DNA from: Cladocopium goreaui
Taxonomy: Eukaryota > Sar > Dinophyceae > Suessiales > Symbiodiniaceae
Length of the DNA: 64,000 nucleotides
Direction of reading: 5' to 3'
NCBI GenBank assembly: GCA_947184155.2
Contig: CAMXCT020000827.1
Coordinates: 142,417 to 206,416, forward strand
Shown: piece after piece, positions 1 through 64,000 of the stretch
Position numbering within the stretch: the stretch's first letter is position 1
Layout: each line of letters starts with the position of its first letter
Notes under the pieces: generated by a model
Told to the model about the DNA's origin: nothing
The model's database searches: none
What the model saw: only the letters and a program-made list of their open reading frames with translations
Translations under genes and position numbers: made by a program

Positions 1-733
1 CTTTTCTCATCCCATTTTCCTTTTGTGGTTTCTTTTCAAAACCTGCAATTTCAACTTTGGATGGTGAGATCTCGGATTCCTATTTTTTTAATGCCATTTT
101 CCTTTTAAAGCTTGCTTTCAAACAGCTCCAAGAATGAACTTTGGATGGGTAGATGTGGAGGAAGGGGCAGGGAGCACCACAAATACATGCTTAATCCCAA
201 ACATCCTTTAAAAATTCAGTCTTTTCATGGTTCTAGAAGATATTCTATCTATAGTTTTGCCCAACTGTCCTAGCACAGGACTAGCACAAATGAACTTTGG
301 ATGGTCGATCTTGGATTCCTACTTTTCTGTACTTTTCTCATCTCCTTTTCCTTTCACGGCTTTCTATTCAAAAAACCTGCAAGACTGAACTTTGAATGGT
401 AAGATCGTGGATTCCTTCTTTTCTCATCCCATGTTCCTTTTGTTGCTTCTTTTCAAAAACCTGCAATTTCAACTTTGGATGGTAAGATCTTTGATTCCTA
501 CTTTTTAGATGTCATTTTCCTTTTAAAGCTTGCTTTCAAACAGCTCCAAGAATGAACTTTGGATGGGTAGATGTGGAGGAAGGGGCAGGGAGCACCACAA
601 ATACATGCTCAACTCCAAACATCCTTTAAAAATTCAGTCTTTTCATGGTTCTAGAGGATATTCTATCTATAGTTTTGCCCAACTGTCCTAGCACAGTACT
701 AGCACAAAATGAACTTTGGATGGTCGATCTTGG
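1..733. repeat. 417-bp satellite array, left part
   Basis: About 1.75 units of a tandem repeat. The landmark ATGAACTTTGGATGGGTAG recurs at 133 and 552 (419 bp apart). The array stops in mid-unit after ...GATCTTGG at 733, where the YR element begins, and resumes with ATTCCTAC at 9779. No gene is supported here; short ORFs are by-products of the repeat. Confidence 0.95.
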
Positions 734-1102
734 CTACGCTATGCTTGGTGTGCTGAGGGGGGGGACGCGGTCGCGAGTTGTATGGAAACGAAAAACCAGA
801 AACATCAACATGTATACGCGCAAACTGAACCACATGAAAAACTTGCAAACGTTGAAACTGAATCCAAAAATGACATCACCCAAACGTCAACTGCCGGCGA
901 AAGAACTGAATGACATCACAAGTGCTGAAACTCCGAAAACTGTGCTGGACCACTCTCTTTTCTCGCCAAGGTGGTTTGTCCCACGCATTCAATTCTTCCG
1001 TCAGTGATGTCCTCAAGACATCGTGCCACACCAAGTTTCCAAAGCCACAGAAAGGTCAACTGACCAAATTTCCACGTTGCATGCCTGAAGTTGTAAACCC
1101 CC
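734..1102 (-). repeat. Split direct repeat B2 of the YR element
   Basis: 369 bp, matching 1659-2027 with no difference that I can see. It begins CTACGCTATGCTTGG at the satellite junction and ends at GTTGTAAACCCCC. It forms the 3' end of the element. Confidence 0.92.
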
Positions 1103-1178
1103 GAAGTTGTAAATCCCTGCTAGTTGTATGCGTAGCGTGGGTGGCAGCCCAACTCCACACCAGGGTGGGTTGGGTGGG
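1103..1178. other. Spacer between B2 and A2 of the YR element
   Basis: 76 bp present only once, joining the 3' repeat B2 to A2. It ends in a G-rich run (GGGTGGGTTGGGTGGG). No gene or other signal is seen. Confidence 0.6.
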
Positions 1179-1658
1179 TACCCAAAAGTAATCCTTGCAA
1201 GCCAGATGCTCACGAAGATACCTTGAGACATCTTCTCAACTGAACCAGTGAAAACTGTGTCGAAGTCAGCAGGGAAAAAGAAACCGACTGTTGTAAACAA
1301 GTCACATGAAAAACATCTGAACTGTAACTCATCTGAGAACGTCGTCCACAAACGACCATTGACAGAAATTTCGAAAACATCACAGTGAATTGTTTTCAAG
1401 AAATAAACCAGGAACATCCAAATAAACAGCAGGTTGAAAACTTGGACCATCAAATACGTCAACGTTGTTGAAGCCACTGGTGACCGACCATTGATGTGAA
1501 ACTTCACGTGTCACATGACCAACAGTGAAATCGTAACACCAGAAAACAGCAATGCTGGCACCTGCCAGCAAAATGAGTGCACACCCGTGCAAGAGACCCC
1601 ACCCACCCACCCAGCACAACAAGCGTCGCATAGACCCACAGGGCAAGCCCAGTGAAGC
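1179..1658 (-). repeat. Split direct repeat A2 of the YR element
   Basis: 480 bp from TACCCAAAAGTAATCC to AGTGAAGC, the same length as A1 at 9299-9778. I noted two substitutions between them (near 1243 and 1261). It abuts B1 with no spacer, giving the B1-A2 junction typical of split-direct-repeat elements. Confidence 0.92.
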
Positions 1659-2027
1659 CTACGCTATGCTTGGTGTGCTGAGGGGGGGGACGCGGTCGCG
1701 AGTTGTATGGAAACGAAAAACCAGAAACATCAACATGTATACGCGCAAACTGAACCACATGAAAAACTTGCAAACGTTGAAACTGAATCCAAAAATGACA
1801 TCACCCAAACGTCAACTGCCGGCGAAAGAACTGAATGACATCACAAGTGCTGAAACTCCGAAAACTGTGCTGGACCACTCTCTTTTCTCGCCAAGGTGGT
1901 TTGTCCCACGCATTCAATTCTTCCGTCAGTGATGTCCTCAAGACATCGTGCCACACCAAGTTTCCAAAGCCACAGAAAGGTCAACTGACCAAATTTCCAC
2001 GTTGCATGCCTGAAGTTGTAAACCCCC
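1659..2027 (-). repeat. Split direct repeat B1 of the YR element
   Basis: 369-bp partner of B2, immediately adjacent to A2. It lies 32 bp downstream of the stop of the RT ORF. Confidence 0.92.
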
Positions 2028-2059
2028 ACTGCAAGCGCAAGGTATGCAACAGTATGCAC

Positions 2060-5000
2060 TTACCATGGAGTCTTGTCCTGTCTCTTCCGTTTGCGACCCC
2101 CCGGTAAGGCGTTAGACTTCGCCTGTGCTCTCAATTCATCAAACTCCTTCTTTGTATCCCACAACGCATGTATCAAAGAAGTGGGAATGTCAGCGTAGGA
2201 CATACCAATTTGCTTGGCCATATCAACCTGTGTGAAAACTGAATTGGTGATGTCATCCGCAACCGTATTGAGCTCACGAGGTCGCCAACGCAACCTAAGG
2301 CAAAGCCGCCCTCTGGCCAGGAGTGAAGAAAGCTGAAGATTCACCAGCATCAAGGGCCACTTCGTCGTGGTGCGCTTCCAAGAGAGAAACTCATTGCTCC
2401 TGTTGTCTGTCCCTGCAGTAAAACAAACTTCAACCGACTTGCGCAACCTGCACTGCTCGGTCCAACCAAAGGCCACTAACGCTGCCATAGAGGCAAGCAG
2501 CTCTGCTGAAGTGGAGGCCCACTGAGATCCTTTCCCTTCCACAAACAAGTAGGGCGCGTCACGCTCCTTGATGATAACTTGGAACCATCTACCAGAGTCA
2601 ACCTCCCAGCCCCCAAGCACAACTGTGTCATCTGTGCACTTTGCATCAGTGCGGAACTGTTCACCGCTGACAAACTTTGGCCTCGCTGCTGAAACCAAGT
2701 AAGATTCCATCTGTAGCTCCGCAAGGATGTACTTGAGGGTGAGAATGACTGTGTCCGGTAGCTTTGCCACCGTGCTAGAACCAGTAGCCGCCGACCAGGC
2801 ATAGAGTGGGGACAGATGGGGCTTCATCCATACCAACAACTGTGACACGAAACCCAGTCTCCCCAGGAATTCTGCAAAGTCACGAGTGACCACCACGTAC
2901 CGCTTGTCTGCAGCAGCCAAGATCCAGTCTTTCAACCAATCCCCACGCCTGATGGTCACACCGACCTCCTTCGTGTCGTACTTCATCTGAAAGCCAACGA
3001 ACTCCACTGAGAAACCGCCCCGGAACTTATGATAACCAAAAGGCGTACCAACCAGTTCAAACGCTAAGACCCAGACCCACATGTTGTGAAATTTCCTCAA
3101 GCCCGTGAAAGCACCGTGGAGGTCGTCCACGTAGACCATATGTAGAAACCAGGCTGTTGACATCAAGTGGCCAACAAATCGACCAACCAGTGAGAAGAGC
3201 TTTGCCCACCAGTAAGGCGCGCTTGAAATACCAAAAGTGCCGCACTTGTTAATCCAAACAGTCTGTGAGTCTGAATCCGCCCTGCAAGCAAGAAACCCCC
3301 AATCTGAGGGTCGCACCTTCACAAGTCTATGAGCCGCTCGTATATCTGCTGAAATTGCAAACGGTGCTTCACGCGACTCAAGTGCCTCCCTGACCGCAGC
3401 CGCAACTTCCGGAGGGCCAGGACATTGAATCTGGTCCTTGTACACTATTGCATTGTTTACCTGAACCGAGTGCGTCCCATCATGGAGAGGTCGGACAGAA
3501 CCGTCCGGTTTTGTGATTGCCGCCATTGCAGCTACCCTGACCTTGTCAGCTCCAAACTTCTCCTGCGCCACCGATAGCCTCAGGGGAAACATCCTACCCA
3601 AAGCTTCCTCCTCAAGGAATTTCTTCTGGAGTTCATCAACTGAAACACGCGCCGAAGGATAGTTAATTGCCAGTGGGTTGAACTCAGACTCATCAAGCTT
3701 CTTGTGTTTCAACTTGGGTGGAAAAACCTGTGGAGTCCTTGGCAACGGCTCCAACACTCCCACTGACACACCTGTGGCAAAACTGTCCTCCGCATTCACC
3801 AACGAGCCTACATCCGGATCCTCAAACACTTCAAGCCACTGAGCCAAACCATGCAGCAGAAACGGCTGTCCCTCGGCAACCACTAACGCCGACACAGGGT
3901 CGGGCAGCAATCCTGCCCACTGTTTTCTGAGCTTCTCCAACGCCTCCTGAGAAAAGGGAGACTCCACCAGCTTGCCAGTGGCCAACCTGAACGCCTCTGC
4001 ACGCACGTCCGGAATGCACTGATTGACCGTGTCCAGCAGCAAAGCAAAGGTATCTTGCGCAAGTTTCTTCATAGTCTCTGTGCGCCTGACCCCCCGTGAG
4101 GCTGGATGCCAACGAGTGGGCGAGCAAAGCCCAAAACCAATGAAATCTCTCTCACGCCCATCCCATTCCACAACCATTGGATGGCCCCTGTTCAAGCAAG
4201 CTTGCATGTCAAAAGAATCAACTGGCACCTCGCCTGCACCTGCTGTTTCTAGCCCATCGACTTCGGCTGAAGCTGTCTGTGGTGCTTCAGCTTCTGAACC
4301 TGAATCAACTTGAACCACATCCTGCACCTCGCGCTCCACAGCCTTCTGACCAGTTGGGATTTGTGAAGGGGGGTCACTGCTACCAGCTGGAGACCCATTC
4401 ACATTGAGGGAATCCTTGGACCCCCTCCCGGAGGTTGCATGCGCAACAAGGATGACCTCAACAATAAATTTGCAAAGACCTTCAGGATATGAAGCACTGG
4501 GTGAGGTGTTCCAACGGTTCGCCGTTTTTCCCATCAACTTGTGGACATGTTTGTGTCCACATGCAACCGGCAGTGGACCCAAGTATTTGAACCTGCTGTC
4601 AAATCGAGGCAAACCAAAGAAACAACGTTTGTCAACAACCTTTACATTACACATGAGTCTTGTTGGCTTGGGCGTGATCGCCCCAAAATGACATTGATGA
4701 ATGGCAAAAGTGGTGCCTGCAGACATGGCCAACAACTCATGTACTTCTGTCCATTGCCAAATTGAGCCCGGCACTTCATCTTGCACCAGGCCAAGATCTT
4801 CCGGGTGCTCCCAAAAATACCAACCATCACATTGTACTGCAACAGTGCAAGCATTCAAACATTGGAAAATGAACTCATTTGCTTCAGCAACAATCTTCGC
4901 ATTCTCATTTGACAACCATGGAAATCCTTTCGGCCATGTGCGATTTCGCACTGGCCTCGGGCCAGGGTACTTCCTCCATTGAAACCTGGCTCTAGAAAAC

Positions 5001-5224
5001 GTATTGCATGGTGGGCTCACTATGAGAAACCAACCGCCTTGACGCAAAAGCTCATGCACATTGTCCCACAGCTCCTGCTTTCGCAGATCGTGCTCCTTGG
5101 AACGTTCAATATCAATCTCATGCAGCTGTAATTCAATACGCCCTTCAGCATCGAGCTTCCTAAGGAATGACCCAACGTCTGAGTGACGTCGTTTTCCAGC
5201 AAATAGGTAAATGACTTTGACCAA
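2060..5224 (-). CDS. YR-element polyprotein: methyltransferase-like + reverse transcriptase + RNase H
   Basis: 1054 aa. Residues 1-260 resemble a cytosine-methyltransferase-like fold: motif I-like VIYLFAG (4-10), SPPCNTFS (70-77) with the PPC of motif IV, WEHPEDLG (138-145) in the place of motif VI, and a C-terminal CGHKHVH cluster. An acidic linker follows. The reverse transcriptase runs from about 565 (TKPDGSVRPL) through DIRAAHR (627-633) to the catalytic YVDD (698-701). An RNase H-like tail carries TDNRSNEF and the WRPRELNTVADDITN segment typical of DIRS/gypsy RNase H ends. It would copy the element RNA. DIRS elements usually carry a Dam-type methyltransferase after RNase H; here a different-looking module lies in front of the RT. 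No frameshift or stop is seen. Whether the first domain methylates DNA is unproven. Confidence 0.85.
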   Translation of the reverse strand: MVKVIYLFAGKRRHSDVGSFLRKLDAEGRIELQLHEIDIERSKEHDLRKQELWDNVHELLRQGGWFLIVSPPCNTFSRARFQWRKYPGPRPVRNRTWPKGFPWLSNENAKIVAEANEFIFQCLNACTVAVQCDGWYFWEHPEDLGLVQDEVPGSIWQWTEVHELLAMSAGTTFAIHQCHFGAITPKPTRLMCNVKVVDKRCFFGLPRFDSRFKYLGPLPVACGHKHVHKLMGKTANRWNTSPSASYPEGLCKFIVEVILVAHATSGRGSKDSLNVNGSPAGSSDPPSQIPTGQKAVEREVQDVVQVDSGSEAEAPQTASAEVDGLETAGAGEVPVDSFDMQACLNRGHPMVVEWDGRERDFIGFGLCSPTRWHPASRGVRRTETMKKLAQDTFALLLDTVNQCIPDVRAEAFRLATGKLVESPFSQEALEKLRKQWAGLLPDPVSALVVAEGQPFLLHGLAQWLEVFEDPDVGSLVNAEDSFATGVSVGVLEPLPRTPQVFPPKLKHKKLDESEFNPLAINYPSARVSVDELQKKFLEEEALGRMFPLRLSVAQEKFGADKVRVAAMAAITKPDGSVRPLHDGTHSVQVNNAIVYKDQIQCPGPPEVAAAVREALESREAPFAISADIRAAHRLVKVRPSDWGFLACRADSDSQTVWINKCGTFGISSAPYWWAKLFSLVGRFVGHLMSTAWFLHMVYVDDLHGAFTGLRKFHNMWVWVLAFELVGTPFGYHKFRGGFSVEFVGFQMKYDTKEVGVTIRRGDWLKDWILAAADKRYVVVTRDFAEFLGRLGFVSQLLVWMKPHLSPLYAWSAATGSSTVAKLPDTVILTLKYILAELQMESYLVSAARPKFVSGEQFRTDAKCTDDTVVLGGWEVDSGRWFQVIIKERDAPYLFVEGKGSQWASTSAELLASMAALVAFGWTEQCRLRKSVEVCFTAGTDNRSNEFLSWKRTTTKWPLMLVNLQLSSLLARGRLCLRLRWRPRELNTVADDITNSVFTQVDMAKQIGMSYADIPTSLIHALWDTKKEFDELRAQAKSNALPGGRKRKRQDKTPW

Positions 5225-5290
5225 CGGCTTGGCCGGGATGTCAACTGGAAGCTCAGCCCCACTGCTGGATGATGGAGTCTGCTTCGACCT

Positions 5291-6604
5291 TCAAGCATTG
5301 CCTGTAACTTCTTTGTGTTTGATGGCCGGGTGATCACCATAACACCCTTTCACTCTGCACTGATGAACCCGGTTGCATTTGCCATCACATGAACCTGTGT
5401 TGTAACTGAAGCACAACTCACGGTTGTCTGGAGTCCTCCAGGCCAGTGTAAGCCCTTGTAACTCCTTTCGCACCTCTTTGCCCTTGCCCTTGCTGGATTT
5501 GCCTTTGCCCTTGTAGTTTGAGGATTGAAACTTGCCAGTCCCCTTCGTGTTGGGCCTCAGCCATTTCTGCTGAGGAGGATCTGCCTGCGAAGTCATCGCT
5601 GCCCTCAATGCCACCGGTGTAGTAAAATATGTTTCCTTCAATTCAGCATCGTGGATGACCTGATTCAAAGCATCTGCCAAAGTTGTACCATCTCTCACAA
5701 CCAACTTGAAAGCTTCTTTCCTCAAACGGTGCTCAAAACTCAAAATGATGCCCCAATCAGGTTTGACACGAGTCTGACCATCGCCCACCAACGAAGGGAC
5801 CTGAATATTGTAAACTTTCTCACCCAAAATGAAGTCAACAAATCGGTTGAAGGGGGCCGCAGTGAGGCCATGTAGCCAGGCCTTAGCCTTGTATCGCGCT
5901 GCCGTGCATAGCCATGCATACATTTCAACCCGCATTGCCCTCCTGTACTCCTCCGTATTCGAAGGAAGCTTGGACTTGACCTTGGTCTTGGTGATCCTGA
6001 TATGGCCTGTGCTGTCAAGGCCTGTCTGCATCTGAGATGTAGTGCTGTCCTTCCTTGATGAAACCTCGTCCAAGGAGGCAGCAACTGGTTCATTTGTTTC
6101 CGTCTCTTCAGCTTTCACAGAGAGGTATTCCACCGATGGTGTTTCCGATTCTTGCAACACTCCGTAAACAGCTTCAACTGCTTTAACCATCGCCTGCCTC
6201 TCGTGCACCTGCAAAGTGCGAGGCTGTCCCAAAACCTTTGCCTCTGCTCGTATCTCCGTCTCCTTGGCAATGAACTCCTGAGCAACCTCCCAAGAAGACA
6301 CAATTGCTGCTGTCTCGGCACGGTCAGCTGGGTTGTCCTGTGGGATAGCAAAATCCTGCAAACAGGCCAGTCTTATCTCTGCCCTCGTGTCACCAAGCGC
6401 CCTGAATTTCCTCAGAGTGCCATAACGCCTTGCGACTGCAACTTGGGCTCCAAGTGACACTCCGTTGTCTGACAAGACAAACTGCAAATCACTGTCCATA
6501 TGTTCAGAAATGAACTCCTTCTGTTGTTGCTCATCCATGGCTCCACTGGCACGGTCAAAACCCTGGGTGCCCAGTGAAGAAATGAAATCAAAAGGTGATA
6601 CCAA
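5291..6604 (-). CDS. YR-element gag-like protein with CCCH-type zinc motif
   Basis: 437 aa, between the recombinase ORF (upstream, 605-bp gap) and the RT ORF (66-bp gap). The middle is helical and charged without a family I recognise. The tail is basic and glycine/lysine-rich (KGKGKSSKGKGK, about 370-382), then CFSYNTGSCDGKCNRVHQC, a Cys/His cluster like a CCCH zinc finger, then CRVKGCYGDHPAIKH. A basic tail followed by a zinc cluster is the usual nucleic-acid-binding end of Gag. I infer a structural, RNA-packaging role from that and from its position; direct family assignment is not possible by eye. Confidence 0.65.
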   Translation of the reverse strand: MVSPFDFISSLGTQGFDRASGAMDEQQQKEFISEHMDSDLQFVLSDNGVSLGAQVAVARRYGTLRKFRALGDTRAEIRLACLQDFAIPQDNPADRAETAAIVSSWEVAQEFIAKETEIRAEAKVLGQPRTLQVHERQAMVKAVEAVYGVLQESETPSVEYLSVKAEETETNEPVAASLDEVSSRKDSTTSQMQTGLDSTGHIRITKTKVKSKLPSNTEEYRRAMRVEMYAWLCTAARYKAKAWLHGLTAAPFNRFVDFILGEKVYNIQVPSLVGDGQTRVKPDWGIILSFEHRLRKEAFKLVVRDGTTLADALNQVIHDAELKETYFTTPVALRAAMTSQADPPQQKWLRPNTKGTGKFQSSNYKGKGKSSKGKGKEVRKELQGLTLAWRTPDNRELCFSYNTGSCDGKCNRVHQCRVKGCYGDHPAIKHKEVTGNA

Positions 6605-7209
6605 CCCAAACTAAAATTGACAACGGCCAGAGCCCTGAGTTGTCACACCCAACTGGAGGTCAAAACCCCGCACAATGCCATATGCATGAAACAAAAGTTG
6701 ATGCAAACACTGCCAAAATTTGAAACATGCAATGCAATGTCCAATCTGACACGTTCATTCATGTCAGCGCCTTGAAGCGGAAAAGGTCGGAGACTTCCAA
6801 ATGAGGCTCCAAACAAATTTGTGACCAGAGTCAAACTGCATGGGAAAACATGTGATCATTGAATCCAACCAAGATGACAAACAATCAAAATCACTGCAAT
6901 CAAATCCAAAGGTCGCGACAGATGGCAATCAAACCTGTCCCTAAGAAAGCAGTACTACTGCGTGATGAAGTTTCCAAGTGCAACAGCCAATCACAAATTT
7001 CAGAAATCCCAGAAACGTCATGCAACACACTTTCACGGGACTCTCTTTAAGAGTAAGCTCGCGACTTCCACACTCTTTGGTGCCGTCACAACGACACACG
7101 TGAAATGCAGTGAAACGCTCTTCCAAACACTTGCAAGTGAAATCCAAAGCAAACGCAATGCAAAAGTAAGTGCCATAAACCAAACCAGCAAAAGGCATTG
7201 AATCACTTC
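6605..7209. other. Intergenic gap in the YR element
   Basis: 605 bp between the recombinase stop and the gag-like start. No supported ORF, repeat or hairpin was seen. It may hold the 5' leader of a separate gag/RT transcript, but nothing in the sequence shows this. Confidence 0.4.
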
Positions 7210-9234
7210 CTATTCAAGGTCCTGACTCGGAGCAGTTGACGACGATGATGCCGTCGAGCTTGATTCCTCCTGTGCGTCCTTACCACTTTCCGTCAACATT
7301 TTCTTCCTGCAAGCCCTGCAAATTGAATCAAAATCTTCATTGGTAACAGTCTGTAACAAACGCACTTCACAGCAGTGTGCAGGTTTCACAAAACAACCTG
7401 ACAAATGCAATCTCTTGTGGTTGCCACGACGAGAGATCGTGACAAAGTATTTCGGTGGCACTGCTGCATCTCCTGCTGACTGTTCGTCCAATGATGCTGC
7501 AACCTCGAATGCCTTCTCGTGCAACAACGCCATCTGCTCGTCAGTCAAGTCTTGCACATCATCCCAATCACCAGCTCTCACTTCAAGAGTGGGAAAAGTT
7601 CCCCCCAGACAGTGTCTGCCAGTCAAATTGTTCATCACGGTGTGCCTCTTGCGTATCCTCTTTGGATTTGCACCATGTGCTTCGGCATACGCACAAAGGC
7701 TGTCAATCGCCTCATCCTCAAAATACTCGTCCACTAAGCCCTCAACCAGAGACCTGTTGACGCACTGCTGATTCTTGTAAACCACCTGCCTGGCTGTACG
7801 GACATACTCCTCTGATGAGGTCATACCAATAGCCCAGCGTCCCAGGTATGCCCTCATGTCCTTGCTGAACCCCAACAGCGCCGCCACCGACGTCAAATAG
7901 TTTCTGGGGCTGTGTCCAGAAAAATGAAACTCCAAGCCATCAGGCAAAAGCAAAGCTCCAGGGGTCAATGTCCAGTCAAGTCCTTGTTTGACAGGCACCT
8001 GCAACTCACCAAGGACCCTGCGGATCAAAGAGCTGAGTCCAGTTGGCGTCACAAACTTCCTACGCACTCCTGACCAGTCAAAATTAGGCTCCATCACCAG
8101 GTAATCTCGCCTGTAGGCAAGCTGATCCTGTGACCACAGCTGATACCCTGTCCCCAGCCAGTCGCACCCTGTCAATGAAATTGTTCTGTAAACGTGTGCA
8201 ACAATTTCTTTCTGTGCCTTGTCCGGCTCAGTGGTCTTCGTCTTTCCCAAAAGCAACTTCAACCCAAAATTCGAAAGCAATGACCGATGGGGGAGAATTG
8301 ATTGCACATCGTCACAACGGAGTGCAGCCCAAACCATGACCAGAATTACCCATGCCAATGCCCTTTTGTAAAGGAATTCATCTTCATTGCAAACCAGTAT
8401 CTCCAATGAAACAAGCATTGCTGTTGTATACATCTCTGCAGGTCGACGCGGTGGACTGTCAGCTGATAACTCTGCTGTCCAAGACTTCACATGTCCAAGC
8501 CATAATGGATCTCTTGACAGTTGTTGATCCTGAGGAACCCTGCCCAACGTCTCCAGCAAGTTGAGGACCGTGCTGAATGACTCCGGCACAGTCTTGCCAC
8601 AGCCATCATCCACTCGACATTGCATGTAATCAATGATGTCTTTGCATGACTCAGGAAAATGCAAACCCCTATGGAGCTCAAGCCAAGACTGAAAAGGCTT
8701 CCAAGACTTGTACCTATTCTTGAGTGTGTTGGCGCGCCTCGCAGCAAACAAATGGAGCCAACCTGAAGCAGGATCCTCCAGTGTGTCAATCAACTTCGCA
8801 ACAGGCAATGCCGCCTGCTTCATGACATTTGACAACAGGATTGTATACCTCTTGCGATCGTCCTCTGTCTTCTTTGCCCTAGCGTCTGCAGACTCTTCTT
8901 TATACTTACGTTGTTTCTTCTTTGCAGCCATCTCCAAAACCATGACTGTACTTGACTGTGAAATTGCAGTGTACTGGACCTGGAGACGGAAAAGTGCCTC
9001 ATCAGCCAAGCTACGCCTCAAGCGCTTGAAATTGGAAGACTGTGTGGACTGCCAATGAACCAAACCTGCTGCCAAATTCCTGACGTCTTCATCAACCATG
9101 TCTGGAAAAAGTCCATGCAACAAAATTGAACAACCATTCTCATCATCAAAAGCAGCTTGCAACTGTAAAGGTGTGTGAAACCAATGCTGAGGCGACGTCA
9201 AAACGACGCTATCGATCTGAGGCCAATCGTCCAT
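7210..9234 (-). CDS. Tyrosine recombinase of the YR retroelement, with C-terminal zinc motif
   Basis: 674 aa. The integrase-type catalytic set is visible: Arg306 in AALRCDD, Lys331 in LLLGKTKT, His441-x-x-Arg444 in HSPRNY, Trp467 in LGRW (the second His/Trp position) and the nucleophile Tyr477 in EEYVRTAR. Residues 100-130 are very basic. A C-terminal extension adds HLSGC (610-614) ... CRAC (639-642), a possible zinc site, and a Ser/Thr tail. The protein should cut and join DNA through a 3'-phosphotyrosine to integrate the circular copy, consistent with the missing target duplication around this element. It is the first ORF after repeat A1, whereas DIRS-order elements normally encode it last. 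Start chosen at the ATG 64 bp inside A1. Confidence 0.88.
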   Translation of the reverse strand: MDDWPQIDSVVLTSPQHWFHTPLQLQAAFDDENGCSILLHGLFPDMVDEDVRNLAAGLVHWQSTQSSNFKRLRRSLADEALFRLQVQYTAISQSSTVMVLEMAAKKKQRKYKEESADARAKKTEDDRKRYTILLSNVMKQAALPVAKLIDTLEDPASGWLHLFAARRANTLKNRYKSWKPFQSWLELHRGLHFPESCKDIIDYMQCRVDDGCGKTVPESFSTVLNLLETLGRVPQDQQLSRDPLWLGHVKSWTAELSADSPPRRPAEMYTTAMLVSLEILVCNEDEFLYKRALAWVILVMVWAALRCDDVQSILPHRSLLSNFGLKLLLGKTKTTEPDKAQKEIVAHVYRTISLTGCDWLGTGYQLWSQDQLAYRRDYLVMEPNFDWSGVRRKFVTPTGLSSLIRRVLGELQVPVKQGLDWTLTPGALLLPDGLEFHFSGHSPRNYLTSVAALLGFSKDMRAYLGRWAIGMTSSEEYVRTARQVVYKNQQCVNRSLVEGLVDEYFEDEAIDSLCAYAEAHGANPKRIRKRHTVMNNLTGRHCLGGTFPTLEVRAGDWDDVQDLTDEQMALLHEKAFEVAASLDEQSAGDAAVPPKYFVTISRRGNHKRLHLSGCFVKPAHCCEVRLLQTVTNEDFDSICRACRKKMLTESGKDAQEESSSTASSSSTAPSQDLE

Positions 9235-9298
9235 GGCATCTAAATGCCCATGCTACAAACCCGAGTCCAGTCTGTACTGGATGCAACGCGCCCCAGAC

Positions 9299-9778
9299 TA
9301 CCCAAAAGTAATCCTTGCAAGCCAGATGCTCACGAAGATACCTTGAGACATCTTCTCAACTGCACCAGTGAAAACTGTGTTGAAGTCAGCAGGGAAAAAG
9401 AAACCGACTGTTGTAAACAAGTCACATGAAAAACATCTGAACTGTAACTCATCTGAGAACGTCGTCCACAAACGACCATTGACAGAAATTTCGAAAACAT
9501 CACAGTGAATTGTTTTCAAGAAATAAACCAGGAACATCCAAATAAACAGCAGGTTGAAAACTTGGACCATCAAATACGTCAACGTTGTTGAAGCCACTGG
9601 TGACCGACCATTGATGTGAAACTTCACGTGTCACATGACCAACAGTGAAATCGTAACACCAGAAAACAGCAATGCTGGCACCTGCCAGCAAAATGAGTGC
9701 ACACCCGTGCAAGAGACCCCACCCACCCACCCAGCACAACAAGCGTCGCATAGACCCACAGGGCAAGCCCAGTGAAGC
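9299..9778 (-). repeat. Split direct repeat A1 of the YR element (5' end)
   Basis: 480 bp partner of A2. It ends AGTGAAGC, and satellite resumes at once with ATTCCTACTTTTC. Any element promoter should lie here, but I see no diagnostic core motif. A 109-aa open frame inside (minus strand) also exists in A2, so it may only reflect low divergence. Confidence 0.9.
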
Positions 9779-12700
9779 ATTCCTACTTTTCTATACTTTT
9801 CTCATCTCCTTTTCCTTTCACGGCTTTCTATCCAAAAACCTGCAAGACTGAACTTTGAATGGTAAGATCGTGGATTATTTCTTTTCTCATCCCATTTTCT
9901 TTTTGTTGCTTCTTTTCAAAAACCTGCAATTTTCAACTTTGGAGGTAAAGATTCGTGGATTCCTGACTTTTTAGAATGCCATGTTCCTTTTAACGGTTTC
10001 TTTCAAACTCTCCATCATGAACTTTGGATGGTAGATGTGGAGGAAGGGGCTGGGAGCACCACCATACATGCTAATCCCAACACCTTTTAAAAATTCACTC
10101 TTTTCAATGGTTCTAGAGGATATTCTAATCTATATTTTTTGTTGCCCAACTGTCCTAGCACAGCACTAGCAAAAATGAACTTTGGATGGTCGATCTTGGG
10201 TTCCTACTTTTCTATACTTTTCTCGTCTCCTTTTCTTTTCACAGCTTTCTATTCAAAAACCTGCAAGACTGAACTTTGAATGGTAAGATCGTGGATGATT
10301 TCTTTTCTCATCCCATTTTCCTTTTGTGGTTTCTTTTCAAAAACCTGCAATTTCAACTTTGGATGGTAAGATCTTGGATTCCTACTTTTTTAATGCCATT
10401 TTCCTTTTAAAGCTTGCTTTCAAACAGCTCCAAGAATGAACTTTGGATGGGTAGATGTGGAGGAAGGGGCAGGGAGCACCACAATACATGCTTAATCCCA
10501 AACATCCTTAAAAAAATCAGTCTTTTCATGGTTCTAGAGGATATTCTATCTATAGTTTTGCCCAACTGTCCTAGCACAGTACTAGCACAAATGAACTTTG
10601 GATGGTCGATCTTGGATTCCTACTTTTCTGTACTTTTCTCATCTCCTTTTCCTTTCACGGCTTTCTATTCAAAAACCTGCAAGACTGAACTTTGAATGGT
10701 AAGATCGTGGATTTCTTCTTTTCTCATCCCATTTTCCTTTGGTTGCTTCTTCTCAAAAACCTGCAATTTCAACTTTGGATGGTAAGATCTTGGATTCCTA
10801 CTTTTTAGATGCCATTTTCCTTTTAAAGTTTGCTTTCAAACAGCTCCAAGAATGAACTTTGGATGGGTAGATGTGGAGGAAGGGGCAGGGAACACCACAA
10901 ATACATGCTCAACTCCAAGCATCCTTAAAAAATTCAGTCTTTTCATGGTTCTAGAGGATATTCTATCTATAGTTTTGCCCAACTGTCCTAGCACGGCACT
11001 AGCAAAAATGAACTTTGGATGGTCGATCTTGGGTTCCTACTTTTCTATACTTTTCTCGTCTCCTTTTCTTTTCACAGCTTTCTATTCAAAAACCTGCAAG
11101 ACTGAACTTTGAATGGTAAGATCGTGGATTATTTCTTTTCTCATCCCATTTTCCTTTTGTGGTTTCTTTTCAAAAACCTGCAATTTCAACTTTGGATGGT
11201 AAGATCTTGGATTCCTACTTTTTTAATGCCATTTTCCTTTTAAAGTGTGCTTTCAAACAGCTCCAAGAATGAACTTTGGATGGGTAGATGTGGAGGAAGG
11301 GGCAGGGAACACCACAAATACATGCTCAACTCCAAGCATCCTTTAAAATTTCAGTCTTTTCATGGTTCTAGAGGATATTCTATCTATAGTTTTGCCCAAC
11401 TGTCCTAGCACAGTACTAGCACAAATGAACTTTGGATGGTCGATCTTGGATTCCTACTTTCTATATTTTTCTCATCTCCTTTTCCTTTCACAGCTTTCTA
11501 TTCAAAAACCTGCAAGACTGAACTTTGAATGGTAAGATCGTGGATTATTTCTTTTCTCATCCCATTTTCCTTTTGTGGTTTCTTTTCAAAAACCTGCAAT
11601 TTCAACTTTGGATGGTAAGATCCTGGATTCCTACTTTTTTAGTGCCATTTTCCTTTTAAAGCTTGCTTTCAAACAGCTCCAAGAATGAACTTTGGATGGG
11701 TAGATGTGGAGGAAGGGGCAGGGAGCACCACAAATACATGCTTAATCCCAAACATCCTTAAAAAAATTCAGTCTTTTCATGGTTCTAGAGGATATTCTAT
11801 CTATAGTTTTGCCCAACTGTCCTAGCACAGCACTAGCACAAAATGAACTTTGGATGGTCGATCTTGGATTCCTACTTTTCTATACTTTTCTCATCTCCTT
11901 TTCCTTTCACGGCTTTCTATTCAAAAACCTGCAAGACTGAACTTTGAATGGTAAGATCGTGGATTTCTTCTTTTCTCATCCCATTTTCTTTTTGTTGCTT
12001 CTTTTCAAAAACCTGCAATTTCAACTTTGGATGGTAAGATCCTGGATTCCTACTTTTTAGATGCCATTTTCCTTTTAAAGTTTGCTTTCAAACAGCTCCA
12101 AGAATGAACTTTGGATGGGTAGATGTGGAGGAAGGGGCAGGGAACACCACAAATACATGCTCAACTCCAAGCATCCTTTAAAAATTCAGTCTTTTCATGG
12201 TTCTAGAGGATATTCTATCTATAGTTTTGCCCAACTGTCCTAGCACAGCACTAGCACAAATGAACTTTGGATGGGCGATCTTGGATTCCTACTTTTCTAT
12301 ACTTTTCTCATCTCCTTTTCCTTTCACAGCTTTCTATTCAAAAACCTGCAAGACTGAACTTTAAATGGTAAGATCGTGGATTCCTTCTTTTCTCATCCCA
12401 TTTTCCTTTCGTTGCTTCTTTTCAAAAACCTGCAATTTCAACTTTGGATGGTAAGATCTTGGATTCCTACTTTTTAAATGCCATTTTCCTTTTAAAGTGT
12501 GCTTTCAAACAGCTCCAAGAATGAACTTTGGATGGGTAGATGTGGAGGAAGGGGCAGGGAGCACCACAAATACATGCTTAATTTCAAGCATCCTTTATAA
12601 ATTCAGTCTTTTCATGCTTCTAGAGGATATTCTATCTATAGTTTTGCCCAACTGTCCTAGCACATCACTAGCAAAAATGAACTTTGGATGGTCGATCTTG

Positions 12701-15548
12701 GATTCCTACTTTTCTGGACTTTTCTCATCTCCTTTTCCTTTCACAGCTTTCTATTCAAAAACCTGCAAGACTGAACTTTAAATGGTAAGATCGTGGATTC
12801 CTTCTTTTCTCATCCCATTTTCCTTTTGTTGCTTCTTTTCAAAAACCTGCAATTTCAACTTTGGATGGTGAGATCTTGGATTCCTACTTTTTTAATGCCA
12901 TTTTCCTTTTAAAGCTTGCTTTCAAACAGCTCCAAGAATGAACTTTGGATGGGTAGATGTGGAGGAAGGGGCAGGGAACACCACAAATACATGCTTAACT
13001 CCAAGCATCCTTTAAAAATTCAGTCTTTTCATGGTTCTAGAGGATATTCTATCTATAGTTTTGCCCAACTGTCCTAGCACAGTACTAGCACAAATGAACT
13101 TTGGATGGTCGATCTTGGATTCCTTCTTTTCTGTACTTTTCTCATCTCCTTTTCCTTTCACAGCTTTCTATTCAAAAACCTGCAAGACTGAACTTTGAAT
13201 GGCAAGATCGTGGATTTCTTCTTTTCTCATCCCATTTTCCTTTTGTGGTTTCTTTTCAAAAACCTGCAATTTCAACTCTGGATGGTAAGATCTTGGATTC
13301 CTATTTTTTTAATGCCATTTTCCTTTTAAAGCTTGCTTTCAAACAGCTCCAAGAATGAACTTTGGATGGGTAGATGTGGAGGAAGGGGCAGGGAACACCA
13401 CAAATACATGCTCAACTCCAAGCATCCTTTAAAAATTCAGTATTTTCATGGTTCTAGAGGATATTCTATCTATAGTTTTGCCCAACTGTCCTAGCACAGC
13501 ACTAGCACAAATGAAATTTGGATGGTCGATCTTGGATTCCTACTTTTCTATACTTTTCTCATCTCCTTTTCCTTTCACAGCTTTCTATTCAAAAACCTGC
13601 AAGACTGAACTTTAAATGGTAAGATCGTGGATTTCTTCTTTTCTCATCCCATTTTCCTTTTGTTGCTTCTTTTCAAAAACCTGCAATTTCAACTTTGGAT
13701 GGTAAGATCCTGGATTCCTACTTTTTTAATGCCATTTTCCTTTTAAAGCTTGCTTATGGGTAGATGTGGAGGAAGGGGCAGGGAACACCACAAATACATG
13801 CTCAACTCCAAGCATCCTTTAAAAATTCAGTCTTTTCATGGTTCTAGAGGATATTCTATCTATAGTTTTGCCCAACTGTCCTAGCACAGCACTAGCACAA
13901 ATGAACTTTGGATGGTCGATCTTGGATTCCTACTTTTCTATACTTTTCTATACTTTTCTCATCCCCTTTTCCTTTCACAGCTTTCTATTCAAAAACCTGC
14001 AAGACTGAACTTTAAATGGTAAGATCGTGGATTCCTTCTTTTCTCATCCCATTTTCCTTTTGTGGTTTCTTTTCAAAACCTGCAATTTCAACTTTGGATG
14101 GTGAGATCTCGGATTCCTATTTTTTTAATGCCATTTTCCTTTTAAAGCTTGCTTTCAAACAGCTCCAAGAATGAACTTTGGATGGGTAGATGTGGAGGAA
14201 GGGGCAGGGAGCACCACAAATACATGCTTAATCTTAATCCCAAACATCCTTTAAACATTCAGTCTTTTCATGGTTCTAGAGGATATTCTATCTATAGTTT
14301 TGCCCAACTGTCCTAGCACAGTACTAGCACAAATGAACTTTGGATGGTCGATCTTGGATTCCTACTTTTCTGTACTTTTCTCATCTCCTTTTCCTTTCAC
14401 GGCTTTCTATTCAAAAACCTGCAAGACTGAACATTGAATGGTAAGATCGTGGATATCTTCTTTTCTCATCCCATTTTCCTTTTGTTGCTTCTTTTCAAAA
14501 ACCTGCAATTTCAACTTTGGATGGTAAGATCTTGGATTCCTACTTTTTTAATGCAATTTTCCTTTTAAAGCTTGCTTTCAAACAGCTCCAAGAATGAACT
14601 TTGGATGGGTAGATGTGGAGGAAGGGGCAGGGAACACCACAAATACATGCTCAACTCCAAGCATCCTTTAAAAATTCTGTCTTTTCATGGTTCTAGAGGA
14701 TATTCTATCTATAGTTTTGCCCAACTGTCCTAGCACAGCACTAGCAAAAATGAACTTTGGATGCTCGATCTTGGATTCCTACTTTTCTATACTTTTCTCA
14801 TCTCCTTTTCCTTTCGCAGCTTTCTTTTCAAAAACCTGCAAGACTGAACTTTGAATGGTAAGATCGCGGATTATTTCTTTTCTCATCCCATTTTCCTTTT
14901 GTGGTTTCTTTTCAAAAACCTGCAATTTCAACTTTGGATGGTAAGATCTTGGATTCCTACTTTTTAGATGCCATTTTCCTTTTAAAGTGTGCTTTCAAAC
15001 AGCTCCAAGAATGAACTTTGGATGGGTAGATGTGGAGGAAGGGGCAGGGAGCACCACAAATACATGCTTAATCCCAAACATCCTTTAATAATTCAGTCTT
15101 TTCATGGTTCTAGAGGATATTCTATCTATAGTTTTGCCCAACTGTCCTAGCACAGTACTAGCACAAAATGAACTTTGGATGGTCGATCTTGGATTCCTAC
15201 TTTTCTATACTTTTCTCATCTCCTTTTCCTTTCACAGCTTTCTATTCAAAAACCTGCAAGACTGAACTTTAAATGGTAAGATCGTGGATTCCTTCTTTTC
15301 TCATCCCATTTTCCTTTTGTGGTTTCTTTTCAAAACCTGCAATTTCAACTTTGGATGGTGAGATCTCGGATTCCTATTTTTTTAATGCCATTTTCCTTTT
15401 AAAGCTTGCTTTCAAACAGCTCCAAGAATGAACTTTGGATGGGTAGATGTGGAGGAAGGGGCAGGGAGCACCACAAATACATGCTTAATTCCAAGCATCC
15501 TTTAAAAATTCAGTCTTTTCATGGATCTAGAGGATATTCTATCTAGAG
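9779..15548. repeat. 417-bp satellite array, main block (about 14 units)
   Basis: The landmark ATGAACTTTGGATGG recurs at 10017, 10436, 10852, 11269, 11685, 12104, 12521, 12938, 13355, 14171, 14594, 15011 and 15428, so units are 416-423 bp; one near 13755 is shortened. Each unit contains four diverged sub-units that start with variants of AACTTTGGATGG (for example 10592, 10689, 10768, 10852), so the 417-bp unit is itself a higher-order repeat. The array decays into unique DNA at about 15548. Many short ORFs here are repeat artefacts. Confidence 0.95.
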
Positions 15549-16064
15549 TTTGACTATCCAACCATACATATTATATTTACATATTTTATATCATTCACAT
15601 ATAAAGCATATGTTTCAATCATAGTAAACACCATACATATTATATCTACATATTTGATATCATTCACATACAAAGCATATATTTCACACAGAGTGCACCT
15701 TACACACTATAGTAGCACACTCGGTCGCTTTCCGGGGCGTCCCCCACATAGGGGGGTGATGACGGGATTCTGGAATCCCGTCACGTTTTTTGGCTATGCT
15801 CCCTTTACGGGGGAGCCGAGTTGTCAGCCCCTGGCAAGATCTATAGTTAGAATATCCCTGAAAAGGTCCCGGTTGGAAAAACAATCACATGTTGTCAAAG
15901 ACAATTTTCCTAATTGGATTATACCCAGTGGTATTTAACAACATGTGCTATATCAATATATTATCCAAAGTGGTATTATAATTTATGGATTCTGAAAATA
16001 CCTTTTGGGCCGTATTCAAGACCACTGTTGGTTCATGATCATGTATATAGAGTTTGACTATCCA
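15549..16064. repeat. AT-rich segment bounded by 19-bp direct repeats, with a 69-bp internal duplication
   Basis: TAGAGTTTGACTATCCAAC occurs at about 15545-15563 and again at 16047-16065. Inside, ACCATACATATTATAT... is present twice, at 15561 and 15630 (69 bp apart). An inverted pair CACATGTTGT / ACAACATGTG lies near 15884 and 15939. The bounding repeats could be a target duplication of a small insertion, but the phrase TTTGACTAT also recurs at 16207 and 16611, so this is uncertain. Confidence 0.45.
15739..15816. repeat. Cluster of three adjacent hairpins
   Basis: CCCCC-ACATA-GGGGG (near 15740-15755), then TGACGGGATTC-TG-GAATCCCGTCA (15760-15783, an 11-bp perfect stem), then GCTCCC-TTTACGG-GGGAGC (15798-15816). 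No coding frame covers them convincingly. Confidence 0.6.
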
Positions 16065-16084
16065 ACAGTTTATATCTACGTTCG

Positions 16085-16660
16085 AATTCAAAATCTCCAG
16101 GAGTCCGGTGAGCACACCAACTCAATTACAAAATTGCACATCTTCAATTATCAATTATCAATTTTGTAGGGGTGATCATTTTACCCACACCCATTCCTTT
16201 ATTGGGTTTGACTATTTGGGCATCCCGGGAACCAAAAATACCATTGCCAAAGAATCTACAACACATGGAATGGTTTTTGGAAACCTGCCGTTGTTAGCAG
16301 AATGCAGTAGGGAGGGGTCAGCACAGTGGTTGATACCATAGATAGAATATGAAAGAATATAGAAGAATATGGGGATGGATCAAAACCTTCTGTCCCAATT
16401 ACACCCAATTCTATACAGATTACTTTTTAAAGTAGCTGGTTTTGATCGATGTCCAAATTCAAAATCTCCAGGAGGTCCGGTGAGCACACTGTAGCTAAAT
16501 GGGTACGGGTCAAATTTGGCCCCAGCTCAATTTCAAAATTTCACGTCTTAAAAAATCAACTATCAATTTTGGGGTGTGATAATTTGACCCACACCCATTC
16601 CTTTCTTGGATTTGACTATTGAATACCACTGCCAAAGGATCTATATTTCTGGGAACCACC
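16085..16660. repeat. Two diverged direct copies of a ~180-bp repeat
   Basis: 16085-16265 and 16452-16660 share AAAATCTCCAGGAG(G)TCCGGTGAGCACAC at the start, then TATCAATTTTG, then CCACACCCATTCCTTT, TTGACTATT and CCATTGCCAAAG/CCACTGCCAAAG. They are clearly related but with many changes. Function unknown. Confidence 0.6.
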
Positions 16661-17336
16661 AGCAACAGTGACAATTTCTTTGGAAGATTTTGGGCTGAAA
16701 TTCGCATGCCAGAACCTAATACACCAGCATAATGACAACATTTGGTGGTCATTCCAAAGGCCCAAACAACCAAATCACAAGCTAAATGACCGCTTTTGTG
16801 ATCATTTTTGAGGGACCTTTTTTTAACCAATCATCGACCCGGATTTTTGAGCCATTTTGGGATTCTATCTATAGGTTTTTTTCGGACCGTTTTTTTGAAA
16901 TTCCAGAGATTCTATCTACTTCAGGATGGTTATATATACATATGAATGATCACTTGGACTGTCATTCGCCATATCATGCTTCCCGTTTGAACGCACCCAT
17001 TTGCAGCATGCCGAGTGATTGACATGTGCAAGTCTCGCCTTCAAAACGACCACAGTCTAGCATACCTACCTTCAAAACATACCACAGTCTCAGCTATGCC
17101 GTTCCCCAGAAGCAGCCTGGCCCGTGCCAATGCCAATGCCAATTCAACCCATCGGATTGCGTGTCGTTCTCTGGCCATCAGCACCGGCTCATTAGGTAAA
17201 GTTGCTTAAAGTCATGCTGATCTTTGTGCCCATTGACTCATAGGAATTACAGAAGCATGCTATACTTTAGTAACTTCGTGACTTTTGGGTCAGTGATGAA
17301 TTCCAAGTCAGCGCGTATCCTTGCTGCCTCTTCCTT
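16661..17336. other. Unassigned non-coding stretch
   Basis: I see no supported gene, repeat or RNA here; only short unsupported open frames. Confidence 0.5.
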
Positions 17337-17722
17337 GTTGTACAGTAGCAACCGGACTTGGGACGCACAAAGAGAAAAAAGTATGAGTTGACATTCATGT
17401 TCAAGCTGCAGGGTTGCAAATCTGCTTGCACAACATGTGCGGGCAGCAGCGAAAGTCTCCGATGGCTGACCCCATTTTTGGGTCTAAATATGGATCCCAA
17501 AATAAGGTCCAGAATTGGATCACATTTTCATTCCTTCTTTCAAGTCTTTGCTTGGGCCCCGTTTGGGGATCCAGATTTAGACCCAAAAGTGGGGTCAGCC
17601 ATCGGAGAATTTTGCTGCTGCCTGCAGAGAGGTTTTACAAGCAGATTTGTGACGCACTAGCATGAGCGCAAGTGTTAATACATGCTTTTTCTCTCTGTGC
17701 GTCCCACTTTGTTTCTTGTACA
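17337..17722. mobile_element. Foldback/MITE-like inverted repeat
   Basis: Left arm 17337-17500 and right arm 17560-17722 are imperfect reverse complements. Paired landmarks are GGGACGCAC(A) with (T)GTGCGTCCC, CAAATCTGCTTG with CAAGCAGATTTG, CTCCGATGGCTGACCCC with GGGGTCAGCCATCGGAG, and GGATCC near the loop on both sides. The central loop is about 60 bp. No transposase is encoded, so this would be non-autonomous; flanking duplications were not resolved. Confidence 0.65.
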
Positions 17723-18211
17723 GTCGAGGTCCCTTTCTGGCCGCCATGTTTCTACTGGTTTTTTGGATTCTGTTTTGGAGGCCATGATGAAGCAGGTTTG
17801 TTGGCATTCGAGGCGTCCGAGGCTTACCGAGGCCTGCCTGAGGCACGCATGGCAGGAGTTAGTGTGGAAGAAATCGCCTGTGAGGACGTCAACATGTGGC
17901 AGGCACCGGTTTTGCAGAAACCACCCCTTCTGGGAACCTAGAATGTTGCAGGGCCAAGTCTAGGAGGCGAGACCTGGGGAGTCAACGCGTGGCAAGGTCA
18001 AGTTTGGAAAGAGGCATGGAAGCCGCAAGTGGGAAGAAGAGAACTCCTCAATACGAAGGCGTCACCGAGGGAAGGGGAGGAAACGGCAGAAAACCACCTT
18101 CCCCCGATACCAGCATCCTACAGCACTGCAAAAAAAGGAATGGAAGCTAGAAGAAGGAGTGGAAAAAAGGAGACGTGATGTGGGAACATGGCCGCTGCAA
18201 ATGATGGAATG
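17723..18211. other. Host flank left of retroposon A
   Basis: No convincing gene. Its last 20 bases (18192-18211, CCGCTGCAAATGATGGAATG) match 30121-30140 with a few changes. This suggests the flank was once contiguous with the sequence at 30141 onward, before retroposon A and copia element 1 arrived. Confidence 0.5.
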
Positions 18212-18227
18212 TTTTTTTTCCTCGAGT
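18212..18227 (-). mobile_element. Retroposon A, 3' fragment (poly-A tail), split by copia element 1
   Basis: TTTTTTTTCCTCGAGT, the poly-A end of a minus-strand retroposon. The rest lies at 29789-30120. The complete order is seen in retroposon B at 28862 onward. CGAGT (18223-18227) is the 5-bp target duplication of copia element 1. Confidence 0.7.
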
Positions 18228-18897
18228 CGTAAAACTTTGCACCGCTAAGTTGTGCCTTGAAAACCAAAACAAAACCTATCGCGATCAAAGTTACCCAAAG
18301 GCTTTTCCACAAATAAACAAACGTGAGTCAAACTTTCCGTGCTCTCTCGCTCAAATCACTCCAGACAACAAGCAACGCTTCAACACACACTCTGTTTCTC
18401 TCGCTCGGGCTTGAGCCAACGAGTATCGTTGACCATTCAGTTCAAATACTGTTTAAAGGTGACAAAAACCAAGGAGGGGTTTTTGTCTAAACTGCAAACT
18501 GTATTCCAGTCTTGACGAAATTCCGAAAAGCGATCCACTGAGGATCAAAAGCTTTCATTCGGCTCTAAAACTGTTGAAATGTTTCCAAACTGTTCAAATA
18601 TTCGGTTTCCTACAAAAACATCACAACTCTCAACTACAAAACGAGACGAGTGCAACCGCAGTGTCGGTTGTGCTCGTTGAGTGTCATAAAATGATCTATG
18701 CTTCATAGAGCATCCAAAAACATTCAAAAGTATATCTTCCACAGATGATATTCGGTCAAATCAAAACTACAAACTACGATCTGTCCATTCACAATCATTC
18801 CAAGTCAAAATAAGCTCGTCCACAGACGATACTTGGTGAAATCAAAACTGTGCAACGTCACTGATCTCTCAGCGCTATACCAGGTAGGATTTTCACA
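18228..18897 (-). repeat. 3' LTR of copia element 1
   Basis: 670 bp. On the minus strand it starts TGTGAAAATCC and ends GTTTTACG. It matches the split 5' LTR and the LTRs of elements 2 and 3. Ends are TG...CG rather than the usual TG...CA. No gene inside. Confidence 0.92.
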
Positions 18898-18906
18898 CCC
18901 CCTTTC
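18898..18906 (-). promoter_or_regulatory. Polypurine tract of copia element 1
   Basis: GAAAGGGGG on the minus strand, immediately before the TGTGAAAA of the 3' LTR. It is the expected plus-strand primer site; the same tract is at 33803-33811 and 51631-51639. Confidence 0.85.
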
Positions 18907-19007
18907 GATGAGAGGTCAGTATGGAGTCTTCGTCCAATACGTAGTGCAATCAATGCAATGCAATCCAATCCAGAAAGTCATGGCGTCCCATCACAATCCA
19001 GAAAAAT

Positions 19008-19589
19008 CTAATCCTCTGACATACCTGCAATAGAAGAAGTTGACGAAGCAGTTCTTCGCTGGCGAGGTACTGAATCTCCGAATAAAACCTGTGTAGAATG
19101 TTCCAGTGTACGACATGCAGTGCACCTTGCATATTCAGTCACTGGCAGACTCTTGAAAGTACGGCAAAATCGGGTCAAATGAAACTTCTGTCCTTGTTCA
19201 GAAACAAAAATACATTGCCCAATCTCAAAAGTCGAAGATGAAATACGGCAGATTTCACAAATTGTAAGCCCTCTCTTCACATTGTCCCAATCTGGATAAC
19301 AACGACAACGGCGATCAAGATGATAACATCTCTCCGCAGTTCCAATGTACAAATGATAAGAAGACGAAGTCTGAGCTCTGTGCATTTGTCTGAAGTCTGA
19401 CGTTTCATCCGATGTAGCCTGAGTATATTCAGCCTGAATTGTCGCATCCCTCAACTCTGGACTAACTTTCTCAATAACTGTCTTACGTTCCAGTGCTCCA
19501 CAAAGCCAGAATATAACAACTGTCCCCAAAGATCCAATCATCACTCCAGTCAATGCAGAAAATAGCACCACAATGAGAAGCTCATCCAT
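19008..19589 (-). CDS. Membrane-anchored double zinc-motif protein, 3' ORF of copia element 1
   Basis: 193 aa, between the polyprotein stop (364 bp upstream) and the 3' LTR, where envelope-like ORFs occur in some copia lineages. Residues 5-32 form one hydrophobic segment, probably a membrane anchor. The rest holds two copies of a metal-binding-like pattern: His90-x4-Cys95 ... C111-x-x-C114 and His137-x4-Cys142 ... C156-x-x-C159. A GC-rich block (GGCCGGCCCGGGC region) precedes the ATG in all three copies. The ORF is intact and nearly identical in elements 1-3 despite decay elsewhere, which supports real coding. It is not recognisably a fusion glycoprotein; the function is unknown. Confidence 0.75.
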   Translation of the reverse strand: MDELLIVVLFSALTGVMIGSLGTVVIFWLCGALERKTVIEKVSPELRDATIQAEYTQATSDETSDFRQMHRAQTSSSYHLYIGTAERCYHLDRRCRCYPDWDNVKRGLTICEICRISSSTFEIGQCIFVSEQGQKFHLTRFCRTFKSLPVTEYARCTACRTLEHSTQVLFGDSVPRQRRTASSTSSIAGMSED

Positions 19590-19952
19590 GGCTGGCGAAC
19601 GCGGCGCGGCCGGCCCGGGCTACACGAAAAAGGAAAAACACACACAACAGAACAAAACAACTGGAGTGTGAGCGTCCTGATGCGAGCACTCTCTCAACGG
19701 AGTTGATAGGCTCCTGAAACTAAACTGATGTCATCACCTGATTCCTGATGACAAGACTTGAGAATTCACTTAGTGAAGTCTTCACTGAAAAACTGTGCCT
19801 GACAATCGAATGTCCCTGAATCCGCTGTGAACCATGCAAACATGCAAATTCCACTGAACGGTTCAGCTGAAAAAGAAAACTGTACTTTCCTGAAGTCAAA
19901 CTGCTGACATGAAATGCAACCTGATGCAAACTGCAGTCAATGACAAACAAAA

Positions 19953-22900
19953 TCACGATGTTTCTTCCTGTTGATCAATCCAACGAAGTGCAATAGCACG
20001 ACAATAGAATCTGGCAAACTTATATGAGTATCTTTCCGTCATCGAATAGTTGACCTGATTCAATGGAGCGTGGTCCTGAGTACACTTACACTGAAATCTC
20101 TTTCCAAGACCTGTGGCAAGTACTTGATCCGAACATGCAATGCGAAAGACTTTACCAATAGGCTGTCCCTGACTGGTTTCCAAACCCATGGCACATGCAG
20201 CACAATCCGCAAACTTTTGCATGTCGTGGTCAGTTAGAAACTTCTTCAATCTCTCGTCTGACCAAAAACGGTTCGATTTCGGAAGCTCCAGAGTCACAGC
20301 ACTACACACATTGCTCATGCCCTTGATATATGAAACATATCTCTTGCAATGATCAAGAAGCCTGAAATATGCATCCTGAGCAGGTTTCCTGTCTTTCTTG
20401 GATAAGTCCAACAAAGGGCTACCCCCAGTACAGGGAAGAGAAATGTGTACCTGAATCAGTTTCTGTGAATCCGCACTACCGGAAGATCCCTCAGCAAAGT
20501 TCTTCAAGAACTTATAGGCCTGACGTTGAGTTGAAGAAAGCTCCAAACCGGCATGAATTCCAATGTAACTGCATCCAAACTCCCTAGAAGCATTTTGAAT
20601 CACTGAGTCAACACCACAAGCAAGTTCCAAAATCAAAAGATTTCCACCTGAATCAAACATGGTCATACTTCCATCTTCAGTCACACTGCAAACACCTGAA
20701 CGAGTTGGAGTACGAGATCTACCTGAGTTTTCACTGAGGCTTGGACTGACTTCGGTCCCGTTACCAGGTCCAGTGGGATTTGCAGCTGCCGGAGCTGGTG
20801 TTGTAGGTGCGGCCGGAGCCGGGGTCGCAGGTGCAACTTGGGCAATCGGCCCCGCCAAACGGAGCTGCCCCGTTCCGATAAGTCGGAACAATCGCAGATT
20901 CACCTGCGAGTTCAGCAATCCACTCCCTTGGCATGCCACACAAACCTCTGTCTCGCCTCCCACCGGTGCTGGCGGTGGTGTAGATGGTACCGGTGAAATC
21001 ATCGGAGCATTCGACCAGTGAGTTGAACTTTGTCCTGGTGCTTCTCCAGCCACAAGGGAATCTCCTGCTGGAGATGTAGGCGTCGCCGCCTGTGAGTTCG
21101 CTGGCGTCGGTTGGTGCACTGTAAGTGCTGACAATCTTCCAGATCCATGTGGCACTGTAAGATGGACATCCCCATGTCCCGCACTGTCTGAAACTGGGGT
21201 TCCAACATCCACAGCTGTGCTCGGCGTAATAAGATCCACAGTCGCAGGTGCCGCCTTAGCTGCCTCTTCCACGACTCTCCCAACCGAACCTCGGATCTCT
21301 GTTGCTGGCTCTGTCGCCTTGGACTTCTCAGTCGCTTTGGACTTCTCTGTCCCTTTTGCCTTCTCTGTCCCTTGGGTCTTCTGTGGCGCACCTTTCACTG
21401 GCGGTGCCTTGCTTGGGGGTCTCTTTGGCGGTGTTTTGGGTGGAGTTTTAGGTCTCCTCACATCTCTGCTCGAGGAGGCAACTTCTCCCAGAGGTGGGTC
21501 CTGAGAAAACTTGGCCGGAAGTCTCGGTGCTGTAGGTGCTGGTGGTGGCCGCATAGGTGCTGAAGTCTGCGGCGGAACACCTGGTCTGCTCCTGGCGATC
21601 TTTGGGCTTCCACCCAACGGAGGTGGAGGTGGTGGTCGTGGCAAGCTCTTCTTGACACCTCCTCCAACCGTAGACATAGTTCCCAGGTATTGTCCGCCCA
21701 CCTGAGATGCTGAGTCTTCTGGACGGACATCGTCAAACTCCGGGGTCTCCTGAGGAATGCTTCCCATATTTCCCTGAAGCCTGACTCGAGGTCGGGTCTC
21801 CCCTGCCCCCTCGTACTTGATGACGCCCTCAGTGAGTGATACTCTCCTCATCTTCTGCGGGCAATTGGCACTCAAGTGCCCCTTCTCACCACACTGGTAG
21901 CAAGTACGAGTCTCAGTAGGGTACCTGGAAAAACCTGACTGCACAGTTCGAAACTTCTGCTCCCTGTCGATTGGCTTGACTTCCATTGTCTCTCTTCTGC
22001 CTGAAATAGGGTCGAAAAAACTTCGAACTGGTACATCTCCTCCACGGGCTGGAATCTCAAAGGCTGGTGCAGGCTGAGCACGCTCTTCTCTGGCAGTCTT
22101 CTTAATCTCTTCCCACTTCGCCTTCTGGCGTCTCTTCGTCTCCTTGTTCTTGAAGCGGTTCTTCCCGGGTACCTTGGCAGTTGCCCCAGGCTCCAACTTC
22201 ACCTTGGTGACCTTCAAACGCCTCGGCATGAGCTTGGCTGCAGGCCTCTTGGGCATTTTCTTCACCTGAGGTCGCTTCGATCCAGAAGACGGTCCACCTG
22301 AAGGTTTCGATTCTTCTGCAACTGGCGCACCCGCAGCTGCTTCCTTTGTATCAGGAGTGCCTGACACTGGTTCTCTCTGTTCCTGAGTACCTGAGGCAGC
22401 TGCTCCTTCTGGTGCAGCTTCAGTGACTTCCATGACCCTTTCATCTCTTCTCATCACTTCACCGGTCTCTGGATCCTGGCGAGCTCTCCCTGTCGTGTAA
22501 TCGACACGGGTCAATCCAGACACCATGGACTTGTTGTCCTCTTCCTCTGCCATCAGCGCGACAGCAAGAGGCAAAGTGTCCGGGTTTGTCAAGATTTCTT
22601 GAGCAAACACAGCTTTCACATGACGAAATGATGTCTGATCTCCTGAAACTTGCAGTTCTTCTTCCAAAACAAACGAAACCAAACGTTCTCCGCACAAAAC
22701 GCAGTTCCTGTTTGACAAACATGAAATTGGTTTTGAATAACTGTTGTCACAAACTTTCAAGCAAAAACCAAGCATGTTCGAAATCAAACTGAAATCAACT
22801 TTCACAAATCCAAGCATGTTCCTGTAAAATAAAAACTTCTGAGTTGGCAAGCACTTGGTAAAACAATCCGCTGGGTTCAAAGTTCCTGGAACGTGCGACA

Positions 22901-25900
22901 AAAGCAAAACTTTGCGATCCATCAACTCTCGGAGCCAATAAACTTTAATCTCAATGTGTCGGCTCTTTCGTTGCAAATCAGATGCTTCGAGAAGCATTTT
23001 CCCTGACAAACTGTCGGTCTTGACGACCAGTGGAAACAAGTATGAAACTCTCATAGAGTCTTCGTCATCAGACTCTGCTTCGTCATACCAAGTCACCTGA
23101 GCGTCCTGGGGAATAATGTCAACCCATGGATACAAATGACCAAGCACAAAACCCAAAGTCCTGAGCAAGCCGATTCCTTCCTGAACACCTGACTGTAATG
23201 CAACAAGCTCAGCCTCACAGGAGGATAGCGTCACAGCTGACTGGTGCCTGCTGAAACACTTCATCAAACACTGTTGAAAGATGAAGCAAGTACCTGAAAC
23301 AGAACGACGTCCAGTACTCTTCATGGGTGCAAACCCAGCATCTGTGTACACTTCCAAACCTTTCACATCGGGCAAAGCAAGCTCTTCTGATGGAAAACGC
23401 AATGCAACATCCATGTCAGTCATAAGATACCTGAGTACAGCACGCAAACATTTTTCATGGGTCTCAAACGGTTGTGCCTGACCAGTTCCAAGCATGCTGA
23501 CCAAAATCAACAAGTCTTGACGAGTTTGGCAATACCATGACAAACGACCTAGAACTCTGCGAAAACGTGCATGTCCTTCTGCTGACAATGGTTGGCTTCC
23601 TTCCTGTTCCAGAATGGGACGCAAATCCGGAAATGTTGTGCTTCCCTTCTTTAAATCAAACTCAGCAAAAGCTTCATCCAAGTACGTTGGATCCACCTGC
23701 ATGTACAAAGCAGATGAGCCTGGCCTTCGAAAGATACTTCGACCAAGGAAACGCAAGTGTCCCCCTTTCAAACCAACGCGGCCAGTCTCTCGAACCTTGA
23801 CATGAGCTGATAGTGCAGTCATGAGGGTCTTGAGAGCTGATTCCGAAGTGGTGGCAACAAGCAAATCATCGACGTACGCCATGATGACGATGGGTGCCTG
23901 ATCTTTGCCAACCATTCGACCAACATACAAACAAGGCTCCACAGTACCTGAAACTACTCCAATGCTCTTGACAATAGATGAAAAGAAAACAATCCATGCC
24001 TGAGAGGCAATTCTCAAACCGTTGATGCCTTTCTCAGCCCATAGAAAAATTGGTTCTCCCTTCATAGTTGACATGGATAGTGGCATCCGGAGAATTTCTG
24101 GTCGCTCCAATGGTGAGTTCATAAACGCCTGAGAAACGTCCAAACCTACCAAAAACATGGCTTGATTCCCAACACTCCACGCCCCACAAGCAACTCCAAG
24201 AACCATCCTGAGTGCTTCAATACTGGGCGTTGGGCTAGAGATGCCCATACTTCTGGCAGACTGACCACTTGCAAAGTCTTTGGCAACGATTCTGGCGCGT
24301 ACACCTTCCTGAGCTTCTTCTTTCTCGTTGGTAACCCACCTTGTGCCAATGATGCGCTGGCCACTCTCTCTCGCCACATTCTCGGCAAGAACCTGACCTG
24401 CACCAACAGCAGTGAGTCCACGAATCTCCTTCTGCATGGCCAAAAAGGTTCCTTCAGCTGGCAAGTCCCTGAGCGTGACGTCAGACACGGCTCCACTGGG
24501 CTTCCAAAGCTTGATCTTCTGACCACAAAAATCCATGACGACAAATTCATCGCAGTAGCCATCGTACTGAATTGACTCCACTGAAAAACGATCTCGTTGA
24601 ACAAGTTCTGGTGATGTCAACATACCCACATGATATGGCTGCGCCATGCAAACGTCAACCATGGGCATGTCGCCAACGTCCTCGGTGGCCATCTCAACGT
24701 CCGCAGACTCGACTGGGTCCGGAGCCAAAGATGGAGAATAAGAACCATCTCTCACCCCACCTTCCTGTACCGGAAGATCCTCCAGATCACCAAGCGATGG
24801 CTTGGCAGTTTCACCTGACACAAACTCAGCTTGTCGCTTGCGACATTCGGCAGAGTGCCGGGTACCTGGAGCATTCATACCTGATTCACAACTTGGACAA
24901 CGGCGCGTCGGGGTCATCCCAGCAGGCAAACCTGGGATGCGCGGCAATGGTCGTGAAGGCACGGCCACAGCCGGGTCATTGGGCTCAACTATTGGTAGTT
25001 GTTCCTCAGGCTTGTCGGGCAAAGCTGGCACTTCTCCCTTCTTCTGGTTACGGATCCAATTCCAATAGCGCTCACAACACTTCTTGGAATGTCGACCTTG
25101 TCGAGTGGCACATGAACTGCATCCTTCAGTTCGTCCATGAGCATCAACCCAATGTCGTGGAGGCTGCACCTGATCTGGAAGTCGTGCAAACTCCTCGGGA
25201 AAAATCTCAATGGGTGCCTGATCAACAAGCGATGGATGATCACCTGAACCTGAGTGACAAACAAAACGTTCAATGAGATCTTGTGGATATTCAATCGGAA
25301 AAACAAGTTTCGAACTCTTGGCTTGGAAAAACTTCAGTTCATCAGCAATTTTTGCACAAACAAAATGAGCAAACGAGTTCCTGACAGGATACAAGTACGC
25401 AGCAGTGACAAACCGTCCAATACTGTCAACACTTTCTGGGGTCTCTGCAAGAACCCTAGAGCAAAACATGGCGGAAATTCGAGTTCCTTCAGATGTGTTC
25501 CTGAGCAATTCCTTTCCAGTCTTTCCTGTGTTCTGGATCTTGCCGTGGAGGTTGTGCATAGCAGTCACATACCTGGAAGCGGCCTCCCAGGCAACCAAGC
25601 TGTCGACCAAATCCAATCCGGCCTTGGCCAGTTCCAAGCGCAAAACAGCAAGAGCTTCCTTGACTTCTCTCACACCACGCTCAACTGATCCAACCGTATC
25701 ATGGTTCTGAGGTCCAGCTTTGTTCACAGTGAACTCCCTCGGCAAACCAGATCTTCTCAGAACAGTTCCGACTTCATCCTGAGCATCTGTCCTGAAATCA
25801 ACTGGCGGTCCTTCCAAAGTCTCAAGCAATCCAAACTCAGCTAAGATCTGACGCAAATGCTGGCCTGTCACCTGAACATTCTCGCTCACCGCAGTGACAC

Positions 25901-28541
25901 CAAGCAAACCTGAAAACACCTGACGCAGCAAAATCATCTTGAACTTACTCTCAACCAAACCCAAAAAGAAGAAATCCACCTGAACTTCAAGGATTCTCTC
26001 ACGCAAACTTCGCCTTGGTGCTCGAGAAACTCCTCGTCCCTGTTGGCATTCCAAACAGTGTGGATCAAACGGGTAATGGCCTCGAAGAACATGTTGACGC
26101 AACTTCTCCTGACTTGACAGCTCAACAGCTCCAACCATGCTAACTTTCAAACCCTCTGGCTCGACCACTGATGACTCAACCAACTCCATCGGCTGACTGC
26201 CATCCTTCAAGCTCGGTTGTGCTGCCCTGCATGCTCGTAGCCACGGAGTCCCTCCCCACAACAGCACGTCACTAATGAGCGTTCCACTGTCCTCGTGGTA
26301 GAGGTACGTCTCTCCAGGTGATTGAATCACACTCCAACCCTTCTTGACCAACTGAGTTGTCGAAATAATGTTGTGTGACACATCCCCAATACAACAGGCC
26401 AATTTGAATGATTGAGTCTTCTTCTTTCCAGATGCCCCAGTCACAACCTGAAATGCCAAACTTACCAAAACATTGGCCCTCATGTGAACTGGAGTCCCAT
26501 TCGCTGCATAGTAGGTTTCCAATGCTCCTGCCGAATCCTCCTGAGCCTGGCAACGATACATGCCCTCATAGTTCTGCGACAGCACCGACGTGGCAGCTCC
26601 AGAATCTAACAACCACCAAGTTCCCTCTGAACTTGAAACCTGTGATGAAATGAGCGGCATCATAATCGCTTCTCCAGATTCTTGCTCTTCTTCTTGAGGT
26701 CCTTCGGCTGAAACTTCATGCATCTTTCCCTTGCGACCACCTTTTCCTCGTCCAGCTTTCGCTGCAGGCTTGGCCTTGGCTGCACCTGAACCTTTCCCAG
26801 TGCTCGAAGACGGAGATGAACTTGCAGACTTCGGACTGCTGGCTTGGCAATTCGCGCCAATATGCCCGCTCTGTCCGCACTTGAAGCACTTCACACGACC
26901 CATATTCGTGCTGCAATCCTTCTGCATGTGTCCAGTCTTGCCACACTTTCGACATTTCACTCCTGAATTTTTGTTGATTGCGGCAGTGTTGAGCCACAGC
27001 TCACTCTCTGGATCCCATTCCCACTCCTCTTCGGCACCTTCGGCGTAGTAGTCCTGCTCATCTTCGTAGCCATAGTAGGTGCTCCAGTCACCTTCGGCTT
27101 CCAAGGCGTGCATATTGCGGCCTGATCCTCCACCCAGTTCTTGGAACAACCTCTGCTGTTGTTCGAACTTCAGGGCTGCTGATCTGTAGTCAGTATAGCC
27201 CTCACCTGACGCATGCAAAACGACGTAGTTCTTCACGTCACTGGGCAAGGATCTCAGCAACATCAACGTCAAGTCGACCTGTTGCAAATCCAAGCCAGTC
27301 TTATCGCAATGCTGAGGCAAGGTATCGATCAACTTCCGATACTTGGACAAACCAACGTCCATCTGTCGGACTAGATCACTGATCTGTGTAGGGCCACTCT
27401 GTGCCTTAAACGTCTTGGACATGAACTCAGACCTGAAAAATGCAGCTTCCGCTCTTGATCTCAAACTGAACTCCTTTGCAAGCAAACGCAACGCCTCAAA
27501 ACCAGACGTTCCTCGCACTGCCTGAAAAGAACCATCCATACCAATTCCTTCTGAATAGGCCTGTAGGATCATATGAGCTCGTGGATACTCTGCAAACGCC
27601 TGAGTTAGGATGGCTAGCAACCTGGCACTACGAAGTTGCTGTGCAGGTTTCAGATTCGTCATGTGCAGTTCGTGCGGCCAACTCAGCGCACTTTCAAGCT
27701 CCCACCCAAACGTATCACTTGCCAAAGCTACCCAGCTTCTCAAAGACTGAACATAGCCGGCAAAACCCAAAATCTCCTGTTCACGTGTCTTCCAAGTTCC
27801 ATGCTCACACTTGGGCAATGGAGGAAGCCACTTCTCACTCTTAGTAAAGACATCCCTGTCATCCTGTGACGACGCTTCACCCTGAGTGTTCTGTGCAGTA
27901 CCCTGCCCCTGACGAACTTCACTAATCAGTCTCTGAGGCGACTGCTGCAAACCTGGTGGCTGTTCCACAGTGTTCCTTGGAAAATTGGGTTGTGGACTGG
28001 TGGGTGGACGATCTCCAAATGATGACAAACCACTTGAGATAGAAGGTGATGTCTTCGCAACTGGTACCTGAGCTGGTTGTGATGCAGCTTGCTGCACCTG
28101 TGCCTGAGCAAACACATTCTGTTGATGAACTACCTGTTGTTGCAAACCGTTCAACCTCATGTTAAACTCACCCATAGCCTGGTTCAAACTCAAAGACACT
28201 ATCTGGGCTATCTGAGTCATCTGCGCAGTGGAGAAAACTTCTTGCTGTCCAGTTGGACTTCCTGGCATACTTCCACAACCACTGGCAGCTTTCGGTGGCG
28301 GGGGTGGTATAGAGGCATAAGGTGCAGTTGCCCCTCCAGGCAAACCTTGTCCACCCTCCGGCGAGTTCATCCTGAAACGTTGAGGTCCTTGTGCAGGCTG
28401 TTGCTGTTCCTGAGTCGTAGGCGTACGAGTGGGACTTCTTTCCCTCTCTCCACGCTGTGCCGGTACCTGACCCGCACCGCCGCTTGCAGATGCGTCGGCC
28501 ATACCTGAAACACAAGCAAGATTCACGCAAGACCTGAGCAA
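19953..28541 (-). CDS. Copia element 1 Gag-Pol polyprotein with C-terminal methyltransferase-like module
   Basis: 2862 aa in one frame. In order: Gag with two zinc knuckles CRKCGKTGHMQKDC and CFKCGQSGHIGANC (about 527-560); aspartic protease LLDSGAATS (about 645); integrase with a His/Cys zinc region, then QVDFFF, FRTDAQ and HDTVGSVERG supplying D, D and E (about 855, 917, 947); copia-type RT from GTRWVTNEKEE (about 1400) to the active-site YVDD (about 1555); RNase H with TDAGFA and SSCEAELVAL (about 1732-1775), ending at NPADCFTK (about 1892). Beyond this lie a third knuckle CYQCGEKGHLSANC (about 2212), proline-rich runs, CVACQGSG (about 2535), and a terminal module with LILELACGVDS (about 2635), SLPCTGGSP (about 2703) and LELPKSNRFW (about 2753). 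The last resembles diverged methyltransferase motifs I, IV and VI. Translation may start at Met14 (MADASASGG). Confidence 0.93.
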   Translation of the reverse strand: MLRSCVNLACVSGMADASASGGAGQVPAQRGERERSPTRTPTTQEQQQPAQGPQRFRMNSPEGGQGLPGGATAPYASIPPPPPKAASGCGSMPGSPTGQQEVFSTAQMTQIAQIVSLSLNQAMGEFNMRLNGLQQQVVHQQNVFAQAQVQQAASQPAQVPVAKTSPSISSGLSSFGDRPPTSPQPNFPRNTVEQPPGLQQSPQRLISEVRQGQGTAQNTQGEASSQDDRDVFTKSEKWLPPLPKCEHGTWKTREQEILGFAGYVQSLRSWVALASDTFGWELESALSWPHELHMTNLKPAQQLRSARLLAILTQAFAEYPRAHMILQAYSEGIGMDGSFQAVRGTSGFEALRLLAKEFSLRSRAEAAFFRSEFMSKTFKAQSGPTQISDLVRQMDVGLSKYRKLIDTLPQHCDKTGLDLQQVDLTLMLLRSLPSDVKNYVVLHASGEGYTDYRSAALKFEQQQRLFQELGGGSGRNMHALEAEGDWSTYYGYEDEQDYYAEGAEEEWEWDPESELWLNTAAINKNSGVKCRKCGKTGHMQKDCSTNMGRVKCFKCGQSGHIGANCQASSPKSASSSPSSSTGKGSGAAKAKPAAKAGRGKGGRKGKMHEVSAEGPQEEEQESGEAIMMPLISSQVSSSEGTWWLLDSGAATSVLSQNYEGMYRCQAQEDSAGALETYYAANGTPVHMRANVLVSLAFQVVTGASGKKKTQSFKLACCIGDVSHNIISTTQLVKKGWSVIQSPGETYLYHEDSGTLISDVLLWGGTPWLRACRAAQPSLKDGSQPMELVESSVVEPEGLKVSMVGAVELSSQEKLRQHVLRGHYPFDPHCLECQQGRGVSRAPRRSLRERILEVQVDFFFLGLVESKFKMILLRQVFSGLLGVTAVSENVQVTGQHLRQILAEFGLLETLEGPPVDFRTDAQDEVGTVLRRSGLPREFTVNKAGPQNHDTVGSVERGVREVKEALAVLRLELAKAGLDLVDSLVAWEAASRYVTAMHNLHGKIQNTGKTGKELLRNTSEGTRISAMFCSRVLAETPESVDSIGRFVTAAYLYPVRNSFAHFVCAKIADELKFFQAKSSKLVFPIEYPQDLIERFVCHSGSGDHPSLVDQAPIEIFPEEFARLPDQVQPPRHWVDAHGRTEGCSSCATRQGRHSKKCCERYWNWIRNQKKGEVPALPDKPEEQLPIVEPNDPAVAVPSRPLPRIPGLPAGMTPTRRCPSCESGMNAPGTRHSAECRKRQAEFVSGETAKPSLGDLEDLPVQEGGVRDGSYSPSLAPDPVESADVEMATEDVGDMPMVDVCMAQPYHVGMLTSPELVQRDRFSVESIQYDGYCDEFVVMDFCGQKIKLWKPSGAVSDVTLRDLPAEGTFLAMQKEIRGLTAVGAGQVLAENVARESGQRIIGTRWVTNEKEEAQEGVRARIVAKDFASGQSARSMGISSPTPSIEALRMVLGVACGAWSVGNQAMFLVGLDVSQAFMNSPLERPEILRMPLSMSTMKGEPIFLWAEKGINGLRIASQAWIVFFSSIVKSIGVVSGTVEPCLYVGRMVGKDQAPIVIMAYVDDLLVATTSESALKTLMTALSAHVKVRETGRVGLKGGHLRFLGRSIFRRPGSSALYMQVDPTYLDEAFAEFDLKKGSTTFPDLRPILEQEGSQPLSAEGHARFRRVLGRLSWYCQTRQDLLILVSMLGTGQAQPFETHEKCLRAVLRYLMTDMDVALRFPSEELALPDVKGLEVYTDAGFAPMKSTGRRSVSGTCFIFQQCLMKCFSRHQSAVTLSSCEAELVALQSGVQEGIGLLRTLGFVLGHLYPWVDIIPQDAQVTWYDEAESDDEDSMRVSYLFPLVVKTDSLSGKMLLEASDLQRKSRHIEIKVYWLRELMDRKVLLLSHVPGTLNPADCFTKCLPTQKFLFYRNMLGFVKVDFSLISNMLGFCLKVCDNSYSKPISCLSNRNCVLCGERLVSFVLEEELQVSGDQTSFRHVKAVFAQEILTNPDTLPLAVALMAEEEDNKSMVSGLTRVDYTTGRARQDPETGEVMRRDERVMEVTEAAPEGAAASGTQEQREPVSGTPDTKEAAAGAPVAEESKPSGGPSSGSKRPQVKKMPKRPAAKLMPRRLKVTKVKLEPGATAKVPGKNRFKNKETKRRQKAKWEEIKKTAREERAQPAPAFEIPARGGDVPVRSFFDPISGRRETMEVKPIDREQKFRTVQSGFSRYPTETRTCYQCGEKGHLSANCPQKMRRVSLTEGVIKYEGAGETRPRVRLQGNMGSIPQETPEFDDVRPEDSASQVGGQYLGTMSTVGGGVKKSLPRPPPPPPLGGSPKIARSRPGVPPQTSAPMRPPPAPTAPRLPAKFSQDPPLGEVASSSRDVRRPKTPPKTPPKRPPSKAPPVKGAPQKTQGTEKAKGTEKSKATEKSKATEPATEIRGSVGRVVEEAAKAAPATVDLITPSTAVDVGTPVSDSAGHGDVHLTVPHGSGRLSALTVHQPTPANSQAATPTSPAGDSLVAGEAPGQSSTHWSNAPMISPVPSTPPPAPVGGETEVCVACQGSGLLNSQVNLRLFRLIGTGQLRLAGPIAQVAPATPAPAAPTTPAPAAANPTGPGNGTEVSPSLSENSGRSRTPTRSGVCSVTEDGSMTMFDSGGNLLILELACGVDSVIQNASREFGCSYIGIHAGLELSSTQRQAYKFLKNFAEGSSGSADSQKLIQVHISLPCTGGSPLLDLSKKDRKPAQDAYFRLLDHCKRYVSYIKGMSNVCSAVTLELPKSNRFWSDERLKKFLTDHDMQKFADCAACAMGLETSQGQPIGKVFRIACSDQVLATGLGKRFQCKCTQDHAPLNQVNYSMTERYSYKFARFYCRAIALRWIDQQEETS

Positions 28542-28616
28542 AGTATAAAATCACAAACACGGTTCCTGGATCCACAGACAAACCAAGATCACACAGATCT
28601 GTGGTAGGAGCACGAA

Positions 28617-28628
28617 GCTCCGCTACCA
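28617..28628 (-). promoter_or_regulatory. Primer-binding site of copia element 1
   Basis: TGGTAGCGGAGC on the minus strand, directly abutting the 5' LTR. It resembles the TGGTA(T/G)C(A)GAGC sites that pair with the 3' end of initiator methionine tRNA in many copia elements. The same 12 bases occur at 42665-42676. Confidence 0.8.
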
Positions 28629-29788
28629 CGTAAAACTTTGCACCGCTAAGTTGTGCCTTGAAAACCAAAACAAAACCTATCGCGATCAAAGTTACCCAAA
28701 GGCTTTTCCACAAATAAACAAACGTGGGTCAAACTTTCCGTGCTCTCTCGCTCAAATCACTCCAGACAACAAGCAACGCTTCAACACACACTCTGTTTCT
28801 CTCGCTCGGGCTTGAGCCAACGAGTATCGTTGACCATTCAGTTCAAATACTGTTTAAAGGTTTTTTTTCCTCGAGTGTGGCCGATGTCGCGCTAAGGCTC
28901 GGTCCTTACATGAGAGTAAGCTGAAATTTCATTGTACAAGGACAAAAGGTCCTTGAAGCCGGCAAATCGATTAAAGCAACAAAACCAAAAACCACAAAAA
29001 AAAACAAAAACGACGACCCGCAAATCCCCCAGCCAGACTTGCGTTTCGCCAGCGGAAACAGCGAAGCAACAGCAGAAAACAAAGCAAAACCCAGAAAAAA
29101 CGGGGCCGGAGCCCAAACAAAAACACCCACCGAATCGATTTGCCATTGGACGCAGTGGTATGACCACTGCATCACTATCAAAAACATGCAAAATGAATTA
29201 TGGATCGCAGCTGTCCAGGCAGACATGAAGACCATAGCTCGGGAGTTAACCCTAGCATGAGCCAAGCTGTACAGGAAAGCAGGGCTACGATGAAATCTCT
29301 CTCAGAGTCCTCTCAGATCAACTCGTCAATCAAATACTGTTTAAAGGTGACAAAAACCAAGGAGGGTTTTTGTCTAAACTGCAAACTGTATTTGAGTCTT
29401 GACGAAATTCCGAAAAGCGATCCACTGAGGATCAAAAGCTTTCATTCGGCTCTAAAACTGTTGAAATGTTTCCAAACTGTTCAAATAATGTTCGGTTTCC
29501 TACAAAAACATCACAACTCTCAACTACAAAACGAGACGAGTGCAACCGCAGTGTCGGTTGTGCTCGTTGAGTGTCATAAAATGATCTATGCTTTCATAGG
29601 GCATCCAAAAAACATTCAAAAGTATATCTTCCACAGATGATATTCGGTCAAATCAAAACTGCAAACTACGATCTGTCCATTCACAATCATTCCAAGTCAA
29701 AATAAGCTCGTCTACAGACGATACTTGGTGAAATCAAAACTGTGCAACGTCACTGATCTCTCAGCGCTATACCAGGAGGATTTTCACA
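28629..29788 (-). repeat. 5' LTR of copia element 1, interrupted by retroposon B
   Basis: Segments 28629-28861 and 29349-29788 together match the 3' LTR at 18228-18897. The gap is the nested retroposon with its 19-bp target duplication. If this LTR drove transcription, the insertion may impair it. Confidence 0.9.
28843..29348 (-). mobile_element. Retroposon B with 19-bp target-site duplication, nested in the 5' LTR
   Basis: TCAAATACTGTTTAAAGGT at 28843-28861 is repeated exactly at 29330-29348. The 468-bp body (28862-29329) ends on the minus strand in an A7-A8 tail preceded by ACTCGAGG. A long target duplication plus a poly-A tail is the mark of LINE-type target-primed reverse transcription. 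It contains no supported ORF and no A/B boxes that I could identify, so its parent RNA is unknown. Its 3' ~340 bp are homologous to retroposon A. Confidence 0.85.
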
Positions 29789-30120
29789 CGAGTGTGGCCG
29801 ATATCGCGCTAAAGGCTCGGTCCTTACATGAGCATAAGCTGCAGGAAAGACGTTTGTACAAGGACATAACATGTCCATGTGAGCAGGCAAATCGATTAAA
29901 ACAAGACAAAAACCACAGAAACCAACCAAACACGACGACCCGCAAATCCCCAGGCAGACTTGTTTCGCCAGCGGAAACAGCGAAGCAAACAGCAAAGCAC
30001 CAAAAAAAACAATAAAAACGGGGCCAGAACCCAAACAGAACACCCACAAAATCGGTTTGCCATGGGACGCAGTGGCTTGTCCTCTGCATCACTCTCAAAA
30101 ACGTGCCAATGAATCAAGAA
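29789..30120 (-). mobile_element. Retroposon A, main body
   Basis: Homologous to retroposon B (shared landmarks GAGTGTGGCCGAT, GGCTCGGTCCTTACATGAG, AAATCGATTAAA, ACGACCCGCAAATCCCC and CGCCAGCGGAAACAGCGAAGC, read on the plus strand). It is about 110 bp shorter at its 5' end. With 18212-18227 it reconstitutes one copy split by copia element 1. Imperfect ~20-bp duplications at 18192-18211 and 30121-30140 flank the reconstructed copy. Confidence 0.75.
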
Positions 30121-30160
30121 CCGCTGCGAATGGTGAATGGGAAGGAGGTGAGGGTACAGT

Positions 30161-32236
30161 ATGTCTCAAACCTGCTGTTGCTTCTGTGTGCGAAAGTACG
30201 CAATTATTATAGGCGGAACCGCAGCGGAACCGCGGCGGGAACGCAAAACGTGGGAATTCCCACGATTCCAGGGTGCAGGACGGGACCAGTCTTCAAGCGC
30301 TATGGTAAGGATGCGCCTTGCCTGGATTTTGCAGCATGCCGCTACCCTCCTGCCCATGGCTGGTGACATACAAGCAGTCTTAAACTCCCAGACCGCCGGT
30401 GTAAGCGACATCCATGCCTGGGGGTTAATGCTTCCGTCCAGCTCCAGGGTTAGTCCTGTGACATACCATGCAGTGGTTGCAGTTAGATATCCTGATCTTT
30501 GCAGGAAGATCAATGGCCTATGGGAACTGGGAAGTTTTGCCTCGGGAGGCCTTCCCGACAAGCCACCAGGGTTCCAATTAGTGCTCTGGGATACTAATGC
30601 TAGGATTAACGGCTTGGTAGCGACGGATTTAGAAACTCTTGTGTCAGAAGTACTCAGCCCCTTTCCTCACAATGCTGGATTTGCAGATGGACTTTTCATA
30701 ATGACCACAGCAACTGATCACAAGAACAATTTGAACCGCTCAGTGCTCGAAAGGGATTATGTTCGCACCCTGCGTGTCGAAACAATAGCCAATTCAGCAG
30801 GAGGAACAGCACAAGTATCAATCGTAGCTCAGCCCAGTATAGGATTTTTGAATACCAAATACTACTCCAACGGCTCCCCTACAGAAGACACCGAAGACTG
30901 TCTCGGCAGAATCACGGTAGGACTCACCCGATCCAAATCGTTAACTTTGCTTGTCTCCCCGTTAGACATGATGGGACTCATGGGCATGGCGCAGGTGATT
31001 GCGACAATTGCATATGGCATCCGGGGCCTCAGGAGAGGACAAACGACATGGAGTTGGCCTGACTTTAACCCTGACCCAGCTCAAGAGAATCTAACACAGC
31101 TAAGCCGGTGGTCACTAAATTCGGCGCCAACCTGGGAGTACCCTCCCCTTGCAATTGCCAATCAATACTACGATCAGCAAGCTGACGAAGTGAAGCGAGC
31201 AAGATATCGTCTGATATTGGTGCGAGGGTCAGACCTTAGATGGCTGAACAGGGAGCGCTTCCAAGAAGTTCAAGCAGGTTTACGAACTCAACACAAGTGG
31301 CTCCCCGAGCAAAATCTCCCTTTCTCTGAAGTTGTCCTATATGCCTATGCTGCTGATCGCACACACTTTCCCACCTACGTGTGCCTACCCTCAGGACTGT
31401 ATAAAGCACGCACCGGGCACATAGTAGCACAGACGGGCCCAGACCAGGAGATCCTGTCCCTGTCCGGCATATACTTCTTTGATGGATGGCGATTACACCC
31501 GAAGTTGCTAATCCCAGACCACTTGCCACGCGCAAAAGAGGCGCCAGTCCAAGGTACCGCTCTCAATGCACCTGCACCAGATACGGAACCCAAACGGTCG
31601 CCAGAAGAAGAGGCACGAGATATCCTCGCAGTAGCTGCTAAGAACCAGCCCGAAGATGGGCCAAGCACAAGAAGAGCAGCTGTTCGCGCATGCAAGTACT
31701 TACGAGCCATGGTCAGCCAATATGAGACCACCATCCAAGCCGTGCACAGTGCCGCCCGCACCCACACGCAAAGAAGCAAAGGCACGGTGGGACCTGCAGT
31801 TGACTATCGCCCACAAGGAGAAGCCCTCCCAGTCATCTCGGCGGACCTAACCTCCGAATTGTTGCATTGTTTATCCACGCTCCCAGACCCATGGCCCCTA
31901 GCTAAGATCACCATAGACATGGAGAAACCGAGCCAATGGGTCTCAAAGTTGTGCAGACTTTACTTTGCTGACGAGTATGCCAAGCGAACAGTTGGATTGC
32001 CCTCGCGTAGGCATGTTCCGGACATCGCGGGTGCACTACGAGCAGTTCAAGCCATCCTCCCTAAACTCGAAGTCAAAATGATTGAGTTCTTAGCTGAATG
32101 GATGGTAACTCTTCTAATGCCAGCCTCGCACGTATTGGAAGTGAGGGCACCTCACCTTTCCTTTATGATGCTAAAGGAATACTGGTTTAGAGAACTGTAT
32201 CTAGGCCTGAGTCACAGCGTCCTTCGACCGCTCTGA
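30161..32236 (+). pseudogene. Superfamily-1 (UPF1-like) helicase fragment, C-terminal part
   Basis: 691-aa open frame. Residues 170-270 look like the second RecA-like half of an SF1 helicase: GLFIMTTATDHKNN (motif IV region), LRVETIANSAGGTAQVSIV (205-222, motif V-like) and LGRITVGLTRSKSLTLLVSP (249-268, motif VI with its arginine). Walker A and the DExx box are absent, so it cannot be a complete ATPase. The first 50 or so residues read through what looks like flank. The remainder (270-691) is unrecognised. It lies between two copia elements, in DNA that seems to pre-date both. The helicase call is moderate; the partial nature is clear. Confidence 0.5.
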
Positions 32237-33122
32237 ATCATACACCAGAGTGATCGATGGTCAGGTAAGATGTATCACGCCTGAAGTCAAGCCGCAGAAT
32301 TTGCAGGTTATCTGGAATGTGCAGTTCATCACAGTATTTGTGCCGGCATGGATGATCCCGTCCGTCTACCATAGCCTGCGCAGAGAAAGCATTAAAACTG
32401 CGAGTTCTGCAAGTCCCATAGGAGTCCAGTCAGTCCGTCCCACCTGGTTTGAAGACACAACACCCAGGGACACTACATCCCAGCAACCTCAAGACCCTCA
32501 AAAAGAGCAACCCCAGCCACTACATGGGCTGAAGTTAGTCATCAAAGAAGAGGTGCTACCAGCGACTGACCAACCACAATTCCAGTCACTTGAGCTGTTG
32601 GCTGGCAGAGGTCTCAGCACCTGACACATGGAAGTGCAAACGTGCACAAGTCAGCCTCAAAGCAACTATTGATGTCCCTATGTTGGGTACAATCATAGAG
32701 GAAAATGGTGACGGTCTCCTGGACGATTCCCACATGCCTGTGGGATGGCCACTCCACATCGATGGCGCTGTCAGACAATGCTGTATTCACAGAGCTGCTA
32801 GCTTACAAGAATTAGATGATACGCTGAAAGAATATGACATGAAAAGGGATTCAGTAGAAATCAACCGTGACGCGCCACAATGGTCCCATCATGCAGTATG
32901 GAACCGAAAGTGTATGGAACCGAGACCAGGATACACACTGGAGCAACTATGGGCCGACTCCGAACCTGCCATAAGCAAAAAAAACGACCACGTCATATGA
33001 TGTACAAACAAATGACGTGCAACGTGCAGTAGCGGCCATTCAGCATTTCCCATCCCCCGTTCCCCCTGATAGCCCCTTCATACGAACACTAGGGACACCG
33101 GCTGCCCTAAAAGCCCCACCGC
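32237..33122 (+). pseudogene. Possible decayed 3' continuation of the helicase-like gene
   Basis: Two overlapping open frames (32250-32624 and 32590-33000) in different frames follow the 691-aa ORF. Their composition is protein-like (for example PVGWPLHIDGAVRQCC), but I recognise no family. Shifted frames after a fragmentary gene suggest decay. From 33001 to the LTR nothing is visible. Confidence 0.3.
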
Positions 33123-33802
33123 CGTAAAACTTTGCACCGCTAAGTTGTGTCTTGAAAACCAAAACAAAACCTATCGCGATCAAAGTTACCCAAAGGCTTT
33201 TCCACAAATAAACAAACGTGAGTCAAACTTTCCGTGCTCTCTCGCTCAAATCACTCCAGACAACAAGCAACGCTTCAACACACACTCTGTTTCTCTCGCT
33301 CGGGCTTGAGCCATGAACCAACGAATGTCGTTGGGTGTTCAGTTCAAATACTGTTTAAAGGTGACAAAAACCAAGGAGGGGTTTTTGTCTAAACTGCAAA
33401 CTGGATTCCAGTCTTGACGAAATTCCGAAAAGCGATCCACTGAGGATCAAAAGCTTTCATTCGGTTCTCAATCTATTGAAATGTTTCCAAACTGTTCAAA
33501 TAATGTTCGGTTTCCTACAAAAACATCACAACTCTCAACTACAAAACGAGACGAGTGCAACCGCAGTGTCGGTTGTGCTCGTTGAGCGTCATGAGATGCT
33601 CTATGAAGCATCGATCATCCAAAAACGTCCAAAAGTATATCTTCTACAGATGATATTCGGTCAAATCAAAACTACAAACTACGATCTGTCCATTCACAAT
33701 CGTTCCAAGTCAAAATAGGCTCGTCCATAGACGATACTTGGTGAAATCAAAACTGTGCAACATCACTGATCTCTCAGCGCTATACCAGGTAGGATTTTCA
33801 CA
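33123..33802 (-). repeat. 3' LTR of copia element 2
   Basis: 680 bp, same ends as the other LTRs. It carries a 7-bp extra TGAACCA near 33313 that is absent from its own 5' LTR. Confidence 0.92.
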
Positions 33803-33811
33803 CCCCCTTTC
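33803..33811 (-). promoter_or_regulatory. Polypurine tract of copia element 2
   Basis: GAAAGGGGG on the minus strand directly before the 3' LTR, as in the other two copies. Confidence 0.8.
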
Positions 33812-33907
33812 GATGAGAGGTCAGTATGGAGTCTTCGTCCAATACGTAGTGCAGTCAATGCAATGCAATCCAGAAAGTCATGGCGTCCCATCACCATCCA
33901 GAAAAAT

Positions 33908-34489
33908 CTAATCCTCTGACATACCTGCAATAGAAGAAGTTGACGAAGCAGTTCTTCGCTGACGAGGTACTGAATCTCCGAATAAAACCTGTATAGAATG
34001 TTCCATTGTACAACACGCAGTGCACCTTGCATATTCAGTCACCGGTAGACTCTTGAAAGTACGACAAAATCGGGTCAAATGAAACTTCTGTCCTTGTTCA
34101 GAAGCAAAAATACATTGCCCAATCTCAAAAGTCGAAGATGAAATACGGCAGATTTCACAAATTGTAAGCCCTCTCTTCACATTGTCCCAATCTGGATAAC
34201 AACGACAACGGCGATCAAGATGATAACACCTCTCCGCAGTTCCAATGTACAAATGATAAGAAGACGAAGTCTGAGCTCTGTGCATTTGTCTGAAGTCTGA
34301 CGTCTCATCCGATGTAGCCTGAGTATATTCAGCCTGAATTGTCGCATCCCTCAACTCTGGACTAACTTTCTCAATAACTGTCTTACGTTCCAGTGCTCCA
34401 CAAAGCCAGAATATAACAACTGTCCCCAAAGATCCAATCATCACTCCAGTCAATGCAGAAAATAGCACCACAATGAGAAGCTCATCCAT
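33908..34489 (-). CDS. Membrane-anchored double zinc-motif protein, element 2
   Basis: 193 aa, nearly identical to the element 1 protein (19008-19589) with a few substitutions, for example CTAC-CTME in place of CTAC-RTLE near residue 160 and Ala in place of Val near 129. The N-terminal hydrophobic segment and both His...Cys...CxxC sets are retained. Confidence 0.75.
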   Translation of the reverse strand: MDELLIVVLFSALTGVMIGSLGTVVIFWLCGALERKTVIEKVSPELRDATIQAEYTQATSDETSDFRQMHRAQTSSSYHLYIGTAERCYHLDRRCRCYPDWDNVKRGLTICEICRISSSTFEIGQCIFASEQGQKFHLTRFCRTFKSLPVTEYARCTACCTMEHSIQVLFGDSVPRQRRTASSTSSIAGMSED

Positions 34490-34849
34490 GGCTGGCGAAC
34501 GCGGCGCGGCCGGCCCGGGCTACACGAAAAAGAAAACACACACAACAGAACAAAACAACTGGAGTGTGAGCGTCCTGATGCGAGCACTCTCTCAACGGAG
34601 TTGATAGGCTCCTGAAACTAAACTGGTGTCATCATCTGATTCCTGATGACAAAACCTGAGAATTCACTTAGTGAAGTCTTCACTGAAAACTGTGCCTGAC
34701 AATCGAATGTCCCTGAATCCGCTGTGAACCATGCAGACATGCAAATTCCACTGAACGGTTCAGCTGAAAAAGAAAACTGTACTTTCCTGAAGTCAAACTG
34801 CTGACATGAAATGCAAACTGATGCAAACTGCAGTCAATGACAAACAAAA

Positions 34850-37800
34850 TCACGATGTTTCTTCCTGTTGATCAATCCAACGAAGTGCAATAGCACGACA
34901 ATAGAATCTAGCAAACTTATATGAGTATCTTTCCGTCATCGAATAGTTGACCTGATTCAATGGAGCGTGGTCCTGAGTACATTTACACTGAAATCTCTTT
35001 CCAAGACCTGTGGCAAGTACTTGATCCGAACATGCAATGCGAAAGACTTTACCAATGGGCTGTCCCTGACTGGTTTCCAAACCCATGGCACATGCAGCAC
35101 AATCCGCAAACTTTTGCATGTCGTGGTCAGTCAGAAACTTCTTCAATCTCTCGTCTGACCAAAAACGGTTCGACTTCGGAAGCTCCAGAGTCACAGCACT
35201 ACACACATTGCTCATGCCCTTGATATATGAAACATATCTCTTGCAATGATCAAGAAGCCTGAAATACGCATCCTGAGCAGGTTTCCTGTCTTTCTTGGAT
35301 AAGTCCAACAAAGGGCTACCCCCAGTACAGGGGAGAGAAATGTGTACCTGAATCAGTTTCTGTGAATCCGCACTACCGGAAGATCCCTCAGCAAAGCTCT
35401 TGAAGAACTTATAGGCCTGACGTTGAGTTGACGGAAGCTCCAAACCGGCATGAATTCCAATGTAACTGCATCCAAACTCCCTAGAAGCATTTTGAATCAC
35501 TGAGTCAACACCACAAGCTAACTCCAAAATCAAAAGATTTCCACCTGAAACAAACATGGTCATACTTCCATCTTCAGACACGTTGCAAACACCTGAATGA
35601 GCTGGAGTACGAGATCTACCTGAGTTCTCACTGAGGCTTGGACTGACTTCGGTCCCATCACCAGGACCTGCAGGATTCGCAGCAGCCGCAGGGGCTGGAT
35701 GTGCAGCTTGGGCTGGAGTCGTAGGCGCCGCTTGAGGTGTCTGTCCCAAACGAAGCTGACCCGTTCCGATGAGTCGGAACAATCGCAGATTCCCCTGCGA
35801 GTTCAGCAGCCCACTCCCTTGGCATGCCACACAAACCTCTGTCTCTCCTCCCACTGGTGCTGGCGGTGGTGTCGGTGGCAATGGCGAAATCACCGGAGCC
35901 TGTGCCCATTGATGCCCACTCGGTGTAGGTCCCTCTCCTGCCACAGCGGAATCTCCTGCTGGAGATGTAGGTGTCGGAGCTTGCGAGCTCACCGGCGTCT
36001 GCTGGTGCACTGTCAGTGCTGACAATCTCCCACAACCTTGTGCTGCAACAAGATTGGCATCACCTTGTCCTGCATTGTCTGTCGCCGGGGTCACGAGGTC
36101 CACAGTCGTAGGTGGCGCCTTTGCTGCTTCAGCTTTCGCAGGTGCTGAAGCTCGGGCTGCAGCATCTTTGAGAGCTCTTTCTTCCGCAGGCCACAATGCC
36201 CTCTCCTCAACCGCTCGTTTCGGCGATGGTGTCTTTGGGATTGGCCTCACAGCCTTCCCAACCGAACCACGAGGCGCCGCTGGTCCTTCAGGAATCTCAG
36301 CCTCCTCACTGGTCCTCTTCTGTGGAGTAACTGGCTTAGCTGCGGCCTTCTTTCCTGAAGTTGTAGCTTGTCCACCTGAAACTGCTTCCTTGGTGTCCGG
36401 TGTTCCCGAAACAGTCACAGCTGGCTCCTGAGTACCTGATGCATCTGCTCCTTCTGGTGCAGTTTCAGTGACTTCCCTAACTCTTGCATCTCTTCTCATC
36501 ACCTCACCAGTATCTGGATCCTTGCGAGGATTCCCTGTCGTGTAATCGACACGAGTCAATCCAGACACCATAGACTTGCTGTCCTCTTCTTCACCTGCCA
36601 TCTGCGCGATAGCAGGACTTGGAGTTCGTGGGTCGGTCAAACTTGCTTGAGCAACCACAGCTTTCACATGACGAAATGATCTCTGATCTCCTGAAATTCC
36701 CTGTTCTTCTTCCAAAACAAACAAAATCAAACGTTCTCCGCACAAAACGCAGTTCCTGTTTGACAAACATGAAATTGGTTTTGAATAACTGTTGTCACAA
36801 ACGTCCAAGCAAAAACCAAGGATGTTCGAAATCAAACTGAAATCAACTTTCACAAATCCAAGCATGTTCCTGTAAAATAAAAACTTCTGAGTTGGCAAAC
36901 ACTTGGTAAAACAATCCGCTGGGTTCAAAGTTCCTGGCACATGCGACAAAAGCAAAACTTTGCGATCCATCAACTCCCTGAGCCAATAAACTTTAATCTC
37001 AATGTGTCGGCTCTTTCGTTGCAAATCAGATGCTTCGAGAAGCATTTTCCCTGACAAACTGTCGGTCTTGACGACCAGTGGAAACAAGTATGATACTCTC
37101 ATAGAGTCTTCGTCATCAGACTCTGCTTCGTCATACCAAGTCACCTGAGCGTCCTGAGGAATAATGTCAACCCATGGATACAAACGACCAAGCACAAAAC
37201 CCAAAGTCCTGATCAAGCCGATTCCTTCCTGAACACCTGACTGTAATGCAACAAGCTCAGCCTCACAGGAGGAGAGCGTCACAGCTGACTGGTGCCTGCT
37301 GAAACACTTCATCAAACACTGTTGAAAGATGAAGCAAGTACCTGAAACAGAACGACGTCCAGTACTTTTCATGGGTGCAAACCCAGCATCTGTGTACACT
37401 TCCAAACCTTTCACATCGGGCAAAGCAAGCTCTTCTGATGGAGAACGCAATGCAACATCCATGTCAGTCATAAGATACCTGAGTACAGCACGCAAACATT
37501 TTTCATGGGTCTCAAACGGTTGTGCCTGACCAGTTCCAAGCATGCTGACCAAAATCAACAAGTCTTGACGAGTTTGGCAATACCATGACAAACGACCTAG
37601 AACTCTGCGAAAACGTGCATGTCCTTCTGCTGACAATGGTTGGCTTCCTTCCTGTTCCAGAATGGGACGCAAATCCGGAAATGTTGTGCTTCCCTTCTTC
37701 AAATCAAACTCAGCAAAAGCTTCATCCAAGTACGTTGGATCCACCTGCATGTACAAAGCAGATGAGCCTGGCCTTCGAAAGATACTTCGACCAAGGAAAC

Positions 37801-40800
37801 GCAAGTGTCCCCCTTTCAAACCAACGCGGCCAGTCTCTCGAACCTTGACATGAGCTGATAGTGCAGTCATGAGGGTCTTGAGAGCTGATTCCGAAGTGGT
37901 GGCAACAAGCAAATCATCGACGTACGCCATGATGACGATGGGTGCCTGATCTTTGCCAACCATTCGACCAACATACAAACAAGGCTCCACAGTACCTGAA
38001 ACTACTCCAATGCTCTTGACAATAGATGAAAAGAAAACGATCCATGCCTGAGAGGCAATTCTCAAACCGTTGATGCCTTTCTCAGCCCATAGAAAAATTG
38101 GTTCTCCCTTCATAGTTGACATGGATAGTGGCATCCGGAGAATTTCTGGTCGCTCCAATGGTGAGTTCATAAACGCCTGAGAAACGTCCAAACCTGCCAA
38201 AAACATGGCTTGATTTCCAACACTCCACGCCCCACAGGCGACTCCAAGAACCATCCGGAGTGCCTCAATGCTGGGTGTTGGGCTAGAGATGCCCATACTT
38301 CTGGCAGACTGACCACTTGCAAAGTCCTTTGCAACGATCCTGGCGCGCACACCTTCCTGAGCTTCCTCTTTCTCGTTGGTCACCCACCTGGTGCCGATGA
38401 TGCGCTGGCCACTTTCTCTTGCCACATTCTCGGCAAGAACCTGACCTGCACCAACAGCGGTGAGTCCACGAATCTCCTTCTGCATGGCCAAAAAGGTTCC
38501 TTCAGCTGGCAAGTCCCTGAGCGTGACATCAGACACGGCTCCACTGGGCTTCCAAAGCTTGATCTTCTGACCACAGAAATCCATGACGACAAACTCATTG
38601 CAGTAGCCATCGTACTGAATTGACTCCACTGAAAACCGATCTCGTTGAACAAGTTCTGGTGATGTCAACATACCCACATGATATGGCTGTGCCATGCAAA
38701 CGTCAACCATGGGCATGTCGCCAACGTCCTCAGTGGCCATCTCAACGTCCGCAGGCTCGACTGGGTCCGGAGCCAAAGATGGAGAATAAGAACCATCTCT
38801 CACCCCACCTTCCTGTACCGGAAGATCCTCCAGATCACCAAGCGATGGCTTGGCAGTTTCTCCTGACACAAACTCAGCTTGTCGCTTGCGACAATCGGCA
38901 GAGTGCCGGGTACCTGGAGCATTCATACCTGATTCACAACTTGGACAAAGGCGCGTCGGGGTCATCCCAGCAGGCAAACCTGGGATGCGCGGCAATGGTC
39001 GTGAAGGCACGGCCACAGCCGGGTCATTGGGCTCAACTATTGGTAGTTGTTCCTCAGGCTTGTCGGGCAAAGCTGGCACTTCTCCCTTCTTCTGGTTACG
39101 GATCCAGTTCCAATAGCGCTCACAGCACTTCTTGGAATGTCGACCTTGTCGAGTGGCACATGAACTGCATCCTTCAGTTCGTCCATGAGCATCAACCCAG
39201 TGTCGTGGAGGCTGCACCTGATCTGGAAGTCGTGCAAACTCCTCGGGAAAAATCTCAATGGGTGCCTGATCAACAAGCGATGGACGATCACCTGAACCTG
39301 AGTGACAAACAAAACGTTCAATGAGATCTTGTGGATATTCAATCGGAAAAACAAGTTTCAAACTCTTGGCTTGGAAAAACTTCAGTTCATCAGCAATTTT
39401 CGCACAAACAAAATGAGCAAACGAGTTCCTGACAGGATACAAATATGCAGCAGTGACAAACCGTCCAATACTGTCAACACTTTCTGGGGTCTCTGCAAGA
39501 ACCCTAGAGCAAAACATGGCGGAAATTCGAGTTCCTTCAGATGTGTTCCTGAGCAATTCCTTTCCAGTCTTTCCTGTGTTCTGGATCTTGCCGTGGAGGT
39601 TGTGCATAGCAGTCACATACCTGGAAGCGGCCTCCCAGGCAACCAAGCTGTCGACCAAATCCAATCCGGCCTTGGCCAGTTCCAAGCGCAAGACAGCAAG
39701 AGCTTCCTTGACTTCTCTCACACCACGCTCAACTGATCCAACCGTATCATGGTTCTGAGGTCCAGCCTTGTTCACAGTATACTCCCTTGGCAAACCAGAT
39801 CTCCTCAGAACAGTTCCGACTTCATCCTGAGCATCTGTCCTGAAATCAACTGGCGGTCCTTCCAAAGTCTCAAGCAATCCAAACTCAGCTAAGATCTGAC
39901 GCAAATGCTGGCCTGTCACCTGAACATTCTCGCTCACCGCAGTGACACCAAGCAAACCTGAAAACACCTGACGCAGCAAAATCATCTTGAACTTACTCTC
40001 AACCAAACCCAAAAAGAAGAAATCCACCTGAACTTCAAGGATTCTCTCACGCAAACTTCGCCTTGGTGCTCGAGAAACTCCTCGTCCATGTTGGCATTCC
40101 AAACAGTGTGGATCAAACGGGTAATGGCCTCGAAGAACATGTTGACGCAACTTCTCCTGACTTGACAGCTCAACAGCTCCAACCATGCTAACTTTCAAAC
40201 CCTCTGGCTCGACCACAGATGACTCAACCAACTCCATCGGCTGACTGCCATCCTTCAAGCTCGGTTGTGCTGCCCTGCATGCTCGTAGCCACGGAGTCCC
40301 TCCCCACAACAGCACGTCACTAATGAGCGTTCCACTGTCCTCGTGGTAGAGGTACGTCTCTCCAGGTGACTGAATCACACTCCAACCCTTCTTGACCAAC
40401 TGAGTTGTCGAAATAATGTTGTGTGATACATCCCCAATACAACAGGCCAATTTGAATGATTGAGTTTTCTTCTTTCCAGATGCCCCAGTCACAACCTGAA
40501 ATGCCAAACTTACCAAAACATTGGCCCTCATGTGAACTGGAGTCCCATTCGCTGCATAGTAGGTTTCCAATGCTCCTGCCGAATCCTCCTGAGCCTGGCA
40601 ACGATACATGCCCTCATAGTTCTGCGACAGCACCGACGTGGCAGCTCCAGAATCTAACAACCACCAAGGTCCCTCTGAACTTGAAACCTGTGATGAAATG
40701 AGCGGCATCATAATCGCTTCTCCAGATTCTTGCTCTTCTTCTTGAGGTCCTTCGGCTGAAACTTCATGCATCTTTCCTTTGCGACCACCTTTTCCTCGTC

Positions 40801-42589
40801 CAGCTTTCGCTGCAGGCTTGGCCTTGGCTGCACCTGAACCTTTCCCAGTGCTCGAAGACGGAGAAGAACTTGCAGACTTCGGACTGCTGGCTTGGCAATT
40901 TGCGCCAATATGCCCGCTCTGTCCGCACTTGAAGCACTTCACACGACCCATATTCGTGCTGCAATCCTTCTGCATGTGTCCAGTCTTGCCACACTTTCGA
41001 CATTTCACTCCTGAATTTTTGTTGATTGCGGCAGTGTTGAGCCACAGCTCACTCTCTGGATCCCATTCCCACTCCTCTTCGGCACCTTCGGCGTAGTAGT
41101 CCTGCTCATCTTCGTAGCCATAGTAGGTGCTCCAGTCACCTTCGGCTTCCAAGGCGTGCATGTTGCGGCCTGATCCTCCACCCAGTTCTTGGAACAACCT
41201 CTGCTGTTGTTCGAACTTCAGGGCTGCTGATCTGTAGTCAGTATAGCCCTCACCTGACGCATGCAAAACGACGTAGTTCTTCACGTCACTGGGCAAGGAT
41301 CTCAGCAACATCAACGTCAAGTCGACCTGTTGCAAATCCAAGCCAGTCTTGTCGCAATGCTGGGGCAAGGTATCGATCAACTTCCGATACTTGGACAAAC
41401 CAACGTCCATCTGTCGGACTAGATCACTGATCTGTGTAGGGCCACTCTGTGCCTTAAACGTCTTGGACATGAACTCAGACCTGAAAAATGCAGCTTCCGC
41501 TCTTGATCTCAAACTGAACTCCTTTGCAAGCAAATGCAACGCCTCAAAACCAGACGTTCCTCGCACTGCCTGAAAAGAACCATCCATACCAATTCCTTCT
41601 GAATAGGCCTGTAGGATCATATGAGCTCGTGGATATTCCGCAAACGCCTGAGTTAAGATGGCCAGCAACCTGGCACTACGAAGTTGCTGTGCAGGTTTCA
41701 GATTCGTCATGTGCAGTTCGTGCGGCCAACTCAGCGCACTTTCAAGCTCCCACCCAAACGTATCACTTGCCAAAGCTACCCAGCTTCTCAAAGACTGAAC
41801 ATAGCCGGCAAAACCCAAAATCTCCTGTTCACGTGTCTTCCAAGTTCCATGCTCACACTTGGGCAATGGAGGAAGCCACTTCTCACTCTTAGTAAAGACA
41901 TCCCTGTCATCCTGTGACGACGCTTCACCCTGAGTGTTCTGTGCAGTACCCTGCCCCTGACGAACTTCACTAATCAGTCTCTGAGGCGACTGCTGCAAAC
42001 CTGGTGGCTGTTCCACAGTGTTCCTTGGAAAATTGGGTTGTGGACTGGTGGGTGGACGATCTCCAAATGATGACAAACCACTTGAGATAGAAGGTGATGT
42101 TTTCGCAACTGGTACCTGAGCTGGTTGTGATGCAGCTTGCTGCACCTGTGCCTGAGCAAACACATTCTGTTGATGAACTACCTGTTGTTGCAAACCATTC
42201 AACCTCATGTTAAACTCACCCATAGCCTGGTTCAAACTCAAAGACACTATTTGAGCTATCTGAGTCATCTGCGCAGTGGAGAAAACTTCTTGCTGTCCAG
42301 TTGGACTTCCTGGCATACTTCCACAACCACTGGCAGCTTTCGGCGGGGGGGGTGGTATAGAGGCATAAGGTGCAGTTGCCCCTCCAGGCAAACCTTGTCC
42401 GCCTTCCGGCGAGTTCATCCTGAAACGTTGAGGTCCTTGTGCAGGCTGTTGCTGTTCCTGAGTCGTAGGCGTACGAGTGGGACTTCTTTCCCTCTCTCCA
42501 CGCTGTGTCGGTACCTGACCCGCACCGCCGCTTGCAGATGCGTCGGCCATACCTGAAACACAAACAAGATTCACGCAAGACCTGAGCAA
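34850..42589 (-). CDS. Copia element 2 Gag-Pol polyprotein with methyltransferase-like module, internally shortened
   Basis: 2579 aa, same order as element 1: two Gag knuckles, DSGA protease, D-D-E integrase, copia RT with YVDD, RNase H, and the C-terminal LILELACGVDS / SLPCTGGSP / LELPKSNRFW module. Compared with element 3, about 900 bp (300 residues) are missing after ATTSG, in frame. This removes the basic linker, the third zinc knuckle and the proline-rich run. The breakpoints share AGAAG-like sequence (GAGAAGCC and AAAGAAGGCC), suggesting slippage or template switching during reverse transcription. The frame stays open, so this copy could have been functional or supplied in trans. Confidence 0.92.
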   Translation of the reverse strand: MLRSCVNLVCVSGMADASASGGAGQVPTQRGERERSPTRTPTTQEQQQPAQGPQRFRMNSPEGGQGLPGGATAPYASIPPPPPKAASGCGSMPGSPTGQQEVFSTAQMTQIAQIVSLSLNQAMGEFNMRLNGLQQQVVHQQNVFAQAQVQQAASQPAQVPVAKTSPSISSGLSSFGDRPPTSPQPNFPRNTVEQPPGLQQSPQRLISEVRQGQGTAQNTQGEASSQDDRDVFTKSEKWLPPLPKCEHGTWKTREQEILGFAGYVQSLRSWVALASDTFGWELESALSWPHELHMTNLKPAQQLRSARLLAILTQAFAEYPRAHMILQAYSEGIGMDGSFQAVRGTSGFEALHLLAKEFSLRSRAEAAFFRSEFMSKTFKAQSGPTQISDLVRQMDVGLSKYRKLIDTLPQHCDKTGLDLQQVDLTLMLLRSLPSDVKNYVVLHASGEGYTDYRSAALKFEQQQRLFQELGGGSGRNMHALEAEGDWSTYYGYEDEQDYYAEGAEEEWEWDPESELWLNTAAINKNSGVKCRKCGKTGHMQKDCSTNMGRVKCFKCGQSGHIGANCQASSPKSASSSPSSSTGKGSGAAKAKPAAKAGRGKGGRKGKMHEVSAEGPQEEEQESGEAIMMPLISSQVSSSEGPWWLLDSGAATSVLSQNYEGMYRCQAQEDSAGALETYYAANGTPVHMRANVLVSLAFQVVTGASGKKKTQSFKLACCIGDVSHNIISTTQLVKKGWSVIQSPGETYLYHEDSGTLISDVLLWGGTPWLRACRAAQPSLKDGSQPMELVESSVVEPEGLKVSMVGAVELSSQEKLRQHVLRGHYPFDPHCLECQHGRGVSRAPRRSLRERILEVQVDFFFLGLVESKFKMILLRQVFSGLLGVTAVSENVQVTGQHLRQILAEFGLLETLEGPPVDFRTDAQDEVGTVLRRSGLPREYTVNKAGPQNHDTVGSVERGVREVKEALAVLRLELAKAGLDLVDSLVAWEAASRYVTAMHNLHGKIQNTGKTGKELLRNTSEGTRISAMFCSRVLAETPESVDSIGRFVTAAYLYPVRNSFAHFVCAKIADELKFFQAKSLKLVFPIEYPQDLIERFVCHSGSGDRPSLVDQAPIEIFPEEFARLPDQVQPPRHWVDAHGRTEGCSSCATRQGRHSKKCCERYWNWIRNQKKGEVPALPDKPEEQLPIVEPNDPAVAVPSRPLPRIPGLPAGMTPTRLCPSCESGMNAPGTRHSADCRKRQAEFVSGETAKPSLGDLEDLPVQEGGVRDGSYSPSLAPDPVEPADVEMATEDVGDMPMVDVCMAQPYHVGMLTSPELVQRDRFSVESIQYDGYCNEFVVMDFCGQKIKLWKPSGAVSDVTLRDLPAEGTFLAMQKEIRGLTAVGAGQVLAENVARESGQRIIGTRWVTNEKEEAQEGVRARIVAKDFASGQSARSMGISSPTPSIEALRMVLGVACGAWSVGNQAMFLAGLDVSQAFMNSPLERPEILRMPLSMSTMKGEPIFLWAEKGINGLRIASQAWIVFFSSIVKSIGVVSGTVEPCLYVGRMVGKDQAPIVIMAYVDDLLVATTSESALKTLMTALSAHVKVRETGRVGLKGGHLRFLGRSIFRRPGSSALYMQVDPTYLDEAFAEFDLKKGSTTFPDLRPILEQEGSQPLSAEGHARFRRVLGRLSWYCQTRQDLLILVSMLGTGQAQPFETHEKCLRAVLRYLMTDMDVALRSPSEELALPDVKGLEVYTDAGFAPMKSTGRRSVSGTCFIFQQCLMKCFSRHQSAVTLSSCEAELVALQSGVQEGIGLIRTLGFVLGRLYPWVDIIPQDAQVTWYDEAESDDEDSMRVSYLFPLVVKTDSLSGKMLLEASDLQRKSRHIEIKVYWLRELMDRKVLLLSHVPGTLNPADCFTKCLPTQKFLFYRNMLGFVKVDFSLISNILGFCLDVCDNSYSKPISCLSNRNCVLCGERLILFVLEEEQGISGDQRSFRHVKAVVAQASLTDPRTPSPAIAQMAGEEEDSKSMVSGLTRVDYTTGNPRKDPDTGEVMRRDARVREVTETAPEGADASGTQEPAVTVSGTPDTKEAVSGGQATTSGKKAAAKPVTPQKRTSEEAEIPEGPAAPRGSVGKAVRPIPKTPSPKRAVEERALWPAEERALKDAAARASAPAKAEAAKAPPTTVDLVTPATDNAGQGDANLVAAQGCGRLSALTVHQQTPVSSQAPTPTSPAGDSAVAGEGPTPSGHQWAQAPVISPLPPTPPPAPVGGETEVCVACQGSGLLNSQGNLRLFRLIGTGQLRLGQTPQAAPTTPAQAAHPAPAAAANPAGPGDGTEVSPSLSENSGRSRTPAHSGVCNVSEDGSMTMFVSGGNLLILELACGVDSVIQNASREFGCSYIGIHAGLELPSTQRQAYKFFKSFAEGSSGSADSQKLIQVHISLPCTGGSPLLDLSKKDRKPAQDAYFRLLDHCKRYVSYIKGMSNVCSAVTLELPKSNRFWSDERLKKFLTDHDMQKFADCAACAMGLETSQGQPIGKVFRIACSDQVLATGLGKRFQCKCTQDHAPLNQVNYSMTERYSYKFARFYCRAIALRWIDQQEETS

Positions 42590-42664
42590 AGTATAAACTC
42601 ACAAACACGGTTCCTGGATCCACAGACAAACCAAGATCACACAGATCTGTGGTAGGAGCACGAA

Positions 42665-42676
42665 GCTCCGCTACCA
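42665..42676 (-). promoter_or_regulatory. Primer-binding site of copia element 2
   Basis: TGGTAGCGGAGC on the minus strand, directly next to the 5' LTR; identical to that of element 1. Confidence 0.8.
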
Positions 42677-43347
42677 CGTAAAACTTTGCACCGCTAAGTT
42701 GTGTCTTGAAAACCAAAACAAAACCTATCGCGATCAAAGTTACCCAAAGGCTTTTCGCCAAATAAACAAACGTGAGTCAAACTTTCCGTGCTCTCTCGCT
42801 CAAATCACTCCAGACAACAAGCAACGTTCAACACACACTCTGTTTCTCTCGCTCGGGCTTGAGCCAACGAATGTCGTTGGGTGTTCAGTTCAAATACTGT
42901 TTAAAGGTGACAAAAACCAAGGAGGGGTTTTTGTCTAAACTGCAAACTGGATTCCAGTCTTGACGAAATTCCGAAAAGCGATCCACTGAGGATCAAAAGG
43001 TTTCATTCGGTTCTCAAACTGTTGAAATGTTTCCAAACTGTTCAAATAATGTTCGGTTTCCTACAAAAACATCACAACTCTCAACTACAAAACGAGACGG
43101 GTGCAACCGCAGTGTCGGTTGTGCTCGTTGAGCGTCATGAGATGCTCTATGAAGCATCGATCATCCAAAAACGTCCAAAAGTATATCTTCTACAGATGAT
43201 ATTCGGTCAAATCAAAACTACAAACTACGATCTGTCCATTCACAATCGTTCCAAGTCAAAATAGGCTCGTCCATAGACGATACTTGGTGAAATCAAAACT
43301 GTGCAACGTCACTGATCTCTCAGCGCTATACCAGGTAAGATTTCACA
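42677..43347 (-). repeat. 5' LTR of copia element 2
   Basis: 671 bp. It ends (plus strand) in GATTTCACA and is joined without spacer to element 3 gag sequence (ATCTAGTCCGAC). An open frame starting at 43284 runs across the junction by chance. Confidence 0.92.
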
Positions 43348-46300
43348 ATCTAGTCCGACAGATGGACCTTGGTTTGTCCAAGTATCGGAAGTTGATCGAT
43401 ACCTTGCCTCAGCATTGCGATAAGACTGGCTTGGATTTGCAACAGGTCGACTTGACGTTGATGTTGCTGAGATCCTTGCCCAGTGACGTGAAGAACTACG
43501 TCGTTTTGCATGCGTCAGGTGAGGGCTATACTGACTACAGATCAGCAGCCCTGAAGTTCGAACAACAGCAGAGGTTGTTCCAAGAACTGGGTGGAGGATC
43601 AGGCCGCAATATGCACGCCTTGGAAGCCGAAGGTGACTGGAGCACCTACTATGGCTACGAAGATGAGCAGGACTACTACGCCGAAGGTGCCGAAGAGGAG
43701 TGGGAATGGGATCCAGAGAGTGAGCCGTGGCTCAACACTGCCGCAATCAACAAAAATTCAGGAGTGAAATGTCGAAAGTGTGGCAAGACTGGACACATGC
43801 AGAAGGATTGCAGCACGAATATGGGTCGCGTGAAGTGCTTCAAGTGCGAACAGAGCGGGCATATTGGCGCGAATTGCCAAGCCAGCAGTCCGAAGTCTGC
43901 AAGTTCTTCTCCGTCTTCGAGCACTGGGAAAGGTTCAAATGCAGCCAAGGCCAAGCCTGCAGCGAAAGCTGGACGAGGAAAAGGTGGTCGCAAGGGAAAG
44001 ATGCATGAAGTTTCAGCCGAAGGACCTCAAGAAGAGGAGCAAGAATCTGGAGAAGCGATTATGATGCCGCTTATTTAATCACAGGTTTCAAGTTCAGAGG
44101 AACTTGGTGGTTGTTAGATTCTGGAGCTGCCACGTCGGTGCTGTCGCAGAACTATGAGGGCATGTATCGTTGCCAGGCTCAGGAGGATTCGGCAGGAGCA
44201 TTGGAAACCTACTATGCAGCGAATGGAACTCCAGTTCACATGAGGGCCAATGTTTTGGTAAGTTTGGCATTTCAGGTTGTGACTGGGGCATCTGGAAAGA
44301 AGAAAACTCAATCATTCAAATTGGCCTGTTGTATTGGGGATGTGTCACACAACATTATTTCGACAACTCAGTTGGTCAAGAAGGGTTGGAGTGTGATTCA
44401 GTCACCTGGAGAGACGTACCTCTACCATGAGGACAGTGGAACGCTCATTAGTGACGTGCTGTTGTGGGGAGGGACTCCGTGGCTACGAGCATGCAGGGCA
44501 GCACAACCGAGCTTGAAGGATGGCAGTCAGCCGATGGAGTTGGTTGAGTCATCAGTGGTCGAGCCAGAGGATTTGAAAGTTAGCATGGTTGGAGCTGTTG
44601 AGCTGTCAAGTCAGGAGAAGTTGCGTCAACATGTTCTTCGAGGCCATTACCCGTTTGATCTACACTGTTTGGAATGCCAACAGGGAAGAGGAGTTTCTCG
44701 AGCACCAAGGCGAAGTTTGCGTGAGAGAATCCTTGAAGTTCAGGTGGATTTCTTTTTTTGGGGTTTGGTTGAGAGCAAGTTCAAGATGATTTTGCTGCGT
44801 CAGGTGTTTTCAGGTTTGCTTGGTGTCACTGCGGTGAGCGAGAATGTTCAGGTGACAGGCCAGCATTTGCGTCAGATCTTAGCTGAGTTTGGATTGCTTG
44901 AGACTTTGGAAGGACCGCCAGTTGATTTCAGGACAGATGCTCAGGACGAAGTCGGAACTGTTCTGAGGAGATCTGGTTTGCCAAGGGGAGTGTACTGTGA
45001 ACAAAGCTGGACCTCAGAACCATGAATACGGTTGGATCAGTTGAGCGTGGTGTGAGAGAAGTCAAGGAAGCTCTTGCTGTCTTGCGCTTGGAACTGGCCA
45101 GACCGGATTGGATTTGGTCGACAGCTTGGTTGCCTGGGAGGCCGCTTCCAGGTATTTGACCTATGCACAACCTCCACGGCAAGATCCAGAACACAGGAAA
45201 GACTGGAAAGGAATTGCTCAGGAACACATCTGAAGGAACTCGAATTTCCGCTATGTTTTGCTCTAGGGTTCTTGCAGAGACCCCAGAAAGTGTTGACAGT
45301 ATTGGACGGTTTGTCACTGCTGCATATTTGTATCCTGTCAGGAACTCGTTTGCTCATTTTGTTTGTGCGAAAATTGCTGATGAACTGAAGTTTTTCCAAG
45401 CCAAGAGTTTGAAACTTGTTTTTCCGATTGAATATCCACAAGATCTCATTGAACGTTTTGTTTGTCACTCAGGTTCAGGTGATCGTCCATCGCTTGTTGA
45501 TCAGGCACGCATTGAAATTTTGCCAGAGGAGTTTGCACGACTTCCAGATCAGGTGCAGCCTCCACGACACTGGGTTGATGCTCATGGACGAACTGAAGGA
45601 TGCAGTTCATGTGCCACTCGACAAGGTCGACATTCCAAGAAGTGCTGTGAGCGCTATTGGAACTGGATCCGTAACCAGAAGAAGGGAGAAGTGCCAGCTT
45701 TGCCCGACAAGCCTGAGGAACAACTACCAATAGTTGAGCCCAATGACCCGGCTGTGGCCGTGCCTTCACGACCATTGCCGCGCATCCCAGGTTTGCCTGC
45801 TGGGATGACCCCGACGCGCCGTTGTCCAAGTTGTGAATCAGGTATGAATGCTCCAGGTACCCGGCACTCTGCCGATTGTCGCAAGCGACAAGCTGAGTTT
45901 GTGTCAGGAGAAACTGCCAAGCCATCGCTTGGTGATCGGGAGGATCTTCCGGTAGAAGGTGGGGTGAGAGATGGTTCTTATTCTCCATCTTTGGCTCCGG
46001 ACCCAGTCGAGCCTGCGGACGTTGAGATGGCCACTGAGGACGTTGGCGACATGCCCATGGTTGACGTTTGCATGGCACAGCCATATCATGTGGGTATGTT
46101 GACATCACCAGAACTTGTTCAACGAGATCGGTTTTCAGTGGAGTCAATTCAGTACCATGGCTACTGCAATGAGTTTGTCGTCATGGATTTCTGTGGTCAG
46201 AAGATCAAGCTTTGGAAGCCCAGTGGAGCCGTGTCTGATGTCACGCTCAGGGACTTGCCAGCTGAAGGAACCTTTTTGGCCATGCAGAAGGAGATTCGTG

Positions 46301-49300
46301 GGCTCACCGCTGTTGGTGCAGGTCAGGTTCTTGCCGAGAATGTGGCAAGAGAAAGTGGCCAGCGCATCATCGGCACCAGGTGGGTGACCAACGAGAAAGA
46401 GGAAGCTCAGGAAGGTGTGCGCGCCAGGATCGTTGCAAAGGACTTTGCAAGTGGTCAGTCTGCCAGAAGTATGGGCATCTCTAGCCCAACACCCAGCATT
46501 GAGGCACTCCGGATGGTTCTTGGAGTCGCCTGTGGGGCGTGGAGTGTTGGAAATCAAGCCATGTTTTTGGCAGGCTTGGACGTTTCTCAGGCGTTTATGA
46601 ACTCACCATTGGAGCGACCAGAAATTCTCCGGATGCCACTATCCATGTCAACTATGAAGGGAGAACCAATTTTTCTATGGGCTGAGAAAGGCATCAACGG
46701 TTTGAGAATTGCCTCTCAGGCATGGATCGTTTTCTTTTCATCTATTGTCAAGAGCATTGGAGTAGTTTCAGGTACTGCGGAGCCTTGTTTGTATGTTGGT
46801 CGAATGGTTGGCAAAGATCAGGCACCCATCGTCATCATGGCGTACGTCGATGATTTGCTTGTTGCCACCACTTCGGAATCAGCTCTCAAGACACTTATGA
46901 CTGCACTATCAGCTCATGTCAAGGTTCGAGAGACTGGCCGCGTTGGTTTGAAAGGGGGACACTTGCGTTTCCTTGGTCGAAGTATCTTTCGAAGGCCAGG
47001 CTCATCTGCTTTGTACATGCAGGTGGATCCAACGTACTTGGATGAAGCCTTTGCTGAATTTGATTTGAAGAAGGGAAGCACAACATTTCCGGATTTGCGT
47101 CCCATTCTGGAACAGGAAGGAAGCCAACCATTGTCAGCAGAAGGACATGCACGTTTTCGCAGAGTTCTAGGTCGTTTGTCATGGTATTGCCAAACTCGTC
47201 AAGACTTGTTGATTTTGGTCAGCATGCTTGGAACTGGTCAGGCACAACCGTTTGAGACCCATGAAAAATGTTTGCGTGCTGTACTCAGGTATCTTATGTC
47301 TGACATGGATGTTGCATTGCGTTTTCCATCAGAAGAGCTTGCTTTGCCCGATGTGAAAGGTTTGGAAGTGTACACAGATGCTGGGTTTGCACCCATGAAA
47401 AGTACTGGACGTCGTTCTGTTTCAGGTACTTGCTTCATCTTTCAACAGTGTTTGATGAAGTGTTTCAGCAGACACCAGTCAGCTGTGACGCTCTCCTCCT
47501 GTGAGGCTGAGCTTGTTGCATTACAGTCAGGTGTTCAGGAAGGAATCGGCTTGCTCAGGACTTTGGGTTTTGTGCTTGGTCGTTTGCATCCATGGGTTGA
47601 CATTATTCCTCAGGACGCTCAGGTGACTTGGTATGACGAAGCAGAGTCTGATGACGAAGACTCTATGAGAGTATCATACTTGTTTCCACTGGTCGTCAAG
47701 ACCGACAGTTTGTCAGGGAAAATGCTTCTCGAAGCATCTGATTTGCAACGAAAGAGCCGACACATTGAGATTAAAGTTTATTGGCTCAGGGAGTTGATGG
47801 ATCGCAAAGTTTTGCTTTTGTCGCATGTGCCAGGAACTTTGAACCCAGCGGATTGTTTTACCAAGTGTTTGCCAACTCAGAAGTTTTTATTTTACAGGAA
47901 CATGCTTGGATTTGTGAAAGTTGATTTCAGTTTGATTTCGAACATCCTTGGTTTTTGCTTGGACGTTTGTGACAACAGTTATTCAAAACCAATTTCATGT
48001 TTGTCAAACAGGAACTGCGTTTTGTGCGGAGAACGTTTGATTTTGTTTGTTTTGGAAGAAGAACAGGGAATTTCAGGAGATCAGAGATCATTTCGTCATG
48101 TGAAAGCTGTGGTTGCTCAAGCAAGTTTGACCGACCCGCGAACTCCAAGTCCTGCTATCGCGCAGATGGCAGGTGAAGAAGAGGACAGCAAGTCTATGGT
48201 GTCTGGATTGACTCGTGTCGATTACACGACAGGGAATCCTCGCAAGGATCCAGATACTGGTGAGGTGATGAGAAGAGATGCAAGAGTTAGGGAAGTCACT
48301 GAAACTGCACCAGAAGGAGCAGATGCATCAGGTACTCAGGAGCCAGCTGTGACTGTTTCGAGAACACCGGACACCAAGGAAGCAGTTTCAGGTGGACAAG
48401 CTACAACTTCAGGAGAGAAGCCTGCAGGTGGAACTTCTTCGGGATCTGGGAGGAGACCCCAGGTGAAGAAGATGCCGAAGCGCCCAGCTGCGAAGTTGAT
48501 GCCTCGGAAGAGAATTGTCAAAGTGAAACAAGAGCCTGGGACAACAGCCAAGGTGCCCGGGAAGAACCGCTTCAAGAACCAGGAGACAAGGCGACGCCAG
48601 AAGGCGAAGTGGGAAGAGATCCAGAAAGCTGCCAGGGAAGAGCGTGCTCAGCCCGCTCCAGTTTTCGAGATCCCAGCTCATGGAGGAGAAGCGCCAATTC
48701 GATCCTTTTTCGATCCTATTCCAGGCAGAAGAGAGGTAATTGAAGTCAGGCCGATTGAGAAGGACCAGAAGTTTCGAGCTGGACAGTCAGGTTTTTCCAG
48801 GTACCCTACTGAGACTCGCACTTGCTACCAGTGTGGTGAGAAGGGACATTTGAGTGCCAATTGTCCAAGGAGAACTCGTCGAGTCAGCTTGACACAAGGG
48901 ACAATCGAATTTGTGGGTCCTGAAGAAACGCGCCCCAGGGTGCGACTCCAGGGGAATATGGGCTCGGTGCCCTCAGCTTCTGGTGAAGGATTGGGAGCAG
49001 ATGAGATTGGTCCAGATGACAGTGCCTCGCAGATTGGAGGTGCCATCCTTGGGACTATGTCGGTGCTTGGGGGTGTTGCTCCAAAGAAAGCACTACCACC
49101 ACCACCTCCTCCCCCGCCTCAGGGGAGCCCTCGTTTGGCACGCTCTCGTCCTGGACTCCCACCTTCGAGTGTGAGACCAAGGTTGCCGCCTAAGTTCAGT
49201 CAAGATGAACCTCAAGGAGGACGGTTGACAGAAGAGGCTTTGAAGTCAAGGTCAGAGAGACCATCTACACCGCCAAAGAGATTATCTACACCGCCGAGGA

Positions 49301-50593
49301 GACCAACTACGCCTCCAAAGAAGGCCGCAGCTAAGCCAGTTACTCCACAGAAGAGGACCAGTGAGGAGGCTGAGATTCCTGAAGGACCAGCGGCACCTCG
49401 TGGTTCGGTTGGGAAGGCTGTGAGGCCAATCCCAAAGACACCATCGCCGAAACGAGCGGTTGAGGAGAGGGCATTGTGGCCTGCGGAAGAAAGAGCTCTC
49501 AAAGATGCTGCAGCCCGAGGTTCAGCACCTGCGAAAGCTGAAGCAGCAAAGGCGCCACCTACGACTGTGGACCTCGTGACCCCGGTGACAGACAATGCAG
49601 GACAAGGTGATGCCAATCTTGTTGCAGCACAAGGTTGTGGGAGATTGTCAGCACTGACAGTGCACCAGCAGACGCCGGTGAGCTCGCAAGCTCCGACACC
49701 TACATCTCCAGCAGGAGATTCCGCTGTGGCAGGAGAGGGACCTACACCGAGTGTGCATCAATGGGCACAGGCTCCGGTGATTTCGCCATTGCCACCGACA
49801 CCACCGCCAGCACCAGTGGGAGGAGAGACAGAGGTTTGTGTGGCATGCCAAGGGAGTGGGCTGCTGAACTCGCAGGTGAATCTGCGATTGTTCCGACTCA
49901 TCGGAACGGGTCAGCTTCGTTTGGGACAGACACCTCAAGCGGCGCCTACGACTCCAGCCCAAGCTGCACATCCAGCCCCTGCGGCTGCTGCGAATCCTGC
50001 AGGTCCTGGTAATGGGACCGAAGTCAGCCTATAAGTTCTTCAAGAGCTTTGCTGAGGGATCTTCCGGTAGTGCGGATTCACAGAAACTGATTCAGGTACA
50101 CATTTCTCTTCCCTGTACTGGGGGTAGCCCTTTGTTGGACTTATCCAAGAAAGACAGGAAACCTGCTCAGGATGCGTATTTCAGGCTTCTTGATCATTGC
50201 AAGAGATATGTTTCATATATCAAGGGCATGAGCAATGTGTGTAGTGCTGTGACTCTGGAGCTTCCGAAGTCGAACCGTTTTTGGTCAGACGAGAGATTGA
50301 AGAAGTTTCTGACTGACCACGACATGCAAAAGTTTGCGGATTGTGCTGCATGTGCCATGGGTTTGGAAACCAGTCAGGGACAGCCCATTGGTAAAGTCTT
50401 TCGCATTGCATGTTCGGATCAAGTACTTGCCACAGGTCTTGGAAAGAGATTTCAGTGTAAATGTACTCAGGACCACGCTCCATTGAATCAGGTCAACTAT
50501 TCGATGACGGAAAGATACTCATATAAGTTTGCCAGATTCTATTGTCGTGCTATTGCACTTCGTTGGATTGATCAACAGGAAGAAACATCGTGA
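43348..50593 (+). pseudogene. Copia element 3 polyprotein, broken
   Basis: Recognisable as the same polyprotein but interrupted. A TAA stop lies at 44076-44078 and a one-base loss near 44100, just before the protease. Frameshifts lie near 44988 and 45024 in the integrase, and further small indels near 45100 and 45155. Then 45163-50034 is open for 1623 aa, covering late integrase, RT (YVDD), RNase H, the third zinc knuckle and proline-rich runs. A 227-bp deletion at about 50030 removes the start of the methyltransferase-like module (including LILELACG) and shifts frame; 50012-50593 carries the remaining SLPCTGGSP and LELPKSNRFW part. It cannot give a full polyprotein. It preserves the linker missing from element 2. 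Confidence 0.9.
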
Positions 50594-50952
50594 TTTTGTT
50601 TGTCATTGACTGCAGTTTGCATCAGTTTGCATTTCATGTCAGCAGTTTGACTTCAGGAAAGTACAGTTTTCTTTTTCAGCTGAACCGTTCAGTGGAATTT
50701 GCATGTTTGCATGGTTCACAGCGGATTCAGGGACATTCGATTGTCAGGCACAGTTTTCAGTGAAGACTTCACTAAGTGAATTCTCAGGTTTTGTCATCAG
50801 GAATCAGATGATGACACCAGTTTAGTTTCAGGAGCCTATCAACTCCGTTGAGAGAGTGCTTGCATCAGGACGCTCACACTCCAGTTTTGTTCTGTTGTGT
50901 GTGTGTTTTCTTTTTCGTGTAGCCCGGGCCGGCCGCGCCGCGTTCGCCAGCC

Positions 50953-51534
50953 ATGGATGAGCTTCTCATTGTGGTGCTATTTTCTGCATTGACTGGAGTG
51001 ATGATTGGATCTTTGGGGACAGTTGTTATATTCTGGCTTTGTGGAGCACTGGAACGTAAGACAGTTATTGAGAAAGTTAGTCCAGAGTTGAGGGATGCGA
51101 CAATTCAGGCTGAATATACTCAGGCTACATCGGATGAGACGTCAGACTTCAGACAAATGCACAGAGCTCAGACTTCGTCTTCTTATCATTTGTACATTGG
51201 AACTGCGGAGAGGTGTTATCATCTTGATCGCCGTTGTCGTTGTTATCCAGATTGGGACAATGTGAAGAGAGGGCTTACAATTTGTGAAATCTGCCGTATT
51301 TCATCTTCGACTTTTGAGATTGGGCAATGTATTTTTGCTTCTGAACAAGGACAGAAGTTTCATTTGACCCGATTTTGTCGTACTTTCAAGAGTCTACCGG
51401 TGACTGAATATGCAAGGTGCACTGCATGTTGTACAATGGAACATTCTACACAGGTTTTATTCGGAGATTCAGTACCTCGTCAGCGAAGAACTGCTTCGTC
51501 AACTTCTTCTATTGCAGGTATGTCAGAGGATTAG
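50953..51534 (+). CDS. Membrane-anchored double zinc-motif protein, element 3
   Basis: 193 aa, intact although the polyprotein upstream is broken. Same hydrophobic N-terminus and two His...Cys...CxxC sets as in elements 1 and 2, and the same GC-rich block just upstream of the ATG. Confidence 0.7.
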   Translation: MDELLIVVLFSALTGVMIGSLGTVVIFWLCGALERKTVIEKVSPELRDATIQAEYTQATSDETSDFRQMHRAQTSSSYHLYIGTAERCYHLDRRCRCYPDWDNVKRGLTICEICRISSSTFEIGQCIFASEQGQKFHLTRFCRTFKSLPVTEYARCTACCTMEHSTQVLFGDSVPRQRRTASSTSSIAGMSED

Positions 51535-51630
51535 ATTTTTCTGGATGGTGATGGGACGCCATGACTTTCTGGATTGCATTGCATTGACTGCACTACGTAT
51601 TGGACGAAGACTCCATACTGACCTCTCATC

Positions 51631-51639
51631 GAAAGGGGG
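51631..51639 (+). promoter_or_regulatory. Polypurine tract of copia element 3
   Basis: GAAAGGGGG, directly followed by the TGTGAAAATCC start of the LTR. Confidence 0.8.
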
Positions 51640-52312
51640 TGTGAAAATCCTACCTGGTATAGCGCTGAGAGATCAGTGACGTTGCACAGTTTTGATTTCA
51701 CCAAGTATCGTCTATGGACGAGCCTATTTTGACTTGGAACGATTGTGAATGGACAGATCGTAGTTTGTAGTTTTGATTTGACCGAATATCATCTGTAGAA
51801 GATATACTTTTGGACGTTTTTGGATGATCGATGCTTCATAGAGCATCTCATGACGCTCAACGAGCACAACCGACACTGCGGTTGCACTCGTCTCGTTTTG
51901 TAGTTGAGAGTTGTGATGTTTTTGTAGGAAACCGAACATTATTTGAACAGTTTGGAAACATTTCAACAGTTTGAGAACCGAATGAAAGCTTTTGATCCTC
52001 AGTGGATCGCTTTTCGGAATTTCGTCAAGACTGGAATCCAGTTTGCAGTTTAGACAAAAACCCCTCCTTGGTTTTTGTCACCTTTAAACAGTATTTGAAC
52101 TGAACACCCAACGACATTCGTTGGCTCAAGCCCGAGCGAGAGAAACAGAGTGTGTGTTGAAGCGTTGCTTGTTGTCTGGAGTGATTTGAGCGAGAGAGCA
52201 CGGAAAGTTTGACTCACGTTTGTTTATTTGTGGAAAAGCCTTTGGGTAACTTTGATCGCGATAGGTTTTGTTTTGGTTTTCAAGGCACAACTTAGCGGTG
52301 CAAAGTTTTACG
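51640..52312 (+). repeat. 3' LTR of copia element 3
   Basis: 673 bp, TGTGAAAATCC...GTTTTACG. It contains TTGGCTCAAG at 52121-52130, equal to the last ten bases of the dinoflagellate spliced leader. No LTR partner exists on the left. Confidence 0.92.
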
Positions 52313-52675
52313 GACACAAGTTGCCTGTCCAGAACCTCGTTTGAACATTTTGAGGATAGACCTGGTCCTTGGGCAGAGAAAAACGCTCGTATTCCTACAC
52401 CAAGGTAACTGAGCTAGCTACCATGATCACCTGACTGCATTTAATGCCGTTGATTTCAACACTGGCTAAGTGACCGCTCGAGCTGCGCAACGCTTGCAAG
52501 CCTGCATCCATATTGTAGAGCTCGCCCTTCGTTAACTCGATCGCATTGGATTCAGATTTGAAAGCGGTATACACCGCCAGAGTGCACTGCAACTCCCATT
52601 TACGGGTCCAATTTCCCATATCACGAAACTGCATCGCATGAGTGCTCACATAGTGAAGTTGTTCACAATACCGGT
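52313..52675. other. Unassigned flank right of copia element 3
   Basis: 363 bp with no supported gene or repeat; a 94-aa minus-strand open frame (52395-52679) has no recognisable motif. Confidence 0.4.
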
Positions 52676-53313
52676 GCAATATGATGATTGGAAAAGCAGT
52701 ACTGAGCGGACTCTGAGGGTAGCTGAGAGCTGGTACCGCGCCGTCTTTTTCACCTTAGATCACTTTTCACCCTTCTGTTTCACGGCGGTAGTTTCTCACC
52801 ACTTTGTTGTGACCCAGCGTTGTCGGTGTTTGCTTCAAAGTGTCAGGGTGAATGTCATGCCATGATGGCTGCTCTTTGTGATCTCGGGGATCCTGGCTGG
52901 GGGGATCCCTGGTTTCCGCATTGAGCTTTTTTGCTTGCACCCGCGGAGTGGCCCTTTGTGACTTGTTGGCGGTTGTTTGTTGTTTGTTTATTTATGGGCC
53001 GGCGAACATGACACATAAGCTGTCATCTGCATGTGCCGAGACGATACTAAGCTATCACAACTCGCTTCAATAGAAATGTTTCACCCATAAACTGGAACCC
53101 GTCACGTCACCATGGTGCGTTTGTGTGGTTGTTTGTGTTTTGTGTGGGTCGTTGTTTTGTTTGTTTGTTTGGGTGTGTTTTTGGTGTGTTTTTTGTTTGT
53201 TTGTTGTTTGCTTTCTGTTTTTTGTGTTTCGATTTTTGCACTCGAAATGTGACAAGGGATCTGGACTATGTATCGGTCCTCTACCAGTTTACTTTTGCGG
53301 CCATTACAGCTTC
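52676..53313 (+). repeat. Dispersed repeat R, copy 1
   Basis: Begins GCAATATGATGATTGGAAAA and ends around ATGTATCGGTCCTCTACCAGTT. The inner part shares GATCTCGGGGATCCTGGC and CCCTGGTTTCCGCATTGAG with copy 2. A GT/T-rich tract lies in its second half. No ORF is supported. It may be a retroposon family of unknown origin. Confidence 0.75.
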
Positions 53314-54060
53314 GGCCCCTGCACGAGTCAATTAATTAATCTCACTTGCAACATGCTTGGACACATGTTGAACGACCTGGCGGAAGCCATAAGGCGTTGG
53401 ACGGAAAAAAAAATTGCATGGTAGTGTGGTGCGATGTCAAAGTACATCTAGCCATGGTGTCCGTCGCCGTTTGACCCTCGATCAACCAATTTTTCGACCG
53501 GCCAATGATCTTCACCACACCACCACATGCCCGTTCTCGACCAAGGTGGCAATACTGTGAACACCAGTTGAATACCCTGAAGCCTTAGTCCACCTACAAA
53601 CCTGTAAACAACTTTGTCCGTTGGAATGGAGCGACCGACTCCTATCAAAGACGCCGCTGTCCATCGTCTTGCACAGTCCATCACTCAACTGACCCTCTGC
53701 CAGGTCACTACCAGTGAAGTTGCCACCAAACTTCTAGAGAAGGCCCGACAGAAGCTTCAAGGAATCCAAAACATCCCATCCCAGAGGGTGAATGACCTTG
53801 AGGCGGCTATACGCCAACTCCGTCAAATTGGCTGTATCTTGGATAGCTGTACCATATCTGCCAGTTACGAAGTAACCCAGGCACAGAAAGCCATACTACT
53901 GCTTCACCATACAGCCAAGGGAGCCAGCACCTCGTCCGAAGAACTCAATGCACAGATAATCACCACGCACTGATGACGAGTACAATCTCCCATACCATAC
54001 CATGAAGACGAGTTGCAAGAGCACTAGCACAGTGGTGCCTACCGCAACCGCAATTTTGAT
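53314..54060 (+). other. Region between the R repeats with one small ORF
   Basis: Contains an open frame at 53614-53973 (119 aa; a second ATG at 53626 begins MERPTPIKDAAVHR). It looks helical and hydrophilic (ATKLLEKARQKLQGIQ, LEAAIRQLRQIG), consistent with a short coiled segment. No family recognised and no codon evidence beyond its length. It could be a fragment of a larger retroelement protein. Confidence 0.3.
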
Positions 54061-54680
54061 GCAGTATGATGATTGGAAAAGCAGTTCTGAGCGGACTCTG
54101 AGTGTGCCCTGAGTGCCGTAGCCTCGCTGTCATTTTCACCTTAGATCATGTTTCACTCTCCTGTTTCACTGCGGTAGTTTTTCTCACCACTTTGTTGCGA
54201 CCCGGCTTTGTCGGTGTTTGCTTCAAAGTGTCAGAGTGAATGTCATGCCGTGAAGGCTGCTCTTTGTGATCTCGGGGATCCTGGCTGGGGGGATCCCTGG
54301 TTTCCGCATTGAGCTTTGTTGCTTCCTGCACCCTTCAAGTGGCCCATGGTGTGTTTGTGGTTTTTCCGTTGTTGTCTTGTGTTATGGGCCTGCGTAAAAT
54401 GACACATAAGTTGTCATCTGCATGCGCCGAGATGATACTAAGCTATCACCTCCTGCCTCAACAGATCTTTTTCACCCATAACTGGAACCTGTCACGTCAC
54501 TGCTGTGTGGTTGTGTGTTTTTTGGTTTGCGTTTTGTGTGGCTTGTTTTTGCTTGTGCTTGTTTTTTGTGTTGTTTTTGCTTTTGGTTCTTTGTGTTTCG
54601 GTTTTGTTCTTTTGAACGTGACAAAGGAATAGGAGTATGTATCGGTCCTCTACCAGTTGACTGTTTCGGCCCTACAGCTC
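54061..54680 (+). repeat. Dispersed repeat R, copy 2
   Basis: Diverged direct copy of 52676-53313 with many substitutions but the same order of landmarks, from GCAGTATGATGATTGGAAAA to ATGTATCGGTCCTCTACCAGTT. Confidence 0.75.
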
Positions 54681-54858
54681 GTAGGCCGTGCTTGTACCCT
54701 AGCCATGGAGGTTTTCTGTGTGCCGGAGTAATGGGACAGAAACGCAGGAGTTTCTTCGCACGGCTGATAATCTGTGCTTGCAGTTGGTGGGCGTCTGGCA
54801 CTCCGAGAACATGGCACCAAGTGTGGACGCCAATTGGGAACATGGCAATATGCACAGT

Positions 54859-55034
54859 AGTATTCTTGGGTATTTTTTTTTTGGTCGGCGCCCATTGCCT
54901 TTCGGCGGGTCGCACTTGAGACTCCCGAGTGGACCAGCAGGGATTCGAACCACCACTGGCAGTCTGTCAGCGCTGGCAAGACCAACGCCATAGCAACTGA
55001 GCCATCGGTTCGCCTGGCAAGTATTCTTGGGTAT
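54859..55034 (-). mobile_element. tRNA-derived SINE with perfect 15-bp target-site duplication
   Basis: AGTATTCTTGGGTAT occurs at 54859-54873 and 55020-55034. The 146-bp body between them reads on the minus strand: GGCGAACCGATGGCTCAGTTG (A box TGGCTCAGTTG), then GGTTCGAATCC (B box, plus-strand 54951-54961 region), then about 80 bp of tRNA-unrelated tail and an A-run (54874-54882 as T on the plus strand). The RNA polymerase III promoter boxes, A tail and long duplication define a SINE mobilised by a LINE. The T-arm does not fold well, so it is not a working tRNA gene. Parent tRNA not assigned. Confidence 0.88.
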
Positions 55035-55132
55035 GGGCGGTACTTGCAATTGTGCCAGCTCTTGCATTCCAATCATCTTGCTGAGTGGTCCGTAAACATG
55101 TGCTTCCTTTCTGCAAGCCAACTGTACATCCC
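55035..55132. other. Short unassigned spacer
   Basis: Between the SINE and the spliced-leader sequence; nothing recognised. Confidence 0.4.
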
Positions 55133-55154
55133 GCCGTAGCCATTTTGGCTCAAG
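55133..55154 (+). other. Dinoflagellate spliced-leader sequence embedded in genomic DNA
   Basis: Exact match to the 22-nt dinoflagellate leader (G, then CCGTAGCC...TTGGCTCAAG). It is followed at once by CCTTGGCTCAAG (55155-55166) and by a weaker TATCGGCTCAAA (about 55170-55181), which look like older, decayed leader ends. The leader is normally added to mRNA by trans-splicing, so its presence in DNA means an mRNA was reverse-transcribed. It is not followed by an obvious splice-donor and Sm-site arrangement of an SL RNA gene. Confidence 0.9.
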
Positions 55155-55643
55155 CCTTGGCTCAAGGCTGTATCGGCTCAAACCCCGTGGGACTGGGTAA
55201 CCTGATTTTAACTCAAGGGGCAAACATCCATCTTGGGTGATTTGCGTGAGTTAATTTTGGGGGCACCAGTATAAAGGGGCTAGGGTAGTACTGCCGTAGG
55301 AAGAGCACAAAGGTGCCCGTCAACCTGTTTTGTTTAGAAGAGAATAAGGGAGGGGGGGTTTATCTTAGTTTTGTTTGTTTAAGATCTACCTTCTCGTTTT
55401 TGACTTACTTGCATTGTGTCCGTTGAACACACCTGTTTTGAACCCCATTTGTTTAAGGACTCCTGGGGTACCCAGTGTAGTTCTTTCACTTGTGATCTTG
55501 TTGGTTTTATTGACAAGGCTCACTGGGGTACTCAGTGTAGTCTTTTTTGTTCTTGTTATCGTCTTGCTCCGCCCAGTTTGCCCTTCTGGCCTGCCTCTGT
55601 GCAGTCACTGTACCCAGGGGTACTCTGGGTTATAGTCGACAAC
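55155..55643 (+). promoter_or_regulatory. 5' leader of the LINE with repeated GTA-loop hairpins
   Basis: About 490 bp before the first plausible ATG. It contains CTGGG-GTA-CCCAG (55473-55485) and CACTGGG-GTA-CTCAGTG (55521-55537), both followed by TGTAG or GTAG, and CCCAG...CTGGG (55613-55629). An upstream open frame from 55416 is in frame with ORF1, but its composition looks non-coding. Confidence 0.5.
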
Positions 55644-57452
55644 ATGAACAGCAACCCTCATGAAACTGTTGAACAGCATGCCATTGAGCTGGTGTCGAGT
55701 CTTGGGAAAGAACATCTTTTTGTTGCGAACTGTCCCAGTGATATTGATCCGAACAGATATTCAGGCACTGTGATCACCTATGAAGAAGCCTTTGATCACA
55801 GTGATACAGGAGTTGGCCTCTGCCTCTTACTCCCCAAAGCTTATGTCCTTCAGAAATTCATTGACATATGCCTTAACAAAGATATCTCTGTTCACTTTGT
55901 TTTCACTTGTTCAAGCAGTACCAGCGAATTTGAAGCTTCTGCATGGTTATACAACCTTCTCAATGATAAAGTTCAACATGTCGGTTTTATGCAAAATCTT
56001 GGCGTTACCTTTTGCCCCGCAAATAACCAAGAGAAATATCTCATTGCATGCCAGGTTGAACCGTATGCCGAACACTGTCATGTTTCTTGGTCTCGACCCT
56101 GCAGAACGCTGGAGTATGTCTTTCCCAGAACTGTTGTTGAACGACACCAGACTATTAGTGAACTTCAGAGCCTGTCTGCTGTTAACTATATTGACTTCAG
56201 AAGACCCAATGGATGCCATCGCATATCAGATAAGATTGATGTCACCTCACTCACTGTCCAAATTGCCAATGATTGCCTGGCAGACATCGAGCTTGTTGAG
56301 AAGATCCTTCAGCCAACTGTTGATGCCGCTTGGTCGCATGGACTTGCAGAGTGTCAGGTAAAGCATTTCTTTCCATGGAATGACACAGAATTCCAAAAGC
56401 ATTTTCCACATGGAATCACTATGTCAGTACTGGATTTGAAGGCTTTTCCGAACACCGTGCTTAATGAAATTCTTGTCCAACTAGCCAACCTTAAAGTGAG
56501 GTACCATTTCATGAATTACAGAAGACTTGCCATCTTTGGGCCGCCGTCACTGGTCATTAACCTTCACTTAGCCCTTCTTCCATTTGACGTTCATTTACCT
56601 ATTGGGCCTAAACAGGGTGCTTTCACTGTCCACATGCTGCGATCAGAACCACATTGCACACAGACCGCCCATGATTATAATCATTTTCAAGTCAAATTTG
56701 GCAAGATTGGTTCCTTTCAGTATGCACCTGCACAAATTCTATGGGCTGAAATTCCCTCATCAATATGTATGGAGGATCAACTTGACCAATTAGATCAATC
56801 ATCTCTGGTACAATTACTAAAACAAAAAATGGGGGCTGTTAATTTTTCCATTCGTTGGTGCCAGGTTGACCGGTCGCAGCAAAAGTGTCTGTGTTTTGAC
56901 ATCGAGATTAAACATGAAGACTCTCTACCTCTTTCACTGGATTGTGACCCTTGCCAAGTTGTAATTCAGCACCAGTGCCCCTCTGCGGAAGATTTTCGTG
57001 CTGATGTCTCCCTTACTGAAGTCGAAACTAGACGGGATCACTGGAATAAAGTCATTGCCCAACAAATGATCCCTAAAGAAGGCAGAATCAGTCATCTTTC
57101 CTTCGAACCAAACAAGAAACAGTCAGCCAAAAGATACTATGATCTGCGTACCACTGTCACTGATTCTATGCAGGACTTCACCAACATCATTGCCATTGCA
57201 TCTCAACCGCCTGCGTGGTTTTTCTCCTTGATGGAATGCTTACAAAAAGTTAATTTTTGTGACAACTCCTTCATTCAGGAATCCTTTGTGACGAATCCTG
57301 ACACTGTTAAGATTGATTTACTTCATCATGAATTCATCAAGCATAGGGACCACCAGAAGTGGCTTTTTTATCATATCGTACTTGGTCCAGAACAGCGTTT
57401 TCATTTGAAATCTATCCACCTCGAGCGTGATGAATGGAAGGTACGATACTAA
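55644..57452 (+). CDS. LINE ORF1, unknown protein
   Basis: 602 aa from the ATG at 55644 (MNSNPHETVEQHAIEL), chosen because the upstream extension to 55416 overlaps the hairpin leader and reads unlike protein. It is a mixed alpha/beta-like composition with scattered Cys and no zinc knuckle, RRM or coiled-coil that I can identify, so it does not look like a typical L1 ORF1. It ends at TAA (57450-57452), and the same reading frame stays open for a further 2.67 kb. It may therefore be the N-terminal part of one long polyprotein cut by a nonsense mutation. Function unknown; an RNA-binding role would be a guess from position only. Confidence 0.6.
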   Translation: MNSNPHETVEQHAIELVSSLGKEHLFVANCPSDIDPNRYSGTVITYEEAFDHSDTGVGLCLLLPKAYVLQKFIDICLNKDISVHFVFTCSSSTSEFEASAWLYNLLNDKVQHVGFMQNLGVTFCPANNQEKYLIACQVEPYAEHCHVSWSRPCRTLEYVFPRTVVERHQTISELQSLSAVNYIDFRRPNGCHRISDKIDVTSLTVQIANDCLADIELVEKILQPTVDAAWSHGLAECQVKHFFPWNDTEFQKHFPHGITMSVLDLKAFPNTVLNEILVQLANLKVRYHFMNYRRLAIFGPPSLVINLHLALLPFDVHLPIGPKQGAFTVHMLRSEPHCTQTAHDYNHFQVKFGKIGSFQYAPAQILWAEIPSSICMEDQLDQLDQSSLVQLLKQKMGAVNFSIRWCQVDRSQQKCLCFDIEIKHEDSLPLSLDCDPCQVVIQHQCPSAEDFRADVSLTEVETRRDHWNKVIAQQMIPKEGRISHLSFEPNKKQSAKRYYDLRTTVTDSMQDFTNIIAIASQPPAWFFSLMECLQKVNFCDNSFIQESFVTNPDTVKIDLLHHEFIKHRDHQKWLFYHIVLGPEQRFHLKSIHLERDEWKVRY

Positions 57453-57458
57453 GATGAA

Positions 57459-60125
57459 TTGATCATACGTACTTTTGAACCCTCCTCAATTTTTGTCACA
57501 CTCCCACCTGGAATTTCAATATCGCAGGTCGTCGACAAAGCACAATGTTGTCACCTCCGAGAGGCACATGCCTGTATCGTACCATCACAAAGAACCCCTA
57601 ATGTTGGCACTGTCCATGCTGGATTGAAAGAGCAGTATACTAATGCCACACCGACTGCTAATTTTCCAAACGGTCATGGAATGAACAGCGCTAAGAGTGT
57701 GCCCTCCCACGGGCAATCGAGTCCAATACCATCAGGTAGCAGACCTACTTATCGCCCACCTCACAAACCCAGGCAGTTTAGAGGATCCCCCAAAATACCT
57801 CCTGAGGGTGATGTTGAAATGCAGCCTGCGCCAACGAATGACAGCAAACACCCAGAACCTCCGGAAACGCACCTTCAGTCAGATACTGGCAAACACTGTG
57901 AAGATGTACCCATGGAATGTGTTGCAACAGCTCTTGATCCGGTTGACGACAACACTCATAGTTCTGACAAAGACTCCCAACAAGACAATGATACTCTCCA
58001 TGGTCATAACCCCCTTGCCTCTGACAACAACCTTGCCACGGCCAACCTTGGTCAGAATCACCCTCACGAACCAGGACAACATGCCCATGATGGCCTTACG
58101 AACAACCCCAGTTCCCCCAAGGCGAAACACTTGCATCACAATGCGAATATGCCCACTGATCACAAAGATGTCGCCAACGTGGGGTACCCACGGTTGAGTG
58201 ACACTTCCCAACCTACTGCCCAGGCAAATTTTGTACCCAAAGCCACTGTGCAACCCTTACTACTGGACTGCCCCACTCAGCGAAATGATGCCATCCACAG
58301 ACCCACTCGCACCCATTCCACGCCTCAGGCCACAGGACCATTCAACCCTCCTACATGTCTCGCCAATGATCCAACGTCTAAGCAACGAGACCATTCTGAC
58401 AATCTTTCCTTAAAAGCTGGCTTACCAACACAAAAGAGTCGTCAGACCAGCAGACAGACGAGCCGCAGCCAAGATGAGCATAGGAATGTTCCTAATCAGC
58501 CACCCGAAACTGTCCTTGACCTTTTAACACAAAATGCCGCCTATCAGCAACTAGATGACAATGCTAATGAACATGCTCCTGGCGATGAAGTGATCTTTGT
58601 CAAGGCCTCACATAGCCCTATCGACAACATTCTATGTGGCAGCGAACAAAGCAGTAGTCTCCTTATTTCCAATAGAGAAATCATCACTGGATGGCCCAGC
58701 TCATTTTCCCATGCTGATTGCGACTACTTTGCCAAGCTTGCAACGTGTTATCTTATTAAATTCCCAAGCTACATGTGCTATGCGGTTACTGCACTTCGTG
58801 TCCTCACCCATGCACCTTGGAATGATAACATGTTTCATGGCCACATCAGAGAATTAGTCTTATGTGCTATCGGCAATGGATGGACATGGGCTGACCAGAC
58901 AGCTACTGTGCAAGGAAGACGAGTAAGCATTGGAGAAGTCTGCGCTGCTTTTGCTAGCTACCTGAACGTGAACGCCTTTCCGCCTGGACAGGTCTCTGAC
59001 CTTGACACCGCTATCATTGCAGCTTGTGATGACTTATTTCCAGACCATAGCGAACTCTTCTTTGCGCAATTTCAGGTGAACTGCCTTTCATGCAGCGCAT
59101 CGGGCCAGGTTTCAGCCGCTCTGTTTGATACAATGTTGAGTATTAACCTGGAGAATGATACCATTGATCTTCCACAAATGATTGCAGATCGGGCTCCGCG
59201 CCTTGCACTTGACAGAGAGGATGTTGGTTTTTCTCACGTCAGTGACTGTTATAATCAGGACCAACAGAACAATGAAGAAATTGAAGGTTGTTTGATTTTT
59301 ACCCTCAAAATTACAAGCCCCATTGAGCAACTGCCAACTGCTACCAAGGCTTTAGACCTCCTTGGACAGCTCTTCAATGTTCCCACCCTGAGTGCAAATC
59401 CGGTTTCTCAATCTTTCATCGTCACTGGTATCATCATTGTTCAAGGAAAGTCGTCACACCATTTCCTTATCATTGAACGGTGGAACGAAGGACAGGTTCT
59501 CGTCTATGACAACCTCCGAGGCCATGCATGGATCCCGGTCGAACAACTAAAAGCAACCTCCTTTGTCTGGGGTTTTGTCTTTCGACGACATGATCATCAG
59601 CCTTATTCGTTCCAACCTCCACAGTACAAAGCCATTGCACCTGCCACACTACAGTGTACCAAGCAGTCTCATCGCCCCAAAAAACCAAAGTCAAAACCCA
59701 AGAATACCTTCGGCATTAGTGCCAGACGATATCAGGTCTCCAGCCTTTCAAGAAAGAAGTTGGGAAATAATAATACTCCGGACAAGTCAACTGAAGCATT
59801 GGATAATAAGCCAATTGACCCCCCACCACCAGGTGAGAGCCCTCACCATACCGATACCCCGAAACACACTCACCCTGCACACAGTGGGGCGGGTGATCAA
59901 CACGGGGTACCCGTGGTTGGTTACCCGCCCGGAAACGAACACACGTCCCCCCTCTGCAAAATGAGCCGGCCGGCAATGGTCATTGCAGCCACCATGGGGT
60001 ACCCATGGTTGGACTTGTTCCGCCGTTTCCTCACGCTGGTACACACCCTCCACATGCTGACCAGAACAACGACATCGCGGGTGTCACGCCAGAAAGCCAC
60101 TGTGGGGTACCCACAGTTGGTCTGA
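57459..60125 (+). CDS. LINE ORF2: disordered linker plus ubiquitin-specific-protease-like domain
   Basis: About 888 aa in the same frame as ORF1, directly after its TAA; there is no ATG at the start (first in-frame ATG 57681), which favours continuity with ORF1. Residues 60-390 are Pro/His/Asn/Thr-rich and probably disordered. Residues about 420-710 resemble peptidase family C19: MCYAVTALRVLTH (Cys440) like the Cys box, and HHFLIIERWNEGQVLVYDNLRG (His668, Asp684) like the His box with its downstream acidic residue. A C-x-x-C is present (NCLSC). The tail holds two of the four VGYP-type repeats encoded by GTA-loop hairpins. If active it would cleave ubiquitin or a related tag. The family call rests on two motifs and spacing only. 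Confidence 0.5.
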   Translation: MIIRTFEPSSIFVTLPPGISISQVVDKAQCCHLREAHACIVPSQRTPNVGTVHAGLKEQYTNATPTANFPNGHGMNSAKSVPSHGQSSPIPSGSRPTYRPPHKPRQFRGSPKIPPEGDVEMQPAPTNDSKHPEPPETHLQSDTGKHCEDVPMECVATALDPVDDNTHSSDKDSQQDNDTLHGHNPLASDNNLATANLGQNHPHEPGQHAHDGLTNNPSSPKAKHLHHNANMPTDHKDVANVGYPRLSDTSQPTAQANFVPKATVQPLLLDCPTQRNDAIHRPTRTHSTPQATGPFNPPTCLANDPTSKQRDHSDNLSLKAGLPTQKSRQTSRQTSRSQDEHRNVPNQPPETVLDLLTQNAAYQQLDDNANEHAPGDEVIFVKASHSPIDNILCGSEQSSSLLISNREIITGWPSSFSHADCDYFAKLATCYLIKFPSYMCYAVTALRVLTHAPWNDNMFHGHIRELVLCAIGNGWTWADQTATVQGRRVSIGEVCAAFASYLNVNAFPPGQVSDLDTAIIAACDDLFPDHSELFFAQFQVNCLSCSASGQVSAALFDTMLSINLENDTIDLPQMIADRAPRLALDREDVGFSHVSDCYNQDQQNNEEIEGCLIFTLKITSPIEQLPTATKALDLLGQLFNVPTLSANPVSQSFIVTGIIIVQGKSSHHFLIIERWNEGQVLVYDNLRGHAWIPVEQLKATSFVWGFVFRRHDHQPYSFQPPQYKAIAPATLQCTKQSHRPKKPKSKPKNTFGISARRYQVSSLSRKKLGNNNTPDKSTEALDNKPIDPPPPGESPHHTDTPKHTHPAHSGAGDQHGVPVVGYPPGNEHTSPLCKMSRPAMVIAATMGYPWLDLFRRFLTLVHTLHMLTRTTTSRVSRQKATVGYPQLV
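58175..58196 (+). repeat. GTA-loop hairpin, coding copy 1
   Basis: CAA-CGTGGG-GTA-CCCACG-g-TTG. Nine paired bases with one bulged G. In ORF2 it encodes NVGYPRL. Confidence 0.7.
59898..59919 (+). repeat. GTA-loop hairpin, coding copy 2
   Basis: CAA-CACGGG-GTA-CCCGTG-g-TTG. Same outer stem and bulge as copy 1, but the three variable inner pairs differ and remain complementary. It is read in a different codon phase from the other copies (HGVPVVG). Confidence 0.7.
59989..60012 (+). repeat. GTA-loop hairpin, coding copy 3
   Basis: CCAC-CATGGG-GTA-CCCATG-GT-t-GG. Inner pairs CAT/ATG. ORF2 reads TMGYPWL; the ATG at 60005 used as the ORF3 start lies in its right arm. Confidence 0.7.
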
Positions 60126-62473
60126 CGGACACCCCTCAAAACGATAACGGTACACCATCCCATGCAGACCTAGGTAGTAAAGAGCTTGTCGCTGTCCCTC
60201 ACCCTCATGAAAATGAGGCTTTGACACCGGTCAGTATTAACGCAAGTGCCCAGTGTCCAACGCATGAGCATGCACCAGCGGAGGCTGTCCGGTCACGCCC
60301 CAATGATAATTGCAACAAAGTAAACCCATCCTGTAGCTATACTGATAGTCTACGCCCTCCAGTCAGTGGTGAAAGTGGTGCTTCCCATAGTTCCCTGGCT
60401 AAGGAAAAAGATGCATCCCCTCCCAAAAGGGCTAAGTATTCCAAAGTTCACCCATACGCTGTCATTAGCCTTTTTGACGGTGTAGGCTCAGCTATTCCGG
60501 CCATCACTAAAGCTATCGGATGTGCCCCACGCATCATCATTGTTGCAGAATGTGACCCCATCCTCAGGCAGCTCGTTGGTGAACAATTTTCTCTTCGAAC
60601 TGACGGGGAATGGACCCAATCCAGCAAGGACACTTACACGCTTTATGCTGACGATGTGCGACAGCTTCTTCGAAACCAATGTCGAATACTTAAGGAAGCA
60701 TTTGCATTAGCTGGGCCACAGTGCCGTTGGTTTGTAATTGCTGGCTCACCCTGCCAGGATCTAACCCCAGCCGGCCCCCTGAAAGGACTCCTCGGACTCA
60801 CTGGTCATTGTAGCTCCCTTTTCTTCTATGTCCATGTAATCCCGTGGCTTTTGCAAATGAACTATCCGCTGGAACACATTCGCTTTCTGCTTGAAAATGC
60901 AGGTGCAATGCTTGACATCCATCGTAAAGCAATCCTGCGTGCCCTTGGACTTAACCCTGATTCGACTCCCGATAGCTTCCGCGTTGACCCCAAGAATACA
61001 CATGGCATAAGGCGTAACAGATTTTACTTTCGCAACTACCAAGACTGTGTCAAAGTCTCCAGGACGGTTGTCCTTGAACCGAATGACATAGAAGGGCCTT
61101 TGTTGGATTTTAATGGTCATCCGATTCCTTTTGGGCCACTCCTCCGGGTTAGATCAGTCCTGGGACACAATGTGTATCAGCTATCTTGGACGGCATATCA
61201 ACCAATTTCTCTTATATGGGACTACCCTTTCTGGGGAGATAAAGCTCAATTCCAACTCAAAGCCAAAATGCATTCCAGTGACATAATCCCTGCCCTTGAC
61301 TTTGAGAAATCTCTGCCGCCACATTATCTGCGTGCATGGAATCGATTCCTACAGTCTCTCCGACAAACAAATGTGAGCACCATTGATAGAGACCGGCTTG
61401 TCCGTGCTATTCTGCCAATATTCCATCATCCCCACATCAAAGCACCCATGAGAATCTTGCTCTGCGATGAGGTCGAAAAATTAGCTGGGTTACACAACCA
61501 TTTTGACCGGGTCCATGCTCATCGCTCGCTGCTCACTGAGTTTACAGTTAGAAACTATTGCGGCAACAGCTTTCATCCGGAATATATTCAAGCAGCCGTA
61601 GGGCACCCTGAGCGTCTACGCAGCTGGCTTACTGAACCTGCTGAATCAGCAACCAAGCATGCATGGTCCGGAGTCGTTCACCCGAAACAAGCTCGCGCTC
61701 AATACCAAGCCTTGCGTGAACAAGTACAAACCCTGGCACGAGAACAACGTATCCGTGATTTCTCCTCCAAACAAATTGGTCTTGATCCAATGCCGGAATT
61801 TCCAATTCATGCGCTAGAAGGCCACTTGACCCCAGTCATGCCGACTGTACTGCCCAAGCAACTGCTGCCTGCTACCCGTAAGATCCACCCTGCCGACCTA
61901 GGTGTCATGGACAACAGACCACCATCGCAGCTTTCGCCAACTGCAATTCAACTCCTTCAGAAGAAACAAATGCAAAGCATCCTCATAGGAATGAAGTTTT
62001 TCGGAGCAGGAATTGGAAGAGCTGAAGATCTGCTGCAATTCTTCTTTGGTCATAATTATGACGCTGTAGTTGAACGCCATTGTCCACAGGCCAAGGAATG
62101 GATCTCCCACAAACTTAAATCCGCTGGACAGTGCACCTCCACCATGGCACAAATTTTGCTTTGGTTGTATTCCCTATTACATCATGAGCAAGTTTCTGTT
62201 CATTTTGTTCATATTGCTGACTGGGAAGATCAAGCACATATTGCTACCTTCGGTGACGCCCCTGCCAAATGGACGGTCTACTGTGTTCAATTCCCACGCT
62301 CGCGTACTTTCACCTTGACACAGCTGCGTGGAATTGTCATACCCGGGTTGACATCCCATGGCAGCAATTGCCTCACCCTGTGGTGTTTACGGCTGCACCT
62401 ATCCCGTTCCACTGCACCAACCCCAACTGCATCTGGTTTGCTGTTCCTTATGGACCCAAAGGACAATATCTGA
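60005..62473 (+). CDS. LINE ORF3: Dnmt3-type cytosine-5 DNA methyltransferase
   Basis: 822 aa. After a 145-residue Pro-rich lead comes a methyltransferase domain: SLFDGVGSAIPAI (155-167, motif I), GSPCQDL (247-253, catalytic Cys250 of motif IV), then KGLLGLTG as in Dnmt3, FLLENAGAM (294-302, motif VI Glu297), RNRFYFRN (337-344, motif VIII) and YCGNSFHPE (518-526, motif X-like). It should transfer methyl from S-adenosylmethionine to cytosine C5. No bromo, PHD or PWWP domain is present. The 250 C-terminal residues are unassigned. The frame is open from 59897 and overlaps ORF2 in the -1 phase. All catalytic motifs look intact, unlike the more diverged modules in the YR and copia elements. Confidence 0.85.
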   Translation: MVGLVPPFPHAGTHPPHADQNNDIAGVTPESHCGVPTVGLTDTPQNDNGTPSHADLGSKELVAVPHPHENEALTPVSINASAQCPTHEHAPAEAVRSRPNDNCNKVNPSCSYTDSLRPPVSGESGASHSSLAKEKDASPPKRAKYSKVHPYAVISLFDGVGSAIPAITKAIGCAPRIIIVAECDPILRQLVGEQFSLRTDGEWTQSSKDTYTLYADDVRQLLRNQCRILKEAFALAGPQCRWFVIAGSPCQDLTPAGPLKGLLGLTGHCSSLFFYVHVIPWLLQMNYPLEHIRFLLENAGAMLDIHRKAILRALGLNPDSTPDSFRVDPKNTHGIRRNRFYFRNYQDCVKVSRTVVLEPNDIEGPLLDFNGHPIPFGPLLRVRSVLGHNVYQLSWTAYQPISLIWDYPFWGDKAQFQLKAKMHSSDIIPALDFEKSLPPHYLRAWNRFLQSLRQTNVSTIDRDRLVRAILPIFHHPHIKAPMRILLCDEVEKLAGLHNHFDRVHAHRSLLTEFTVRNYCGNSFHPEYIQAAVGHPERLRSWLTEPAESATKHAWSGVVHPKQARAQYQALREQVQTLAREQRIRDFSSKQIGLDPMPEFPIHALEGHLTPVMPTVLPKQLLPATRKIHPADLGVMDNRPPSQLSPTAIQLLQKKQMQSILIGMKFFGAGIGRAEDLLQFFFGHNYDAVVERHCPQAKEWISHKLKSAGQCTSTMAQILLWLYSLLHHEQVSVHFVHIADWEDQAHIATFGDAPAKWTVYCVQFPRSRTFTLTQLRGIVIPGLTSHGSNCLTLWCLRLHLSRSTAPTPTASGLLFLMDPKDNI
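60097..60120 (+). repeat. GTA-loop hairpin, coding copy 4
   Basis: CCAC-TGTGGG-GTA-CCCACA-GT-t-GG. Inner pairs TGT/ACA. ORF2 reads TVGYPQL just before its stop; ORF3 reads GVPTVGL. Confidence 0.7.
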
Positions 62474-62862
62474 TTTGCCATCGATTTATTGGCACATTCC
62501 TATATAACCAGTGCATTGTTTGCTTTTTGTCTTGGGTTGTCGAACAAGCCTCCTGCAACATACACACGGCAGCTGGTTCTTATCCTGAACTCCATGGTTG
62601 TATGTTTATTGACAATGAAGGTAATGTCGCCGTTGCTGCTGCACACGACTGGAAGTTTGATGACACTACAGGATACCAAACATGCCTGATCAAAGCATCT
62701 ATTGACAACCGTGTCTTCAAGTACCCAGAGCATAGTGACAATCTTCCACATATTAACCCTATTGGGAAAATCAGTCAGGAACTCGCATGCAGCTGGTGCA
62801 CAGACGATGCCCCCCCAGATTTTGCTTTTTTTGTTTGTTCCCTGATCGAGTGTCACCAGTAA
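62269..62862 (+). CDS. LINE ORF4, segment between methyltransferase and endonuclease
   Basis: Open in the -1 phase relative to ORF3; the true continuation probably begins near 62370, since HPVVFTAAPIPFHCTNPNCIWFAVPYGP follows naturally from ORF3. It contains C-x4-C, C-x2-C and further Cys/His residues (SWCTDD), perhaps a metal site. No family recognised. The ATG at 62269 is probably not a biological start. It overlaps ORF5 by 76 bp and contains C7 (62810-62816) and T7 (62826-62832) runs just before the overlap ends. Confidence 0.5.
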   Translation: MDGLLCSIPTLAYFHLDTAAWNCHTRVDIPWQQLPHPVVFTAAPIPFHCTNPNCIWFAVPYGPKGQYLICHRFIGTFLYNQCIVCFLSWVVEQASCNIHTAAGSYPELHGCMFIDNEGNVAVAAAHDWKFDDTTGYQTCLIKASIDNRVFKYPEHSDNLPHINPIGKISQELACSWCTDDAPPDFAFFVCSLIECHQ

Positions 62863-64000
62863 CCATGCAGCGCCTCGGGACAGTTGCGAAACCTCTGCTG
62901 CTCGAATTTCGCAACGCGTGGTCCCGGCAAATTCGAGCGTTGTACTCACTTCAATTCATGACCAAATGTCCGAAAAGCCTTCACTGCTTGCAATCACTCT
63001 CTTTTCTGCCACATGTACTCCAGATCCCCGCGCCGTGGCCAATATTAGATATCCAGACAGTGGCTAATAAATGTGGCATCCGCAGTGAATGTTTTTCCCA
63101 ATCTAGACAATTCCTTGCACAAGCACTGGCCAACTCTTCTGAGTTTAGCCTCCTTTGTGCTGAAGTCCTCAAATATCGTCTAGAAAAGAAACAAGACTGC
63201 TGTACTGCCCTCAGACATTTAACCACATGGAATGTATCAGGTTGGAGAACGTTGCAATGGACTAACCCTAAGACACAAGCCATTCTCCGCCGGGCTCGGC
63301 ATGGCATTGTCTGCCTCCAAGAAACCAGATGGACGGCGAGTACTGCTACAAATTTTCTCCAAACTTATCCAGGCTTTAATATTGCACACTCCCCATCGAT
63401 TGTTACAGAAAATGGAGGCCTGTCTGGAGGAGTAGCCATATTGATTCCGTGCTCCTTTAGACTACTGCAAGAAATTGGTATCACACCTGGCAAACTCCTT
63501 GCCGCACAAGTTCAGACCAGAACCGATTGCTTTTGGGTGATTTCGGCCTATTGTCATCCCAGCAGCGCTAAAGAAGACTGTGAAGCGCTTGCCAAATGGT
63601 TAACTGATCACCAGGATCATCCTGACCCCTTTTTCATTGTCGGAGACTTTAATCATGGTCATCACCTCTCCCTTGACGCTTGACAGCGCATTTTAAGTTG
63701 TGCTCAGGGTGACGACATCGTCAAAGATGAACCGACCTTCTGGGGCCCTAACGGCTCGTCATCAATCGACAAAGTCATTCTTCCGACCGAATATATGAAC
63801 CGTGGGCTAATCCAACATCAGGTGTTCTATGATCGTCTTTTTGAGTCTGCCGGGCATGCATGCATATCCATCCAGTTGCGCCACAGGCCACCAGTTTCTA
63901 GTAGCCCGGACCTGCCTTTACACATGACCATACCGGCAAGTGTCTTCCAACCGGGCAAGGACCGACATGACACCCGACAAGTGTGGCCGTCACTCCAATC
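62787..64000 (+). CDS. LINE ORF5: EEP (APE-like) endonuclease, partial, with in-frame TGA
   Basis: Runs to the window end in one frame with a TGA at 63681-63683. Endonuclease/exonuclease/phosphatase motifs are visible: TWNVSGW (Asn), VCLQETRW (Glu), VISAYCHPSS, FIVGDFNHG (Asp, Asn), and, after the TGA, SSSIDKVIL and SAGHACISIQL (the late Ser-Asp/His region). In LINEs this enzyme nicks the target to prime reverse transcription. The domain homology continuing past the TGA indicates a nonsense mutation or recoding rather than a true end. The RT should follow beyond 64000. The first 120 or so residues are unassigned. Confidence 0.8.

Follow-up and report, generated by a model that had tools for sequence, protein, structure and literature searches.

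Methyltransferase-like modules in YR and copia retroelements of Cladocopium goreaui, beside a Dnmt3-like enzyme in a LINE

Dinoflagellate genomes are methylated at most of their CGs, and LINE and DIRS elements carrying DNA methyltransferases (DNMTs) were described in Symbiodinium by de Mendoza et al. in 2018, two of the DIRS-borne enzymes producing de novo CG methylation in yeast (PMC5890265). The locus considered here raises the question of which retroelements carry methyltransferases (MTases) and from how many origins these were acquired. The window, by which the whole analysed stretch of 64,000 nucleotides of Cladocopium goreaui DNA is meant, is the end of its contig in a 1.17 Gb genome. 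It contains a YR element, three copia copies and a LINE, and in each of these three classes the first-pass annotation had noticed an MTase or MTase-like module, with independent capture by the three as the reading to be tested; the earlier dinoflagellate reports to which it alluded are those of the 2018 paper. Are the YR and copia modules MTases, are they related to each other, and what would they do for their elements?

The motifs on which that annotation was based are present in all three classes. The YR element is organised as follows:

734-9778, minus: YR element, located inside a 417-base satellite
734..1102, minus: repeat B2, 100% identical to 1659-2027
1179..1658, minus: repeat A2, 99.6% identical to 9299-9778
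1659..2027, minus: repeat B1, 100% identical to B2 (734..1102)
9299..9778, minus: repeat A1, 99.6% identical to A2
2060..5290, minus: pol ORF with MTase-like module, reverse transcriptase (RT) and C-terminal tail (from the translation)
4439..5233, minus: MTase-like module, 265 aa
within 3107-3133, minus: RT motif YVDD (recognised motif)
5291..5293, minus: in-frame TGA separating Gag and Pol
5291..6610, minus: Gag-like ORF with a Cys/His cluster
7210..9252, minus: tyrosine-recombinase-like ORF (motifs R312, HSPR447-450, Y483)
5195-5209, minus: module motif YLFAG
4985-5017, minus: module motif SPPCNTFSRAR
4790-4810, minus: module motif EHPEDLG
4655-4672, minus: module motif PKPTRL
4541-4561, minus: module motif CGHKHVH

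The split direct repeats follow the order A1-coding-B1-A2-B2 and are 99.6-100% identical. All five module motifs lie N-terminal of YVDD, in agreement with the proposed position of the module ahead of the RT. The RT (YVDD) and the recombinase (R-HxxR-Y) were named from motifs that we take to be characteristic, and RNase H is presumably found in the C-terminal tail of the pol ORF. Neither the RT nor the recombinase is backed by a Pfam or PDB profile match; a missing Pfam match therefore says little about these strongly drifted proteins. The 417-base tandem satellite into which the element is inserted occupies positions 15-732 and ~9752-15608.

The copia copies are assigned to Ty1/copia by RVT_2 (E ~1e-16), CCHC knuckles and LTRs:

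18228..29789, minus: copia copy 1, right LTR interrupted
19956..20696, minus: C-terminal MTase-like module of copy 1 (polyprotein 19953-28550)
33123..43347, minus: copia copy 2, LTRs 33123-33802 and 42677-43347
34853..35593, minus: C-terminal MTase-like module of copy 2, 247 aa (polyprotein 34850-42598)
43348..52312, plus: copia copy 3, 5'-truncated, right LTR 51640-52312
50018..50590, plus: module remnant of copy 3, residues 57-247, without motif I

In copies 1 and 2 the polyprotein extends ~680 or ~960 residues beyond RT/RNase H, with the module at its end; the two modules are 98% identical and share the motifs ELACG, SLPCTGGSP, LELPKSNRFW, GQPIGKVFRI and CKCTQDH. The reported C-terminal motifs are present in these two copies; copy 3 lacks motif I. 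Between copies 1 and 2 there is also a 694-aa open frame (30152-32236, plus) with no credible family match.

The LINE runs into the end of the contig:

from ~55133, plus: LINE, ending at the contig end, beyond which the RT would fall
55404..62473, plus: ORF1, broken (TAA 57450-57452; frame change near 59.9-60.1 kb)
60452..61105, plus: C5-DNMT core with Dnmt3-like motifs
60464-60487, plus: motif ISLFDGVG
60743-60763, plus: motif GSPCQDL
60887-60907, plus: motif LLENAGA
61004-61036, plus: motif GIRRNRFYFRN
62757..63683, plus: endonuclease (EEP) frame (Pfam PF03372, E 1.7e-9)

A piece of ORF1 (57453-60125, plus) shows a weak cysteine-peptidase match (Peptidase_C39, E 0.08).

Recurrence in the genome shows the modules to be more than chance. 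The match counts are lower bounds, scoring having been limited to the best first-look candidates: at least 145 matches to the YR module (144 scored of 2910), at least 152 to the copia module (150 scored of 2987), which include a second subfamily of ~38% identity, and at least 150 to the LINE DNMT core (150 scored of 535), around which other genome copies hold open frames of up to ~2,425 aa. Two further branches were recognised. The P0125-type is a second branch of the YR family (at least 127 matches, 127 scored of 1664, partly overlapping the first YR list). The P0211-type (EWP...IKKPWT; at least 120 matches, 119 scored of 3599) is a branch of the copia-module family; it is found inside open frames of up to 4,689 aa and is defined by its module sequence, none of the best 150 of 7362 RVT_2 matches tying it to an element type. 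The Pfam family PF00145 has at least 125 matches in the same genome (123 scored of 2685). Among public proteins, the YR module has 115 matches and the copia module three, then 87 by profile. Copia is the commonest of the three element kinds, and many of its RT matches (best 150 of 7362) are found in ORFs of 1,841-1,893 aa, which, to judge from their length, probably represent copia lacking the C-terminal module beside the module-bearing lineages.

Conservation was counted once per source sequence, with gapped rows outside the denominators and matches covering under half of the module left out, in 112 YR sequences and in 69 copia-family sequences that include P0211-type rows. The YR module keeps motif I (F11 83/83, G13 82/83), D41 (99/101), the Pro-Cys of motif IV (P75 104/106, C76 106/107) and the Glu of motif VI (E142 108/109); its motif VIII region reads KPTR (K189 84/89, R 84/89), the classical form being QxRxR, and it ends in a Cys/His cluster (C225 71/77, H227 68/78). 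In the copia family, Pro-Cys (P88 63/64, C89 62/64), the Glu (E137 62/66) and W145 (63/65) are likewise kept, motif I is divergent (ELxC; E24 46/47, C27 48/48), the motif VIII region is represented by a lone Lys (K182 55/57), and a terminal Cys/His cluster is again present (C203 50/52, H209 51/54). Of motif I and Pro-Cys, by which C5 MTases are recognised, the YR module has both and the copia family the motif IV half only.

Purifying selection acts on both modules. With pairs grouped by divergence, the class medians of dN/dS span 0.06-0.13 for the YR module (where 338 of 435 pairs are saturated), 0.01-0.14 for the YR RT piece and 0.13-0.18 for the copia module. Comparison of copia copies 1 and 2 gives a pN/pS of 0.17 for the module, in which they differ by only 18 changes, against 0.09 for RT-RNase H and 0.45 for the adjoining linker; copies 2 and 3, compared in regions outside the module, differ by 9-11 changes per region (pN/pS 0.24-0.71), too few to tell. 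None of 30 YR genome copies has an internal stop in the module, and a single one replaces Cys76 by Arg, these being the best-scoring copies, among which intact ones are over-represented. Module and RT distances are correlated (r 0.97 in 24 copies; 0 of 2000 permutations), so the YR module has been inherited along with its element. YR and copia modules alike are element domains that are conserved, maintained by selection and built on one motif plan.

The Cys/His cluster at the end of both modules had hinted, in the first-pass annotation, at a single superfamily, which the profile comparisons make probable. The YR profile aligns with the P0211-type branch at a score of 30.1 over 128 collinear columns, in which the Pro-Cys, Glu, Trp, Cys-x-x-Gly and Lys positions of the two coincide. 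None of 100 column-shuffles reached this score; the best was 20.6 in a run of 40 and 27.3 in a run of 60. The P0211-type profile in turn matches the window copia module at E 8.6e-23. Direct YR-copia matches are weaker: E 0.035 over 48 columns, 0.0041 over 113 columns and, with larger profiles, 0.02 over 52 columns, where at least one of 40 shuffles scored higher in one run and none of 60 in another; these E-values are weak for the 18 pairwise profile comparisons made. The P0125-type branch did not match the copia family significantly (E 0.17-0.3), and global hhalign was uninformative. Separate capture of the two modules followed by convergence would be in keeping with so modest a direct match (E 0.004-0.035) and with a best YR alignment that involves a branch named for its module and not for a copia carrier. 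Nevertheless, the collinear alignment extends to the non-catalytic Trp and Cys-x-x-Gly, both families end in a Cys/His cluster, and the P0211-type matches the window copia module, which makes convergence unlikely.

The LINE enzyme, by its motifs a C5 DNMT, was considered for the same family and rejected, since its motif VIII differs and all of its 19 PDB matches are to DNMT3A/B/C, at E values of only 0.17-1.4; the different, Dnmt3-like type assigned to it by the first-pass annotation is retained. Shared ancestry of the YR and copia modules would leave at most two origins, and three independent captures have been set aside on this ground. The supposed convergence of three classes is better read as two origins, one of them shared between classes; if so, the module must have moved between element classes or been captured from one shared source.

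That the YR module is an MTase is very probable, and that the copia module is one is quite probable. The profile search suggested as a check gave a divided answer. In the PDB, DNMT2 was the first YR match in both searches (4h0n, E 0.092 with alignment A2 and 0.029 with A9) and accounted for three of the four matches in each, the other two with A9 being 9hgm (E 1.2) and 1g55 (E 1.4); the match is limited to motifs III-IV. DNMT2 proteins are characterised by a CFT target-recognition motif and a tRNA substrate. PF00145, on the other hand, misses the YR and copia modules: at E 1 it detected a single YR member among 51 (E 0.16) and not one copia member among 38, its gathering score was reached by neither, and the LINE core itself gave only E 0.36. 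No Pfam MTase family appears at E 1 in any ORF of the YR element, and single-sequence searches of Pfam, NCBIfam, PHROGs and PDB returned no significant MTase match for YR or copia. The copia PDB profile search gave nothing with alignment A1 and a single unrelated match (E 0.52) with A10. Two other PDB hits are regarded as fortuitous: P0001 matched a bacterial toxin chain (E 0.05), and P0003 a cytochrome subunit (E 2.3).

Among 1089 ORFs, the best match of the YR profile after the window pol was a viral C5 MTase (L083, E 0.03), followed by three N6/N4 MTases (E 0.12-0.25) that hardly differ in length or score. As a class, C5 ORFs outscored the other ORFs longer than 200 aa when the search profile was that of the YR module (p 3e-9) or of the copia module (p 0.002), values that are too small because the C5 ORFs are mutually related; with the P0211-type profile they did not (p 0.94). 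The YR module matched own-genome and pooled C5 profiles in hhalign at E 0.0028-0.0035, over motif IV only, with 0 of 40 shuffles reaching the score of the pooled profile; when the C5 profile was built from viral sequences alone, the match (E 0.017) was exceeded by a shuffle. N6/N4 MTases gave no match to the YR profile (E 0.09) or to the P0211-type (E 0.33), and a match to copia motifs I-II (E 0.034, 0 of 40 shuffles). The copia profile was not significant against pooled C5 profiles (3 of 40 shuffles reached the score) and matched own-genome C5 profiles at E 0.021 over 34 columns (0 of 40 shuffles), with Pro-Cys out of register in both cases. Motif IV and the DNMT2 match thus suggest, with moderate strength, a link of the YR module to C5 MTases; that of the copia module would be indirect.

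It might be argued that the modules are not MTases at all, and that they represent a retroelement domain peculiar to dinoflagellates, with a fortuitous resemblance of its Pro-Cys and Glu to those of C5 enzymes. This would agree with the absence of a database family and with the non-significant comparison of copia with pooled C5 profiles. Likewise, scans with one or two short peptide patterns per alignment found no relative of either module in IMG/VR (four alignments) and, for the YR type, none in a prokaryote genome collection. The argument is countered by the MTases that rank directly below the window ORF with the YR profile (E 0.03-0.25), by DNMT2 as the top PDB match, by the order and spacing of motifs I-IV-VI, which we take to be those of C5 MTases, and by the strand-propensity peaks that each of the three profiles shows at motifs I, II, IV and VI (a crude measure, with nine peaks per profile). 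We therefore consider a non-MTase domain rather unlikely.

A further alternative is that the modules adopt the MTase fold as pseudo-enzymes, binding nucleic acid or SAM as a decoy or in packaging. A motif VIII unlike the classical QxRxR, the PCTGG form of motif IV in copia, and terminal Cys/His clusters fit for zinc and nucleic acid are what such proteins might show. However, the Cys and Glu that are catalytic in C5 enzymes are among the most conserved residues of both modules (the counts given above for C76 and E142 in YR, C89 and E137 in copia), and their near-universal presence is more than binding alone would demand, the Arg mentioned above being an exception among 30 YR genome copies; this possibility appears rather improbable. 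That RNA and not DNA is the substrate, a DNMT2-like activity protecting or marking the genomic RNA of the element, would fit the DNMT2 proteins found as best YR PDB matches and is unlikely, given that these matches concern motifs III-IV alone and that the yeast experiments with two DIRS-borne DNMTs yielded CG methylation of DNA (PMC5890265).

On balance we favour an explanation in which the YR and copia modules form a divergent branch of C5 MTases, made in cis and methylating the nucleic acid of their own elements. They would be Rossmann, SAM-dependent enzymes that keep the Cys nucleophile of motif IV and the Glu of motif VI, in one retroelement-borne branch apart from the Dnmt3-like LINE enzyme. 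Each module would be produced together with the RT: in YR as the first Pol domain, reached by UGA readthrough after Gag; in copia as the last Gag-Pol domain; and in the LINE with the DNMT located in ORF1. It would hence sit in the particle or RNP that makes cDNA and, as a product synthesised in cis with the RT, would act on the element's own product, most likely cDNA and possibly RNA, so that new copies would enter a genome methylated by default at CG already bearing the mark.

The Gag-Pol junction of the YR element was inspected in 30 copies (loci L011-L040). Upstream of the module, the closest in-frame stop is TGA in all 30, and in 29 it is found at the same place, directly after the Gag Cys/His cluster; at L012, where the frame has shifted, it is a different TGA. 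Pol and the Gag match share a frame in 28 of the 30. The base following TGA in the 29 copies is C in 26 and A in three, which belong to the window's own subfamily. At 95% identity the copies form 21 clusters, all with TGA. Since one or two substitutions would suffice to give TAA or TAG, the TGA appears to be maintained as such; this suggests programmed UGA readthrough that would yield a minor Gag-MTase-RT product. Among the papers listed by a literature search there was no report of such readthrough.

A benefit of methylation might be resemblance to host DNA, a hypothesis to which CpG content gives little support. The CpG observed/expected ratio is 0.61 in YR, 0.67 in copia and 0.60 in the LINE, the neighbouring DNA giving 0.57-0.71, and medians over 30 loci each are 0.56 for YR and 0.66 for copia; neither in the window elements nor in these loci does depletion single out any element clearly. 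The larger satellite block (~9752-15608) has a ratio of 0.20, far below the elements (0.60-0.67).

The closest counterparts are among the elements described in 2018 (PMC5890265). Like SymbioLINE-Dnmt, which has many copies and a C5 DNMT ORF upstream of the endonuclease/RT ORF, the window LINE shows the DNMT and then the endonuclease, the RT presumably lying beyond the contig end; it looks like a broken SymbioLINE-Dnmt copy, no difference in organisation having been noticed as far as compared. The SymbioLINE DNMTs are called a Symbiodinium-specific lineage in that paper, while the best PDB matches of the window LINE are to DNMT3. SymbioDIRS-Dnmt3 and the window YR element have in common the A-coding-B-A-B repeats, a separate recombinase ORF and an MTase in the RT ORF, and differ in that the SymbioDIRS domain is a Dnmt3, whereas the YR module is unseen by PF00145 and has DNMT2 as best PDB match. 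DIRS elements without DNMTs are also mentioned, among which, as a guess, elements like the window YR may have been filed. The window copia shares CCHC Gag, RVT_2 RT and LTRs with dinoflagellate Ty1/copia, of which that paper says that it "lacks any DNMT domain", and differs from it in its C-terminal MTase-like module. The charophyte KnitGypsy-Dnmt3 likewise has a DNMT inside the Pol of an LTR element, but with a Dnmt3, a gypsy-type Pol and another lineage (PMC5890265).

The LINE and DIRS pairings have been known since 2018 (PMC5890265), while the copia carrier looks new. A literature search covering few subscription papers and no preprints listed no report of an MTase in dinoflagellate copia, and the Pfam-invisible domain family in this YR element and copia also looks new. 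Among YR retroelements, DIRS1-like elements carry Dam-type MTases, which are of the N6-adenine type; the window YR element differs in that none of its ORFs matches a Pfam MTase family at E 1. The chances are evenly balanced that YR and Ty1/copia elements, two unrelated retrotransposon classes of dinoflagellates, share a C5-MTase-like superfamily that is specific to retroelements, escapes Pfam and has spread through both. If this is true, then, the Dnmt3-like LINE enzyme included, a large share of the retroelements moving in this genome would encode a cytosine-modifying enzyme of their own, and methylation of new cDNA as a general entry requirement of retroelements becomes a testable question. 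DNMT gene counts in the 2018 paper use PF00145 (legend of its Fig. 1; PMC5890265), a family whose profile overlooks the YR and copia modules. Should a second MTase family be present in copia and in additional YR elements, the methylation-writing gene pool would exceed the PF00145 count.

Traces of the dinoflagellate spliced leader were also observed. The sequence that we take to be this leader has 172 exact copies in the genome, and its reversed control has none. In the window it is found at the 5' end of the LINE:

55134..55154, plus: dinoflagellate spliced leader at the LINE 5' end
55157-55166 and 55174-55181, plus: shortened leader-like pieces after the full leader

This arrangement looks like the outcome of repeated trans-splicing and copying of the LINE RNA, and tandem leader relics are known in dinoflagellate retrogenes (PMC6050394). 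Another copy of the leader (G000:C459:5483-5503, plus) lies ~4.5 kb upstream of a YR module (C459:9950), close to the expected 5' end of that YR element.
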